Below, piece by piece: positions 1 through 64,000 of a DNA stretch of 64,000 bases. How positions within the stretch are numbered: the stretch's first letter is position 1; each line of letters starts with the position of its first letter. Below the pieces are notes generated by a model, which did no database searches, was not told where the DNA came from, and saw only the letters and a program-made list of their open reading frames with translations. The stretch is from Chlorella sorokiniana. Taxonomy: Eukaryota; Chlorophyta; Trebouxiophyceae; Chlorellales; Chlorellaceae. The translations under genes were made by a program, and so were the position numbers. The stretch covers positions 124,001 to 188,000 of the forward strand of contig CP084612.1 of assembly GCA_025917655.1 (NCBI GenBank), given 5' to 3'.

Positions 1-2926
1 TGCACATGTGACGTGCAGCCTGCTGCAGTGCGTTGCCGACCCCGCCTGCACACTGCCGCCCATCAAAGCAGGCACCAATGAGAGTGCAGTCCAGACCAAT
101 GAGAGTGAAGCTAAGGCTGATCTAGTAACGTTTCCGTTGCCCAAGCGCTGCTGCTGCCTGTTGCGAAACTGCTGCTCTTTGGCTGCCAGCCTGCTGCGCA
201 CTACCTGCCTCTTCCGCACCTATCCGCCGACACCCTTCAACAGATATAACCCCCGCACACCCACCCATACACCACTCACCCACCCACCCCATACACACCT
301 CCACCATCGTCTGCATGTCCACCTCCACCGATGCGGCCTCGCGGCACACGTCCTCAATGTTGTGGGCCTCGTCAAAGATGAGCATGCAGCCCGACACGTC
401 TGCGGGGGCAGGGGTTGGAACAGGGGGGCAGAGGAGGGCTCTGTCTTGAAGGGGGAAGCAGCAGCGGGGTGAGGCGGGGCAGCGGCGGCTGGAAGCGGCG
501 CCGCGAGGCTGCCCGCCGCCCAGCACCCGCCAGCCAGCCTCAGCCGCCTTGCCCCAGCGTGGCAGCGCGTGTCCATGCCCGCAATCGCTAATTCTACTGC
601 CGTTCCCAGCCGCCCACCCGCAGCGCAACCGCTGCAGCCCCCTAAGCCTACAGCAGGCGGGGCAGGAGAGGCGCTATGCCGTGCCTGGCCAGCCCCGCAG
701 GCTCAAGCCCTCACCCACGGTCATGGCGCGGCGGATGACGGGGTCAATCAGGTAGGAGTAGGGCGCAAAGATGACCTCAGCCTCCTGCGGCGGCGGCCAG
801 GGTGGGCGGCAGCCACTTGGTAGGAGGGAACGCAGCTGAAGTAAGGGGCGGAGGATAGAGGGCCGAAGGCAAGGGCAGCCAGAAGCGCTGTCGCACAAGC
901 GGCCCAAATCAGCAGCGCTCATCGTTCGGCCTTCGAATACCTGCCTTCCTCCGCAGCAAACGCGACGCACGGCTCACAACTCAACTGCCCCCCCCGTCTA
1001 ACACACACACACGCCGCCAGCGCACCTCTGCCCATTTGCGTGCCGTGAAGTAGGGGCAGGCCTTGTGCGAGCGGCCAAACCCCTTCAAATCCTCGATGTC
1101 ATGCAGGCGGTACTGATACCCCGACCCGGAGAAGCTGTGCACGTTTTTGAAGTACTGACACTGCGGTTCAAGCGGCGGGGGAGGTGGGGGGGGCAGAGCC
1201 ACAGTTGGGGGCACCAGAAAGGCTGCAGCCCGCAACAGGCAGGGGCCCGTGGTTCCACTGAATAGCAGGCAGCTGGAGCAGCGAGCGGAACAGGAAGCTG
1301 GGCAGCACTGCTGGAGGCGTGACAAACAGGCAGCCCCCTGCAGCCCCCACCTGGCTCTCCTTCAGCAGCTCCTCACACGCCTCGTCAATGCTGGCCTGCT
1401 TGGTGGCGTGCATGTTGATGCAGTAGTGCTTGCGGGAGCCCTGCAGAGAAGCGGTGCACCCAGCATTGGGCAAGGCCTTGGCACCACCCTACATTGGCAC
1501 GCTGCATGGGAGAAGGCCAGGGTGCCCCCGCTCCGGATGCTGGCCAGCGGCAGCGCGGGCTGGGCGCCGCAGCCCGCCCCCTAGCAGGGCACCCTTTGCA
1601 GCACCCATCCCGCTGGCCCCACATGCAATGCATGCGCCCGGCCCTGCCCACACGACTGCGCGATGCAGCATAAGGCCACGCTGGTCAGCAGAGTGCGCAG
1701 CCCAAAGGTGCACTGGCTGATGCACCCACCAGCACCGCCATGCGCGGCTTGTACTCGCTCCGCTTCAGCTCCTTCACCACCTGGCAGAAACACACAACAG
1801 CCCATTGTTTTTGCATAAACTCAAGTCATGGATGGGGAGAGCACACACAAGAGGCAGCAGTCGGCAGGGCGCTGCATCGCAAGCCAGGCCTGGAGGTTGC
1901 CCCGCCCGCCGCTGCCGGCCAGCACCCAGCAAACGCCTCATACGGGCCTCCGCAGCGGCGTGCAGGGCCAGCGCGGGCACCCACCTGAGCAATCTGGGAG
2001 TGGGTGCGGGTTGCGTAGTAGATCTTCGGGGCCTTGCGGCGGGGCGGCGGCGCAGCGGCCTCCTGAGCGGCGGCATCCGGCAGGAAGCCGCCGTCGCCAG
2101 CAGCCGCTGCAGCCGCAGCGGCGACGGCGACAGCAGCCTCTGCCTCCGCCGCAAGCGCCTGTGTTGCAGTGGCAAAGGTGGCGGCGGCTGCCACGGCGGC
2201 GCCCACAGAGGGGGCGTGGGGGCAGCGCCAGGCTGCAGCAAGCAGGGAAGGCGGTGGTCGCAGCTGTTGCAACCAAGCAGACATTGCGTGTGAGGCCCTG
2301 GAAGCCATGCATGCATGACTAACTTCACTTCTACTTTCAGATGAAGTGCGGCGAAGGGCGAAGGGCGAAGGGCGAAGACGAAAGCCAGCGAAGGGATCAT
2401 GAGCTACCACCCACCTTGCCATCCAACCCTGGCGTGGGCCCTGGCTGCTCGCCGCCGCCGCCCAGCGCCTCGGCCGCCACGGCGGCCGTCGCCGCTGCCG
2501 TCGCCGCCGCCTTCTCTGCAGCCAAGCCTTCCTCGATGCGCTGTTTCTCTCGTGCCTGCCATGCCAGAGCTGAGCAGAGCAGGGACAGCGTCTTGCCAGA
2601 GCCTGAAGCGGGCGGGTGGAGCGGCCAAGGGGGATTGGAAGACGGTGGCAGGCAGGCAGTAAACGCTTCCGCGGCGAAGCCACCCTCGTTAGTCCACACA
2701 GTTGCTCTGCACGCCTCAGCGTATGCAGCATGCAAAGCAGGCAGCCCGGCACCTGTGTACACGCAGCACGCGCATGCCCCACTCCCCCTTCACCTGTGGG
2801 TGCCTCCAGCAGCGCATTGTGCCCGCCCTCCAGCGCAGCGATGACCTTGTTCATGAACGACAGCTGCACGCCGTACGCCTGGTGCGGGAAGTGCACCTGG
2901 CAGCCGCCGATGGTGTAGTTTGACAT
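1..2926 (-). CDS. FANCJ/BRIP1-like Fe-S DNA helicase, 5' part (3' end outside window)
   Basis: Superfamily 2 DEAD_2-type 5'-3' DNA helicase acting in the nucleus on interstrand-crosslink repair and G-quadruplex unwinding in known homologues. Predicted exons, in order: 2926-2794, 2602-2415, 2232-1985, 1780-1730, 1440-1351, 1160-1026, 784-715, 399-299; the rest lies beyond base 1. The N-terminus YTIGG...HFPHQAY followed by Walker A EAPTGSGKT matches BRIP1 better than RTEL1. Then come YYATRTHSQI (motif Ia), four cysteines in HYC, EACEEL, QCQYF and KACPYFTA that fit the Fe-S ligands, and DEAHNIED (motif II). The ATG at 2926 is immediately upstream of the conserved start. An Ala-rich linker in exon 3 breaks the reading phase, so one indel or a misplaced splice site is likely there. 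XPD is less likely because of the YTIGG start. Confidence 0.88.
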
Positions 2927-3357
2927 GGCTGCCGGCCCGTCGCCCTGCGCGGCTGGTATCGCCTGGCGGCAGCTGGCGCTGGCGGCAGGGAGGCGTGGTG
3001 CGGCTGCCCAGCCCCTGGGCCCCCAAGCGGCAGGTTAATGACTCCACAGATACTTCGGACCTATGCTTGGCGCATGTTGCGGCCGGCTGCAGCTCACACA
3101 CCAAGCTGATCGAAAGAGGGAGCGAGCAGGAGCATAGTGACGGCTGTCTGGTGCTGAGATGCTCCTCAAGCAATCGATTATTGCCAGGTAGGGCGCGCTC
3201 AGCCGGCGAGGAGTTGCTCCGCAAAATAAGCCTGCTGGGCGGCACAGCACGCAGTCGAGCGGGCAAAGATGGACCCTGATGCATCACCCGATCGCGTTAT
3301 CCGGTGGTTCACTGTCATTGAGACCTGCTGCCTTGTCTCAAACCCCTCTCGATAGCC
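2927..3357. promoter_or_regulatory. Divergent intergenic region, helicase / lumenal protein
   Basis: These 431 bp separate the start codons of two divergently transcribed genes and must hold both 5' UTRs and promoters. No TATA box or other motif could be assigned. Confidence 0.4.
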
Positions 3358-5184
3358 ATGACCGCAGCGCTGCACTGCCGTGCCGCACCCTTTGTGGCCG
3401 GCGCGTCGGCACCCAGCCGGGGCAGGCAATGCGTGGTGGCCAAAGGTGAGGCGCTACATGGCCGCTGCGGCTTTCAGGGCCCGCCCACATGCGGGGTTGC
3501 AGAGCCTTCCACCCACGCAACCCATCCATCCTCCTGTACGTCGCAATGCAGCTTCGCAGCGTATTGAGGAGCCGGCGCAGCAGCGGGCCGCCAACATGCT
3601 GCTGTCACTGGCGGCGAGCGCGGCACTGGCGCTGTCGGCTGGCCCCGCCGCGGCTGAAGTGCGCCTGCCGCCGCTGGACAACGGTGAGCCAGGGTGTGGC
3701 CCTTGGGCATATGTGAAATAATGCCATGAAATTCCCCAGAGGAGGGCCAGCTGAGCGCCTCTCCGCATGTTGCAGAACCGGCCGTGGTGCGTTTGGCAAC
3801 GGGCGTTCCTCCAGCTGCAAGGAACAGTTCCTGCAGCCACCCCGCTCCCCTGCCCCACCCGCCCCGCTGCAGACCCCAACCGCTGCGACCGCGGCTTTGT
3901 GGGCAACACCATCGGTCAGGCCAACGCCGTGAGCAACAAGCCGCTGGACCTGCGTTTCTGCAAGTACTCTGGGGCCAACCTGAGCGGCAAGACGCTCAGT
4001 GGTGGGTGCTGGTGGTGGTGGGGGCGCCAGCCTGTCCAGCAAACTTTCTGGGGGATGGATCGAGCCTCGCACTGCGCTCTTGGAGCAATGATGCGTCGCG
4101 CAACCATTACAGTCGCTACAGCCCCATCCACACATTGACACATCGCGGCTCAACCTCACCCCACCTGCCCCCACCCCCACCCCCGCAGGCGCATTCATGA
4201 GCGACGTCGACTTCTCAGGAGCCAACCTGCAGGTGGGAAAGGGGCGCTTGCAGCTTCCTGTTGATTTCCCCCTCCGTCACTGTGCTCTTTGCACAGTGGA
4301 GGGGGAGGGTGCGGCCGGCTGGGAGGCGCTTCTCTCTGCCAGCAAGTGCCTTCCGCAGGAACTCTGCACAAACTTCCACGGCACATCTTTGTCTTGTTGT
4401 TTGGCTGCGCGCTGTGCAGGAAGCCGTGCTCACCAAGGCATACGCTGTGGCCTCCAACTTTTCGGGTGGGCGGCCTTTGTTGCGCATAGCCGCACCCAGT
4501 TGGGTGTTGGCTCTCGGCGGCTGCTGCGTGCGTGCCATCGCTGCTCCGTCGCCACACGTGCACACCCTTCCGCGCATTGCCTCACGTGCACATGCCCCCT
4601 CCTCCCCTCTCTGGCGCAGGCGCCGACCTGACCAATGCGGTGGTGGACCGTGTGGTGATGGATGGCGCAAACCTGGAGGGCGCTAAGTTCGTCAACGCCG
4701 TCATCACGGGTGCGGCGTGCGGGGTTTGGCAGGGACGTGGTTGCAGCCAGGTTGCGCCGTACCTTGTACCTCGTGCCAGTCCGGTGCTTGACAGCTGTGG
4801 GGAAAGAAAACGTGTGACGGGAGTGTGCTGCCATTTGCAGGCACGACCTTTCAGGGCGCCAACCTGAAGGATGCCGACTTTGAGGATGCTCTGATTGGCA
4901 GGTGGGGCGGCTGAGCTCGCTTGTGGTGCGCCTGGGCTGCCGCTGCTGCGAGCACTGGCGGCGCTGGGTCGGCAACGTTGCTGCTGTCGCTGTACCCCTG
5001 GGCTGCACGCGCCTGGCTGCACCAGTTGCGGGCTGTGCGCCTGCAACGTCGACTGCTCAACCTGCTTGGTCGCTACAAGCCCCCACCCGTATTATGGTGT
5101 TCTTGCAGCGAGGATGCCAAGCGGCTGTGCGCCAACCCCACGCTGGTGGGTGAGAGCCGCATCCAGGTGGGCTGCCGCCAGTGA
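3358..5184 (+). CDS. Thylakoid lumenal pentapeptide-repeat protein (TL17-like)
   Basis: Predicted lumenal protein of the TL17.4 pentapeptide family; the biochemical role of the family is unknown. Eight exons, 3358-3445, 3552-3683, 3873-4001, 4189-4232, 4420-4465, 4620-4709, 4841-4901 and 5109-5184, sum to 666 nt and give 221 residues with every phase consistent. The N-terminus is a basic transit region, then a hydrophobic stretch ending in AAAEV, a Sec-type thylakoid transfer signal. The mature part contains repeated A(N/D)L/F units such as SGANL, SGADL, GANLEG and GANLKDADF, which predict a right-handed beta-helix. The C-terminus RLCANPTLVGESRIQVGC matches plant homologues. Unlike most genes here, it shows no frameshift. 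A TGTAA signal lies 166 nt after the stop. Confidence 0.9.
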
Positions 5185-5349
5185 GCCACCCTGGCCACCC
5201 GCACACACCCTGGCCCCAGACCTGAGAAGATGCGCTGGAGATCCTGGCTGGTGCGGCTCCCTTCCCTTGCAAGCCACACCTGAGAAGACTGAGTGCCCCG
5301 CAAGCATGCCTCTGAATTTTGACAATGAACTCGCCTCTCCTTTCTCGCC

Positions 5350-5364
5350 TGTAACTTGCTTACA
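5350..5364. terminator. Back-to-back polyadenylation signals (TGTAA / TTACA)
   Basis: TGTAA at 5350-5354 reads on the plus strand 166 nt after the lumenal protein stop. TTACA at 5360-5364 is TGTAA on the minus strand, 208 nt after the esterase stop. TGTAA is the usual chlorophyte polyadenylation signal. Together they form a 15-nt imperfect palindrome serving two convergent genes. Confidence 0.65.
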
Positions 5365-5571
5365 CGCCAGCGTGGGGCTGGGCAAAAGCATGGGCTGTAC
5401 GAAAACAGGGACCGCAAGGGAACAGCTTTTGATCAACAAGGAGCAACGGCGGAAACCAGCATTGCGAACAGCGGCAGGACATCTGAGCAATGGAAACGGG
5501 AGAAGGGCGGATGCGTTTGTGTGTCCCAGGGCCTGCTTCTGTGTCACGCTTGCTGCCCTGCTGCGCCGCCG

Positions 5572-8500
5572 TCACCCCAGCCCCGCCTCCAGCTGCCCCG
5601 CCTGCTCCGGGAAGCCCCACAGCGCAGGCTGGCTGGTCGCAACCATCACGCCGCTCAGCTTGAACTTGGGCCCGATGGTGAACGCGGGGCCCAGCTTGGC
5701 GGCGGCGGCAGCGCTTTTGTCGCGCGGCGTGCGTGGCATGGTGGTGACGCGCAGCACGCAGCGCGGGTGCTGGCTGGCCTGCAGGAGCAGGGCGGCACAT
5801 TGGCGCAGCCTGTGCAACTGAAGCGAGGCAGCGCAGGCTGCAGCCCGCAGCCCAGCTCAACTGGCAGGTCTCACCACACCCCTGCCAATGCACGCTGGCC
5901 GCGCATGTCGGTGCGTAAAGCTTCGCCCCAAGACAGGCCACGCATTACCTGCAGCCCCCACCGCGGCTGCTGCTGTCCGTTCCTGCCCGCGCCGGCTTGC
6001 ATGCCCTGCCCAGTGGCGTGGCCACCCTCACGTCAACCGCTCACCCCCCCCAACACACCCCCACACCCACCCACCCACCCACCCACCCACCCTGAACTTG
6101 TGCATCTGGGTGAGGGAGGCCTTGTAGGACCAGTAGCCGTCAGCCAGGCTGGCCCTGCAGGCGCACCCGACCGGCACTCCACCAGCGCCAGGCCCATGCC
6201 AGAATCTGGGAGGGCGGCGGAGGGGGAGGGGGAAGGAGGGAGGCCGGGGGCGGGAGGCGGCGTCACGACCTTAACCATACCGAGAAGATGCTGACCAGCC
6301 GAACTTCCGGGCTGGCAGGGGTGTTGAAGGCTGGGGAACGGGGTGAAAGCACGGCAAGCTTGGCGGCTGTCTGGCTGGGGGACAGGCGGGAGCGGCGCGA
6401 GCAGCAGCCCTGAGCGCAGCAGCAGCAGCAGCAGCAGCAAGCAAGCGCTGCTTGGCAGAAGCCCCAGCCCTTGCGGCCCGCCCTCACAGCTGCGGAGGTA
6501 GCTCAGCAGCAGCATGACCTCGCCCTCGGTGCCGTTGGTCTGTGTGCTGAGCTGCGAGCAGATGGGACCAGGCGCAGAGTTGCCAGAGGGGCAGCGGCGT
6601 CAAGGGGCAGTGGGCTTGTGGAAGGGCATCACGCGCGGCTCCCGCCACTGCTGTCGACCGGGACGCCATCACGCACCAGCAGCAAGGGAACCAACAGCCT
6701 GCAGTGGCCCGGTGCGGTGGCGCCCCAGCCCGCCTGGCGCCATGGCGGCACATCAGCGGCGCAGCAGTGCCCGCCCAGCTCCCCCAGCCCCAGCCCCAGC
6801 CCCAGCCCCCCGTGCCTGCAGCTCCAGCCAGGCGGCCACCCGGTGCGCAGTCCAGCCCCACTTCTGCTCCACGTAGGTCGTCTTGTTGGGGCGCTCCGCC
6901 TCCCAAGCGAAGCCTTCAGCAGCCGCCGCTAGCGGGCGGAAGTCCTCCTGTGGGTGTGGGTGGGTGGGTGGGTGGGTGGGTGTGTGGGGGGTTTCGTTCG
7001 CTTGCACCATTGGCGTTGGCTGCCGCTGCAAACACGGGCAGGAAGCGAGGGCCAAGCTTCATGCGCTGCCTGGAGGGCGCCAGCTGCTGTTGCTGGCTGC
7101 TGCCCCCCGGGGCTGCATGGCGCCGGCTGAGCTGCGCCAGCTGGCCGGCTGGTCCTCACCTGCATGGCGCACAGAGCGGTCGCCTGGTCCGCATTGCCCG
7201 GGATCATCGGCTGCGGCAGCGCCGCGGGCGGCAGGCCGCCAGGGCCCGCTCCGCTGCCGCCGCCGTCGGCCGCCAACAGCGCCGCTGGGCCGCCGGCCGC
7301 CGCCACGTTGCGGGCGGCGTGGCGCAGCACCCCGGCCAGCAGCTCTGCCAGCGCCTGATGCCCGTGGTCTGTGGCAGGAAACGGCTGTCACGCTGGGTCA
7401 GCAAGGAGAAGGGTTAGGTAGGAGAAAGGTTGGTACCTTGGCTATGTAGCAGGCCCAAGCAAGGTGCAACCTCGGCTCGCTGGCCCGCCCCGGCAGCTGC
7501 AGCATCGCCGGGAAGCAGGGATGGGCATGCGCAAGGCCGGGCCGGCCGTACCACTCCCAGCATGCGCAGCGGGCCCACAGCACACCCGCCGGGTGAACGA
7601 CATCGTAGTAAAAGTAGTCGCCTTTTTCCTCGTCTGCCGCTCGCTGCACGTGGGCGCCGCGCCCGCCTCCGCCGTCCAGTGCACCTTGCTGTGCTGCAGG
7701 GAGGGGGAGGGGGTGGCGGGCGGCGCCCAACCGGGCCTGTGGCATGTCCGCAGCGGCGGGAGCGTGCAGGGGGCGGCGCGCAGGCGAGGCCGGCCCAGAA
7801 CAGACAGAGCGGGGCGCCGTAATGGGACCCCGGCTGCGTGCCTTGAAGGGCGCCAGGTCAGCCGCCATCTCGGGATAGATGGCGTCCCTCAGAGAGGCTG
7901 CTGGGAGGTCGTAATACTGCAGAGACAGCGGCAGTACTACTAGAAAGGGCTTCAGTTAAGGCGGCCGGCAGGGAAGTTCGTCGCAACCTGGCAAGCTGCC
8001 CAGGCATGCCTGGAAGCTGGGCAGGCGCCAGTGCCCGGCCTACGCCTGCCCCCCGTCTCCCCAACCTGCGCCAGGGTGGCCAGATGCTCCTCCGTTGGAT
8101 ACTGGTACAGCCCCTCTCGCCGGCCAGGGCCCGCGCTGCGCGGCAGGAAGGCAGCAGGCAGCTGGTTGGCAAGGAGACGGCGGGCTGGGGCCCCGCCCAC
8201 GCGGCCAGCCAACATGACCTCGGTACCAGCTCCTCTGTCCGGGCGCCCCGCTGCAGGGCCCGAGGGCAGCGCCGTCACCTGTGGTACCACGCGTAGTGCT
8301 GCAGCAGCAGCACCGCGGGCGCGTTGGGCAGGCGCAGCAGGCGGCGCAGCAGCGCCTCGAACGTCATGCGGTCCGGGAGGAGTAGGGCACGCCCGGGTGC
8401 TCGTTGAAGGTGAACTCCACAGCCAGCAGGTGCGCACCCTGCCACCCGGGATTCCCGGGGGTGGGGGGGAAGACGCAGGCGTGGCGGGGTGAGGAGCAGC

Positions 8501-9510
8501 TGCTTCACCCTGGCCAGCTGGTACCTGCTGCACGCCACACGCCCTGCACGCCTGTCAAATCCCCCCACCCCCACCCCCACCCCCACACACACACACCGCC
8601 ACACCTCGCCCCATTAGCCCCCACACACACACACCGCCACACCTCGCCCCATTAGCCCCCCCCACCCCCCCCACCCCCACCCCCACCCAACATACACACA
8701 CCAAAATGCCGCACCTGTGGCACCAGGCGCTCGGTGCAGGTGGCAAACGTGCCGGCGTTGGTGGCGGAGATGGCGCGGTTGGAGAAATTGTGGTCCCTGC
8801 TACGAGAGCACGGGCTGCTGGTGATGCGCTGCAGAACTGTTGTGATCACCTGACAGGCAATCCGGCAGCGCAGCAGCGCCCGTGAATGCGATGCAAAAGC
8901 AGCAAGCAGGCCCGCAAAGACAGGGAGCAGGGGGAGCCTCGCCTGTGGGGGAAGGTGGCGTTCAGGAACTGGAAGAAGCGGGCGGGGTAGCTGGTCGAGG
9001 TACGGTTGGAGGCGCCTGCGCCCCAGCTCACGCTACCCCCAGCGTCGCCGCCACAATAGGCTGCCCCGCCTGCAGCCGCGCCACCAGGCGCTCACGCGAG
9101 CGCCACTGCCGTAGAAGCCCATGCCGCGTTTGAGCTGGCGCTCACGCAGCACGGCGGGCCACGGCAGCGGCAGCGGCGGAGATGGCGGCGGCGGCGGCGG
9201 CGGCAAGCGCGGGGGCAGGTGTGCAGCGACTCTTGCTCGCAACAGGTTCAGGATCTGAGTATCTGCAGGTGCTTTTGCAGGGAGGAAGGCATGGGTTCCA
9301 GGGATGTTTCCACGTTTGTTTCTGCACATCTGGTTCTGCACATCTGCCTGCCAGCGGCAATGGCCGCCATAGCAGCGGCGACCGGGTCGTACCCTCTCGT
9401 GCTACACCCAGTCGGGCCCCGATCTCGCGGGGCGGGAATTTAAAGGTTACTAGGACGGCAAAGGCGCCAAACAGGAAGCCCGTCAGAAAAAATTGAACGA
9501 AATGCCTCAT
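5572..9510 (-). CDS. Membrane-anchored SGNH/GDSL-like esterase
   Basis: Predicted SGNH-fold hydrolase of a family common in green algae; the substrate is unknown. Exons: 9510-9408, 9262-8943, 8796-8715, 8438-8279, 8135-8066, 7916-7842, 7693-7586, 7368-7160, 6947-6816, 6551-6488, 6205-6091, 5778-5572, about 549 residues. The N-terminus has one hydrophobic segment (FVQFFLTGFLFGAFAVLV), so a signal anchor facing the secretory lumen is likely. Block I is GGSVSWGAG (nucleophile Ser), FTFNEH supplies a block-type Asn, and YYDVVHPAG holds the Asp-x-x-His pair. The C-terminal half has conserved WGWTAHR, GMGLALVECRSG and HPRCVLRVT. Five single-base losses (near 9098, 9038, 8375, 7653 and 6167) break the frame; adding one base at each makes all twelve exons phase-consistent. 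Three introns use GC-AG. The first in-frame ATG is at 9510. Confidence 0.8.
6046..6090. repeat. CCCA-rich simple repeat in esterase intron
   Basis: Runs of CCCA and CCCCACA on the plus strand. In the sense of the minus-strand gene this reads (GTGG)n immediately after the 5' splice site at 6090. Four or more GGG tracts could form a G-quadruplex in the pre-mRNA. Confidence 0.8.
8580..8655. repeat. Two-copy 38-bp tandem repeat in esterase intron 3
   Basis: A 38-bp unit made of a CA tract, CCGCCACACC, TCGCCCC and ATTAG occurs twice in direct tandem, followed by a C-rich CCCCACC tract. It lies in the intron between exons 8796-8715 and 8438-8279 and has no coding potential in the gene's frame. Confidence 0.85.
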
Positions 9511-10054
9511 CTGCACGTGCAGGCCAGTTCAAGCAAACAACGTACGCAGAAAATGCAAGTTTGAATGATGTGAGACCTGGCGTCTATCCAACGCCTTTTG
9601 TTTTTGCAAGACGTGCTGCCGTACCGCGCATCATAACAGGTGACACTGTCAGCAGCTGACGCAGCATTACAGGTGAGATTGTTTTGGTTCCCACCAACAC
9701 CTTGTATGCGCGCGTTGTCACATGGATGAGGGTTTTCACCTTAAGCATGTCCGGCAGGACACTTACACTAGACTTGACGGCACGCAAGCGGTGCGTCAAA
9801 GCGACATTCCATGTGAGCATCAAAGGCGAATGAGATGAAATCCTTGGCAAAGGAAAAATACCGAGGTGCAATGAACGGTAAAAAATCAAAGAATACAGGG
9901 CATCGATGCACGCAGGCAGGCGGCCGCAAAGCCTGAGGGGATGGGGTGCCTTGCGGTTCCGTAGCAAGTGCATCTTGATCAGGCCAGGCGATGAAGGAGC
10001 GATGAGGATACTAGCTGCACACAGAACGCCTGTCAACATTGACCATCCAGCCAG
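9511..10054. other. Intergenic, 3' UTR of PDZ-like gene and esterase promoter
   Basis: Lower GC than the flanking genes. Contains two minus-strand TGTAA signals (TTACA at 9763-9767 and 9667-9671), 288 and 384 nt after the PDZ-like gene's stop. No coding region supported. Confidence 0.5.
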
Positions 10055-10949
10055 TCACTGGCAGCGCTGGAACTCCAGTACCACCTTGGCGGGAGGCTTG
10101 ACAGAGCCGATGGCCGCCATTACGGTGGAAAACGAGTTGTTGCGCACGTTCAGGCGCACGTACTTCTCGCCTGCAGCGACAGAATACGAAACAAGACAGT
10201 GAGCATGAATGAAAGGCGAAGCACGTTTGAGACTGTGGGAGGGCAAGCGTGGCAAGGGCACATGGACGCCAGGTGGACGGGATGCAAGCAAGGCGTGCCC
10301 ACAGCCTGTCGGCTGGCCTGCACCGCCTTGCAGCACACCTCCGCGCACGGTGTTGCCCTGGTACTGCTGTGAGGTGGTGTAGGTGAGGCCGGAGGTGGCA
10401 ATCAGCTCGTCGCCGACGCCGATCTCGGGGCGAGGCGTGATGCGTTGCCGTCCTGTGCCACCTCAGCCTGTCCGGAAAAGGGGGAGGGATGGGGCGGGGC
10501 GGAGAGGAGGGTTAACATAGGTTCCAGATGTATACTGAGTCGTCCGGGTGGCTGAGCCGTGAGAGGTGGCAGCGGGCGGCAGCGGCAATGTGCGGGCGAC
10601 AGACGAGCCGCGCCCAGGACCCTGCTGCTGCTACCTACCACAAACACGCCACGCCCCCGGGCCCTTCCTCCAACACCAGCCCCAGAGGCTTGGGAAGCTC
10701 CACGGTGTAGCGCGCGCAGCCCGGGGGCGCGCGATCCTCGCTGTCTGAGGAGGACGTGGAGCCTGCCGCCGCCTGCTCCACCGACTGCTCCACCTCCGCC
10801 CGCGCACGCAGCGCGTCAAGCTGGGCCGCACGCTGCTGCTGCTGCTGCTGCAGGAGAGGCTGTGCCGTGCATGGCCGCTTCAGGCCACGGCCAGCAATGG
10901 CGCGGGGAGAGGGAAGCAGTGCAGCGCGAGTGACTGGCAATGCCTGCAT
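10055..10949 (-). CDS. Plastid PDZ-like domain protein
   Basis: Predicted small plastid protein with one PDZ-like fold, likely a membrane-associated scaffold; function not established. Three exons, 10949-10639, 10467-10339 and 10170-10055. Starting at the ATG at 10949, the first 30 residues are rich in Ala, Arg, Ser and Leu (transit-peptide like), followed by a polyglutamine run encoded by CTG repeats and an acidic linker. The PDZ-like core has YTVELPKPLGLVLEEG, VGDELIATSG and KYVRLNVRNNSF and ends VVLEFQRCQ. Two single-base losses, near 10652 and in the G run at 10427-10430, interrupt GPGG/VFVV and ASRLAP/EIGVG; restoring them makes all exons phase-consistent. It resembles unnamed PDZ-like proteins of plants and algae; I cannot assign a specific orthologue. 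Confidence 0.7.
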
Positions 10950-11376
10950 GGCCGGTTGGTGAATAGGAATCAGGCTGGCAAATCAAACAAATCGACAGGC
11001 AGGGAGCAGGGCGTTGAATTGGGCGCCATCTGCGGTGTTGGTGGCACAGCAGGCAGCCTGCTCACAAACGCCGATGCCCCGTTTATGTTGTGCTTGAAAG
11101 AGTGCCTGAGCCCGAAAAATCCATACAAGAGCTTGCCATTCCTCGCTGATTGGGACACCGCCCACGGCGGCCGCTGCTTCACGCGGCTGCGGCCGGGCCC
11201 ACATTGCAGATGCTAGATTGTATGACGAAGCAATGTGAAAACTCAACAGAAGATGCCATCTTCAAGCTTGGTTCATTGAAAAATCGAGCCCCACGACGCA
11301 GGGCCAGCACCGGGCTGCAGACGGCAGGGTTGGTGGCCTGGGTTGGTCGCGCCCAGCCTGCAGCTCAGCCCGCGGT
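10950..11376. other. Intergenic between PDZ-like gene and PGP synthase
   Basis: Promoter of the minus-strand PDZ-like gene plus the 3' UTR of the upstream gene. No coding region or clear TGTAA signal seen. Confidence 0.4.
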
Positions 11377-13252
11377 TTAGTGCGGCTTGGGCAGTCCGGG
11401 GTAGCGGAAGAAGTGCCACACGTTGGCCATGTAGTTGGCCAGGGACCAGAGGGCCAGCACTGCGCAGGGGCCACGCGGGAGCAGCCAGGTCGGAACACGG
11501 CACAGCATCAGCTTCCGCACCACCCCTTGTTTTGCCTGTCAACTGGCTGGCAGTGCAGAGGCAACAGCAGCGGCAGCGAGCAGGGTGGATCCACGCACCG
11601 GTGGCCACCCACAGCGTGCACCAGGAGCACCAGGTGAGGAAGTGGTGCCACTCCACGACTGCAGGGTGGGGCGGGAGCAGCGTGGGATGCAGGGTAGGGC
11701 TGAGCGCGAGCAAACTCCCCAACAGATCACCGCTCTTCAAGCAGCAGCAAACAGCTGACCGCAACCATGGGAGGTGGTGGCTAACAGCTGCAACAACAGC
11801 CACGGCGGCCCACACGGCCGCACTCACACTGCGCGCTGGGGCCCCCATCCGCCGCCAGCAGGTGGTCCGCGTTGCGCAGCACCAACAGCAGCGACATCGA
11901 GACCATTTGCAGCGCCGTTTTCCATTTGCCCAGCGAGTTCACCTGCGAGTGGCTTGAGGGTCGTATGGGCGCCACCGGTCGGCGTGCTGCTGCCAGGAGG
12001 GCTGCCCCAGCGCTGTGGTGTGAGGCAGCGTGCAGGCAGGCTGCGGCGTCGTATCAACAACCTGTTAAGCAGGCACAGCATCTGCATCCCCATCACGCCC
12101 ATCCAGCGTGTTTTCCTTCACGCTCATCCGGCCTCTTTTCAACAACACGCACACAGTCCCCGCGCGTTCATCCGCCCCCTCTCACACCTTGACCGCCTTG
12201 TGCGCACCGCCCCGATGCCGCCGCCCACTCGCGCAGCGCCGACATTGTGATCTCGCGGGAGATGACGAGGCATACCGGGATGGCCATGCCCAGGTTGGTG
12301 ATGGGCGCGGGCGGCGCGGTGGCGAGCAGCACTAGCGCGGTGGACACCCTGGAAAGCACGGCAGAGGGGGAGGGGTCGGCTGGGGCCGTGCCATGTACCG
12401 CAACAGCCCGTGAAAAGGCAACCGGGAGCCAGCAAATCAGCGAGCAGCAGGTGCTGCAGCGCCCCCTCACATGATTTTGTCTGCCACTGGGTCCAGGAAG
12501 GCGCGCAAAGGCGGAGGTGACCTTCAGCTGCACGGCGGGCGGCGGCGTCAGGAGGAAAGCAGATCAGCTTGAAGCTGACGCGGCAACGCACCCAGGACAA
12601 CCGCCGCACCCGTCAAAGCGTTCTGCTACAGCGCAAACATCCCCAAAAAGCCATCGCCGCCCGGCACGTGCCCCAGCGACGGCGTGGCGCACCCTGCGTG
12701 CCAGGTATCCATCCAGCCAGTCAGTGGCGGCTGCGGCGATGAAGACGCCGGCGGTGGCGATGGAGGCGTGTGCGTGCGTTGTGTGCCACAGCACTACGAA
12801 CAGCGGCACCAGTGCTATGCGCGCAAACGTGCACACGTTGGGGGCGTGAGCATCGGCTGCGGCTTGAGCTTGCCCTGCTGGAACTGCTGCAACAGCGCCT
12901 GCTGGCGGTAGAAGTCGCTGCGCCGGTCAATGGGCGAGTCAAACGACTCTGCAGCAGTCCAGATCAGCGGAGTGTCAATGTGGGGGCGTCCTGCAAATCT
13001 AGTTTCCGGCCGACGACTTGGGCTGGCATCCCCAAGTCAAAATGGCAAGTGCGGTGAGACGGGAAGCCAAAGTGCACGTGCGTGGAAGACGGGGCGGCGG
13101 CAGTGGTGCTCGCAGCCTCTGCAAAGCTGGCGCGCTGGCGGCCATGTGCACCGACCTCTTACAAGCCCACTTACCTCGGGAGGTGACGCGCAGCAGGGGG
13201 ATCCTCGGATTTCAGAACCCCCATTTGCTCGGGCACCCCTGGTGGTCACCAT
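11377..13252 (-). CDS. Phosphatidylglycerophosphate synthase
   Basis: CDP-alcohol phosphatidyltransferase making phosphatidylglycerophosphate from CDP-diacylglycerol and glycerol 3-phosphate, the committed step to phosphatidylglycerol and, in mitochondria, cardiolipin. Seven exons: 13252-13175, 12946-12693, 12527-12471, 12348-12188, 11942-11828, 11658-11599, 11459-11377. The first exon has an excellent GTAAGT donor and is followed by FDSPIDRRSDFY. The catalytic signature is present across an intron: DWLDGYLARR then AFLDPVADK (D-x2-DG-x2-AR-x8-G-x3-D-x3-D). VISREITMSALREWAA and VNSLGKWKTALQMV are PGP synthase specific. Several hydrophobic segments fit an integral membrane enzyme. Indels: a lost C at 12840-12844, an extra base near 12500, an extra base at 12210-12213; correcting them restores all phases. 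Plastid or mitochondrial location is not decidable. Confidence 0.9.
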
Positions 13253-13552
13253 GCTATGAATGCGTGTTGCTGTCGGTGCGTATAAGCCATGCAGTGCGGC
13301 ATCCTGCCCTGCTACCTGTCATTCGCGACACCCATTGGAAACCCTGGCAGCCCATGCATTCTTGGCTGGTTCGGGGCTTCCCATTATAGATTTACCAACT
13401 ATGCAATCACATTTTAAGAGGCCGGAATGCCCTGAAAGCGTCACGGTGCAACTTTGACTGAACCGCATTCGCTCATTGCGTGACCGGCAGGGCGGCTGCG
13501 TCGCTGCAGTTTTTCAGCAATTAAGTGTTGGTCGAAAGCACCCCTTGTCGCG
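13253..13552. promoter_or_regulatory. Divergent intergenic region, PGP synthase / WD40 gene
   Basis: About 300 bp between two divergent start codons; must contain both promoters. No motif assigned. Confidence 0.4.
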
Positions 13553-16500
13553 ATGGCCCACCTCCAGCTGCTGCCAGTGGCGGCGCCAGCGCCACTCAGC
13601 AGCAATGCCCGCCCGCCTCGAGTCCGGCTTGCAATGTGAGGCTGCCTTTGACAGTGCAAACTGTAGCGCCAGGCGCCCGCACCATGACTTCTTGCAACTG
13701 CACTGACACGTATCTGTGGCTGCACGTCTGATTTCAGCTGTGATGGAGGCACCGCTCTGTGGACCGCCGATGGCCTGCTGCGGGTGGCACCCACGAGCAG
13801 TTGTGGCGGCGGCACCTTCAATGCAACGGCAGCAGTGTCAGACTATGCAGTCACACTCCTGAAGCCTGGCGGGTTGCAGGAACAGATGCGGGCGCCGTGG
13901 TCCGCGCTGTGTGCGCTGCCTGCCCTCCCTGGCTTGCTCCTTGCCCAGGAGGGCAGCTGCAAGCTGCTGTTCTGCCAGCACCCCAACAGCCTTGGGGCGG
14001 GAGAGGGGGCAGACATCTTTCTGATCGGGCGCCACGAGGGTAAGGTTGTCTCCGTGAGAGGGGGTGCCCACTGCCACAGCATGAAGCTCACACTCCCCTG
14101 CATCCCTGCCCCTCTCCAGCACCCATCACATCGGTCGCCGCCAGCCCCTGTGGCAGTCTGGCGCTGTCAGGAGACCTAGGCGGCGGCGTGGCCCTGTGGA
14201 GCCTGGCAGACGGCCGGCAGCTGTCGGCTGGGCAGGTGCCAGGCTCGGGGTCGCGTCTGTGTGCTGGCTGACCAAGCCCGGGGGCTGTGCAGGCTCCTTG
14301 GTAGCCACCGCCGTTCAAGGCAGCAGCGTGGTGCAGCTCTGGAGCGTCGCAGGCGGCCAGCTGCGGCTGGCGGGCGAGCTGGATGGAGGCAGCTGCAGGG
14401 CGGTCAGGTGCCTCTGCACAGCGGGCCCGCTGCTCGCTGTCGGCTGCGTGGATGGCAGCACCCTGCTGTGGCACGCGCATGGCGGCGGCTTTGAGCAGCA
14501 CGCGATGCTGCCCGGGCCCGCACAAGGGGCTGCAGTGGTGTCCCTGAGCTTCAGCCCGGACGGCTCGCTGCTCGCCGTCGCAACAGCATGCGCGGCAGGG
14601 GACAGCCCGGCTGTGGCTGTCTTCGCCAGCGCCACCGGGCTGGCCGTCTGCCAGCAGGAGCTGCAGCTGCCACCAGCCCTGTTGCTGTGGGCTGCAGGCA
14701 GCGAGCTGTGGGCGCTGCTGGAGGATGGGACGCTTGTGGCTCTGGGTGAGCCGCACTGTGAGCCAGGGCTGCCGCTGCAGTCGCGGCATAGAGCTCAGCA
14801 GCAGGCAGCGCTAAGCCTGCCCCCAAAACAGAAGAAGACGGTGCGCTTCTGCGCTGCCAGCCCAACAGATGGCAGAGTCGGGTTGCCACAGGTGCAAGCA
14901 GAAGTGGAACGGGCTCAGCCTCCTCACCCCACACTCCAGAAAGAGCATACCGGCACTGCAGTCAGCGCGACAACGGGACAGCGACAGCCCGGCCGGCGAG
15001 AGCTGCCGCCTCTGCCCTCCCACCCGCGGCTCCGCAGGCTGTCCGGCGCGATGCCGCTGGATGCCTTCAGCGCCCGGGACAACCCCTTGTACCGCAACAA
15101 GTCACCAGTGAAGCCGCGGCCCAGCGCAGCCCGCAGCGTCAGCAGTGCCCTGTGTGCACAGAACACGCCTGACGTGCCTGCCGGGCCCAACAGCAGGTGT
15201 GGCGGCGGGGGCTGCAGTGCGAGCCAGCGCCAGCCCCTCTACCCCATACTGGACCTTCGAGCATTACAAGGGCTACCCACCGTGCAGGCAGGCTCAAGCG
15301 GAGGCTTCCAGGCCTTGCCCGCTTATCCAACAGCCAGGGGCTTGCCACCGTCTGAATGTCTGACAGCCTCAGTGCCCGACAGGCAGCCGCCACAGGGCGC
15401 AGCCAAGGCAGCTGCAGCTGTCTCAGCCCCTGGGCCTGCTTTGACAGCCAGCAGCGTGCAGCCCGAGCCTCCTGTGGAAGCACACATAGAGCACGAGCCT
15501 CCTGTGGAATCAGCAGTCTGCATAGAGCACGAGCCTCTTGACGAAGCGTGCCCCCGCCAGCAGCTGCCGCCGGCCCCTTGTCAGCGCAAGCAGCGTGCAG
15601 ATCAGGAGGAGCAGCAGGCTCCTGGCAGGGTCAGCAAGCAGCGCTGCGACGCATGCCACGTGCTCGCGGCAGCCGCGGCGCGAGAGGAGCTGCGCGGGCA
15701 GGCCGGCCGGGCCCCTGCACTGCTGCTCCTGATCAGGACGGCAGCGACGACTGCAGCGCCTGCGGCAGCAGCAGCACAGACAGGCAGAGCTGCACAAGAC
15801 CATGTGAGCAGCCTGTGGTGCCTGAGGCTGTGAGCCATGATGCGGGTCCGCGCCTGGACAGCGCGGCAGCCCAGGGCAAGGGTCCAGGGCCAGGTACACA
15901 GCACCTGCCCGGCGCATCCAGCACCGCGCCCGAGCTCGGCAGCAGCGCTTTGCCCTGCTCAAGCGGCATGCTGTGCGGGCCAGCGCCACGGGCGAGGGAG
16001 GGCTCCCTGCCGGCAGCACTGGCGGCCATGGGCTGCCACGGACGGCCGGGTCTCTAAGCCTGCCCACCCTGCAGCAAGCAAGCAGCCTGAGCACCTCGGC
16101 TGCCAGCAGATGGCAGCTGAGGAAAGCGGGGGCAGACGCAGCGCAGCCGACGGCGCACCCCTCAGCCCAGAGGCAGCAGGTGCATCGCAGGAAAAAGCGG
16201 CGGCAGGCAGCCTGCCGCAGCAGCAGGGGCTGCAGCAGGGGCAGCAGGCGGGAGGTGGCCCGCTCGATGACGCAGCGGTGGGGCAGCAACTGGCTGCCCT
16301 GGTGCACCCTGGCCGCTACGCCATTGACAGCGACGCAGTGCTAAGCGACGGCGAAGGCGAGCCTGAGGCAGCGTCCTGCGCCGAGCCGGCAGCAGGTGAA
16401 GTTTCGTGGTGTGGGGGCATGCTCAGCGCCGAGCCAGATGACGAGGTGCAGGGCGGCAGGCCGCGCTGCCCGGCGGCGACGCCAGACGCATTCGAGATGC

Positions 16501-16965
16501 CCCCCGCCCGCTGAGCCTGGTGCCTGCTCCCGTCGAGCGGCGCGCAGCTTTGGCCACAACAGCAGCGGCAGCAGTACTGCCTCCCAGTGCGCGCCACCAC
16601 GGTCGGCAGCGGCTTGGGGGTGCAAGCCTGCAGGCAGTGCTAGCAGAGCTGCCATCCAGCTGGAGCCCTGCAGCAGATCAGCTGGGGGCATGGTCACGCG
16701 GCAGCAGCAGCCAGCCCCGCGCCAGGCCAAGCCCATCCAGCTGACCCCGGCCCAGGTGGCAGCAGCACGGCGCCGCGCTGCCACTGCCGCCACCACCCTG
16801 CCACGCCACGCTCGAATGTACCCCAGCATGCGCCAGCCGGCACCCGCGCCAAAGTCCGCCGCTGAAGTGCAGCCCAGGAGCGCAGGCACCAGCAAGGCAG
16901 CGCCACTGGCCGCCGCCACCAAACGGCGGGGGAGAGCAGGCCACAGCGTGCCGCAGCACAGGTAG
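13553..16965 (+). CDS. WD40-repeat protein with long low-complexity C-terminus
   Basis: Beta-propeller protein, role unknown. Exon 1 (13553-13635) and exon 2 (13738-14039) join in phase to a long last exon from 14120. WD40-like units include GTALWTADG, ITSVAASPCGSLALSGD...GVALWSLADG, ATAVQGSSVVQLWSVAGG, LLAVGCVDGSTLLWHAHGG and VVSLSFSPDGSLLAVATA, each with the usual GD/SPDG and W endings. One G is missing from the run at 14247-14250, between QVPGSG and VASVCW. The region after about 14,800 is disordered; it carries three acidic repeats (EPPVEAHIEH, EPPVESAVCIEH, EPLDEA; 15462-15545) and CDACHVLAA. Coding quality moves between frames near 15,720, 16,060 and 16,500, so more indels exist and the stop is uncertain; 16965 is the last plausible one. 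TGTAA follows at 17056-17060. Confidence 0.6.
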
Positions 16966-17504
16966 CCCGCGAGCCTCAAGCGGCAGCACCTGCCTGAACA
17001 CTCAACCTTGACTGTCCATGACATGGCATGTACTGGCTGCAAACATGTGCGTGTGTGTAAGAAACCAAGCAGCGTGTGGCAGTGAATGGAGGACAGGGTG
17101 AGAAGCTGAGGCACGGGGAAGCAGCGGCGAGGTTGGCGGTGGCAGCCAACGGGGCCCTGCCTGACTGCGGGCAGCCCCCTTGCTGTGCCCACTCACTCCT
17201 GCCAATCAATGCGGCACGCATCAGGGCAAGCGGCACTCCATCGCCCAGGGAAACCCAACGGACCCGGGAGCCACACGGCACATGCAGCCAGCTGAGGCGT
17301 GCTGCTGTCGGCCCGAGCGATATGCGGCATACGGCCATGCTGGTGGTTGTTCTGGCCCTCGCCACCCATTGCCATAAGTGTTGCCTCAGCAGAGCTCTTA
17401 CACAACGCATATCACAGTGGAAAGTGAAGTGCAGAGGGGCTGAGCTGCGGCCGCTCGCCACGGGTTTGGCGGGAGGAGCGCAGTGCGCTGTCGCCTGCCG
17501 GCGC
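16966..17504. terminator. Convergent 3' region with TGTAA signals in both directions
   Basis: Between the WD40 gene and S20. TGTAA at 17056-17060 suits the plus-strand gene; TTACA at 17398-17402 is TGTAA for S20, 103 nt after its stop. No coding region supported. Confidence 0.55.
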
Positions 17505-18401
17505 TCAGACGTCGGCGATGGTCACTGCAAACAGAACTCAAGGAATCCATCGGTTTCTTGCAGAAGGCAGAAGGGAGCACATGTGCTGCTGGAGACAAAG
17601 GAAACAGCTGAGGCCAACGCAGACGGAAGTTCTCACCCTCAATCTCGACGCCCGGCTCGACCGCAATGCTGGTGATGGAGCGCACAACCTCTGCAGGGCG
17701 GTTGGAACACTTCAAACACCTCAGCCCATCGCACATGCCTCGCTTGAATCCCCAACCCATGCAACCTGCAGCCTGGCCGGCCCGCACACACAAACTTTCC
17801 TGCTGACCGCCTTCGTCATTGCTGGCAGCGCGCAAGGCGGCCCCCCCCCCCCCTCTCCCCGCCCCGCCTTTATCACCCCCTTCCATTTCAACCCACCGGC
17901 CGGGAGTGCAGGTCGATCAGGCGCTTGTGGATGCGCATCTCGAAGCGGTCCCAGGTGTTGGTACCTGCGGGAAAGAGGAGAAACCAGCTCATCAGGCAGG
18001 GAAGGCCGACCTGCACCTCGTGCCTTCCAATACCAGCACCGCCACCCCTACCCTCGATTTCCACCACCAGACTCACCGTTACCGCAGGGAGACTTGCGGG
18101 TGGTGATCTTCAGCACGCGGGTGGGCATGCGCACGGGGCCCTTCACCTTGAGCTGCTTGTCCTTGGCGCCGCGGATCAGGTCGGCGCACACTGTAAGGAG
18201 GACCGTGCCGACAGCGTGAGATGGCCGCATCCCAGCCAGCCTCCCCCAGCACCGCTGCCTCTGCTACCCATCCTCTTCGCTCTCACCCTTCTCCAGAGCC
18301 TTGACGTTCTTGGAGGTGAGGGTGATGCGGATGCGGTGGATGGGGGCGGCCTCAGCCTCCTCCACGCCGGGCTTCTGGGCGGGCTTGATAGCGGTGGCCA
18401 T
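17505..18401 (-). CDS. RPS20: Cytosolic 40S ribosomal protein S20 (uS10)
   Basis: Component of the head of the 40S subunit. Five exons, 18401-18287, 18190-18077, 17964-17897, 17688-17637 and 17524-17505, total 369 nt and give 122 residues with all phases consistent and no frameshift. The sequence closely follows eukaryotic uS10: [90 protein letters not shown]. Exon 4 requires an AGAG acceptor to keep phase, which shortens the SP-E-V region by one residue compared with animals; an AG two bases upstream would break the frame. The start ATG at 18401 precedes a short Ala/Glu/Pro-rich N-terminus typical of algal copies. Confidence 0.97.
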
Positions 18402-18921
18402 CTGCGGGGACAGCCGGCGCATGATGATCGCTTGCAGTGCGGCTCTTTGGAGCGTCTTGTGCATCCAACAATTTGATGTGCAAGGCAGAGGCAAGAAGAG
18501 GAGCTCCGTGCAAGCCGGCTCCCCATCATGCCGCCCTCAGGCACGCCTGTCCGGCATGCTGGTGGTGAACAGTGCCCATTGACTGCTTTCATACGCAGTC
18601 AAATGCTGCCGCCCAGCGCCCCTGCCCGGCTTCCTGTTGCATGCCGCCGCCTCCCACCTTGTCCCCGAGTCAGTCACTTCCTTGGCGAAGCCTGTCACTG
18701 AGGGACCCAGTAGCAAGAGACGGGAGCAGGCCAGGACCCTGCTGAAGGGTCAGAGGCGGGAAGAATGTCGCGGCCTGCATGAAGTCAAGCAAGCAGACGT
18801 CGCTGTTCTTGTTACAAGACTTTTGTAGCATCAGCAACTCCGCTTCCCACCGCATTCCCGGCTCCCACGAAACCCAGACGTCCCAAGTCTCGAAGCGCTC
18901 CGTGAAGGCTGGAGCCGCATC
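18402..18921. promoter_or_regulatory. Divergent intergenic region, S20 / MCRS1-like gene
   Basis: 520 bp between divergent start codons. Open reading frames on both strands here lack homology and are probably UTR shadows. Confidence 0.4.
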
Positions 18922-20705
18922 ATGGCCGATTCTCCTGGGCCTGAGGGCGTAGCAGACCGTGATGCAGGTGAGCCGCTCGCTCCTTTCCGTGCCAGGCCGC
19001 GGGAAACCCTGCAGGCCCTCACCCCGCACCCTTGGCCCACTTTTCGCAGACACCTTGCCCGAGGGGCGGCAGCTGAAGCGCAAGAAGACGGTCACCTGGG
19101 CGGACGACGAGTTCGAGCTGCCGCTGGCGGCGTTGCCCGACGACGGCGAGGCGCTGGGCGGCGGAGCGGGCTCTTGTGCGCTGCTGCCCAGCCGCGAGGC
19201 AGATCCGGCTGTGGTGGTGTTGCCCTGCGACAGTCTGTTTGAGGCCATCACCACTGACCTGCTGCAGGAGCAAGGTGGGTGCTGGGCCTGCTCCGACTGA
19301 AAAGCATACAGCTGAAAAGCTGCTTGACCCCCTTCCCCTCCCTTGCCTGCTTCTGCTACTCACCTGCTCATGCAGCCCCGCTTTAACACCCGCTGCCTGC
19401 CTAATAGCATCCTCTTGCTTCCTTGCAGTGGACACGCCGCCCCCAGCGAGGAGCCGCTCTCACGGCGCCAACTGCTGGAACGACGCCTGGCGGCCGTGGA
19501 TCGCCTGTCTGCAATCTACGAGGACGAGCTGTGGCAGCTTTTTGACGAGCTGCGCCTGCGGCATGCCCAGTTTTCAGCGCTGCCGGGCGCCAGCGTGTGG
19601 AGCGCGGCGGCCGCCGGGCGGCGGCGAAGATGCGGCGCAGGATGTTCAGATGGCCGATGCGTCGGCGGCCGAGGGCGACTGCCCGCAGGGCAGCAGCACT
19701 GTCGACTCACTCCGGGAGCTCTGGCAGCAGCGGCGGGCGGAGCGGCAGGCCGCTGCGGCGGCGGCACCGCCGGCCAAGCAGCAGGCAGGGAGGGAGGAGG
19801 CTGCAGGCGAACGTGTGGCCTCCTCCCAGCAGCAGCAGCAGCAGCAGCGGGAGGAGCAGCAGCAGACGGACAAGGAGCAGCAGCAGGAAGAGCGGCAGCA
19901 GGCAGGGCGCGCCGCCGCCGCCGCGGTTTGAAGACGTCGAAGCGCTGCTGCTGCTCCGGCGGCGCCGCCGCCCTGCCCCCGCCAGACCCTGATGGCCTGC
20001 TGGAGGCCCGCCAGGGGCCGTGCGGCGCCTGGCGCTGGTGGGGCGGCTGGAGCAGGGTGCGCTGGGCGCGCTGTGCCGCGAGCTGGACGCCCTCGGCGGC
20101 CTCGCCCTGCTGGCGGGCGCCGCGCGCTTCGTCCTGCGCCGCGCCGCTGTCGCCCTCGGCCGCTGCACCGAGTCGCGGGGCAAGGTGCGGCCACGGGCGG
20201 CGTCCGCCTGTATGTGTGCATTTCTGCCTGGTCCTCGCCCTGCCCGCCTGCCCCCCCTGCCATGCCCTGCGTCGGGCTGGGCCCCCGCTGCCAGCCGCCA
20301 ACTCCTTCCCCGCACGTCGCTGCCTCCCGGCTTACCGTCCCCTCGAGGCCCCCTTCCCCTTCTGCTTTTCCTCCGCCTATTGCTGACTTTCCACCCCCTT
20401 TCGCTTTCTTCCTGCGCATCCAGGTGGATGTGGACCTGTCTTTGGAGGCGGCCGAGGGCGGCGCCGCGCAGCGCGTGTCCCGCCAGCAGGCGCAGCTGTG
20501 GCTGGAGCCCGACGGCGGCTGGCGCCTGCGCTGCACCGGCCGCCGCCGCACGCTGCTGGTCAACGGGGTGCGGCTGACGCGCGGCCAGACCGCGCTGCTG
20601 CCCAGCCTGAGCCAGATACAGGCGGGCGGCGTGTCGCTGCTGTTTGTGGCGAACTCCGCGGCGGCGGCACGCGCAGCGGCGCGCTCGGCGCAGCCTGCCG
20701 CGTGA
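18922..20705 (+). CDS. Microspherule protein 1 (MCRS1)-like FHA-domain protein
   Basis: Homologues are nuclear subunits of INO80 and NSL-type chromatin complexes. Exons 18922-18967, 19050-19274, 19429-20184 and 20424-20705. The N-terminal part has KRKKTVTWADDEFELP; the middle is a glutamine-rich helical linker with RELWQQRRAERQ; the C-terminus is an FHA domain beginning VGRLEQGALGALC, with IDVDLS-like VDVDLSLE, VSRQQAQLWL and GRRRTLLVNG, the order seen in MCRS1. Exon 3 needs five corrections: lost C at 19440-19444, extra G at 19616-19618, two frame changes near 19915 and 19960, lost G at 20014-20017. With these, exon 3 joins exon 4 in phase. The stop is followed by TGTAA at 20896-20900. Confidence 0.75.
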
Positions 20706-20895
20706 CAGTGACATACGACGTGCGTGCGGTGGTGCGGCAGGGCAACTCTTGTGCCAGGCTGGCCCGACCGCGGTGCTTACGCCGTCGGCGCTGCGAGCCT
20801 GCTCAAGTACGGTACCCTGAGCAGCAGCGGCGCTTGGCGAAGCCTGCCAGACGGAGGCCGAAGCAGCCTGGCATGCACCATGCGCACATACATCC

Positions 20896-20900
20896 TGTAA
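20896..20900 (+). terminator. TGTAA polyadenylation signal
   Basis: 191 nt after the stop of the MCRS1-like gene. The remaining 570 bp up to the next start codon at 21276 show no supported gene. Confidence 0.55.
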
Positions 20901-21275
20901 TACACACATGTTTGACAGGCTGCGAGTGCAGGAAGGCAGGGTGCGATGTAGCGCAGGTTGTTGCCACACGGTCCATCAAGTTGAAAGGCCAGCGGCGGGT
21001 GGAAAGGGCTGTGCTGAATTGAAGGAGGAGGAGCGATCCCGGTCACTTTTAATTTCTGCGAGCCCCTTACAACATTATCGCGTAGTGGACTTGCCGCGAG
21101 CCCCTGTCTGCAGCCCCAAAGCCCGGCAGCTGCCGCAACTGGTCGTTGCCGCTGTGTGAGGCGCCCCCACGGCTCTCTCAAGCTGTCATCTCACGCGGGC
21201 GGCCGAATACTGCCCACTGTGGTGCCCCTGGCCCCCGCACCCACCCTGCGACGAGTGAGGTCGGGGCTCAGAGCC

Positions 21276-24200
21276 ATGACGGTCAGCGACAGCGCAGCGC
21301 AAAACAAACTGCTGGCCGACCTGGGGGCTTGGGCCGGCAACGTCAGCACCAGCGTCTTCATTGTGTTCGTGAACAAGCTGCTCATGAAGAACTATGAGTA
21401 CCAGTTCGCCACAACCCTGGTGCGTGCCACGCCGCTGCAATCCGCATCAAGCATGCCCCGAGCGGCCCCGCCGCCCTGCAGCAGGCCGCCCCTGCTTGGG
21501 TCTCGCAGCTGCCGCAACCGCCCTGGCCCCTACCGCCCTCTCGGTGCCCCCGCTCTTGCAGACCGCACTGCACTTCCTGGTGTGTTCCATCAGCATCTGG
21601 TTCTCACAGAAAGCGGGCATGATAAAGAAGACCTCCATGCCCCTCAACGGTGCGCTGCCTGGGCTGGGAGGAGGGCTGCCTCTGGCGAGTCGCCCGGCCT
21701 GTGCCGCCAGCCGGCAGGCACAGTGCAGCTTCCCAGCCGACAATGGCTGCTGCTGTGCAGCGACAGCCACATTTTGCACGCAAGAGGAATCGCCGCATCC
21801 CCAGACCCCACCCTCGCCGCCTGCAACCGTGTGCAAGGGCTGCTCCGGAGCTTCGCAGCTTCCGCAACAGCTACCGGCAGTTGCGTAGCCTGCACTGCCT
21901 CACCGCGCCACTACGCCCTGCCCTGCCCGCCGCAGATCTCATGCTGTTCACCGCCATTGCTGACGTGTCCATCCTTACCCTCAACCTCTCCCTCATGCTC
22001 AACACCGTCTCTTTCTACCAGGTTGACACGCGCTGCTGCCCTGAGAGTTCTTGTTGCCGCGCTTGGGCCGCGGGCCGATCTCGTGGCCGGCCACATGCAG
22101 CAAACGTCTATGCGTGGACAGCACAGCGGCTGTTTCACAGCCCCTCCCCCCGCCTCGCGCCCCAGCCCTTGCCCACCACCTCCCCGCCCGCTTGCCCAGT
22201 CCAGCCTTGCCCAGTACAGCCTTGCCCACCACCTCCCCGCCCGCTTGCCCAGCTGCTGCGCACGGTCCGCCGCACCTGCGCCACGCCGCGCCCACCTCGG
22301 CCCTGCTTTGCTGACCCTGCTGCAGATTGCCAAGCTGCTGATCATCCCCTTTGTGTGCTTTGTGGAGTCTTTCTTCCTGGGCCGCACCTTCACAGGGGAG
22401 GTGGTGGGCTCCATCGTCCTCGTCATCCTAGGCGTCGCCGTGGCAAGTGCCCCCTGGCTGCGCCCGCCAGCTGCCCGCCTGTGTCCGTCTGACTCCAGCG
22501 CCCTGCCCTTGCTGGCCGCGGCGCAGCGCCAGCTGAAGGGGGAAGGGGGGCGGGGGCCACAGCCGCACGTGGCACTGCGGCGGCCTCGCTGGCGGCTGCC
22601 GCACTCGCGATGGCGATGTGCTCGCGTCGCCCTCCTGGTTATCTTGCCCAGAACATTCCCCTCTTTTCTGCCCCCCAACGAAAGTGCAGGTGACGGTGCA
22701 GGACCTGCAGCTGGACATCAGCATGGGGGCATGGCGGTGGCGGCGGTCAGCGTTGTGTCGTCGGGCCTGCAGCAGATCTTTGTGCGCACCATGCAGCAGA
22801 AGCACAAGCTGTCGGCGCACGAGCTGCTGTCCAACACCGCCCCCGCGCAGGTGGGTGCTTGTTCCGGGTGCATGCGTGTCCAAGAGACACGTGTGGTGAT
22901 GGGAAGCGGGGGGTCCTGCTCATGTTCGCTTATGGGATGACCGTGTGGCAGCTGCCCCGAGGGCAGCCACAGGGCCCGCGGCTGCAGGCTGGGCGGCTGC
23001 GTCGCGTGCGCATGGTCCCTCTGCGCCGCCTTCTGCCCTTGGCGCCAGTCAGGACTGCCGCTGCGCTGTGCTGCTACGCTGGGTCCCCCGCAGGCCTGGA
23101 CGCTGCTGCTCGTTGGGCCCTTGATTGACAGGGCGGTCAGCCTCAAGTGGGTGTTCACCTACCAGTGGACCACAGGTGGGCGGGCGGGCAAAGCATGGGG
23201 GAGGGATGCGGGGAGCGGCGGGTGGCGGGCGCACGACGATTGTGAAATGCTTGCACACGCGGCATTCGTGCCTCGTTCTGCGACACTTCCTGCTGGGCTG
23301 TGAGCGCGGTGCGGCTGTCTGGCAGGCTGTCTTGCGCTGCCTTGGACCCCCACCACTTCCCCCACCCTTTCTTCCACCCCCTTTCCCTCCATCCCACATC
23401 CGTCTGGCCCTCCCCCCTTTTAAAACTTCCGACTCTTCTCCCCACCTTGCCACCCTCCCGCACGCTGCGTTCCACCGCCCCTCCCGCCCGCCCTCCTGGT
23501 GCGCAGGCGCCGCCGTCGTCATGCTCGCCTCTTGCTCCCTGGCGGTGCTGGTCAACGTCAGCCAGTTCATGTGCCTGGGCCGCTTCTCCGCGGTCTCCTT
23601 CCAGGTGGGCGCGCCGCCGCTGCGAGACCACCCCTGCAGCGCAACGGCGCGCCGCTGCGGGCTGCGGCCGTGCCTGGCCGTCGACCGGTCAAGGGGCCCG
23701 GCACAGCCGCGGATTTACAGGGTGGCTGGGCTGGTAGCTGGCCGCGGCACGCAGGCGGCTGCCCGGGCTCGACTCGCTTTGTCCCCGCCTCTTCACCTCC
23801 CTGCCCCACCCGCTCCCACACACACACACACACTCTCTCTCTGCGCCCACCCCCACTCCTGGCCAGGTGCTGGGCCACAGCAAGACAGTGCTGGTGCTGC
23901 TGGGGGCTGGGCCTTCCTGGGGGACACCATCACCGCCAAGAAGTTTGGGGGCATGGCGCTGGCCGTCTCCGGCATGGTCTGGTGCGTGGGAGGCTGGGGA
24001 GGGCTGTTGTGTGTGCGTGTGGGGGCGGGGGGCGTGCGCGCGCGCGGGGGAGGAGGCGAGGCTGGGGAGCGTGGGGTGCGAAGCAGCCCTCTGCAGTGTC
24101 CTGCGGGACAGCCCCGCAACTCCCGCTCTCGCAAAGGTGGCCCACTCTGCTGGCCTTTTCCCCGGCCTCACCCCGCCCCGGTGTGCCCCAGGTACGGCAA

Positions 24201-24619
24201 GGCCAGCGCGGCTCAGGCGCGGCTGCAGGCCAAGCAGCTCAAACCGCAGACGCCCGAGGCCCCCCATTCCCTCGGTCGAGAAGACGGCGCTGCTGCGCCA
24301 GCTCAGCACGGGTGGGTGGCTGCGCCGCCGCTGCTGCCGCCGCCTCTGCGTCTGCGTGCTGCAGGGAGGAAAGGGGCGGCTCCCAGGCAGGGCCCGTCTC
24401 GGTGGCCGCTGGGCAAGCAAGGCAGGCGGTCAGCGCCGCTGCTGCGCGGCCGGTGGTCGGGGTGGCAGAGGCCCCCATGGCTTGGAGTGTTCCTTTGCGC
24501 CTTTAACCCCGCGTGCCCCCAAACCCCCATTCCCACCCCCGCCCTGCCCCCTGCCCATAACAGGCAACATGCGCGTGATGGTGAACGCGGGAGCAGAGCC
24601 TGCACGTGCCGCCGTTTGA
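21276..24619 (+). CDS. Golgi nucleotide-sugar transporter (NST-KT/TPT family)
   Basis: Drug/metabolite-superfamily antiporter resembling plant UDP-rhamnose/UDP-galactose transporters, bringing nucleotide sugars into the Golgi for wall polysaccharide synthesis. Ten exons: 21276-21419, 21562-21649, 21936-22021, 22326-22446, 22685-22850, 23094-23175, 23507-23604, 23867-23981, 24192-24311, 24564-24619. Predicted membrane helices occur throughout. Family blocks include TSVFIVFVNKLLMK, SLMLNTVSFYQIAKLLIIP, VSSGLQQIFVRTMQQKHKLS, ELLSNTAPAQ, VNVSQFMCLGRFSAVSFQVLGH and KFGGMALAVSGMVWY. Lost G at 22725-22729, lost G at 23902-23906 and an extra C at 24260-24265 are needed to join the frames; all exon phases then agree. 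I chose ATG 21276 over upstream non-ATG starts. Exact substrate cannot be assigned. Confidence 0.88.
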
Positions 24620-25543
24620 TGCACCGCCGCCGCTCGACTCAGCGCCGGATGAGGCCGTCGCCCCGCCTGCAAGCAGCCCAACCCAACCCGCCACTCCAGC
24701 GCCACCCCTTCCCCAACCCAAACTCACGGATTGACGCGCAGTGCCAGGCGTAGTGGCGCGCCAACGGCGCCGCTGCCAGCACGCGACAGGCACAGCGCAC
24801 GCCTTGTCCTTGCTTCCCTTGCTGCTCATTTTGCACTTGTTACCGCTTGCTGCCTGTCCTTACTCGTGCCATACCCTTCTGTCTCGACCCCTGGGCGGTT
24901 CGTGCCGTTCAAACATGCCATCGGGCGGAGCAGCCGCCCGGCCCTGCTGCCCATTTTGTTTGGCATGCTCCGGCCTGCAGCCACCTGAATTGCTCGTATC
25001 CCTCGGCGCTTGCAGCAACTTGCGCTGCTCTGTAGCAGGCGAGGCACAGGGAAGCAGCAGGGCTTGCGCCGGCGGCGGCTGCAGCCCAGCGTGCAGAGTG
25101 GAGTGCAGTTGGTGGGTGGCAGGCACAGCGTGGGACACAGCAAGTTTACAAGGCGCGGTGGCTCTGGTTGTAGGGGCACCCATGCGTGCCAGCAAGGTGG
25201 ATGGGTGAGGGGCAGGCCGCACCACACGACGCGAGGGGCCTGGCGGGTCGATCGTTGGCGGGTGGAAAGGGTCAGTGCTTGCAGGCAAACCGGAGAGAGA
25301 GGCGGGGCTGCGGGGAATGAGGCCGCAGCCCGCAACAACGGAAGGGGGAAAACCGGGCAAGGAGATACATGGGCTATCTATCTATGGGCGCGGCATGGGC
25401 TGGAGCCCCCGCACAGCGCGGGGCAGGGGCGCTCGACAGAGCTGCAACTGTGGGGTGGCGAGGGGCAGGGCGGCGGGTGGGCCGGCCAGCCGAGTGCCGG
25501 TGGGGGGAAAGGCGGGGTTCACAGCAAGCAGAAGCCGTCCCGG
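24620..25543. other. Convergent intergenic region
   Basis: 924 bp between the transporter stop and the stop of the unknown minus-strand gene. TTACA at 25146-25150 is a likely polyadenylation signal for the latter. No gene supported. Confidence 0.45.
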
Positions 25544-28000
25544 CTAGTCCTGAGGCCGCGTGGCGCCGCCGCCGTGGATGCCGCCGCCGCGGGGCCCGCC
25601 CATGCGGATTTTGGCCAGCACCGGCGAGCGCTGCAGGTCGCGCGGGCTGTGCGGCAGCAGCTCGCGCAGGGCGGCGGCGGTGGCCAGCTTCAGCGCGGCC
25701 AGCGGCTGGCGGTCGCGGTGCTGCACCACCTGCCAGCTCCAGGCGGGGGCTGCGTTGTGGGAAGGGGAGCAGGCAGGGGGCGTGGGGCTGAGTTGTGGGG
25801 AGCGGGCAGGAGGGGTGTGTGGGTGTTACGGTCAAGGGTGGGCAGCAGGCAGCCAACGGGGAGGGCGGCGCGGGCCATGCATGGCCAGAGGGAGGGCAGC
25901 ACAGGGGGTCAGCTGGGGTGAGGGGCTCGGCGAGAGGCAGCGGCAGCAGCAAACGGGTGTGTTTCATCCCGAAAAGGGGCGGGAGGTTGGGGCGGGGGGT
26001 GAGGGGTTGGGGGGTTGCCGGGGGGGCAGGTGGGGCAGGCAACACAGTGGAGGAGCAAAGGGTGACAGGCGGTAGCGCAGCAGCAAGGGAGGGCGCTCTC
26101 CTAGAGTGTTGGTGGGCGATGCAGGCAGGGGGCCCGCGGGCAGCAAGGCATCAGGCCAGCCACAAGTTTTGCGGCCAGGTCATCAGCGGCGGCAGCGCTG
26201 CCCACCTGCCAGCAGCACCGCAGACACTGTTTCTGGGGAGACGTAGCGGGCTGGGTTGGCGGAGCGCCAAGCCGCCTCGGCCGCCGCCAGGGCGAAGACA
26301 GGCTGCATGAGGTCGCGGGCTGAGGCGCCCTGCCGCACCGGGTTGCTCACCGTCTGCAAGGCCGGAGTGGGGGCAACAAGGGGCAGGGTGTGAACGGGGG
26401 GAAGGTCAGCTGGAGGCAGAGGGAGGCCGCGTGCAAACCGCCGGCGAAAACCCTGCCCAGCGGGAGAAACAAAAAAGAAGAAAACAACGGACAGGTGTGT
26501 CAGCGGGAGCGGCAAGAGACTGGCCTGCATCTCTGCGTCGCTGCGGTGTAGGGCGATGTCGCGGGCCAGCTGCGCCAGCTGCGCCAGCTGCTTCTCGCTC
26601 ATGCGCTTCACTGCAATTTGAGTAAGGTTGGGGAGAGGCGGGCGCGCAGGGCTCGCATGAGCGCAACAGGCCAAGGCTCTCCGGGTGGTGATGCCCACTG
26701 AATGGTCGGCCGGTTTCAACTGCCCTCCAGGCTGCCACAGCGGGCAGCAGCGGCAGCCGCAGCAGCCGGCGCGCCGCCCTGTCACCTGTTGCGGGCAGGG
26801 CGTAGGCCGCCATGGGCCCCAGCACCGGGGCCGAGAGGCGGAAGTGGCGGGGGCACTGCTGCAGCAGCGTCAGCCAGCTCTCCAGAACCTCCAGCACGTC
26901 CTGCAGCCAGCACACACCGCTGCTCGGTGGGGGAACAGAACAGCTGACAACCACAGGGGAGCGAGAGCAGCTGGGCGGGGGCTGACAAGGCGGGCGCCAG
27001 AGGCAGCGGTGGGTGGCTGCAGCGCGGCAAGAGTGTAGGTGAGAGCAGCAGGGTGTGCTGGCAGCATGCGAGCGCTGCAGCGTCTGGCTGGAACCAAAGC
27101 GCCCCTGCGCCGCTGCCCGCCCCTCCCGTCTGCGCTTTCCACCCGCGCTTTCCACCCGCACCCCACCTGCGGCATCATGCGGCCGGACACACAGGCCTCC
27201 GTGGCGGGCCACAGCGCCGAGAAGAGCTGCGCGGGCATGGTGCGGCGGCTGGCCGACAGCACCGCCGCCGCATCCCAGCCCCATGCCACCACCTGGCCCG
27301 TGAGGGGCCGCTGCGCCAGCCGCGCCACCACCGCGGCAACCTCCACGGCGCTGCCGCGGCGCAGGCGGCTGGCGCGCTCCACGGCCGCCGAGGCGTCGGC
27401 GGCGGCCAGGGCCAGCGCAAGGTCTGCGGCGTCGGCGGCGGAGGCGGAGGAAGGGGAGGGGGAGCGGGCCGAGGCGGCGGCGGCGCCGCCCTTCACGCTG
27501 CTGGCGCCGCCGCTCGTGCTGGCGGCGTCGCCCGGGGGTGGCAGGGTCGGAGCTGGAGGCAGTCTGAGCCGAGTCTGCCGCCGCCGCATCGTGCAAGGCT
27601 GCCACGTCCGCAGGAGAGCCTGTGTCCGCCGGCAGGACGGCACCTATCGCCGCGGCAGCCAGCAGGGGAGCGGTTGGGTCTGCCGCAGCGCGTGGCGGGG
27701 AGCGCTTGGTCGGCACACAGCTGCTGGGCGCCGGCGCCGCCTGGTCCCGGGCCACCGGCTCGCTGCATCGGTGGAGATACACGCATTCGATAGGGTTGGA
27801 GGGAGCAGGCGGGCCCACATCACCCCACGTGCTGTAGGTAGGCTAGGGCATGTCCCCTAACAAGCCTCTCACCTGACACCCTCCTGCGCATACGCTTCGC
27901 ATAAATCTCCATTGTTTGGCTGAACCGCCGCGGTCGCCGCTACGTCGCTACCGAATGCCTGCTTCAACTTGGGGAGGCCCGGCGGGCCTTGTTTGCTCAT
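25544..28000 (-). CDS. Uncharacterised alpha-helical protein
   Basis: I do not recognise this protein. Six exons, 28000-27873, 27762-27167, 26900-26786, 26610-26525, 26353-26206 and 25749-25544, join in phase to about 425 residues if one extra base in the run near 27531-27538 is removed. The ATG at 28000 (MSKQGPPGLPKLKQAFG) is separated by an intron from the rest. After an Ala/Ser-rich low-complexity stretch come paired helices: VEVAAVVARLAQRPLTG, LFSALWPATEACVSGRM, VLEVLESWLTLLQQCP, KQLAQLAQLARDIALHR, ARDLMQPVFALAAAEAAW and AALKLATAAALRELL. The C-terminus is Gly-rich (GGPRGGGIHGGG). The repeated helical hairpins recall organelle RNA-binding helical-repeat proteins, but no diagnostic motif is seen. 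One intron appears to be GC-AG (26524). Confidence 0.6.
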
Positions 28001-29227
28001 GGATGAATGCAGCACCGTGGGGATAGTCGGAAGTGCAAACAGGACCACCATAAGGAAGCCGAGAGTTTGCCAGCGACTGAGAACGCAGGCTTAGGTGTCG
28101 GCCCGCCGGCTGGTGGGGCGTTAAGCCTGTTCAGCGGATTCACTAAATCAACCACCCACTGGACAGGGGGCGGCAGCATGACAAACCTCCTGGCCAGCTA
28201 AGCACCTCCCACGTGGGTCCCTCTGCGCGCATTTGTCCCCTCATCCCCTTCTAGCAGGTATGAACCATGACTGTTGTCAATGCACCGGCAGATCAGCGCA
28301 GGTCGCCGGCAGAAGCCCAGAATGTGGTGGGCTGCGGGCGCCCACAGCTCTGAGGCCGCCAGGATTCAGCAAAGTATTGACCAGTCAACGCCTGGCACCA
28401 CAACTCCTCGAACGCGGTCAGTCAGAGAGGATGTGATCGATTGTATCGTTACTAATCGAATGGGGGCAAGGCTGTACACACCTGTGGCCTTGAGCGCTGC
28501 GTAGGCCGCTTGCTCTGCGCCGCCCCTTGGGCACGCTTTTGCCGCGCTCCAAGCAGCTCAAGCGGTCGGTGCTGCAGAGGCGGCTGGCCAGCGGCAGCAT
28601 GTGACCGTCTCTGCAGCACAAATCAGGCTTTTCCTTGTGCATCCTGCTGCAAAGCGGACAACAGGTGCGCCGCCGGTGCGGCCCAGCAGGCCCTCCACCC
28701 ACCCCAGTGCCTGGCAGGCTGCCAGCTGCTGCTCGGTGAGGCGTGGAATGAAGGAACTGTGAAGCGAAGCAGGCGCCGCTGTAGCACAGGTTTTTATTCG
28801 GTGGCTGCCGCAGCTTGTCGCTGACACTCGCTGCCTGTCGCCCGCGTGCGGGCCGTGGGGCCCCCAATGCCCGCTGGGTCTGCACATGTTGGATTCCTCG
28901 CTTTTGGTGGGACGTCCGGTGTGCTCAGAAACCTTGATCTGGTACATATTACGCTGCTTACATGACCAGAGCGTCTCAGAGCAAGATGGAAGACAGCTGT
29001 GCAGGCAGGCCAGCGGGTGGCGGCAGGCCGCGCACGGCGGCAGGCCGCCGCCCGGCGACAGAGACAGATCGCTCAGTAATAATCAGCAATCAGGGCGGGC
29101 AGACAAACTTTGCAGCCGCGCCGCCCTCACGGGATCGACAGGAATCGTGACAAATGCCTCAAGATGAGGAGGAAGGGGGCCAGGCACCAGACCGCGAGAG
29201 GGGCCGCCCTCCTGTGTGTCGCGTTGC
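28001..29227. other. Intergenic region
   Basis: Holds the promoter of the unknown helical gene and the 3' UTR of the fasciclin gene, whose TGTAA signal is TTACA at 28958-28962, 266 nt after its stop. Short open frames on both strands have no supporting features. Confidence 0.45.
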
Positions 29228-31172
29228 TCAGGGGGCGGGGGCGGGGGCGGGGGTGGCGGCAGACTGGCCCAGGATGGCCAGGGCCTCCTCCAGGGTGGTG
29301 TCCGGGATGGAGAGCAGGGCCGCGGGCTGGAGGACCTGCAGGGCGGAAAGGGGGGGGACAAGAAGCTGGGCACATGGCGCAGGCTGCGCAGAGCGCTGGC
29401 TCAGCAGCAGTCCAGCTGGGCTGGGGCATGAGGCCCCAACAACAGCAGCAGGGCACCACCACGCCAGCGCCGAAGCTGTGGCGTCTGCATCCAGCGGAGC
29501 AGTCAGAGCCCACCTGGTCCACGATGTAGATGGATGAGCCGCAGGCCTCCACGGGGCCCTGCACGCCCACGGTCTGGCCCGCCAGCGTCGTCAGCGTGTA
29601 GTTGCCTGCGGCGCCGTCAAACTGCGTCGAGAGCGGGGGGACGTGGCGGCCTTGGGTCATCAACAGGGACGTGGGCTGCACAGCCTGCCATATCATCCCC
29701 ACATCCCGGGGCCACACGCACACACGCCAGCACCTGTGCTTGCACACACTGCCCCATCCCGCACGCACCTGGAGGGTGTAGTCGGGCAGGGCGGTCTGCA
29801 GGGTGCCCTCCGCCAACAGGTCCTCGGGGGTGAAGGCGCCGCCGGGCACAATGTGGTAGAGCAGGGCCGACACAAGCTGCGACATTGTTCCCGGGCGGCG
29901 GCAGGTGGAGGGGGTGCAGATGAGGCACATTGTGTGGGGGGCGAGGACGGGGGGGGGGCAGATGCGGCAGATGGGGGGGCCGTGTCAGAGGACAGGGGGC
30001 GCAGTTGGGGAGGGAAGAGGGGGCGTGTAACACCAAACGGGAGGGATGCGAACGGAGCTCGGCAGGCGGCGGAGGGGTGGTGGGGCATGCGCAGCGGGGG
30101 CGGCTACGCGGCGTGCGGCCGCACCTTGTTCAGGACCAGGGGATCGCGCTCGCCTGCTCAACCAGGTTGTCGATGGTGAGACCCTGCAGCAGTGAGGCGG
30201 GGCAGGCAGCAGCAGGCATGTGCGTATGCGCCGGCGCGAGAGGAGGGGGCGGCGGGCGGAGCAGGGGCGGCATGGCAAGCGACAGCACGCAACCTGCAGG
30301 CGGTGAACATGAGTCGCTCCTGAACCGGGTGACTGAGCGCCTGCTTTGCGCCCCTCCTGCCCAACGGCGCGAGCTGCAGCCCCCTTGAACCAAGACGCAT
30401 GCCTCACCGGGAAAGGAATGCCAGCCAGCAGCCCATCCACAGCGTCGTTGGTGGGCAAGAAGATGGTGACGCCGGCAGGCACACCCTGGGGCAGCAGCCC
30501 AAAGCCTGGGGGCAGCAGCAACGCCAGCGGGGGCGGGGGGAACGGACGGGTCGGGCGGGGCGGCATGGAAGCGGGCGAGGTGTGCGCGCCGGCAGGGCAG
30601 CGGCTGAACCTGTGCAGCGCTGCTGCCGCCTGGCTGCCCCCTCACCTTGGATGACGGAGCCAATGGCACTCAGTTCAGGGTAGGCAGCAAGCACGCTGAG
30701 GTCGGCGCACTGCGGCGAGGGAGAAGCAAAAGGAGCATGCATGAACGCAGCGGCGGCGACTACGCAGCGGCGAGGTGACAGCCAAGTGTGGCCGAGGCCG
30801 CGGATAGGTGGATTGGACGGCGGGCACCGAGCTTCCCAATCAGGCGCAGGGAATGCCAAGCGGACGGGAAAGGGGGTGCCCGGGAAGCAGAGGCGCCGGG
30901 GCTGCTGATACAGCCCGACCAATGTGCTGGGAGGGACCTGGCAGCGAGCCGGTGCACAGAGCAGGTGTGCAGGTGGGGTTTTGGTGCATTGCGGGCGGTG
31001 GCCACCCTCAGGGGTGGGTTGAGGCTGGGCCGCGGGCACATGTGTGCGACATGCCGCGTAGCGACCACCCGCCCATTCGCACCCCTGTGCTCACCCCATC
31101 CTGCAGCAGCTTGCGCCCGAACACTGCGGGGCTGCTGCACAGCAGCACCAGCATAAACGCAGCGGCCTTCAT
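29228..31172 (-). CDS. Secreted fasciclin (FAS1) domain protein
   Basis: Single-FAS1-domain extracellular or wall protein. Seven exons, 31172-31095, 30709-30646, 30505-30408, 30183-30125, 29876-29769, 29621-29514 and 29335-29228, give about 207 residues. The N-terminus MKAAAFMLVLLCSSPAVFG is a clear signal peptide. FAS1 motifs follow: LAAYPELSAIG, GVTIFLPTNDAVDGLL (H1 box), LVSALLYHIVPGGAFTPEDL, YTLTTLAGQTVGVQG (H2 region) and IYIVDQVLQPAALL, close to the family length of about 140 residues. The protein ends in a short Ala-Pro repeat (ATPAPAPAPAP), a possible hydroxyproline arabinogalactan site. One base is missing near 30140 between ASA and DPLVLNK. No GPI-anchor signal is visible. Confidence 0.87.
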
Positions 31173-33006
31173 CGGAGCGGCTGACTCGTTCTTCGGCGAC
31201 ACGGCTGGAAAACTACTCACCAACAAGGAAAAGGTTGCAATCGAGGAAGTATCTGGCGGCGCCGACGACCACATGGGTGCAAGATGGTGTGCCGCCAGCG
31301 AGTCGTGCCCAGCGTCGACGCCCAGGCATCTCTGGACCATGGATGGATCTAGAAAGGATTTTCTTGCAGTTTGGGATCCTTAAATTTCCATGTTGCAAAG
31401 TTTCAATAACCTGCACCAGCCTTTGAAGCTTTCGGCGGAACTGCCATGCCAGCAGGGTACCAGTGTCCGGGCTGGCGGCGTGCAACTGCTGCATGCCAGG
31501 TGCAACGGCCAGGCCGGAACTAAGGGTGGGCCTACAATGCGGACAGGCACTGATGAAGTGGCGCATCAATGGTAGATTAAAGCGCAGGGTAGCCTGCTCA
31601 GGCAAGCTCTGCAGCAGCTGAGAACTGACCAGAAGGCTCGTGTGGCAGCTGGCGCTGCTGCCAAACAGGAGCCAAGACTTCTGGGCAGGGGCCTGGGCAT
31701 GCGGCCACACTCGTGACGCTCGTGAATACCGCTGTCTTCTCACCCAAGGCCTGGCCCGCTCCCAACACAGCCATACAGCCCGCCGCTCCCCTTGCAATGG
31801 GCCCAGGCGGCATTGGTCCAGGCCTGTGAATCTTTCAAACTGATGTGGCAGCAGCTTGGGCGTACGACCGCGCATGAAAGGCACCGCACACATGCGGCGA
31901 GTCGGCTGAGGCGCGCCGAAGACAATCTGGAGGAGCACAGCGGAGATGGGTGCGCAGCGCGCAGCGTGCAGTGCAGCAAGCCAGCCCTGAGCAGTGTGGC
32001 TGGCTGTCAAGGTGCACAAGCCCCCACAGTTCAAGCTCAGCGCAGTGCGCCCCTTCACAGCGAAACAGGCATGTCGGAAACACCTGCGGACCAACAGCGG
32101 GACTTTGGCACCGCTCCTCTGCCACCGGCTGTCGCGACATGTCGCCAGCCTACAGCAGGGCGCCGGCGCCCTGAATGCCCCGCGCCATTGCCTGCCACCA
32201 GGCCACTACCCAATCATCATGTGCAGCAGGCCAGCATGATGTGAGTATGCGTGGGGGACCGCCCTGCACCCCCACCACCACACACAATCAACACACACTC
32301 GGCTCGAAAAGGCCTGCAGGCTGGCCGGTTTGAACGCGGTTGACAGTGCTAACATGCAGAAATGAGGCACAACAGGCTCTCACTAAGCTGCCCACCTGCA
32401 GCTGCGGCCATACAGCCGCTTGCGATAGCAATAGCCCTCGACAGCCACTGAGAAGCCCTGCTGTCTCCTGCTGGTTACAGCGGGACAGCAGCCTCCTAGA
32501 AATGTACTAAGCGCAGTACGAACGGCTGATGGTGGGTGCATGTGGGTCAGGTTGAGGTGGGTTGCGAGAAACAACCTATCCGCAGGCAGCGTGGCCCGGA
32601 AAGCAGCGCCATGAATGGGCGCACATCCAGGAGAGCAAGGATGCTGTGAAAGCAATGCAAGGCTGCCAAAAGGAGCTGTGCAGCCTGGTGGCCAAGGAGA
32701 CAGGTGGCAGGGCAGCTGGGCCATGCCCGCCTAAAGCGTTGCTAAGAAGGTGCGCCTGCAGCTCCTGTGGATGCGATCTGCAGCCTCTCAGAGATCTGGG
32801 AAGGTGCAGCAGAGCTCCTGCTGCCATGACGGTACAGGAATGTGCGCTAAAGGCTCCGGTGCCACTTGCCACATGGTGCGCCGCCGCCACTAAGCCGCCA
32901 CTGCGAGGTCCACCTGGAGCGCCAGCTGCTGCTGACGAGCGGCGCTGCGTCCACTGCAGTGGCGCGGTCCGCCCCAGCCGCGAAACAAGGAGTGAATTCG
33001 AGCAGC
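31173..33006. other. Gene-poor region with one uncertain ORF
   Basis: 1.8 kb between the fasciclin start and the phosphatase stop. A minus-strand intronless ATG frame of 226 codons (31893-31213) exists, but its 3' end overlaps the expected fasciclin promoter and it shows no family motif. TTACA at 32475-32479 may end the phosphatase transcript. Base composition is less GC-rich than in the flanking genes. Confidence 0.3.
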
Positions 33007-35560
33007 TCAGGCAGCATCAAGCTCGCCCCCTTCCGTCGCCAGCTGGCGCACAAAGTGCAGCAGCGCCACGTGGCAGAACAGGTACTGCTCCCGCGTCTGC
33101 ACCATGCCCAGCCGCTGGCGCCTGCGGCAGGGGAGGCCAGCAGGCACAGCGTGACGCCCATCACGAGCCGCGACAGCCAGCAGCTCCATGGAGGGCGCCG
33201 AAAGCAGCCACACGCTGCCCCGAAAAGACAGAACACGGGGAATGTCAGGGAAAGCGAAAGGACCCTTGCATGGAGCAGAAGCAGGCCGACCCGCTCACCG
33301 CAGCTCCGCAACCAGCGCCGCCACGTCGACGGCGGCGGCGCCGCGCCGGCGGCGGGGGAGCCCAGCAGGCGCAGCAGGCGGCGCGTCACCACATCCAGCA
33401 CCACAAACACGCCGGAGCGGCCGATGCCGGCTGCGCATGTATGGGTGGGGGATGGTCGGGCGGGTGGGGAGTGAGGACGTGGGGGTTTGGGGCTGCTGGG
33501 TGAGGCAGTGTGGGGGCCCTGGCCATCAGGCGCATCAAGTGGGCTGGTGTGGGGGTGGCTTGTAGGCGGCGAGACAGTGGCAGGCAGGCGGGGCAGGCGG
33601 TGAAGGGCCGGCACTTCGACATCGCTCTTCCCGAAGCGCCTGGTGGCCAAATGCTGCCCACAGCCTTCACCATTGAACCCGTTGTGAGAATCCGCACACG
33701 ATCCCCACCTGAGCAATGCACCACGATGGGCGAGGCATGCGCGCCGCGGCGCCGCAGCGCAGAGCACAGCGCCAGCAGCGGCTCGGGCGAGGCGGGCACG
33801 CCATGGTCGGGCCAGGCGGTGAAGTGGTAGTGCTGCACAGTAACGCGGGAGGGCCCCCGCCGCCGCCCGTGCCACCCGCTGCGCTGCTGCCGCCTGCTGC
33901 GCTGCTGCCGCCGCCGCCCGGTGCCGCGCGCGTCGCCGCCGCCCGCGTCGCGCACGCTGATCGAGCGGCGGTGGAGGTCCGGGAGGATCTGCCAGGCAGG
34001 ACAGGGGCGCAGGCGGGGGCGAGGGAGTCATGACGCAGCACGCCCGGAACAACAGCATGCGCCAAATGTGCACCCCAGCACGAAGTGGCACTCCGGGGTG
34101 CAGGCCCCGAGGCATGCCCGCAATGGCTACCGGGCATTGCTTGATTGGCGGGGGTCGCAGCCCTGCCCACCCCAGGCAACCAAACCCCTTGTTGCATACA
34201 ACCAGCAGGGGGAGCCAGGCGACAGCCGCGCCCGCCCACCCGGCCCACCTGCTCCAGCGAGCGCGTGGAGACGAGGTAGCGGCCCAGCAGCTTGCTGGTG
34301 CGGGCCGCCTCCGGGAAGTAGCGCGCGCACTTGGGCACCCCGCGCTCAACTGTGTGTGTGTGTGTGGGATGGGATGGGCGCGAGTTTGAGAGTGAGGGGG
34401 AGGGCTGAGTGGGGGCCGCCCACGGCGGCCGCTGCTGGGTTGCGCACAGAGGCAGGCCCGGAGGGCAACGCACAGCGGGGCGGGGTGCTGAAAGGGGCAG
34501 GCGTAGCACGAATAGCGTGCAGGAGGGAGGGGTCGGGGTGGGGAGCCAAAGCTGTGCAGGGGCACAGGCGCTACCGCTGGGCAGCCGCAGCAGCCCGGCC
34601 AGATGCGGAGGGGGGCACCTATGTTTGTCAGCATGACGACGGCGCCCGCCCCTTCCTCCAGCACCATCTGCCAGAAGGCCTCGCGCGTGTGGCGCAGGGG
34701 GCCCTGCGGCAGGGGAACAAAACCCGAGGGGGCATCGGCCAGCGGCCAACACAGCGCCGGGACCAGGCCTGCGGGCTGTTGGCGTGAAAGGAAGCACTGA
34801 CGAAAAGCGCCACGCGCGACAAGACACATTTGCAGTGAATCACGTCGGCTGCCAGGCAGCACGCAGCCCTCGCCAGCACCCCAGGGCCCCTGCGGCGCCC
34901 AAGCTCGCCGCCAGCGCCGCACCTGCGCCGCTATGTATTCCCAGTGAACATCCCCCTCCGCAGACCGCAGCGGCGAGGCGTTGATGTAGTCAGCCTCGCC
35001 CGCTGGGCTGCCGCCGCCGTCGTCGCTGCTGCCGCCGCCGCCGCCGTCGCCGCTGCAGGTTGGGCTGCCCGCTTGGGAGGCGCTGAGGCGCACGCGGTTG
35101 TCGTCGTACGGCAGGACATCGCAATATCTGCGGTACAGCAGCAGTACCGTTGGAGACAGCAGCAAAGCCGCAGGACGCTGGGCGGCAAGTGCGCTTGTGT
35201 CGTGTGCAAAGGGAGGGTGCCAGCAGATGCAGAGTGTAGCGGGAGGCGTCCCCGCCAGCAGCGGCTTGCCTGTTGAGCTCACGACGCGCCTCTGCCGCCG
35301 CAAACCCGCGCAGCTGCCCCAGCGTGTCGTTAAGCCGCCCTAAGCTGTCGTAGTCGGCGTCAGCGGCGGCGGCGCCGTCCGCCAGCTTGGCGGCAAGCGC
35401 CGCCTCGGCTGCCGCCAGCGCGGGGTGCGCCGCTGCTGCTGCCTGCGACAACGGCGGCGCCAGCCTGAAGGGCGCGCGCGCCGGGCGCCGCGGGCAGCCC
35501 CGACTGCAGGCGGGCTGCCGAGCCGGCAAAGGTGTTGAGCAGGTCGATGAGCTGGCGCAT
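33007..35560 (-). CDS. Classical protein tyrosine phosphatase
   Basis: Cytosolic tyrosine-specific phosphatase with no membrane segment. Seven exons: 35560-35270, 35127-34923, 34703-34619, 34349-34249, 33988-33709, 33430-33299, 33214-33007, about 433 residues. The domain is complete: NRYCDVLPYD, DYINAS, YIAAQGPLRHTREAFWQM, ERGVPKCARYFP, TAWPDHGVP (WPD loop), VVHCSAGIGRSGVFV (catalytic Cys, P-loop Arg) and MVQTREQYLF (Q loop). The N-terminus is a helical Ala/Leu region, LIDLLNTFAGSA to LNDTLGQLRGFAAAEARRE. The first intron is GC-AG with a perfect CAG|GCAAG donor. Indels: an extra base near 35480, a lost base near 33331. The start ATG is 73 bp downstream of the ATG101 stop. Introns are open in frame, giving a spurious 818-codon ORF. 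Confidence 0.88.
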
Positions 35561-35633
35561 CGCTGGCAGGCTGCAGCACAGCACAGCAGCGGGGTGCGCT
35601 CCTTCTGCCGCCGCTCAGCCGCTGTGCGGGGGC

Positions 35634-37386
35634 CTAGTGCAGCACGGAGGGCGGGTTGGTGGAGGCGAGCATGCGCTTCACAGCGCCCAGGCTGAAGACG
35701 GAGCCGCCGTCGCTGCGTGGGAGGAGAGGGAGGAGTGCAGCGGTGCGTGAGTGCAGGCGGGCGTGGGGAGAGGGGGAGGAGGACAGGGGGATTCAGGGGC
35801 GCTGAAGAGACAAGCTTGGGAGGGTGCCGGCCGTGGTTGTGGCGCCAGGCCTCCCTGGCCCTGAGGCTACGGAATCGGCGGGCGGGGCCAAACAGGAAGC
35901 TGGCGGGCAGCCAGCGCAAATGGCGGGCGGCAGCGAGGCAGCACGCCGCCCCCTCCCCCATAGCCCCCTCCTCCCCACCCGGCGACTTGGATGTCAAAGG
36001 GAAGGTGACTGCAGAGGCGGACACCACTGGCGGGATGTGGTCGCGCTTGTCGTTCACTGCGGTCACGGGTAATGGTGGGGAGGGAGGGAGGGGGTAAAAT
36101 TGGGCGTGCATCACATACGGTGCACCATCATACGTCGAGGCCTCAGTCCCAGCGGCAACCTGCCCCAAACAGCACGGGGCGGGATACAGCGGCAGCCAGC
36201 AGCCAGCGCCCCGCACGCCAGGAGACAAAGCCTAAGGAGCCAACAGGCACCCACCGTCTCGCACGATGCCAGCCAGTGCCTCCTCGATCGCCGCCTGCAG
36301 CCGGGCGCGCCGCGCGGCTCTCAGCGAGCCGGCAGCAAAGGCCTGCTGCTCCTCAAACTCGGCCGGGGGCGGCTCAGCCACCGACACCTCCACAGCCCAC
36401 TGCTCCCAGTGCAGCCGCTCCTCCGCGGTGCTGCGGCAGGCCAGTGGCAAGGCTCCAGTAAGAAAGGAGGAAAAGAAATGAGGGGCGCATGCGTGAGTAT
36501 TGTTTTTTGGGGGGCTCTTCAGGGGTCTGCACCCCCTTCACCTATCCTGCTCGCATGTGCAGCAAGCGACCAGTCGTGCTCTGCCTGCAAGCAGCCTGCA
36601 GCCATTCCATGCAAACCCAACCTGCAGCAGCTGCCGTCCAAGCCAGGGCGCAGCAAAGCAAACGCCTCGCCGACGCAGAGCGCAGCGCTCCCGCACCTGA
36701 ACCAGCTCTGGCGCTGGCGCTTTTCGTAGAACGACAGCAGCAGCCGGCCGCGCTTGCCCGGATTACGCTGGGCCCACGCTGCAAACACGCCGATCCGCTC
36801 CTCAATGCGCCGCGCTGCCTCGGCGTCGCCACACTCCACCTGGCACGGCAGCGGCGGCGGACGTGCAGCGTGGGTGCCGGCAGGAGCAGAGGGGCATGCA
36901 GCGCGGAGGCAGGGCTGAGGCCAGGCTGCCAAGCTGCGGCAAAGGCAAGGTCTGCACCAAGGAAGCTGCGTTCTGCCAGTGCTGCAAACACAAGCATGCG
37001 GCAACAGACAGCATGTGGGGGCGGCCGCTGGTGGCCCCGCGCACCCAGGTGATCTCAAACAGCTCGGAGTCGCGCTCCACGGGTTTGACGGGCCCCAGAG
37101 CACGGTTGAACACGATGGTGTGCAGGAGGATGCGGAGGACCTCGCGAACCTGTTCAGGCAGGGCGAACAGGGCGAGTGACTGGGGAGCGCGGAGGCGCGA
37201 CGCAGCTGCTCGGCGAGGCGGCAGGAAGCTGGCAGGTGCGAGGGTCCGGCTGGCCGTCTCGCAGCGACACCCGTGCGCCGGTTGGCTTGCTGCAGGGCGA
37301 GGACCCTACGCCAGCGAGAGCAGGGGCACCTGGTGTTGCTCCAACTCGAAGACTGGCTGTACAGTGAACACTTCTGTGTTGGACAT
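35634..37386 (-). CDS. ATG101: Autophagy-related protein 101
   Basis: HORMA-domain subunit that binds and stabilises ATG13 in the ATG1 kinase complex initiating autophagosome formation. Six exons, 37386-37330, 37149-37045, 36839-36697, 36430-36255, 36056-35979 and 35712-35634, give about 212 residues against about 218 in human. Homology is clear along the whole length: MSNTEVFTVQPVFELEQHQ, VREVLRILLHTIVFNRALG, ELFEITW, SFYEKRQRQSWF, RLHWEQWAVEV, NDKRDHIPPVVSASAVTFPF and FSLGAVKRMLASTNPP. A short first exon carries the start; the next ATG would lose the conserved N-terminus. One base is missing from the run at 35999-36001 (sense CCC), separating AVTFP from FDIQVAG. The gene is immediately upstream of, and on the same strand as, the tyrosine phosphatase. 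Confidence 0.93.
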
Positions 37387-38451
37387 TCAGCACAACACAG
37401 TGAGCGCAGCGCGTTGTGCTCGGCCACGCAGCAAGCTGACAGCCGCACAGCCGTGGCAAGGTTTGGAAGGGTTCTCAAAGCCGCCAAGAGAGGTCCGAGG
37501 CGGCTTTCCGCGACAGTGTACAGTAGGTGCGACAACCCTGCAGCCTGGCAAGGTAAAAATGCTCGCACCCAGCACGCAGCACGAGAGAGCTCCTCTTGAG
37601 CGGGGCGTGAGCGGCGCATTTGCCGGCAACTTACCACATCAATCGGCATGCTAGCTCTGTACGGCGCCTCCCAATGCAACTGTGCACGAGCATTCATGTG
37701 CCAAGGTTTGGTACCGCGATCCGAGGTGGTGCCTGCCTGGGCGCCCGGGTTGGCAGTCAGGCAGTCAGGCAGTCAGCGCCCTGCCGCCTGTTGAATGACC
37801 GCACAGTGATGATGCATATTTAGGCAATAGTAGCACACTGTCCCGTGTATCTGGATCACCTGGGCACCTTGTCCCGAAGACGCTCTGTGCTCCCAGCGGT
37901 GAAGCGCACAGGGCGCCAACCTTTCGCACAGATAGTCTGCAGACAGCATGCTGTCGATGTTGCCATGAAAGTTACAACCACCTTGCAGTCTTAAAGTGAC
38001 CTGCTGTGACGAGCGATTGGAAAGGCAGCGCCGCCGCCGCAGTAACCACGGGTGCACCACCTCAGCACCCGATTCGCTGTTCGGCGGTGTTTACTACAGG
38101 GCTCCAAGCAGCATTGAAGACCATTGCTCACACTAGGGGCTTTGCATTCCAGCAGCAGGCCTTGGAATGACAACCCTGTGCGCATGGCAAATCGGCGTCA
38201 GCAAAACTGGCACCGAGGCAGCGGCGGCAGGCAAACGAGTGCAGCAGCCCGACAGTGGCTGCTGCAATGCTCTATGTGAGGCTGACGAGCGCATAGCAAT
38301 CCAGTGAAGGCCGATCTCGTGAGGGTCCTCACATCGCGCGCCCTTTGATGTGGTGAGTGCAAAAGCCAGCGCACCCCTCCTCAGACGCTGTTATCCCATC
38401 GCTTTCCGACCTCTTCGCTCCTCAGACAGTATCAGCACGCATCTGACCGAC
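37387..38451. promoter_or_regulatory. Divergent intergenic region, ATG101 / A20-AN1 gene
   Basis: 1,065 bp between divergent start codons, the longest such spacer in the window. It holds CAGTCAGG short tandem copies near 37,760. No coding region recognised. Confidence 0.4.
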
Positions 38452-39797
38452 ATGGACTCCGCACAGAAGCAAGAGCAGAGCTCTGCAACCCGCTGCTTGG
38501 GGGTTGCGGTTTCTACGGGTGCGTGAGCGTTGCCGGCCCGTTTCGCTCAAGTACAGCCCCCAAGCAGGGCTGGGAAGCCCCTCACCGGTGCCCTAGCGGG
38601 TGGTTGCTGGCTGGCGGGCGGGCGAGTCTCGAAGGAGGCGGTCTACAGGGGACTTCACCGCTTTATGTGGGCTCACCGTGTCTTCCCGGCGGCATGTGCA
38701 GGTCTGACGCTACCCAGGGCTTCTGCAGCGTGTGCTGGAAGGCGCACCAGTCCTCCGCGGCCCTGGCAGCCGCGTCCAGCCCCTCCCAGCCCGCAGCAGC
38801 AGCCGCAGCAGCCTCTCCCCCGGAGACGCACTTCGCTGAGACCGCCCCCGCGCAGCAGGCAGAGGAGGCTGCGCCGCCCGCTGTCGCGGAACCTGCCGTC
38901 GAGGCAGCAGCTGCCGTGCCATGCGAGCCAGCCGACGAGAAGCCTGTGCAGGTGTGCAGCGCGTGGCTTGCATGACTTTCACATCATCAACGATATTTGT
39001 GCAATTGCTCTGCTTGAGAGGGTGCGATGAGCCGGTTGCACGCCGTGGCAGCGCATGTACTGACCGTCGGCTTTTTGCGGCGGCGTGCGCAGGAGAACCG
39101 CGGCCGCTGCTTCTCCTGCCGGAAGAAGGTCGGCCTGCTGGGCTTTGAGTGCCGGTGAGCAGGGGGCACGCACCTCCGCCGAGCATGCACGCCTTGCCGT
39201 TCCACGCGCAAGGGGGTGCGTGCACGCTTCAGGTCAAGCGCCCAGGCGCCACGGAGGCGCCATGCGTACGCCCATCCCGGGCAAGCAGCTGATCAGTCCT
39301 CCATTTCCTTCCTGGCAGCCTACACTGCTTGATCTTTTCTTCGTTCCTTGCCCCCGCAGCTGCGGCTACGTCTTCTGCTCCGGCCACCGCCACGCCGCCG
39401 ACCACGCCTGCCCCTTTGACTACGCCGCCTTTGACAAGGCCAACCTGGCCAAGGCCAACAACAAGGTGGGCATGCTGGTGGGCAGCGCGGTGGCTGACCT
39501 GGCAGCGCCTCGACAAGGCGGAGGTGGGTTTGGGGCTGGGCACAGCACGGCACGCACTGCCAGTGCAGGGGCCTCCGCCCGAACAGCAGGCCTCTTGCGC
39601 TGCTGAGGGCACGCCGCCCCTCCGGGCGCATGCGGCTGGCAGTCCGCTAGGACTGCGATGCTCGCTTCATGCAGCGCCTGCTGTGCTCGGCCTTGATCAG
39701 CGCAGGGCCCCCTCTCCGGCCAGATGGCTTGCTGAGCGCTACGAGGTTCCTCCCTGCCCTGCTGCAGGTTGTGGCTGCCAAGGTGGACAAGCTCTGA
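38452..39797 (+). CDS. A20/AN1 zinc-finger stress-associated protein
   Basis: Member of the plant/algal SAP family; homologues bind ubiquitin through A20 and act in stress signalling. Five exons, 38452-38518, 38702-38951, 39093-39154, 39360-39465 and 39768-39797, give about 171 residues. The A20 finger CLGGCGFYGSDATQGFCSVC spans the first intron. A low-complexity Ala/Glu/Pro linker follows, then the AN1 finger: RGRCFSCRKKVGLLGFECRC, FCSGHRHAADHACPFDY and the terminal KANNKVVAAKVDKL. One G is missing from the run at 38499-38503, inside the A20 finger; with it restored all phases agree. TGTAA occurs at 40476-40480, implying a long 3' UTR of about 700 nt or another signal. Confidence 0.92.
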
Positions 39798-41133
39798 GGC
39801 TCCGCCCCCACCGGCCTGCAGCAGCTTCGCAGCCCGCCACTAACCCCCACAATGCTTGACAACCCACCACCCCCACCCCACGCGGGCAGCCCTGGCCAGT
39901 GCGCCCGGCCCGCCCCCGCGCCCGCTCCCAGCAAAGCCTAGCGGCTGCCGCCTGCGCGGCTGCAATGCAATTGTTTAGCACACAAAACACCCAAACTGGC
40001 TGCCGTGCCACCCCTCGTTTCCTTGCCGCCAGGGTCGGCTGGCTGCCTTAGCGTGTGCATGATGCTCCCTGCCCCTGCACCACCTGCTGCTGCTTGCACC
40101 TTGCTCACTGTTCATGTGCTGGCCCGCCTTGTCCTCACCCCCTTGAGCCACATTCTTGCGTCCCCGCCCCCTTCTCAGCCTACCCCCACATGCGCCCCCA
40201 ACTCTTTCTCGGCAGCAGCAGGGCCGCACCCCCTCTGCATCGCCCGCTGCCGCTTCCTGTCTCTTCACTGGGCTCCTGGCGCGCTCATTGCACGCGCCAG
40301 GCCTCCCTGCCACTCTCCTTGGCTCCGCTGTACACTACCCTGCTGCTCCCCGCACGCACACAGCCCCTGGGCCTGCCGCCCAGCTGCCCGCTTGTGCGCC
40401 TAGCCTCGCACTGCCCGCGCCTCTCGGCAGCGGCGCATGTACATCCCCCAATGCCTGTCACTCTTGTTTGCAGTCTGTAACACTCCTGACACATCTGAGG
40501 GGACGATGGATGCTGCCGGTGCGCCGGCAGCACTTCACGCAACAAGGGAGGAGCACTCGAGAACAGCACGCCAGCAGAGGGTTTGCTGATTGTTGTGCGT
40601 GCAAGGTGCCTGGCAGAGCCTGAGCGGGAGCGGGTGCAGCATGTGCCGCAGCTATTGGAAAGGGTTGGTTGAACGAATGCAATGGGGGCCATCAGTGTTG
40701 GGGGCAGAGTCTGTCAATTCGAAGGGATTTGTTTGCGGGCTGCCGTGCCGCCGTGCGCTGCACCGCAGCGGGCGCCGCGGCAGGGCGGATGGCTGGGGTT
40801 CAGCGGCGAGTCAGTACAGAGAGAAAGAGGGGTCACAGGACAAGGATGCCGAGGTGCATGGGTTTGAGGTACAAGATACAGCGCTGGGTCGAACCATGCC
40901 TCAAGCACCCGCCGCCAGTCAGTGCATCACGGCGCATCTGCACGGGGGAGGCCATGGGGCGGCCAGCCGTGACGGTCTATTTGAAGTAAACGCTGAGGGT
41001 CGCAAGCGCAGCACGGGCAGAGCAGCCGCCAGAGCTGGCAGCTTGCTTGGCGGCGTGCGCCATCGACGCCAGTCTGAGGTTGACGCCGCTTCATGCAGAA
41101 CGCAACCCCAAAGCGGCAAATGGCATCCCCCGC
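39798..41133. other. Convergent intergenic region
   Basis: 1.3 kb between two stop codons. TGTAA at 40476-40480 could end the zinc-finger transcript. Open frames here are C-rich and lack family features; no gene supported. Confidence 0.4.
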
Positions 41134-44100
41134 TCACAGCACGGTGATGTCGTCGCTCTTCCCACCGCTGTACACCATGTCAAAGGCCTCAGACGCGCCC
41201 AAGCTGCGGCGGCGGAGGGTGGGCGCAGGGCGGCGGAGGGCTGAAGAGCAGGGCAGCATCCGCCGGGCGCCCGCGCGGCAGGCTGAGAGAGCATGTGGCC
41301 TTGGCTGGCCAGCGCGGAGGAGGGCGCGTCGGGCACGCACGCAGCATGCTGCCAAACCGCACCCGCCAGGCCCCCATGCGCACTTTCTCGGGGCATGCAC
41401 CTGCTTGTGCTGCAGGCTGTGCTGCTGGCGCTGCCGGCTCACCTGTAGGGCGTTTCGCGGTCTTTGTCCAGGCTGTGCTCAAAGGCCAGGAAGGCGAGCC
41501 GCTGCGCAATCACGTTGGGCTTCAGGCCTGCGGCGGCGCAGGGGGAAGGGGCCAGATGGTGGGGCGGCCCAGCAAACAGAGGCTTTGGCACACACGCTCG
41601 ATCGAGGAAGGGGTGCCTATTAGGTGGGAGGAGGCGGCCAGTGGCACGCCGGTCCATCAAAGACCAGTGCCCCTGCCCTTCTCAACCCCCTGGGAAAAAC
41701 AAACCTTCTCAAAACCCCCTCATCAACAACAAAAACGAAAACTTCCTCTTCCCATTTCAGACTATGAGCGAGGGGGCTGTGATTCTTGTATGTCCCCAGC
41801 CCCCTCACCTTCCACCACATCCCGCCCCACCTCCTCCACCAGCTCCTCCTCCCCACGTTGTCCCACAGCCCGTCGCTGCCCAGCACCACGATGTCCCCCG
41901 GGCTGAGCGGCATGGTGGTCAGCATCGCGTCCTCAGGCAGGTCCGCACCCTCAAAGTGTCCTGTCACAACAGGGGGGGGCGCGTGTGTGTGTGTGTGTGT
42001 GTGGGTGGGTGGGTGGGGGCGGAAGGGGGGGCATCAACAGTGTGTCTGGATGCCTGGCACAAAACGAAAGAGTTCTGGTTGTGGCACTGATGGCGCAGCC
42101 CCTCCGCTGGGCTGGCTGCCGCGCAAGCTTGCCACTTGAGAGGCAGAGGCAGAGGCGATGCGGGGCAGGGCCAGAGTACGATCGGAAGGGCGCAGGGCCT
42201 AAGACAAGCAGGCAAGGGCTGAATGGGAGGCAGGGGCCAGGGCGCACTGCCGTGCCCCACAGCCCCCGCCACCCTCCGCCGCCGCAGCCAGCGCTGCAAT
42301 CGGCTGCAAGAGCGGCAGCGCAGCGCACCCAGCTGGTACGGGTGGCCGAAGCTGTGCTCCTGCTGCGGCGAGCGGTACTTCACCGCCAGCGCCCCCCAGA
42401 CGACGAGGCCGCGGTGCGCAGCGAGGAGGCGGAGGCGCGCTCCTGGCGGCGGCGCCCCAGCACCAGGAACCCAGAGTCGCCGAGGTTGGCGGCGGCCAGG
42501 CGGCCCTGCGGTGCAGCGGCAGGGGAGGGGCAAGAAGGGGGGTTGGTTAAGGGAGCATCAGGGAGGGGGCAGCTTTCTGCAGGCAGGGCTGGAGTTGAAG
42601 CCAGAGGTAGGGCCACAAGGCGACGAGGCCGGGCTCTGCCTTGCGGATCAGCCGCGCCCAACCCAAGGAAGAAAAAGGGTTGCGCCCGGGGTGGCGGGAC
42701 AGCCACCACACGCGGTCACAGCGCTTCTCCTCTGCCAGCAGTGCCGGAGCGACGTGTTACCGGGAACGAGCTGCGCACCTGCAGGTGGTCGATGAGCACG
42801 ATGCAGGCGGTGCAGGAGCCGAGCACGCCCTCCAGGCGCAGCCGCTTGGCGCCAAACTGCAGCACGCGCAGCGTCGCTGGTGCCCAGGTCCACGCTGTGC
42901 CGCGCAAACTCCATCAGGCGGCGGCTGGAAGGGTGAGTGTGTGTGTGTGTGGGGGGGTAATAAGAATGGGACGAGTGACTTTCCTGCCCGAATGGTGGTC
43001 GGCTGATGCCAAGGAGCAGTCAGGGAGGGCATGACATGTGCGCACACCGTCTAACTGCACACACACAGCCTCGCACACGCGGAAACAAGCATGCAGGCAC
43101 ACGGGCCCACCAACCCGCCCCTCTGCCGCCCTGCCTGGCACGCCCGCGCCCGCGCCGCCCACCTGAACATGCCCGCATCGATGCCCTTCTCCTTCCACAT
43201 GTACACGCCGTCGGCCACGCCCAGCGCAGTGATGCCGTTACTGCGGACAGGGACAGGGATGCAATGGTGAAGGGACGGCAGGCGGTGCGGACATGTCGTG
43301 GCTTGGCGGGATGCAACGCGTGGGGGCCGGGGCATGGCGGGTGGGTGGGGAGGCCGGGGGGTGGATGGGGTGTGTGCAACAGGTCTTCAAACCCTCGCAT
43401 CCCCTTGGACCCTCCCATCCCTTCCATGCTAGACAGACAGAAAAACCGCTTGACGCGAAAGGGGGCGACAGTGCGCCGGACAGCAGACGAGCAGCAGGTG
43501 TGAGCCGAGTGATGGGAAGGGGCAGGGGGTGCAGGTATGGGGGCGAGGAAGGGGAGGGGCTCACCGGTTGGATGCATAGAAGTAGGCGTCCTCGCCGCCG
43601 TACCCAAACCCCTTGCAGTTGCGCCCCTTGTGCCCCGCTGCCGCCTTCTCGGGGTGCGGCAGCGACACCGCCGACGCCTGCAGAGGGAGCGCTCAAGGGA
43701 GGGGAGGGGGCACGAGCCAGGCCAGGCAGCGCGATGCTCGTCAGCCGGATGCACGCCGTGATTGTTTGTTTTTGGCCACGGCTTCTTGTGAGGGGTGCGG
43801 CGTCCTCGCCCCTGCACCCTCACATGCAGGCGGCCGCACAGACACACGCACGTGCGCGCCCCCAGAACCGCTGCACACGCACGAATGGCGCACACGCACC
43901 TCTACGTGCAGCGGCGCCCCAGCAGGTTGTAGTTGGGCTCTCGCATCGAGTGGGCCACCACTGGCGGCTCCACAGAGGGGGCCAGGTTGCGCTCGTGGTC
44001 TCCTGCGGGTGGCGCAGGAGCACAGCTTTTGCAGCAGGATCACGATTGGCACGCCCCCAGCCAACACTCCCCCGGCCCTCGCCCTGCCTGCAAGGCTGCT

Positions 44101-45462
44101 CACGATGCCGGCCGGCACTGGCGGCCCACCACCCTGGATCACTTCCCTCCCCCACACCGCAGCAAATTCAGGCGATGCCTCTCGCCCAAGCTGCGCTCCC
44201 AGGCAACAAAAACGCCAGTACGCACAACGACACTGGCACATGCCCGTTGGCTGCCTCAAACCAGACGCACAGGGCTGCCGCCCACCTCCCCGCCCCCTTC
44301 CCAGCAGGCGGCGGCAGCAGGCGGCGGCTCACCATCCAGCCCTGAGGGGTGGTTGCTGCGGCCCAGCCACGCGGAGCAGGGAAACTGCCAGTGCTGCCCC
44401 TCGGGCCCCGCCACCTCAATGCGGTCCAGGAACCAGCCCACGCCCGAGCCGTCGCTGGACGACGGCAGCTGCTGCACGTGCACCTGCGTGCCCGGGGGCC
44501 GTGGGGCGAGGTTGCTGTGTGGGTGCAGCCAGCGCGAGCGCGAGAGGGATCCCGGGAGGAGAGCGCGCAGGGCAGGGAAGGGGCTGCCGCTGGCATGGCA
44601 GGGGACATGGAACGTTGCTGTTGGAGCCCTGAGTGCAGCCCCGTCCCTCCCGGGGCTCAGGGCTGCAGCAGGATCTCCCTGCCACTCCGAGGCAGCAGGT
44701 GCACGCAAGGCACGGGTAAGGAGGCGCATGCGGCAGGGATGCATGCGGCAGGGCGGCCGCGGCGCACCCGCTGCAGCTGGCCGAGGTGTCGGGAGCGGAA
44801 GCGGTATGTCTTCTTCGTGGCTCGCTCAAAGCCGCGGTCGTCGCTCGAGTCGCCAATCAGGTACTGCTCGCTCTCGCCCTCTGCGGCCGGGCAAGGGCAG
44901 ACGGGACGGGCGGCACTTGGTGGGTGCTCGCGCGCCTGTCTGGACGGCCGCACGAGTGGCTGAGTGTCTGGTTTGGCAGGCAGATGGTGCGACACTGAAG
45001 GACATGGCAGCCTACTGGGCTGCACAGCGCGCAGCTCCCGGCTCAGATGGCTCAGAAAACTCCACGCAGGCGGGCAAGTGCCAGCAAGGCGGCGCCTGCT
45101 TCGTCACAGGCAGCCCCACCTGTGCCCACTAGCGTCACAACCGCCGGAGCGGGGCTCCCTGCCCCGCGCACATCTCCCGTGACCACCACAACGGTGTACG
45201 TGGCTGCCTGCGGGTGACGCTCCTCCGCAACCGCCGCAGCCGCGCCGCTGAGCTGCGCCTGGCCAGCGGCGGCCGCGGCGGCGGCGCTGGCTGGCCGGCG
45301 CAGCCACCCGGGCTGTGGCGCGGAGTAAGAAGTGCTAGGCGCGCTGTCGATTAGGGATGACAGGCTGGCCGGCCGGCAGCTGCCGGCCGCTCCTTGCTGA
45401 AGGGCTGTGACGCTCTGAGCACATGCGGCCAGCGCTCGGCGCAGGCCAGCGACCCGCACCAT
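41134..45462 (-). CDS. PLAT domain - PP2C phosphatase fusion
   Basis: Predicted metal-dependent Ser/Thr phosphatase of the PTC7/TA-PP2C type joined to an N-terminal PLAT/LH2 domain. Eleven exons: 45462-45120, 44880-44768, 44483-44333, 44002-43900, 43677-43565, 43240-43163, 42924-42779, 42505-42329, 41960-41809, 41527-41443, 41203-41134; about 510 residues. The first 90 residues are Ala/Ser/Arg-rich, transit-like. PLAT: TYTVVVVTGDVRGAG, FERATKKTYRFRSRHLGQLQR, SGVGWFLDRIEVAGPEG, WQFPCSAWLG. PP2C: YGGEDAYFYA, GVADGVYMW, GSCTACIVLIDH, LAAANLGDSGFLVLG, FGHPYQLG, GDIVVLGSDGLWDNV and GGKSDDITVL, keeping the metal-binding acidic residues. Indels: lost base 43917-43920, a frame change near 42873, lost bases at 42392-42397 and 41851-41854. 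Exons phase together when corrected. Confidence 0.85.
41984..42017. repeat. GT microsatellite in PP2C intron
   Basis: GT and GGGT repeats on the plus strand, so CA/CCCA in the sense of the minus-strand gene, located just upstream of the 3' splice site at 41961. Confidence 0.85.
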
Positions 45463-45888
45463 GCGCCACCGCACGGCTGTGAGCAACTGAGTGCCAACAA
45501 CAACTAGGTACCACTGACGGGCAAGGGCAATTGTGAGGAGCGGCACACAACTTCGGAAGGGCCAGATGGCTGCTAATTATTGCTATACACTGCCTGAAGG
45601 AATTCAAACACCGCTTAATGTGCCCATGGATCGCCCAGAGCACTCTTTCACAGGGTGGAAGGCGTCGGCCGCAAGTGCGACTGATCCGAAGAGCAGCGCG
45701 CTTCTTCCTCATTACGAAATATATGGATAGATTGTGACAGTTGATTTGTGAACCTTTGCAGGCGCCATTCCGCCTCTGCTGCTTGTCAACTTACAATTTG
45801 TTGTCGCGAGCTCCCCCTGCCTCTTCTTACGCGACTCAGCGGTCCGAAAGCACGCTGATAGTGTCGCAGCGAGCCCGCTGCGCAAGGC
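45463..45888. promoter_or_regulatory. Divergent intergenic region, PLAT-PP2C / SLC1 symporter
   Basis: 426 bp between divergent start codons, AT-richer in the middle (45,570-45,760). No specific motif assigned. Confidence 0.4.
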
Positions 45889-48800
45889 ATGGCTGGCGGC
45901 CGCGGCAGCGCCAGCGGTAACGGCGGCAGCAGCGGCGGCAGCCGCCCGCCGTCTGCCGCCAGCTCGCGCGTTCCCTCGCCCTTTGGGCCCCCGCTGCACC
46001 GCCCGAGGGCGGCCAGCAGAGGCAGGGCAGCGTGGGGCCTCCCCTGCGCGCGGCCGCCGCAGGCTGGCCGGCAGCGAGGCGCCGCCGTTGGCCCGCCCAG
46101 ACGCGCAGCGCGACCCCCAGGCTGCCCTGCTGCCTGGGAGCCCCCTCGAGAGCGGCGTCCTGGGAGGCGGCAGCAGCGGCGGCCCGCTGGCGGGGATTCC
46201 CCAGCAGACAGCCCGCGCCAGGGCAGGGCCCCCTCCTGGCGCTCCTGCCTCAACCAGGTAACTGAGCGGGCGCCGCCTGGCACCTCTGAATGCTAGGCGT
46301 CGCTTCTCACGCTGCTGCCTGCCCGCCCGCACACCTGCCTGCCCGGCTGGCTTCGGTGCATGTCCTTTATACTTTCCTCAGCCTGCGTGCCTCCTGCTCT
46401 CCCACACCTCCCCCAGCCTTCCGGCTACCTGCCCCACCCCTCCGCCTTCCGGTTTGCCGCTGCAGGAGCCGCTGCTGCTGGCCACCCTGGCCGGGGTGCT
46501 GCTGGGCATCGCCGCCGGCGCCGCGCTGCGCCCGCGCACCTGTCCCCCGCCGCCATCGCCCTCATCGGCTTCCCGGGGAGCTCATGCTGCGGCTGCTGAA
46601 GATGCTGGTGCTGCCGCTGGTGGCTGCCAGCATGGTGAGCGGCGTGTGCAGCCTGCGGCAGGCGGACGACGGCGGCGGCGGCGGCGTGCGACGCCTCGCG
46701 CGCCTCACCGCCGCGTTTTATGTCGGTGGGTGCAGCGCGTGCTTCAAAAGGGGCGTGTTTGTGCGGGAGGGGCGTGTTTGTGCGGTGCACGTCGCGCAGG
46801 GAGCGGCCGCTGAACGACGGCAGCCCAGGAGCCAGCCCAACGCTAAAGCAGCCTCGCTGCCTGCCCCCAGCCGCCACTCACGGGGAGCCCGCTTGGCTGC
46901 CGCCGCCGCCGCTCCCCTGCGCTGTGCAGCCAGCACCGCCGTTGCCATCCTGGTGGGCATAGCGCTCGTCGTGATCATCCACCCGGGCAGGGCGCCCCCT
47001 TTGACGCGATCGCGTCCGCAGCGGGCGGCTGCGCGGCGGAGGGGGAGCGGCAGGTGCAGAAGGAGGCGGAGGGAGCGCGGGAGCGGCATGGCGGCACCGC
47101 CGAGGCGCTCATGGGCGTTGCGCGGCAGGTGGGCCGGGTGGGGATGCGGTTGGATGGGGGAGGGCTCAGCGAGTGTCGGTGTGCGGATGGCGGGGGATGT
47201 GAGGGGGGGAGGAGCGAGGGAGGCACCCGTGCCGCCGTGGTGCCCCTCCCTGCTTCTCTTCCCTTGAATCAACGCACCTGAACTGACTCAACCGCCCACC
47301 CCCCCACCCCCTTGTTCTTTCGGTCCATCTCCCCCACCACCCACACACCCACACACAACACACACACGCCCACACACAACGCCAACCTAGGTGGTCCCCG
47401 ACAACGTGGCTGCGGCGGCGGTGGACATGAACGTGCTGGGCCTCATCACCTTCTCCCTCATGCTGGGCCTGGCCCTCAGCTCGCTCGGTGCGTGCGCGGG
47501 AGCAGGGCGCGGCAGGCTCGCCCATCTGCCTGTGGCGGCACAGCATTCTGTGGCTGTCGTCACCCTCCCCCGGAAACACTGACATGAAGACTTGTGCTCA
47601 CTGGCACAGTGATTCCTGTCGCTGGCCCACTCCCCCACATTCCATGCCGCCCGCGTGCGCCCCCGCCCCCTTCCCTTTCCCCGGCCCCCCTTTCCCACCT
47701 TTCGCCCCCACACACCTTTCACACACACACACTCACACACCACACTCCCAAAACGCCCTCTCCCCCTTCCGCAGGCCCCGCCGCCGACGGCGTGATTGCG
47801 GGCGTGTCTGTGCTGAATGCGGCGGTGCAGCGCATGGTGGCGGCGGCGCTCTGGGTCTCCCCGTGGGCATCGGCTGCCTCATCGCCGCCAGCATGCTGCG
47901 TGCCTGCGACCTGCTGGGTGCGCGGGGAGGGGAGGCTTCTGGCCGGCAACATTGCTGCAAAAGTGGGGGAGGGTGTTCCATGTGGATGAGGTTGATGGGC
48001 TTGGGCTGCTGGGTGGTGGTGCAAGGACGGACAAGCTGCTGTATGTGATGGCGGGAATGGCGTAATGTTCATGGCTCAGGAGGGCAGCAAGTGGCAGGGG
48101 TGGGCAGTGGGGATGGTCGGTGGGCCTTGCTGAAACGCTGGCCAGCGCTCCCTCCCCCATCCACCCACCCCCTCCGCAGGCACGTTGGCGGCGCTGGGGC
48201 TCTGGGTGGCCACCGTCCTGGCCGGCCTCGCCCTCTTTGCTTGCGTGCTGCTGCCCGGCGCCTTCTGGGCGCTGACGGGGCGGTCGCCCGCCGCCACCGC
48301 GCGCGCCTTTGCCCAGCCGCTGCTCATGGCTTTTGGCACAAGCACCAGCGCGGCCGCGCTGCCCCTCGCCATGCAGGCAAGCCATTGCCCGAGGGGGGCC
48401 TCCGCCAGGGCTTGCGCTGCGGAGGAGCTGCCTCTGACTTGAGCTCGCCGTTTGCGCCCGCATGTGTGCCGCTCCGCCGTCGCCCATCCTGCCGCACAAC
48501 CCGCGTTGGGGATCAGACCTTCCGCACCCCTCCCTCGTCCCTTTCACGCCCTCGCCTCCCCTCCTTCCATGCCGCCCTGTGACACCTCTCCCAAGCCGCT
48601 CTGCCCCGCAGGCCGCCAAGGAGCTGGGGTGCGAGGGCGGTACCGTCGACTTTTTCCTGCCCCTCGGTACCGCGGTGAACATGAACGGCACCGCGCTGTA
48701 CGAGGCCACCACCGCCATCTTCATCGCCCAGGTGGCCCTGCTGGCCCTGCTCGCCTCCTCGTCCTACTTTGATGCTTCGCCAGTTGCACGCCCACTCATG

Positions 48801-50001
48801 CCTCAGCCCCCAGTCTCCACGCTGCCCCGCAAACATGCCTCGCTGCTGCTGCAACAGCCGCCGCGGCTGCTGCTGTGACGGGCTGGCAGCTGCGGTTCTG
48901 CTGCTGGGGTCCCCGGCATTGTTGTGCTTTTGGCCTCGGGCCAGCGGGCATCCAGGTTGCACACCCCTCCCTTCTCTGGTTGACCCGCATCCCTTTGTGG
49001 TTGACAGTCTCCTGCCAGCAGCATGGCATCCAGGAGCGCGCCCGCCCCCGCAACCCCGCTGCCGCAGGCCCACGGCGTGGCGCTGGCCCCCGCCGAGCTG
49101 CTCGTTGTGGCGGCGACCGCCAGCCTGGCGGCGGTGGGCGCCCCGCCATCCCCTCGGCCGGCCTCGTCACCATGCTGGTGGTGCTGCAGGCGGTGCAGCT
49201 GGAGCAGTACGCGGCAGGTGGGCGGTACAGGAACAGCAGTACCGCCAGGACCCCGCGCTGTGCACGGCCGGCAGGAGCCGTGCGCAGCGAGAGCGCCGGG
49301 CTGCTTGGTCTGGAGTCGGCTGCTGGGTGGGCTGCGTCTCCCCGTCGCAGCCTGCCTGGCAGCCGCTGGCAGCCTGGGGCCCCTGCAAGCCCACACCAGG
49401 ACCTTCCCCTGCCACCCGCATTCCCGCTTTGCATCCTGTCCCTGCTCTGCAGACCTGGCCATCATCCTTGCCATCGACTGGCTCCTGGACCGGGTGCGGG
49501 GAGAGGATCGCATCACTGGTTGCTGTGTTAATGATGTGTTTCAGAAGAAGACGGTTCAGGAGGAACAGCAAGCGCTGCCCCGAGCCACATCCTTGTGCCC
49601 CGCCGGCTGTGCCCCACTGCCGTCTGGCCGTCTGGCACCCTATGCCTGCCTGGCTGCTGACCTCCTTTCCATGCCTGCGCGCCGCCGCAGGTTCGCACAA
49701 TGGTCAACCTGCTGAGCGACGCCTTGGGTCTGGTACTGGTGAGCGGCGGGTGGGTGTCAATAGAGCGGCGGCGGCGCCGCGGGGCCCAAGCGCTCTGCAG
49801 CAACACGTTGCAGCTGCAGCTGCTGCTGCCGCCATTGTCGTCGCTGCGTGAATCGCGGCTTGTTGTTCCTCTCTGCCGAGCCCTGCAGGTGGATCACTTC
49901 ATGCAGCGGCGGCCACGCAGCGGGGCGGCGGGCTGCACGGCGGCAAGCAGATTCCCTACATCCAGTTGGAAAGCATGGGGCAGCAAGCTGGAGATGTGTA
50001 A
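45889..50001 (+). CDS. SLC1/DAACS-type dicarboxylate or amino-acid symporter
   Basis: Cation-coupled membrane transporter of the glutamate/aspartate/dicarboxylate family. Eleven exons: 45889-46257, 46466-46725, 46930-47128, 47391-47487, 47775-47917, 48180-48376, 48612-48731, 49068-49217, 49453-49493, 49691-49738, 49889-50001; about 580 residues with a long Arg/Pro/Gly-rich cytosolic N-terminus. Family motifs: IGFPGELMLRLLKMLVLPLV, NVLGLITFSLMLGLALSSLG, MAFGTSTSAAALPLAMQ (serine-rich hairpin HP1), FFLPLGTAVNMNGTALYE (TM7 NMDGT-like motif), IPSAGLVTMLVVLQAV (HP2) and AIDWLLDRVRTMVNLLSDALG (TM8). At least six single-base losses (about 46530, 46575-46578, 46990, 47859-47862, 49141-49144, about 49,910). 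Intron 6 has a GC donor (AG|GCAAG). Substrate not assignable. Confidence 0.88.
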
Positions 50002-50809
50002 CTTTTGCGGCGTGCTCATCCCTATTCTTTACCATGTCTGCACACAGCGACTTACAGAGGGCTGCCGCGTGGCGCTAGGCTGTGCAAAGGGATTTTGTGC
50101 GGCGCCAAAAGGGCTGGGAAGGGCGGACAGCGCAAAAGGCTGATGGCAGGGGGGGGGGGGGGCGTATAACAAGCGCTGAATAAGGTGCGCAGGGAAGGCA
50201 CAAGTACGGGAGGTGCAAATATGGAAAGTTTGCGCGGACACACACATCGCTGCTATTCGGGGGCACGACGGGAAATAATGGCACACAGACATGGAAAGCA
50301 TAGGGTGCGGTAAGGGGAGGGCAGGAGGCACAGCGAGCGCTCAAAGCAACTCAACACAAGGGGAAGAGGCACACAGGGGCAGGGATTGCAAGGGTTAGCG
50401 GCTAGGATGGCATTCTTATTCTCATGAAATCGGGGCAGACGGCAAAAGCAGGGTGGGGGGTTCGGGGGGAGCAGCCGCTTCGCAGGAGCCTCGCCGCTAT
50501 CGGTGGGAGGCGGAAGCGCGGGGCCAAAACTCGGGTGGGAGAGGGGGCGGCGGCAGCGGCAGGGGCCAAAACTGGGGGCGGCGCGATGGCAGGCACGCGC
50601 CGCAGGCAGCCTGCCCTGCCACCGCCCGGACTGATTCTCTCGTCTCTTTGCCTCTCTGTGCGAGGCGAATGGCGGGACTGGGGATGTGTGTGGCGGGGGC
50701 CATTCGTTCAAGCGACCTCAGCGAGTGAGGGGTTGGGGTGGAAGGAGGGCCGCTAAAAGATGGCTCCCTTCCCGCCTCCAACGCCCCTTGAACAAGGGCA
50801 AAAACCTCT
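50002..50809. other. Convergent intergenic region
   Basis: 808 bp between the symporter and BTB stop codons. Contains a G13-like homopolymer near 50,150 and a minus-strand TGTAA (TTACA at 50050-50054). No gene supported. Confidence 0.4.
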
Positions 50810-52605
50810 CTACACCGCCTCGGCGAGGGGTGAGCCGGGCTCGCTGTCCAGCCTCCAAATGGCCGGCAGAGCGTCGCCCAGGCTGTCCTCGGCAGGCACG
50901 TGAGCGGCGGGGTCCTCGTCGGCCTTGCGCAGCGCGGCCAGCAGCGCCGCCATGACTGCCAGCTGGGACTTGGGGGTCAGGGCCTGCGGCGGTCAGGTGC
51001 GGAGGGGAGGGACAGTTCAGAGCAGGAACGACGGTGGGTGATCCGCCGCGCTGTGTGGAGCTGGCACCCACTCTGGGAGCAGCTGGCCTGGGGGCCGAGC
51101 TACACGGCGACAGCCTCCGGCATGCTCCCAGCGTCAATGACGCCTGCAGCCCCTGCTTTCCCATTAGCGCCCACACACCTTGAGCAGCGTCACGTCGTGC
51201 ACGGCGGCCTGGGAGGCGTCAGCGCCGGGGCCAGAGACTTGCTGGAGGACACCTTGCCGATGGAGGCGGCCTGCGCTCAGTGGATGAAGGGCAGGCGGGT
51301 TGGCGGCAGCGACGGAAGATGCGCGCTTGGCAGCCGGCAAAAGGCGGCCCAGGCCCAACCTGAACTGTTGGCATACCCAGCAGCATTCCTCTGCCGCGCG
51401 CGCACACACAGACACACACACCACTGGCCCTGGACCCGCGGCCAGCATAAGACAAACACGGTGTGGCATGAGAACAGGCAGGGCTCACCCGCAGCTTGCC
51501 GCGCAGGTCTTGGCTGGACACGGTGCGCGGGGTGCAGCCCGCGTCGCGGGCGCGCGCGCCAGCAGCAGTGCGACCTCCCGCACGCACTTGGCCCACAGGC
51601 GGTCCAGGCCACAGTCCTCCGCCACTGCGGCCCAGTCGATGAGGCGGTGCAGGGTGGCCTGGTGGGTGCTCACTGCAGGCGAGGGTGGGGCGAGCGGGTG
51701 TGTGGGTGTTGGTAAGGGTATGTGTGTGTGGGGTGGGGTTGGGGTGTGTGTGGGGGGGGGGGGGGGGGCGGTGAGGTGGCCAGCGCTGGCGCTGAACAGG
51801 GGCAGCGCCAGCCGGCAGGGGGTGCGCCAGCAGCGCGAACGCAGCTAGCGCCACGGCCGATTGATAATAAAGCTTTCAAAGCAGGGGGAAGCGCGGGGGC
51901 TGCCTCTACCCACCGGCTTCATCCATGCGAGCCTCCAGCCGCCCCAGCAGCACCGGCATGTCCAGCTGGTTGGCCAGGCGCGCGGCCGCCGAGATGGTCT
52001 TGGCGGCGCCCGGCAGGTCGAGGCGCAGGGCGGCCAGCTGGTCGGGCCAGTAGGCGAAGCGCAGGAAGTGGGCAACGCGCTTGAGGGTGAACCCAGCCAG
52101 CGACTGCGACTCTCGGGCCAGCACGATGGAATCGCTCATCACCACCTGCAATATAGTGAATATAATGGAGGATCAGTAGAGTGGAGGAAAGCGGGAGGGC
52201 GTGACAATATGTGTGAGCGTAAGGGGCAGGAGGTTGGGAGGCGCCGCCGCGAGAGGAGCTGGCCAGCGTGGGGCGCAGCGCCTCAGCGCGCCGCGCCGTG
52301 CCGCCACCCCCTCCAACCACACACGCGCGCATGCACGCACCTGTAGCTGGGTGGAGTGGTCGAGGAGGTGGGCGTTCGAGGTGGACCGGGGGCGGGGCGG
52401 CAGCCTGCCGCCTGCCACTCCTCGAGCACGTCGGTCAGCACGCGCGACTGGGGCGCCAGCACGGCGCTGTGCACGGGCAGCGAGTGCCCCTCGACCATGA
52501 ACTCCCAGTCGGCGCCCCCGCGCCGTCGGGGCCGAGGAAGAACTGCCAGGCGTCGTCGTCGCTGTAGGCCGAGAAGGCCGGCAAATTCTTAGGGGCGACA
52601 ACCAT
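50810..52605 (-). CDS. BTB/POZ-domain protein
   Basis: Likely a substrate adaptor of CUL3 ubiquitin ligase, by family. Five exons: 52605-52341, 52145-51914, 51672-51489, 51270-51179, 50983-50810. The BTB fold starts with DWEFMVEGHSLPVHSAVLAPQSRVLTDVL (read in two pieces around the first indel), continues with LAGFTLKRVAHFLRFAYWP and ends near LANQLDMPVLLGRLEARM, followed by a BACK-like helical part, HQATLHRLIDWAAVAEDCGLDRLWAKC. The C-terminus is acidic. Lost bases at 52515-52519, near 52390, near 51555 and at 51227-51230 account for four frame breaks; with them all five exons are phase-consistent. No MATH, Kelch or NPH3 domain is present. Confidence 0.8.
51719..51770. repeat. GT/G-rich simple repeat in BTB intron
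   Basis: TGTGTGTG followed by GGGGTTGGGG and a run of about 14 G. In the minus-strand gene it reads as C/CA-rich sequence inside the intron between exons 51914 and 51672. Confidence 0.8.
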
Positions 52606-52973
52606 GCTGCAGGAGTTCTCGTTCGGGTCTAAGAAGAGTGTTTGTAGTTAAATAGAGGATCCATGCACGTGCTGAAGCACAAAAATAACTCACGTGTGCA
52701 CCCGCAAGGCCGGTTTATAGTGCGCGGTGTCAGACTTGGGAGGCCAGCTTCTCGGGCAGGACAAGCCGGCGGCACCTGGAAATTGGCGGTCAGAAAAAGT
52801 CATAAAGTCCATTAGGCCAGGGTTTGCGCCCTTGCAGCGCGCCGGCGTCGCTGCTGCCGGCTGTCGCTGCTTGCCAGCTGGCTTCGGCTGCCCGCCCCAA
52901 ACGCCTGCGCGCCGCCGTACAGCCTCAGCTCGTGCGGCCTACTCATTTTGCAGCATGGCAGACAACCCAGCCA
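52606..52973. promoter_or_regulatory. Spacer between ankyrin gene and BTB gene
   Basis: 368 bp containing the end of the ankyrin transcript and the BTB promoter; AT-rich around 52,620-52,720. No TGTAA signal seen. Confidence 0.35.
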
Positions 52974-54456
52974 TCATTGTACTGCTACATCTGTTGGCAA
53001 CAAGCATGCAACAGCCTTCGTCTCAGCCTCGTGCCTGCCTCTCTCCGCCTCCCAGCCACGCAGCAGCTCCGCGCACTCCCGCCGCCGCCACTCCTCCGCC
53101 TCCCGTAGCGGCGGCCAGCCCAAGCCGCCGCAGGGCCGCCCAAGATCCGCGCCGTGCCGCCGCAGCACGCGCAGCACGCCCGCATGGCCCCAGGCCGCCG
53201 CCAGGTGAGCGGCTGTGCGCCGCCGGGGGCAAGCTGTTGGCTGGTTGGGGTCTGCAGGCAGGGGGCCGATTCAGCGGGGCGGTGGGCAGACAGCAGCAGC
53301 AACTGTCAGTGGCACGTCGGTGCGACTGAATGCTGACAAGACGTACCAGCCAAGCCAGCGGTAGACATGGCACCCACCACCCCACAAGGACCCTTCCAAC
53401 AGCGATACAGCAGAGCAAACCACACAGACTCACCCGCCCTCGCCGCCAGGAGCGCCTCTGCCGCCTCCGCCATGCCCCACTGCGCGGCAAGGTGCAGCGC
53501 GGAGAGCCCCGCAGCGTCGCACAGCGTCAGGTGTGCCGCCAGGCTGGCGCCGCCGCCGCCGCCGTCAGGCGCTGCTTGCTCTGGCCCCGATGCACCGCCG
53601 CTGCTGCCGCTGCTTCCTGCATCGCTGCTGCCGCCGCCGCCGCCGCTGCCGTGCAGCCCCTTATCCAATGCATCTGTGTCGGCCCAGCGCAGGCGTGCCA
53701 GCAGCAGGTGCAGAGCCTCCAGGTGCCCAAACTGCGCTGCCAGCATGAGCGGCGTCTGCCCCGCTGCTCTGCCGCCGCCGCCGCCGCCGCCGCCCTTGGA
53801 CCGCGCCGGCTGGCCGTCCTCCCCGTGAGGCGCTCCATCCTCGGTGCAGCGTGGGGACACTCGCTGCCAGGGATCCGCCCCCGCCGCCAGCAGCAGGCGC
53901 ATCACGGCGGCGTGGCCGCGGGCGGCGGCGCGGTGCAGCGGCGGCGTGCCACCGGCGTCTGCCGCCGCTCGCGGGTCGGCGCCCAAGCGCAGCAGCAGGA
54001 CCACGGCTGCCTGCCGGCCGTAACCTATCCGGATGCAGGGGGTCAAAGGGGAAGGGGCCCAGGGGGCGTTACATCGGAAGCAGCAAGCGATGCCGCCGCT
54101 GAGGGCTTCCAACGCCAGCAGCACCGACTCAAAACCCCGCGCCAGAGGCAGCGGCCGCCCAGCGGCCGACTGCGCAGAGGCAAGCAAGCCCCTGCAGCAG
54201 CACCAGCCCGCTGCGTTGTTGCCCGAGGCAAACCCTCGCGCCGCCCGCACCCGCCGCAAACTGGGGGGGTCTGCCCGCGGCGGTCGAGCGCGTCCACGGC
54301 GCCGCCCGCCGTCGCATACTCCGCGATGGCGGCGCTGTCGCCCAGCCACGCGGCCCTGCAAGCACAGGCAGGTGCTGAGGATGATGAGTTAGCGGCAACA
54401 CGGTGAGAAGCGGCTCCTCTGTGGCGGCGTCGCTGCCCCAGCGCGGGCGGCCACAT
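52974..54456 (-). CDS. Ankyrin-repeat protein
   Basis: Protein-interaction scaffold, role unknown. Three exons, 54456-54251, 54024-53434 and 53251-52974, give about 357 residues when one extra base in the seven-base G run at 54263-54269 is removed. Ankyrin units: AAWLGDSAAIAEYATAGGAV, GRQAAVVLLLRLGADP, GTPPLHRAAARGHAAVMRLL, GQTPLMLAAQFGHLEALHLL, GLSALHLAAQWGMAEAAEALL and AAHLAAAWGHAGVLRVLRRH. Two Gly-rich insertions of 30-40 residues split the repeats. The C-terminus is a charged helix (REAEEWRRRECAELLRGWEA). The ATG at 54456 lies only 42 bp after the stop of the upstream methylase gene on the same strand, with no polyadenylation signal in between. Confidence 0.8.
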
Positions 54457-54498
54457 GCCGCGTCGCAAGCAGCGGCGCGGCGGCCGTTGGGGCAGGCT

Positions 54499-56403
54499 TC
54501 ATGTTTGCCCGTGCTTCAGGTGGCAAAGCCGGGCCAAGGCAGCTGGCGACAGCCCAGCCGGAGCGGCACGGCAGCCGGGCAGCCGGGCAGGCGCCAGCCC
54601 CCACCTCCACACGTCAATGGCGGCGCCGGCGGCGGCGCGGCGCGCCTCTCGGTACGGCAGCCCCCGCCGCTCAACGGCACCACAGGAGGCCGCCTCCGTG
54701 GCGGCGGCAAAGCTCCCAAGAACGTCCCCTGCGGGGATCCTCTGGGCTGCCTTTGCTGCCGCCTCCAACCCCGGCGGCTGCCCGGCTGCGCCGCCACCGC
54801 TTCGCCCACAGAGAGGGGAGGGGCCGGCGGCGGCAGGTTGTGCACCGGCTGCGCCTCGGCTGCCGCTCGCAGCGCCGCCAGCAGCGCCGGACGCCTGGTG
54901 GCGGCGCCGCTGACGGCCAAGTTGGCATGCCCGCTGATCTCTGGCCCCCTCCAGCTCAAAGAGCGCTACGGCTCGGGGGTAGCCCCGCTGGCGGCTCTCC
55001 GGAAGGAAGCGCAGCAGCCGCAGCCGCTGCCGGCGCCCCGCCCGCCGCAGCCGCTCCTGCTGCGCTGCGTCGCGCTGTGCTGGCAGCCAGGTCAGCAGGC
55101 GGCCCTGCGGCTCCAGCACATGCGCCGCCAGACGCAGCAGCACGCCCAGCAGCCGCTCCCAGCCCGTTTCGGCGCCGCCCGCATCACTCTCTTCGCCAGC
55201 TTCCGCCGCGGCACTGCCAGCTTCCGCCGTTGCACTGCCAGACTCCGTGCTGCCAGCCTCGATAGCACCACCAGCTTCTGTGACGGCACCGTCAGCTTCC
55301 ACAGCGGTACGATAGCCGTACGGCAGGTCAGTGAGTATGCAGTCAATGGAGCCGGGCGGCAGCCAGCGGTGCAGCCCTGCAGCGTCGGCTTGCAGCAGAA
55401 TGGGCAGGCCTGCGCCGCTGCCGCTGCCGCCGCTGCTGCTGCCCCTGCTGCCCTCCAAGCCGTCGCTGCTGCCGCCACCGACCCTGCCGCCGCTGCTGCT
55501 GCCGCCGCCAGTGCAGCTGCCGCTGGCGAGGGGGCAAAGTGGGTGGCGTCGATGTCAGACCCCACCGCCACCGCCGCCCCGCGCTGCAGCGCCGCCACCA
55601 GCAGGCTGGCGGTACCGCAGAAAGGGTCCAGCACTGTGCTGCCTGGTTGCACGCCTGCCAGGCTGGCGCTGAGGGCCGCCAGATCGGGGGGGCATCGCCG
55701 TGGGGCCCAGCTGCCGGGCAGCTGCCGGCGGCGGGGGCAGCCAGCCTGCAGCTGCAGCCCTACCAACACCTCCTGCCTCCCTGCCAGCTGCTCCAGGGCC
55801 GGCGTTTCCATGCTGCTCGCTGGCGGGACACTGCGCTGGATGCACCACAGAGGGGGCAGCCCCGGCAGCGGGATAGAGCCGAAGCCCGCCTGCTGCAGCC
55901 GCTGCTGCAGTGCACGCTGTGCCGGTGCCCTCGCCACCCGGCTGCCCAAGCTCAACACTCGCAGCGGGTGCTGCGCTGGCGAGGTGCACAGCCGCGCTTT
56001 GAGCGCGCCTGCGGCGGCCGCCGCTGCCTCTTCCGGCGTTGGCGCCGCCGCCGCGGCGGCTGCAGCACGGTGCTGACCAGAGTGCACCCCTGGCTGCCTC
56101 CAAAAGCACCTCCCGCTGCATGTTTTCTGCTGCAGCATGCTGATCCGATGCCTCGCTGCAGAAAACGACCCGGGCCAGCCAGGCGGCACCATCGTCGCCC
56201 AGAGGCTGCAGGGCCAGGGGCGGCGGCGGCGGCGGCAATGGCGAGCCGCCTGCCGCGCGCCTCATGGCCGCCACATGGTACTGCTCTTGCACCTCAGGCA
56301 CCAAAAAGTTTCTCAGCTCGCGAACGAGCCTGCTGGGAGCCCAGAGGAGCAGCAGCGGGCTTCGCCCAGCCATGACGTCAAGCTGCGGCTCTTGAGGCGG
56401 CAT
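54499..56403 (-). CDS. Trm11/UPF0020-like RNA methylase, intronless
   Basis: Class I SAM-dependent methylase resembling Trm11, which makes N2-methylguanosine in tRNA. One continuous exon of 635 codons, unusual here. The N-terminal part (SPLLLLWAPSRLVRELRNFLVPEV) is not typical THUMP sequence. The catalytic part has GSTVLDPFCGTASLLVAAL (SAM motif I), GSDID (motif II) and DCILTDLPYGYRT, the D-L-P-Y-G form of the (D/N)PPY catalytic motif of N2/N6 methylases. The C-terminus has LLTWLPAQRD and a long Ala/Arg-rich tail. Two frame changes, near 56,060 (one base gained or two lost) and in 55,420-55,540 (one lost), cancel overall. The first ATG in the homologous frame is 56403; upstream in-frame codons are non-ATG. 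Trm11 identity rather than another UPF0020 member is tentative. Confidence 0.7.
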
Positions 56404-56948
56404 CCCATTGATTTTCAGCCCTTGTTTGACATATCGAACCAATCGAGGGCTGACGAACTATCGCGGAAATGCGCGTGCTGAGCCTGCCGCCACCGGCCCG
56501 TTTCCGCCATCGGCCGCGTTGCCGCCATCCAACACATGTTTCATGCCAGGCAGGCAGAGATGGGCAGCTTAAGGTTGGAAGAGTCAGCAGGAGACATCTC
56601 CACAAACCACATGTCAGCCTTGGTGGTGGTCTGCATCACAATAGCTGGCAAACAGAACGGCATGCAGCGGCTGACGGCATGGTCGGCCAAACGCTCTGCG
56701 GCAGCCAATCAAATGAGCGCCCCACTTTTGCTGAATGTGAGCAGCGTATGCATGGTCTGGCCTGTGCAGCACGTCAGATGCCAATCCTGGAGTCCAATGC
56801 ATTTGCGCATTCAGCCGCTCCCATGTCCCGCCTCGCAGTGCCGCCGACCAAAGTCGCCCACGGTCACAAGGGGCTTGGCGTGATGCGCTAGCATATCAAC
56901 AGCATTTGAACGTCCCCCAGTTGCCCATAACACACGCCATCCATCGAA
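56404..56948. promoter_or_regulatory. Divergent intergenic region, methylase / TcdA
   Basis: 545 bp between divergent start codons of two RNA-modification genes. No motif assigned. Confidence 0.4.
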
Positions 56949-59900
56949 ATGGACTCGAGGGCTGGACATGCAGCCGCAGCATTTGCCGCAGGGGCAGCGC
57001 TGGGAGCGACGGCGCTCTATTTGTACACACGATACGATCGTTCACAGCAGACGGCCGCCGCCCCCGCCGCCGGACCGCAGCAGCAACCTGCCGCCGCTGC
57101 TGCCGCCGCTGCACCGGTCAACGGCTGCGCGGCTTCGCTCAGCGACTTTGAACAGGACGAGGTGCTGGTGGAGCAGCTGACGCGCAACGCGCAGTTCTTT
57201 GGGCTGGAGGCGCAGAAGAAGATCGGCGGCAGCTTTGTTGTGGTGGTTGGCCTCGGGGTGAGGTGGCCTCGGCGCCTCGGCTGCCCCGCTTTGCATCCTG
57301 CCCGCCGCACGCTGCTGGCCCCACACCCTGGGTGCCTTTGCACAGCCCTGTTTGCCGCGTCGGCATGCCACCGCCATTGCTTGTTGCCGTGCCCTTCCTG
57401 TGCCCGTGCTGGCAGACAGTGAAGGAGTGGCTGCCCGTCCTACAGCCCCCCACCCCCTGCCGACACACCCCACGCGCCTTCCTTCCCTGGACAGGGCGTG
57501 GGCTCGCACGCAGCCCACCTGCTGCTGCGCTCGGGCGTGGGCCGTCTCCGCCTGATCGACTTTGACCAGGTGGGTGCTGCCTGCTGGGTGGCCCTGGCTG
57601 TGACCTGGCTGGGTGCTGCCTGCTCGCTGGCCCCGGCTTTGACCTGGCTGGGTGCTGCCTGCTGGCTGGCCCTGGCTGTGACCGGGCAGGTGCCGAAGCG
57701 CGGGCGTCGGCCCCTTGCTGGACTACACACAGCCATGCTGCTGCTTCCTGCCTTGTCTTTTCAGCCCGCTGCCTTCATTTCCTGTCAGGCCGCCCGCCTG
57801 CTGCCCGCCCCTGCTTCTCGTTGCTGCATGACACCGCCTCTCGCCCGCCGACTGCCGCAGCCTCCTCAGCCTCCCCCTCGCACACACTGACGCTGGCGCT
57901 GCCGCTGCTGCCGCTGCGCTGCCGCAGGTCACCCTGTCGTCGCTGAACCGTCACTGCCTGGCCACGCGGGCCGATGTGGGCCTGCCCAAGGCCACCGTGC
58001 TGGCCCGCCACTTCCAAGGCGCGCCCACCCCGCGTTCGCCAGCCTGCCTGCCGCGCCTGCATCGCGCCGCCTGCCCCAGCCCTATGGGTGCCACGCTCGG
58101 CGCCGCCCTTTCTCGGGCGCTGCTTGCCTTACCGCCGCCACCCCTGCCAGGGTCCCGCCAGGGTCTCGTGCAGCTGTCTCGTGCATTCCTTCAAACTTCG
58201 ACTGCACCCAGCCTGCCCTGCCTCCTGCTCCTCTCGTCCTTCCTCCATGGCCTCTGCTGCAGACATCCTGCCAGAGGCGCGTGTGGAGCCGGTGGTGGCG
58301 ATGTACACGCCAGAAGCCGAGGAGGCGCTGCTGGCGGGGCAGCCCGACTACGTCATTGACGCCATCGACAACATCGACACCAAGGTGGGGGCTGCCGGGG
58401 TGTCTGCTGGAGTGTTTGCTCGTTGCAGCGCTGGTGGCTGCGGATGAGCGTGGCAAACTGCCGGAAGGGTCCCTGCTGGGCTGAGCGCCAGCGCCGCCCG
58501 TCATTCATTTGGTACCCGTTGCGGCGCCAAGCGCTGCTGGTGCGGTCGACGCCGCCAGCGCCGCCCACACCCAGCCCCATCCTCCCGCCTCGCCCCGACC
58601 GTGCGCGCAGGTGGCGCTGCTTGCGGCCTGCAAGGCGCGGGGCTGCCGGTGCTGTGCAGCGCGGGGGCGGGCGCCAAGGCTGACCCCACCCGCCTGCGGC
58701 TGGTTGACGTTGCCGAGGCGGCGGCCGACCCGCTGGCGCGGGCGGTTCGACACCGGTGAGCCTGGCGGGCGGGTGGTGATTGCTTACTGAAGCATATAGA
58801 ATAGATTGCGGTGGGGCTAAGGGGAGGAGGGGACGTGCAGGCGAAGGGAAGGCTGGATGGGTGGTGAGGGAGGCCTGCCCCAGCCCAACCAGCAGCACAG
58901 GCAGCCCCAGTCGTCCGCCACGCCCGCTGCTGCATGCCCGTTCTTGCGCTGGCCGCCACCTCACCATCGACTGCGCGCCCCCACCCACCACCACCACCAC
59001 CATCCATTGCGCCGCCCCCCCCCCCCCCTCTCCCACCACCACCACCACCGCCTCACCTTCAATTGCCCCCCCCTCCCCCACCACCCACCACCGCTGCGCA
59101 GGCTGCGCCGCGACCACGGCATCTCCAGCGGCCTGCCCGTGCTGCTGTCCAGCGAGCGGCCGCGCTGCGGGCTGGTGTACGGCGGGGAGGAGGGGCAGGA
59201 CATGACGGAGTACCAGGTGGGGGTGCATGTGTGGGTGTGTGTGTGGGTGTGTGTGGGTAGATGGGTGTGTGTGGGTATGGGTGGGTGTGTGGGTGCGTGT
59301 GTGTGTGTGTGTGTGTGTGTGGGTGTGTGGTGTGAGTGTGTGTGGGTGGGTGTGTGGGTGTGGGTGTGTGTGTGTGGGTGGGTGGGTGTGTGGTGTGAGT
59401 GTGTGTGGGTGGGTGTGTGGGTGTGGGTGTGTGTGTGTGGGTGTGTGGGTGTGGGTGTGGGTGGGTGGGTGTGTGGGTGTGGAAGGGGGTGTGAAAGGGG
59501 GCCAGACGGGTAGCATTGTGGGTGCTGTGGTTGTGCCAGCTTAGAGATCTGCTTGCCGCCCGGCAGCCGCCCGCCTGCACGTGCCCCTCGTTTTCCGGCC
59601 ATGCTGCCGCCGTGCGTGGTGCTTCAGGCAGGTGCATTGCGTGCCTGGTTCCTCGGGGCCTGCGCGCGCATCCGTCCTGCTTGAAAGGCTTGTTCACCGC
59701 AACCCCAACTCAAACAGGGCCAACTCAAGCAGGGCATCTGCCCCCACCCCGCCTGCTGCCGCAGGTGGTGCCCAACTTCCGCATCGGCACCATCCCAGTG
59801 CTGGGCACCACCCCGCTGCCTTTGGCATGGCGGCGGCGGCCCACGTGCTGTGCCAGCTGGCGGGGCAGCCCTTCACGCCGGAGGTGCACTTCCGAGTGCA

Positions 59901-61554
59901 GGTGGGGGCCCGGCCGCAACCGCGCACCCTGGGGGGGCGGGGTGGAGATGGGGGCCCGGCTGCAACCGCGCACCCACAGCGGGGGGGGCGGGTCTTGGCT
60001 GATGGGGCTGCGGCGCACGGTGTGCATGCGGCGAGCATGCATGTGGGGGTGGGTTGTGTGGATTGATGTGTTTTGTTATGGTGTGTGTGGGGGGAGGGCG
60101 GGTGACTGGCTCCTTTTACCCCGCCGCTCAGACTCCTTGCCAGCCCACACGCCAGCTTGTGCTCTGGCCTCCCGTTCCTTCTGCTCCCTCTGCAAACACA
60201 CCCTCTCCTTGGATCAAGCCCTGAAAGAACCCCCACCCCATTCACCCCCACACCCCACACACGCCGCCGCCGCAGCCAAAGCAGTATCAGGGCATCCACG
60301 CCGCGCTGTACGAGCGGGAGGAGCTGCGGTACGGCTGCGCCGACGGCGTCGGGGTGGACGCGGAGGTGGGTGCAGCTGGCTGGTGTGTTTCGGAGGGTTG
60401 CGGGGGCGGGCAGGTGCTTGCGATTCGTCATTAATGGGCTCATGGGCTCATGGGCTCATGGGGACCACAGCAGGCGGGGCAGGGACGGCAGGCGTCCTGC
60501 AGGTGCTCGCCCCCGCTGCACCGCCATCAATGCCCGTAACTTGGCACCCGCTCACCCGCTGTCACTTTTGCATGCGCCAACTGTGCTCACCGATCGCGCC
60601 GACGCAGTCCTACATATGTTCATCACCCAACAAAGCTCTCACTTTAACACCCCCAACACACATTACTTTACCCCCCAAGCACCACACACACACACAACCG
60701 CCCCAAGCAGGAGGTGGAGGCGCTGGTGAAGGACGTGTGGCGGGGGCACAGCGCGGGCGCCGCCCCCGGCAACGACAAGGGCGTGACGCGCTCGGTGGGG
60801 CACCTCGCCCTTACGCGCTGGGTGAGGGGGCGGGTGGGAGGGCCGTGCATGATGCAGTTGGGGGCGTGTCTGTGCCTCTGTGTGTGTGTGAATGGGTGAG
60901 GGGGCATGCCTGCGTGTGTAAACGGGTGAAAGGCTGAGTGGAACATGTCTGTGCGTGTGCATGGGTGTGCGGGTGAGTGGAGCATGAGGGGAACCCTTAC
61001 GGCAGGAGAGGGCTGCAGCAGCACCACACTCCTTGCGCGTGTCGCCCGCCTGTGGGGGCGCCTTCCCCGGATTCTCTCACGCGCCCCTGCGCATTAGCCC
61101 AGTGTCCGACACAAGACAATGCTCACGCCCGCGCAGGACCCCTCCCAGCCCGCCACCGTCGACAACCTGGTGCTGCTGACGCACGGCGAGGCAGACGCGC
61201 ACGACGCGCTGGGCAGCCTGGAGCGGCTGCGGCAGCGGGTGCGTCGCCGGGGCCAAGCTGCTTTGCGGGGCGGTAGCACCTTGAGGTCTGCCGCCGCAGC
61301 CAATCGCTGGGCGCTGGGTAGCCCGTGTGAGGAGCTGCGGCGGCTTGCCGGTGTCCCAACCCCATCCCCCTTGTCGCCTCCTCCTCAGCCATGTCTCTGT
61401 CTGCCTGTGAGTGTTCACGCTGACACCTGCAGAAGCACCCTGAAGCCCCCCCGCCCCCGCCCCCCCTTCCTTCCCCATACAGGAGCCCGAGTTCTGCCTC
61501 CATGTGGAGTCTGTGCTGGCGCGGGCACGCCGCGACTTCATGTGGCGCTGCTAG
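56949..61554 (+). CDS. tRNA threonylcarbamoyladenosine dehydratase (TcdA/Tcd1-like)
   Basis: E1-like ATP-dependent enzyme that cyclises t6A at position 37 of ANN-decoding tRNAs to ct6A; the yeast homologues are mitochondrial outer-membrane proteins. Eleven exons: 56949-57257, 57495-57569, 57928-58018, 58263-58384, 58611-58755, 59102-59216, 59765-59901, 60276-60365, 60711-60821, 61137-61238, 61483-61554; about 456 residues. A hydrophobic N-terminal segment (AAAAFAAGAALGATALYLY) suggests a membrane anchor. Core: VVVVGLGGVGSHAAHLLLRSG (nucleotide loop, read to G-V-G-S-H), IDFDQVTLSSLNRH, DAIDNIDTK, LCSAGAGAKADPTRL (TcdA Cys region), HGISSGLPVLLSSE and PNFRIGTIPVLGTTP. The C-terminal extension VKDVWRGHS is eukaryote-type. 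Lost bases at 58639-58642 and 59811-59814; intron 3 appears to be GC-AG. TGTAA at 61920-61924. Confidence 0.92.
59217..59500. repeat. GT-rich minisatellite in TcdA intron 6
   Basis: About 280 bp of GTGTGTGGG-type units on the sense strand, beginning right at the 5' splice site (59217). A longer unit around GTGGTGTGAGTGTGTG is present twice (about 59,329 and 59,391), showing recent tandem duplication of roughly 62 bp. Confidence 0.9.
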
Positions 61555-62403
61555 CGGGCACAGGAGCGACTGCACGCTGCAGCCCCATTCACAGCGGGCT
61601 CTGCAAAGGTCTCTTCCGGGTGGGCAGAATTTGCGCAAGCGGCGGAAGGTGGCAGTCGATCTGCCATACTGGTTGAATATCCATGATCCCAGCTGTGACA
61701 TCCCTACAGCACAGGGCCCCCAAAGGAAACGATCCCATCAGCGGCAGGCGGGCACAACTTGCAGGCACGAACGACCAACCGCTGAGGAGAGAGATGCAGG
61801 CGCTGAGACCTGGCGTTGCCGATGGTCAGAACAAGGTGGAATGACAACCACTATGTGCACATTGGGATTCCCGATGGGTGGCATGCAACAGTGTTCCTCC
61901 AGAGCATACCTTGCAGGCCTGTAAGGTACGCCCCGCCATCAGCGGCGGCATCATGCGTTCAAGCGCGCTAAGCGTTCAGACAAGATGGCGGTTCAGCAGC
62001 GCTTCAGCAGCACCGCATTGCTCTCTGATGCTTCTCCTGCGAGCAGAGAGGGCTGCGGAAGGCGTTTCTTCCACGCGCGTTGGCGACTCACGCTGGAACC
62101 CTCGCAAGCTGGGAACGGTGTGATTGGGTAGACATTAACATGACGTGAATCTAAACGAGGGCACTGTTATCTCGGGCTTGCACTCGAACACGCAGGTTGG
62201 TGTCGCAAGTGCCGGCAGTTGCGACGCTTGTTCTGCAGTCACGTTTGAACGTGTTTGCATGCATGTAGCCGCATTGCAATGCCGCAGCTGGGCCTGCCGC
62301 AGCGCGAGGGCAGGCGACGCGGGGGTTGGCGGCCCTGCCCTCTTGCGGGCCCAGCCTTCCTCTCGCTGCAGCTCTTCATTGCTACCCCTTGCGCTGCAGA
62401 GCC
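61555..62403. other. Intergenic region, TcdA 3' UTR and downstream promoter
   Basis: Contains TGTAA at 61920-61924, 366 nt after the TcdA stop. No gene supported. Confidence 0.45.
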
Positions 62404-63922
62404 ATGCTGCTGCTGCACTCCTTGTGTGCCTCCACTATGGCTCTGGTATTTCTGGTGGCTCGTTCCAAAGCTTTGGCGGATGAGGAGGCTGCAACCGCTG
62501 CCTGCGCCACCTCCTCGCTGCACCGCCGCCGCCGCCGCCCGCTGCGGCCGGGCGAGCACCCCACCATGCCCGCGGCGCCGCCGGCCCGGTCCCCGCCGTC
62601 GATCCCCGCCTGCAGGTGTTGGCTGGACTGGTGGCTGTGCCGGTGCAGGTGAGGCTACAGAAGGGGGTGGGGGCCCACAGCCAGTGGCCGCCTGTCCCGC
62701 CTGCCCACATGTCCACTTGCCACCTGGCACAGCCGCACCTCCTCTGGGTGCCACGGCCATCCCTTCGCCCTTTGAGCGCCATGTAGATCGACAAAAGGCA
62801 GCTGAACTGTCCCAGCCGGGCATGCCTTTCACATGCACGCACTCACACACATCCCACCCCTTCCCCTCCCCCTGCCGCCCGCAAACCCCTCGCCCCAAAA
62901 GCAACATCTCATCCCCAACCCACACACCCACCCACTTCATCCCAGGTGCTCGCAACGCTGCGCACGCCCATGGGCGACCGTGTCCAGGACCCGGGCGGCC
63001 TCGCCTCCATGGCCTCCCCCACCTCATCATCCTCCTGCTGGTGGTTGCGCTGCCCGCAGCCGCGCCGCGCTTGTACTCCAAGCACGCCAGCGTGCTGCGG
63101 GCCGCCACCCGCGCCGCCTTCTTCTCGCTGGGCACAATGCGGGACCCAGAGGACGTGCAGTCGGTGCTGCGGGTGAGAGCCGCGGTGGTGTGTATGGGGG
63201 TGGAAGGCATGCTGGCGATGCGTGGCTGCTTGTGGATTAGTGTGTGTGAGTCGAGGTTGTTGGAGAGAGCAGGAGCGGAGGGAGCTCGTGTCAGGTAGTG
63301 CAAAGCAGGATCGGACCGCCGCTCTGCATGTGGCATGCTGAGGCGCTCACACCGCCACACCACCCGGGCCGCCGTCGCCCTCGACCCCTGGAAACCCGTC
63401 CATCCAGCCGCGGTGCCTTCCCGTCTCTCTGTGCAGGGCCAGCCCTCTTCGCGGCCGCTGGGCGCATGGGCCGACCTCTTTGTGCTCACCCTGGGGGTGC
63501 GGGGGCTGGCGCTGCTGCTGGGGCCCCTCATCTGCCCGCTGCCGCTGCTGCCGCACCTGGTGCTGGCGGGCTATGCTGTGCAGGTGGGCGCGTGAGGGTG
63601 TGGCTGTGCTGGTGCGGGCGGTTGCGTGCCTGGCCTTGAGCGTAACCGAAGGAGCGACAGCGGGTGCATTTGGGGGTGCTACCTGTGGGTCAGGGGAGCA
63701 GCGCGGTGCCCGCAGCGGTAAGCAACGAGGGAGACCAGCGCCAGCGCCAAACCCCCTGCCAGCGCCCCACCTTCAAGTTCAACGCCGCCCCCCATTCCCC
63801 TCTGCCGCCCCGCGCAGCGCTGCCGCACGACGGCCGAGATGTGCGGGCTGCCCATGCTGGCGCACCCCGTGTGGCGCCGCCGCATAGCCTGGATGCACCG
63901 CGTGGCGGAGACGGTGCGTTGA
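62404..63922 (+). CDS. Uncharacterised membrane protein
   Basis: Not recognised. Four exons, 62404-62648, 62946-63172, 63437-63583 and 63818-63922, are phase-consistent if one base is restored near 62,590 and one near 63,015, giving about 241 residues. Hydrophobic stretches: MLLLHSLCASTMALVFLV at the start, HLIILLLVVALPAAAP, FVLTLGVRGLALLLGP and CPLPLLPHLVLAGYAV, so two to four membrane segments. Conserved-looking hydrophilic parts are LRTPMGDRVQDPGG, SLGTMRDPEDVQSVLR and CGLPMLAHPVWRRRI. The frame closes with TGA at 63920-63922, but ACG|GTGCGT at the same place is also a good splice donor, so the gene may continue past the window. Confidence 0.5.
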
Positions 63923-64000
63923 GGCGGAAGAGGGTGTGGGAAAGGGGCACGGAAGCAGGGGGTCACCCATCGGCGGGATGGAAAGCTGTGGGGGCGGGTG

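Follow-up and report, generated by a model that had tools for sequence, protein, structure and literature searches.

Frame breaks in a GC-rich green algal nuclear assembly very probably reflect consensus errors

The frame breaks that interrupt genes in the window (the whole 64,000-nucleotide stretch analysed, C10:124001-188000) very probably arose as errors in the assembly consensus, most likely left by noisy, nanopore-like long reads that were poorly polished in GC-rich nuclear DNA, and the living alga itself most likely has intact genes. The fault belongs to the nuclear assembly as sampled and is not special to the window, and it is an artefact with published precedent. An error of this kind predicts that breaks also occur in other parts of the genome, that they sit at homopolymers, that conserved loci are hit as well and that the run-length spectrum of non-coding DNA is distorted; each of these four was observed, so that this interpretation is supported, and the attribution to consensus error instead of independent pseudogenes, already made in a preliminary description of this DNA, was upheld.

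The window comes from the nuclear DNA of a green alga whose genes are rich in introns (67% GC; genome of 38.8 Mb in 15 contigs), and GC content along the window ranges from 64 to 71%. Codon use is strongly GC-biased at third positions (GC3 = 91%), and the genes consist of short exons; the introns between them are about 200 bases long (203 bases as the median over model introns). A family profile search returned 41 matches to pieces of chlorophyll a/b-binding genes genome-wide, and psaA and psaB were found on contig C15, so the source is a photosynthetic eukaryote. Its codon use and gene content point to a probable Chlorella-type green alga.

Frame changes were called with a two-strand codon HMM that included introns and a frameshift transition and was given no homology. 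Briefly, training began with exons of HSP70/TCP1 and continued with the very DNA to be analysed, namely the window, five 10-kb stretches and 24 gene loci; the model was run with frameshift priors of 1e-4 (strict) and 1e-3 (loose), and also with 1e-5. False calls were estimated on error-free simulated genes, which are an idealised control, and on three GC-rich plasmids used as clean bacterial DNA (61-70% GC). At the strict prior no frame change was called in the 45.9 kb of true CDS of the simulated genes; at the loose prior they gave 5 calls, every one of the extra-base type. The plasmids gave 25 strict calls in 98.6 kb (13 missing-base, 12 extra-base) when introns were allowed and 36 in 98.9 kb (22 missing, 14 extra) when introns were nearly forbidden, a false-call rate of 0.25-0.36 per kb at the prior of 1e-4.

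In the window, 15 frame changes were called within exons at the strict prior (11 missing-base and 4 extra-base type), 28 at the loose prior (21 missing, 7 extra) and 7 at 1e-5 (5 missing, 2 extra). The frame changes in exons are thus real features of the sequence, as had been claimed for nearly every long gene, but the affected share of 17 of 21 genes was not reproduced, since 12 of the 18 gene units modelled in the window carried a call at the loose setting. A total of about 44 indels was likewise not recovered by either the strict or the loose model. In contrast, the proposed share of three quarters for single missing bases agreed with the roughly 3:1 ratio of the calls at both settings. From the plasmid rates, some 3-4 of the strict calls and 6-8 of the loose calls in the window may be background.

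The strict rate in the window was 1.30 per kb (11.6 coding kb), and similar rates were obtained in the five 10-kb stretches on other contigs (16 calls in 14.1 kb, 1.14 per kb), at the HSP70/TCP1 loci (23 in 24.4 coding kb, 0.94 per kb) and at the LHC loci, which lay outside the training set (7 in 10.9 kb, 0.64 per kb). The rate in the alga was about 3-4 times that in the plasmid control, and the ratio of missing to extra calls was 3.7:1 in the alga versus 1.1:1 to 1.6:1 in the plasmids. Altogether, 48 missing-type and 13 extra-type calls were obtained in the alga (61 calls in 60.9 kb), a departure from 1:1 with p = 8e-6. Judged from the plasmid rates, between a quarter and a third of these calls may be background.

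The 48 missing-type calls were enriched at G/C runs: their posterior mass was 5.3 times enriched at runs of 4 and 3.8 times at runs of 5, versus 2.2 and 1.5 times, respectively, for simulated random deletions, 57 of 60 of which were recovered by the HMM. A G/C run of at least 5 was contained in the 90% interval of 14 of the 48 real calls and in that of 4 of the 57 simulated ones (Fisher p = 0.004). The claim that the indels lie mostly in G/C runs of 3-6 therefore stood as far as enrichment at runs of 4-5 is concerned, but not in its 'mostly', for only about 45% of the posterior mass fell at runs of at least 3. About half of the mass (26/48) lay off any such run, partly because calls are located only to within a median interval of 12.5 bases and partly because some of them are background or errors of another kind.

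The run-length spectrum was then considered independently of gene models. In the window, the probability that a G/C run continues by one base was.30,.30,.34 and.39 at successive lengths, fell to.17 at the step from 5 to 6 and was.44 after it; 357 runs reached at least 5 bases and 61 reached at least 6, versus about 139 expected from the rate of continuation from 4 to 5. Bacterial control DNA also dipped at this step, more mildly (.205 to.114), perhaps because of codon constraint, of which non-coding DNA is free. The notch in coding DNA can therefore be partly natural, and the drop at runs of 6 in the window, at first considered decisive by itself, was abandoned as such in view of the milder bacterial drop; the non-coding subset was relied on instead. 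In 150.6 kb of DNA labelled non-coding by the HMM, pooled from all parts sampled, continuation was.287,.297,.320 and.363, then.179 at the step from 5 to 6 (120 of 671 runs; binomial p ~1e-25) and.383 after it. Runs piled up at exactly 5 in every part of the nuclear genome that was sampled. A dip followed by recovery cannot be produced by a mixture of simple run processes, and can be accounted for by truncation of longer runs to 5.

A/T runs in nuclear non-coding DNA showed a weak dip at the same length (14/94, p = 0.04), and chloroplast A/T runs near psaA and psaB (two overlapping 5-kb loci) were without truncation at 5; therefore either the fault does not impose a limit of 5 on every base or the plastid was better corrected. 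Both psaA and psaB were intact (711 of 711 profile positions each); lying in AT-rich DNA that holds few long G/C runs, they serve as a soft control only.

Homology was used as a separate check outside the window. When the 23 HMM calls at the HSP70/TCP1 loci were compared with continuous Pfam matches, 15 lay outside the matches, 6 at an edge and 2 inside, these last 2 being contradicted by the matches. The interiors of the matches made up 11.7 kb of the 24.4 coding kb at these loci, so random false calls would have been expected inside them more often than 2 times in 23. Overlap of two frames with no gap between them was found in one HSP70 gene on C3 and in two PP2C genes on C1 and C5. The two PP2C cases were the only ones among the 40 contiguous junctions of the TPT, PP2C, LHC, SDF and window PTP matches, the remainder being intron-sized, and the total was three for the HSP70, TCP1, TPT, PP2C, LHC, SDF and PTP models together; 4 of the 7 PTP matches in the genome, those in the window, entered the junction test, and tubulin matches were outside it. 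Direct proof by homology is scarcer than the HMM rate, and the short exons limit its sensitivity.

These results bear on three other explanations. It is unlikely that many of the calls are modelling errors in which introns or exon ends of a very intron-rich genome were misread as frame changes. The false calls in the plasmid control, the two calls contradicted by Pfam matches and the mostly intron-sized homology junctions all point in that direction, and such errors do account for some calls; the rate of about 3-4 times the control, the 3.7:1 bias toward missing bases and the enrichment at runs argue against their accounting for the whole, and the notch in non-coding DNA falls outside their reach altogether.

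Still less probable is that the breaks are real mutations and the window a block of decaying pseudogenes, a view to which the share of model genes with frame changes at the loose setting lends itself. Comparable rates were found in the other 10-kb stretches and at HSP70, chaperonin and light-harvesting loci, so the breaks are not restricted to dispensable genes or loci; moreover, the HMM calls a break only where codon use is coding-like on either side of it, and the run-length notch in introns is left unexplained by decay. The idea that the short G/C runs are real in many nuclear genes, with frames restored at these runs by programmed frameshifting or RNA editing on a wide scale, is the most improbable of the three; it would have to cope with about one call per coding kb across many genes, and the notch is present in non-coding DNA too. 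Poorly polished consensus thus remains the preferred reading.

Under consensus error, where the true G/C run had about 5 bases or more, the consensus would tend to fall a base or more short. A run short by one would read as a missing base and a run short by two as an extra base, and the mix of one- and two-base shortening would give roughly 3:1 missing to extra calls. We infer accordingly longer runs in the living genome, the use of long reads from a nanopore-like platform, and an 'extra' class that consists of two missing bases.

Published cases resemble this one. Minei et al. (2018, PMC6154909) reported for Chlorella variabilis that long-read-only assemblies recovered 0-10.9% of core genes, whereas the rate was 82.9-88.5% in the Sanger reference and in assemblies from short or mixed reads (hybrid); the MinION assemblies, as described there, contained wrongly introduced starts and stops, with core-gene recovery near zero without short reads. 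The likeness lies in a Chlorella genome with broken gene models; the difference is that the platform there was MinION and core-gene recovery was measured, whereas here the platform is a presumed one. Nanopore homopolymers were described as read well up to 5 bases, or 4 in high-GC bacteria, with G/C worst and lengths slightly underestimated (PMC8486125), which matches the pattern here of runs fine up to 4-5 and longer ones short, G/C worst; that account, however, concerns reads, whereas an assembly was analysed here, and the A/T runs near psaA and psaB were not shortened here. Frame-breaking indels that remain after consensus and fragment genes in long-read assemblies are also a feature of the cases given for Kastor (PMC12007338) and Homopolish (PMC8011154), which, as presented in those reports, are small or microbial genomes, unlike the present one.

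Annotation of this assembly is expected to truncate proteins and to produce short introns, pseudogenes or gene losses that are not real, and claims on frameshifts, pseudogenes or G-run motifs in the genome should await polishing. A notch at 5 in the run-length spectrum of non-coding DNA offers a cheap check for this fault that needs neither reads nor homologs.

Features of the window are collected in Table 1, including the seven sites given as examples in the preliminary description (marked as listed sites). Pfam scans of the window covered chosen stretches and strands, not a full six-frame translation. No match was obtained to the PGP synthase and esterase models in the frame translations of these stretches, or to PF03151 in the window, including the transporter-like gene at 21-25 kb; PF00481 (E<=0.1) matched 59 places in the genome and 0 in the window, so that a PP2C gene said to lie here was not recovered. 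Few Pfam matches were found because the exons are short. In the ATG101 gene, whose exons had been said to join in phase after correction, no break was called by the HMM.

Table 1. Genes, gene units and listed sites in the window, with coordinates on the window, strand and observations.
Feature	Position	Strand	Observation
Listed site, presumably an SGNH-hydrolase-like motif spanning it if the frame changes	9036..9040	-	No Pfam match there, no HMM call
Listed site between repeat-like pieces in two frames (taken to be WD-repeat-like from their pattern)	14247..14250	+	Weak WD40-type matches only in the gene; no HMM call
Transporter-like gene (presumably of a transporter family)	21276..24985	+	Loose HMM calls at 22728, 23905, 24262
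G run of 5, frame change within one exon	22725..22729	+	Listed site; strict HMM call
Protein tyrosine phosphatase gene (PF00102)	33010..35560	-	4 loose HMM calls
ATG101 gene	35637..37386	-	Two matched exon pieces with an intron-sized gap between; no HMM frame-change call
Listed site near A20/AN1 zinc-finger gene	38499..38503	+	Ambiguous: one frame stays open across the run
SLC1/EAAT-like transporter gene (PF00375)	46290..49528	+	5 loose HMM calls, all missing type, one at 46574
G run at frame change within FPGEL motif of EAAT-like transporter	46575..46578	+	Listed site; loose HMM call and homology
Gene unit with three missing-type calls	50055..52605	-	HMM calls at 51221, 51553, 52518
tRNA threonylcarbamoyladenosine dehydratase (TcdA/TCD1) gene	56778..61551	+	Exon pieces in three frames
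G run adjoining TcdA alignment start (GAGAKADPTRL region)	58639..58642	+	Listed site; without HMM call
C run at VLGTxPxxFG region of TcdA	59811..59814	+	Listed site; loose HMM call at 59819

The seven examples fared unequally. One was called by the HMM at the strict prior (22725) and three at the loose prior (22725, 46575 and 59811). The sites at 9036 and 14247 have a resemblance to known motifs (SGNH hydrolase and WD repeats, respectively) in their favour but no HMM call, and the one at 38499 was ambiguous; sites such as 58639 and 14247 were not labelled coding by the HMM and were missed by it. At 58639, the TcdA alignment starts directly after the run and the preceding exon stops ten residues earlier in the chain, the ten-residue piece before the run being read by eye in another frame, so that alignment support is one-sided. 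At 59811, the left side matches the TCD1 chain in both frames, with scores of 26 and 20, and homology does not discriminate between them. At 46575, the nine residues to the left of the run scored 19 in the upstream frame versus 7 in the downstream frame against the EAAT chain (BLOSUM62), and among 20,000 random positions in the window 0 reached a score of 19.

The sole locus in the genome that matched PF00375 was the SLC1/EAAT-like transporter gene, recovered in four exon pieces by a family search of the genome in which three candidates were scored, and the closest solved structures to it were EAAT/ASCT chains from animals.

The methyltransferase-like gene carries the motifs LDPFCG and DLPYG. 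The motifs lie in two open frames that overlap, an Ala/Gly-rich stretch falls between, and one more frame change, given no label by the codon model, is likely in this gene. The tRNA-Gln predicted by ARAGORN lies opposite the methyltransferase-like reading frame and is possibly a false call.

Other features are included in the table.

Features located in the window
Feature	Position	Strand	Family or remark
FHA domain piece	20445-20624	+	PF00498
Fasciclin domain piece	29201-31200	-	PF02469
SLC1/EAAT-like transporter gene	46290-49528		PF00375
Ankyrin-repeat protein gene	53306-54388	-	
Methyltransferase-like gene	54499-56261	-	Two overlapping open frames
tRNA-Gln	55969-56060	+	ARAGORN prediction

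A long GT/CA-rich repeat was located at 58353-59540, and its minus strand gives a Thr-His open frame. On another contig of the same genome, an intron-looking stretch without an in-frame stop was read through by the TCP1 (chaperonin family) match at locus L041 (C2:3520463-3520846).
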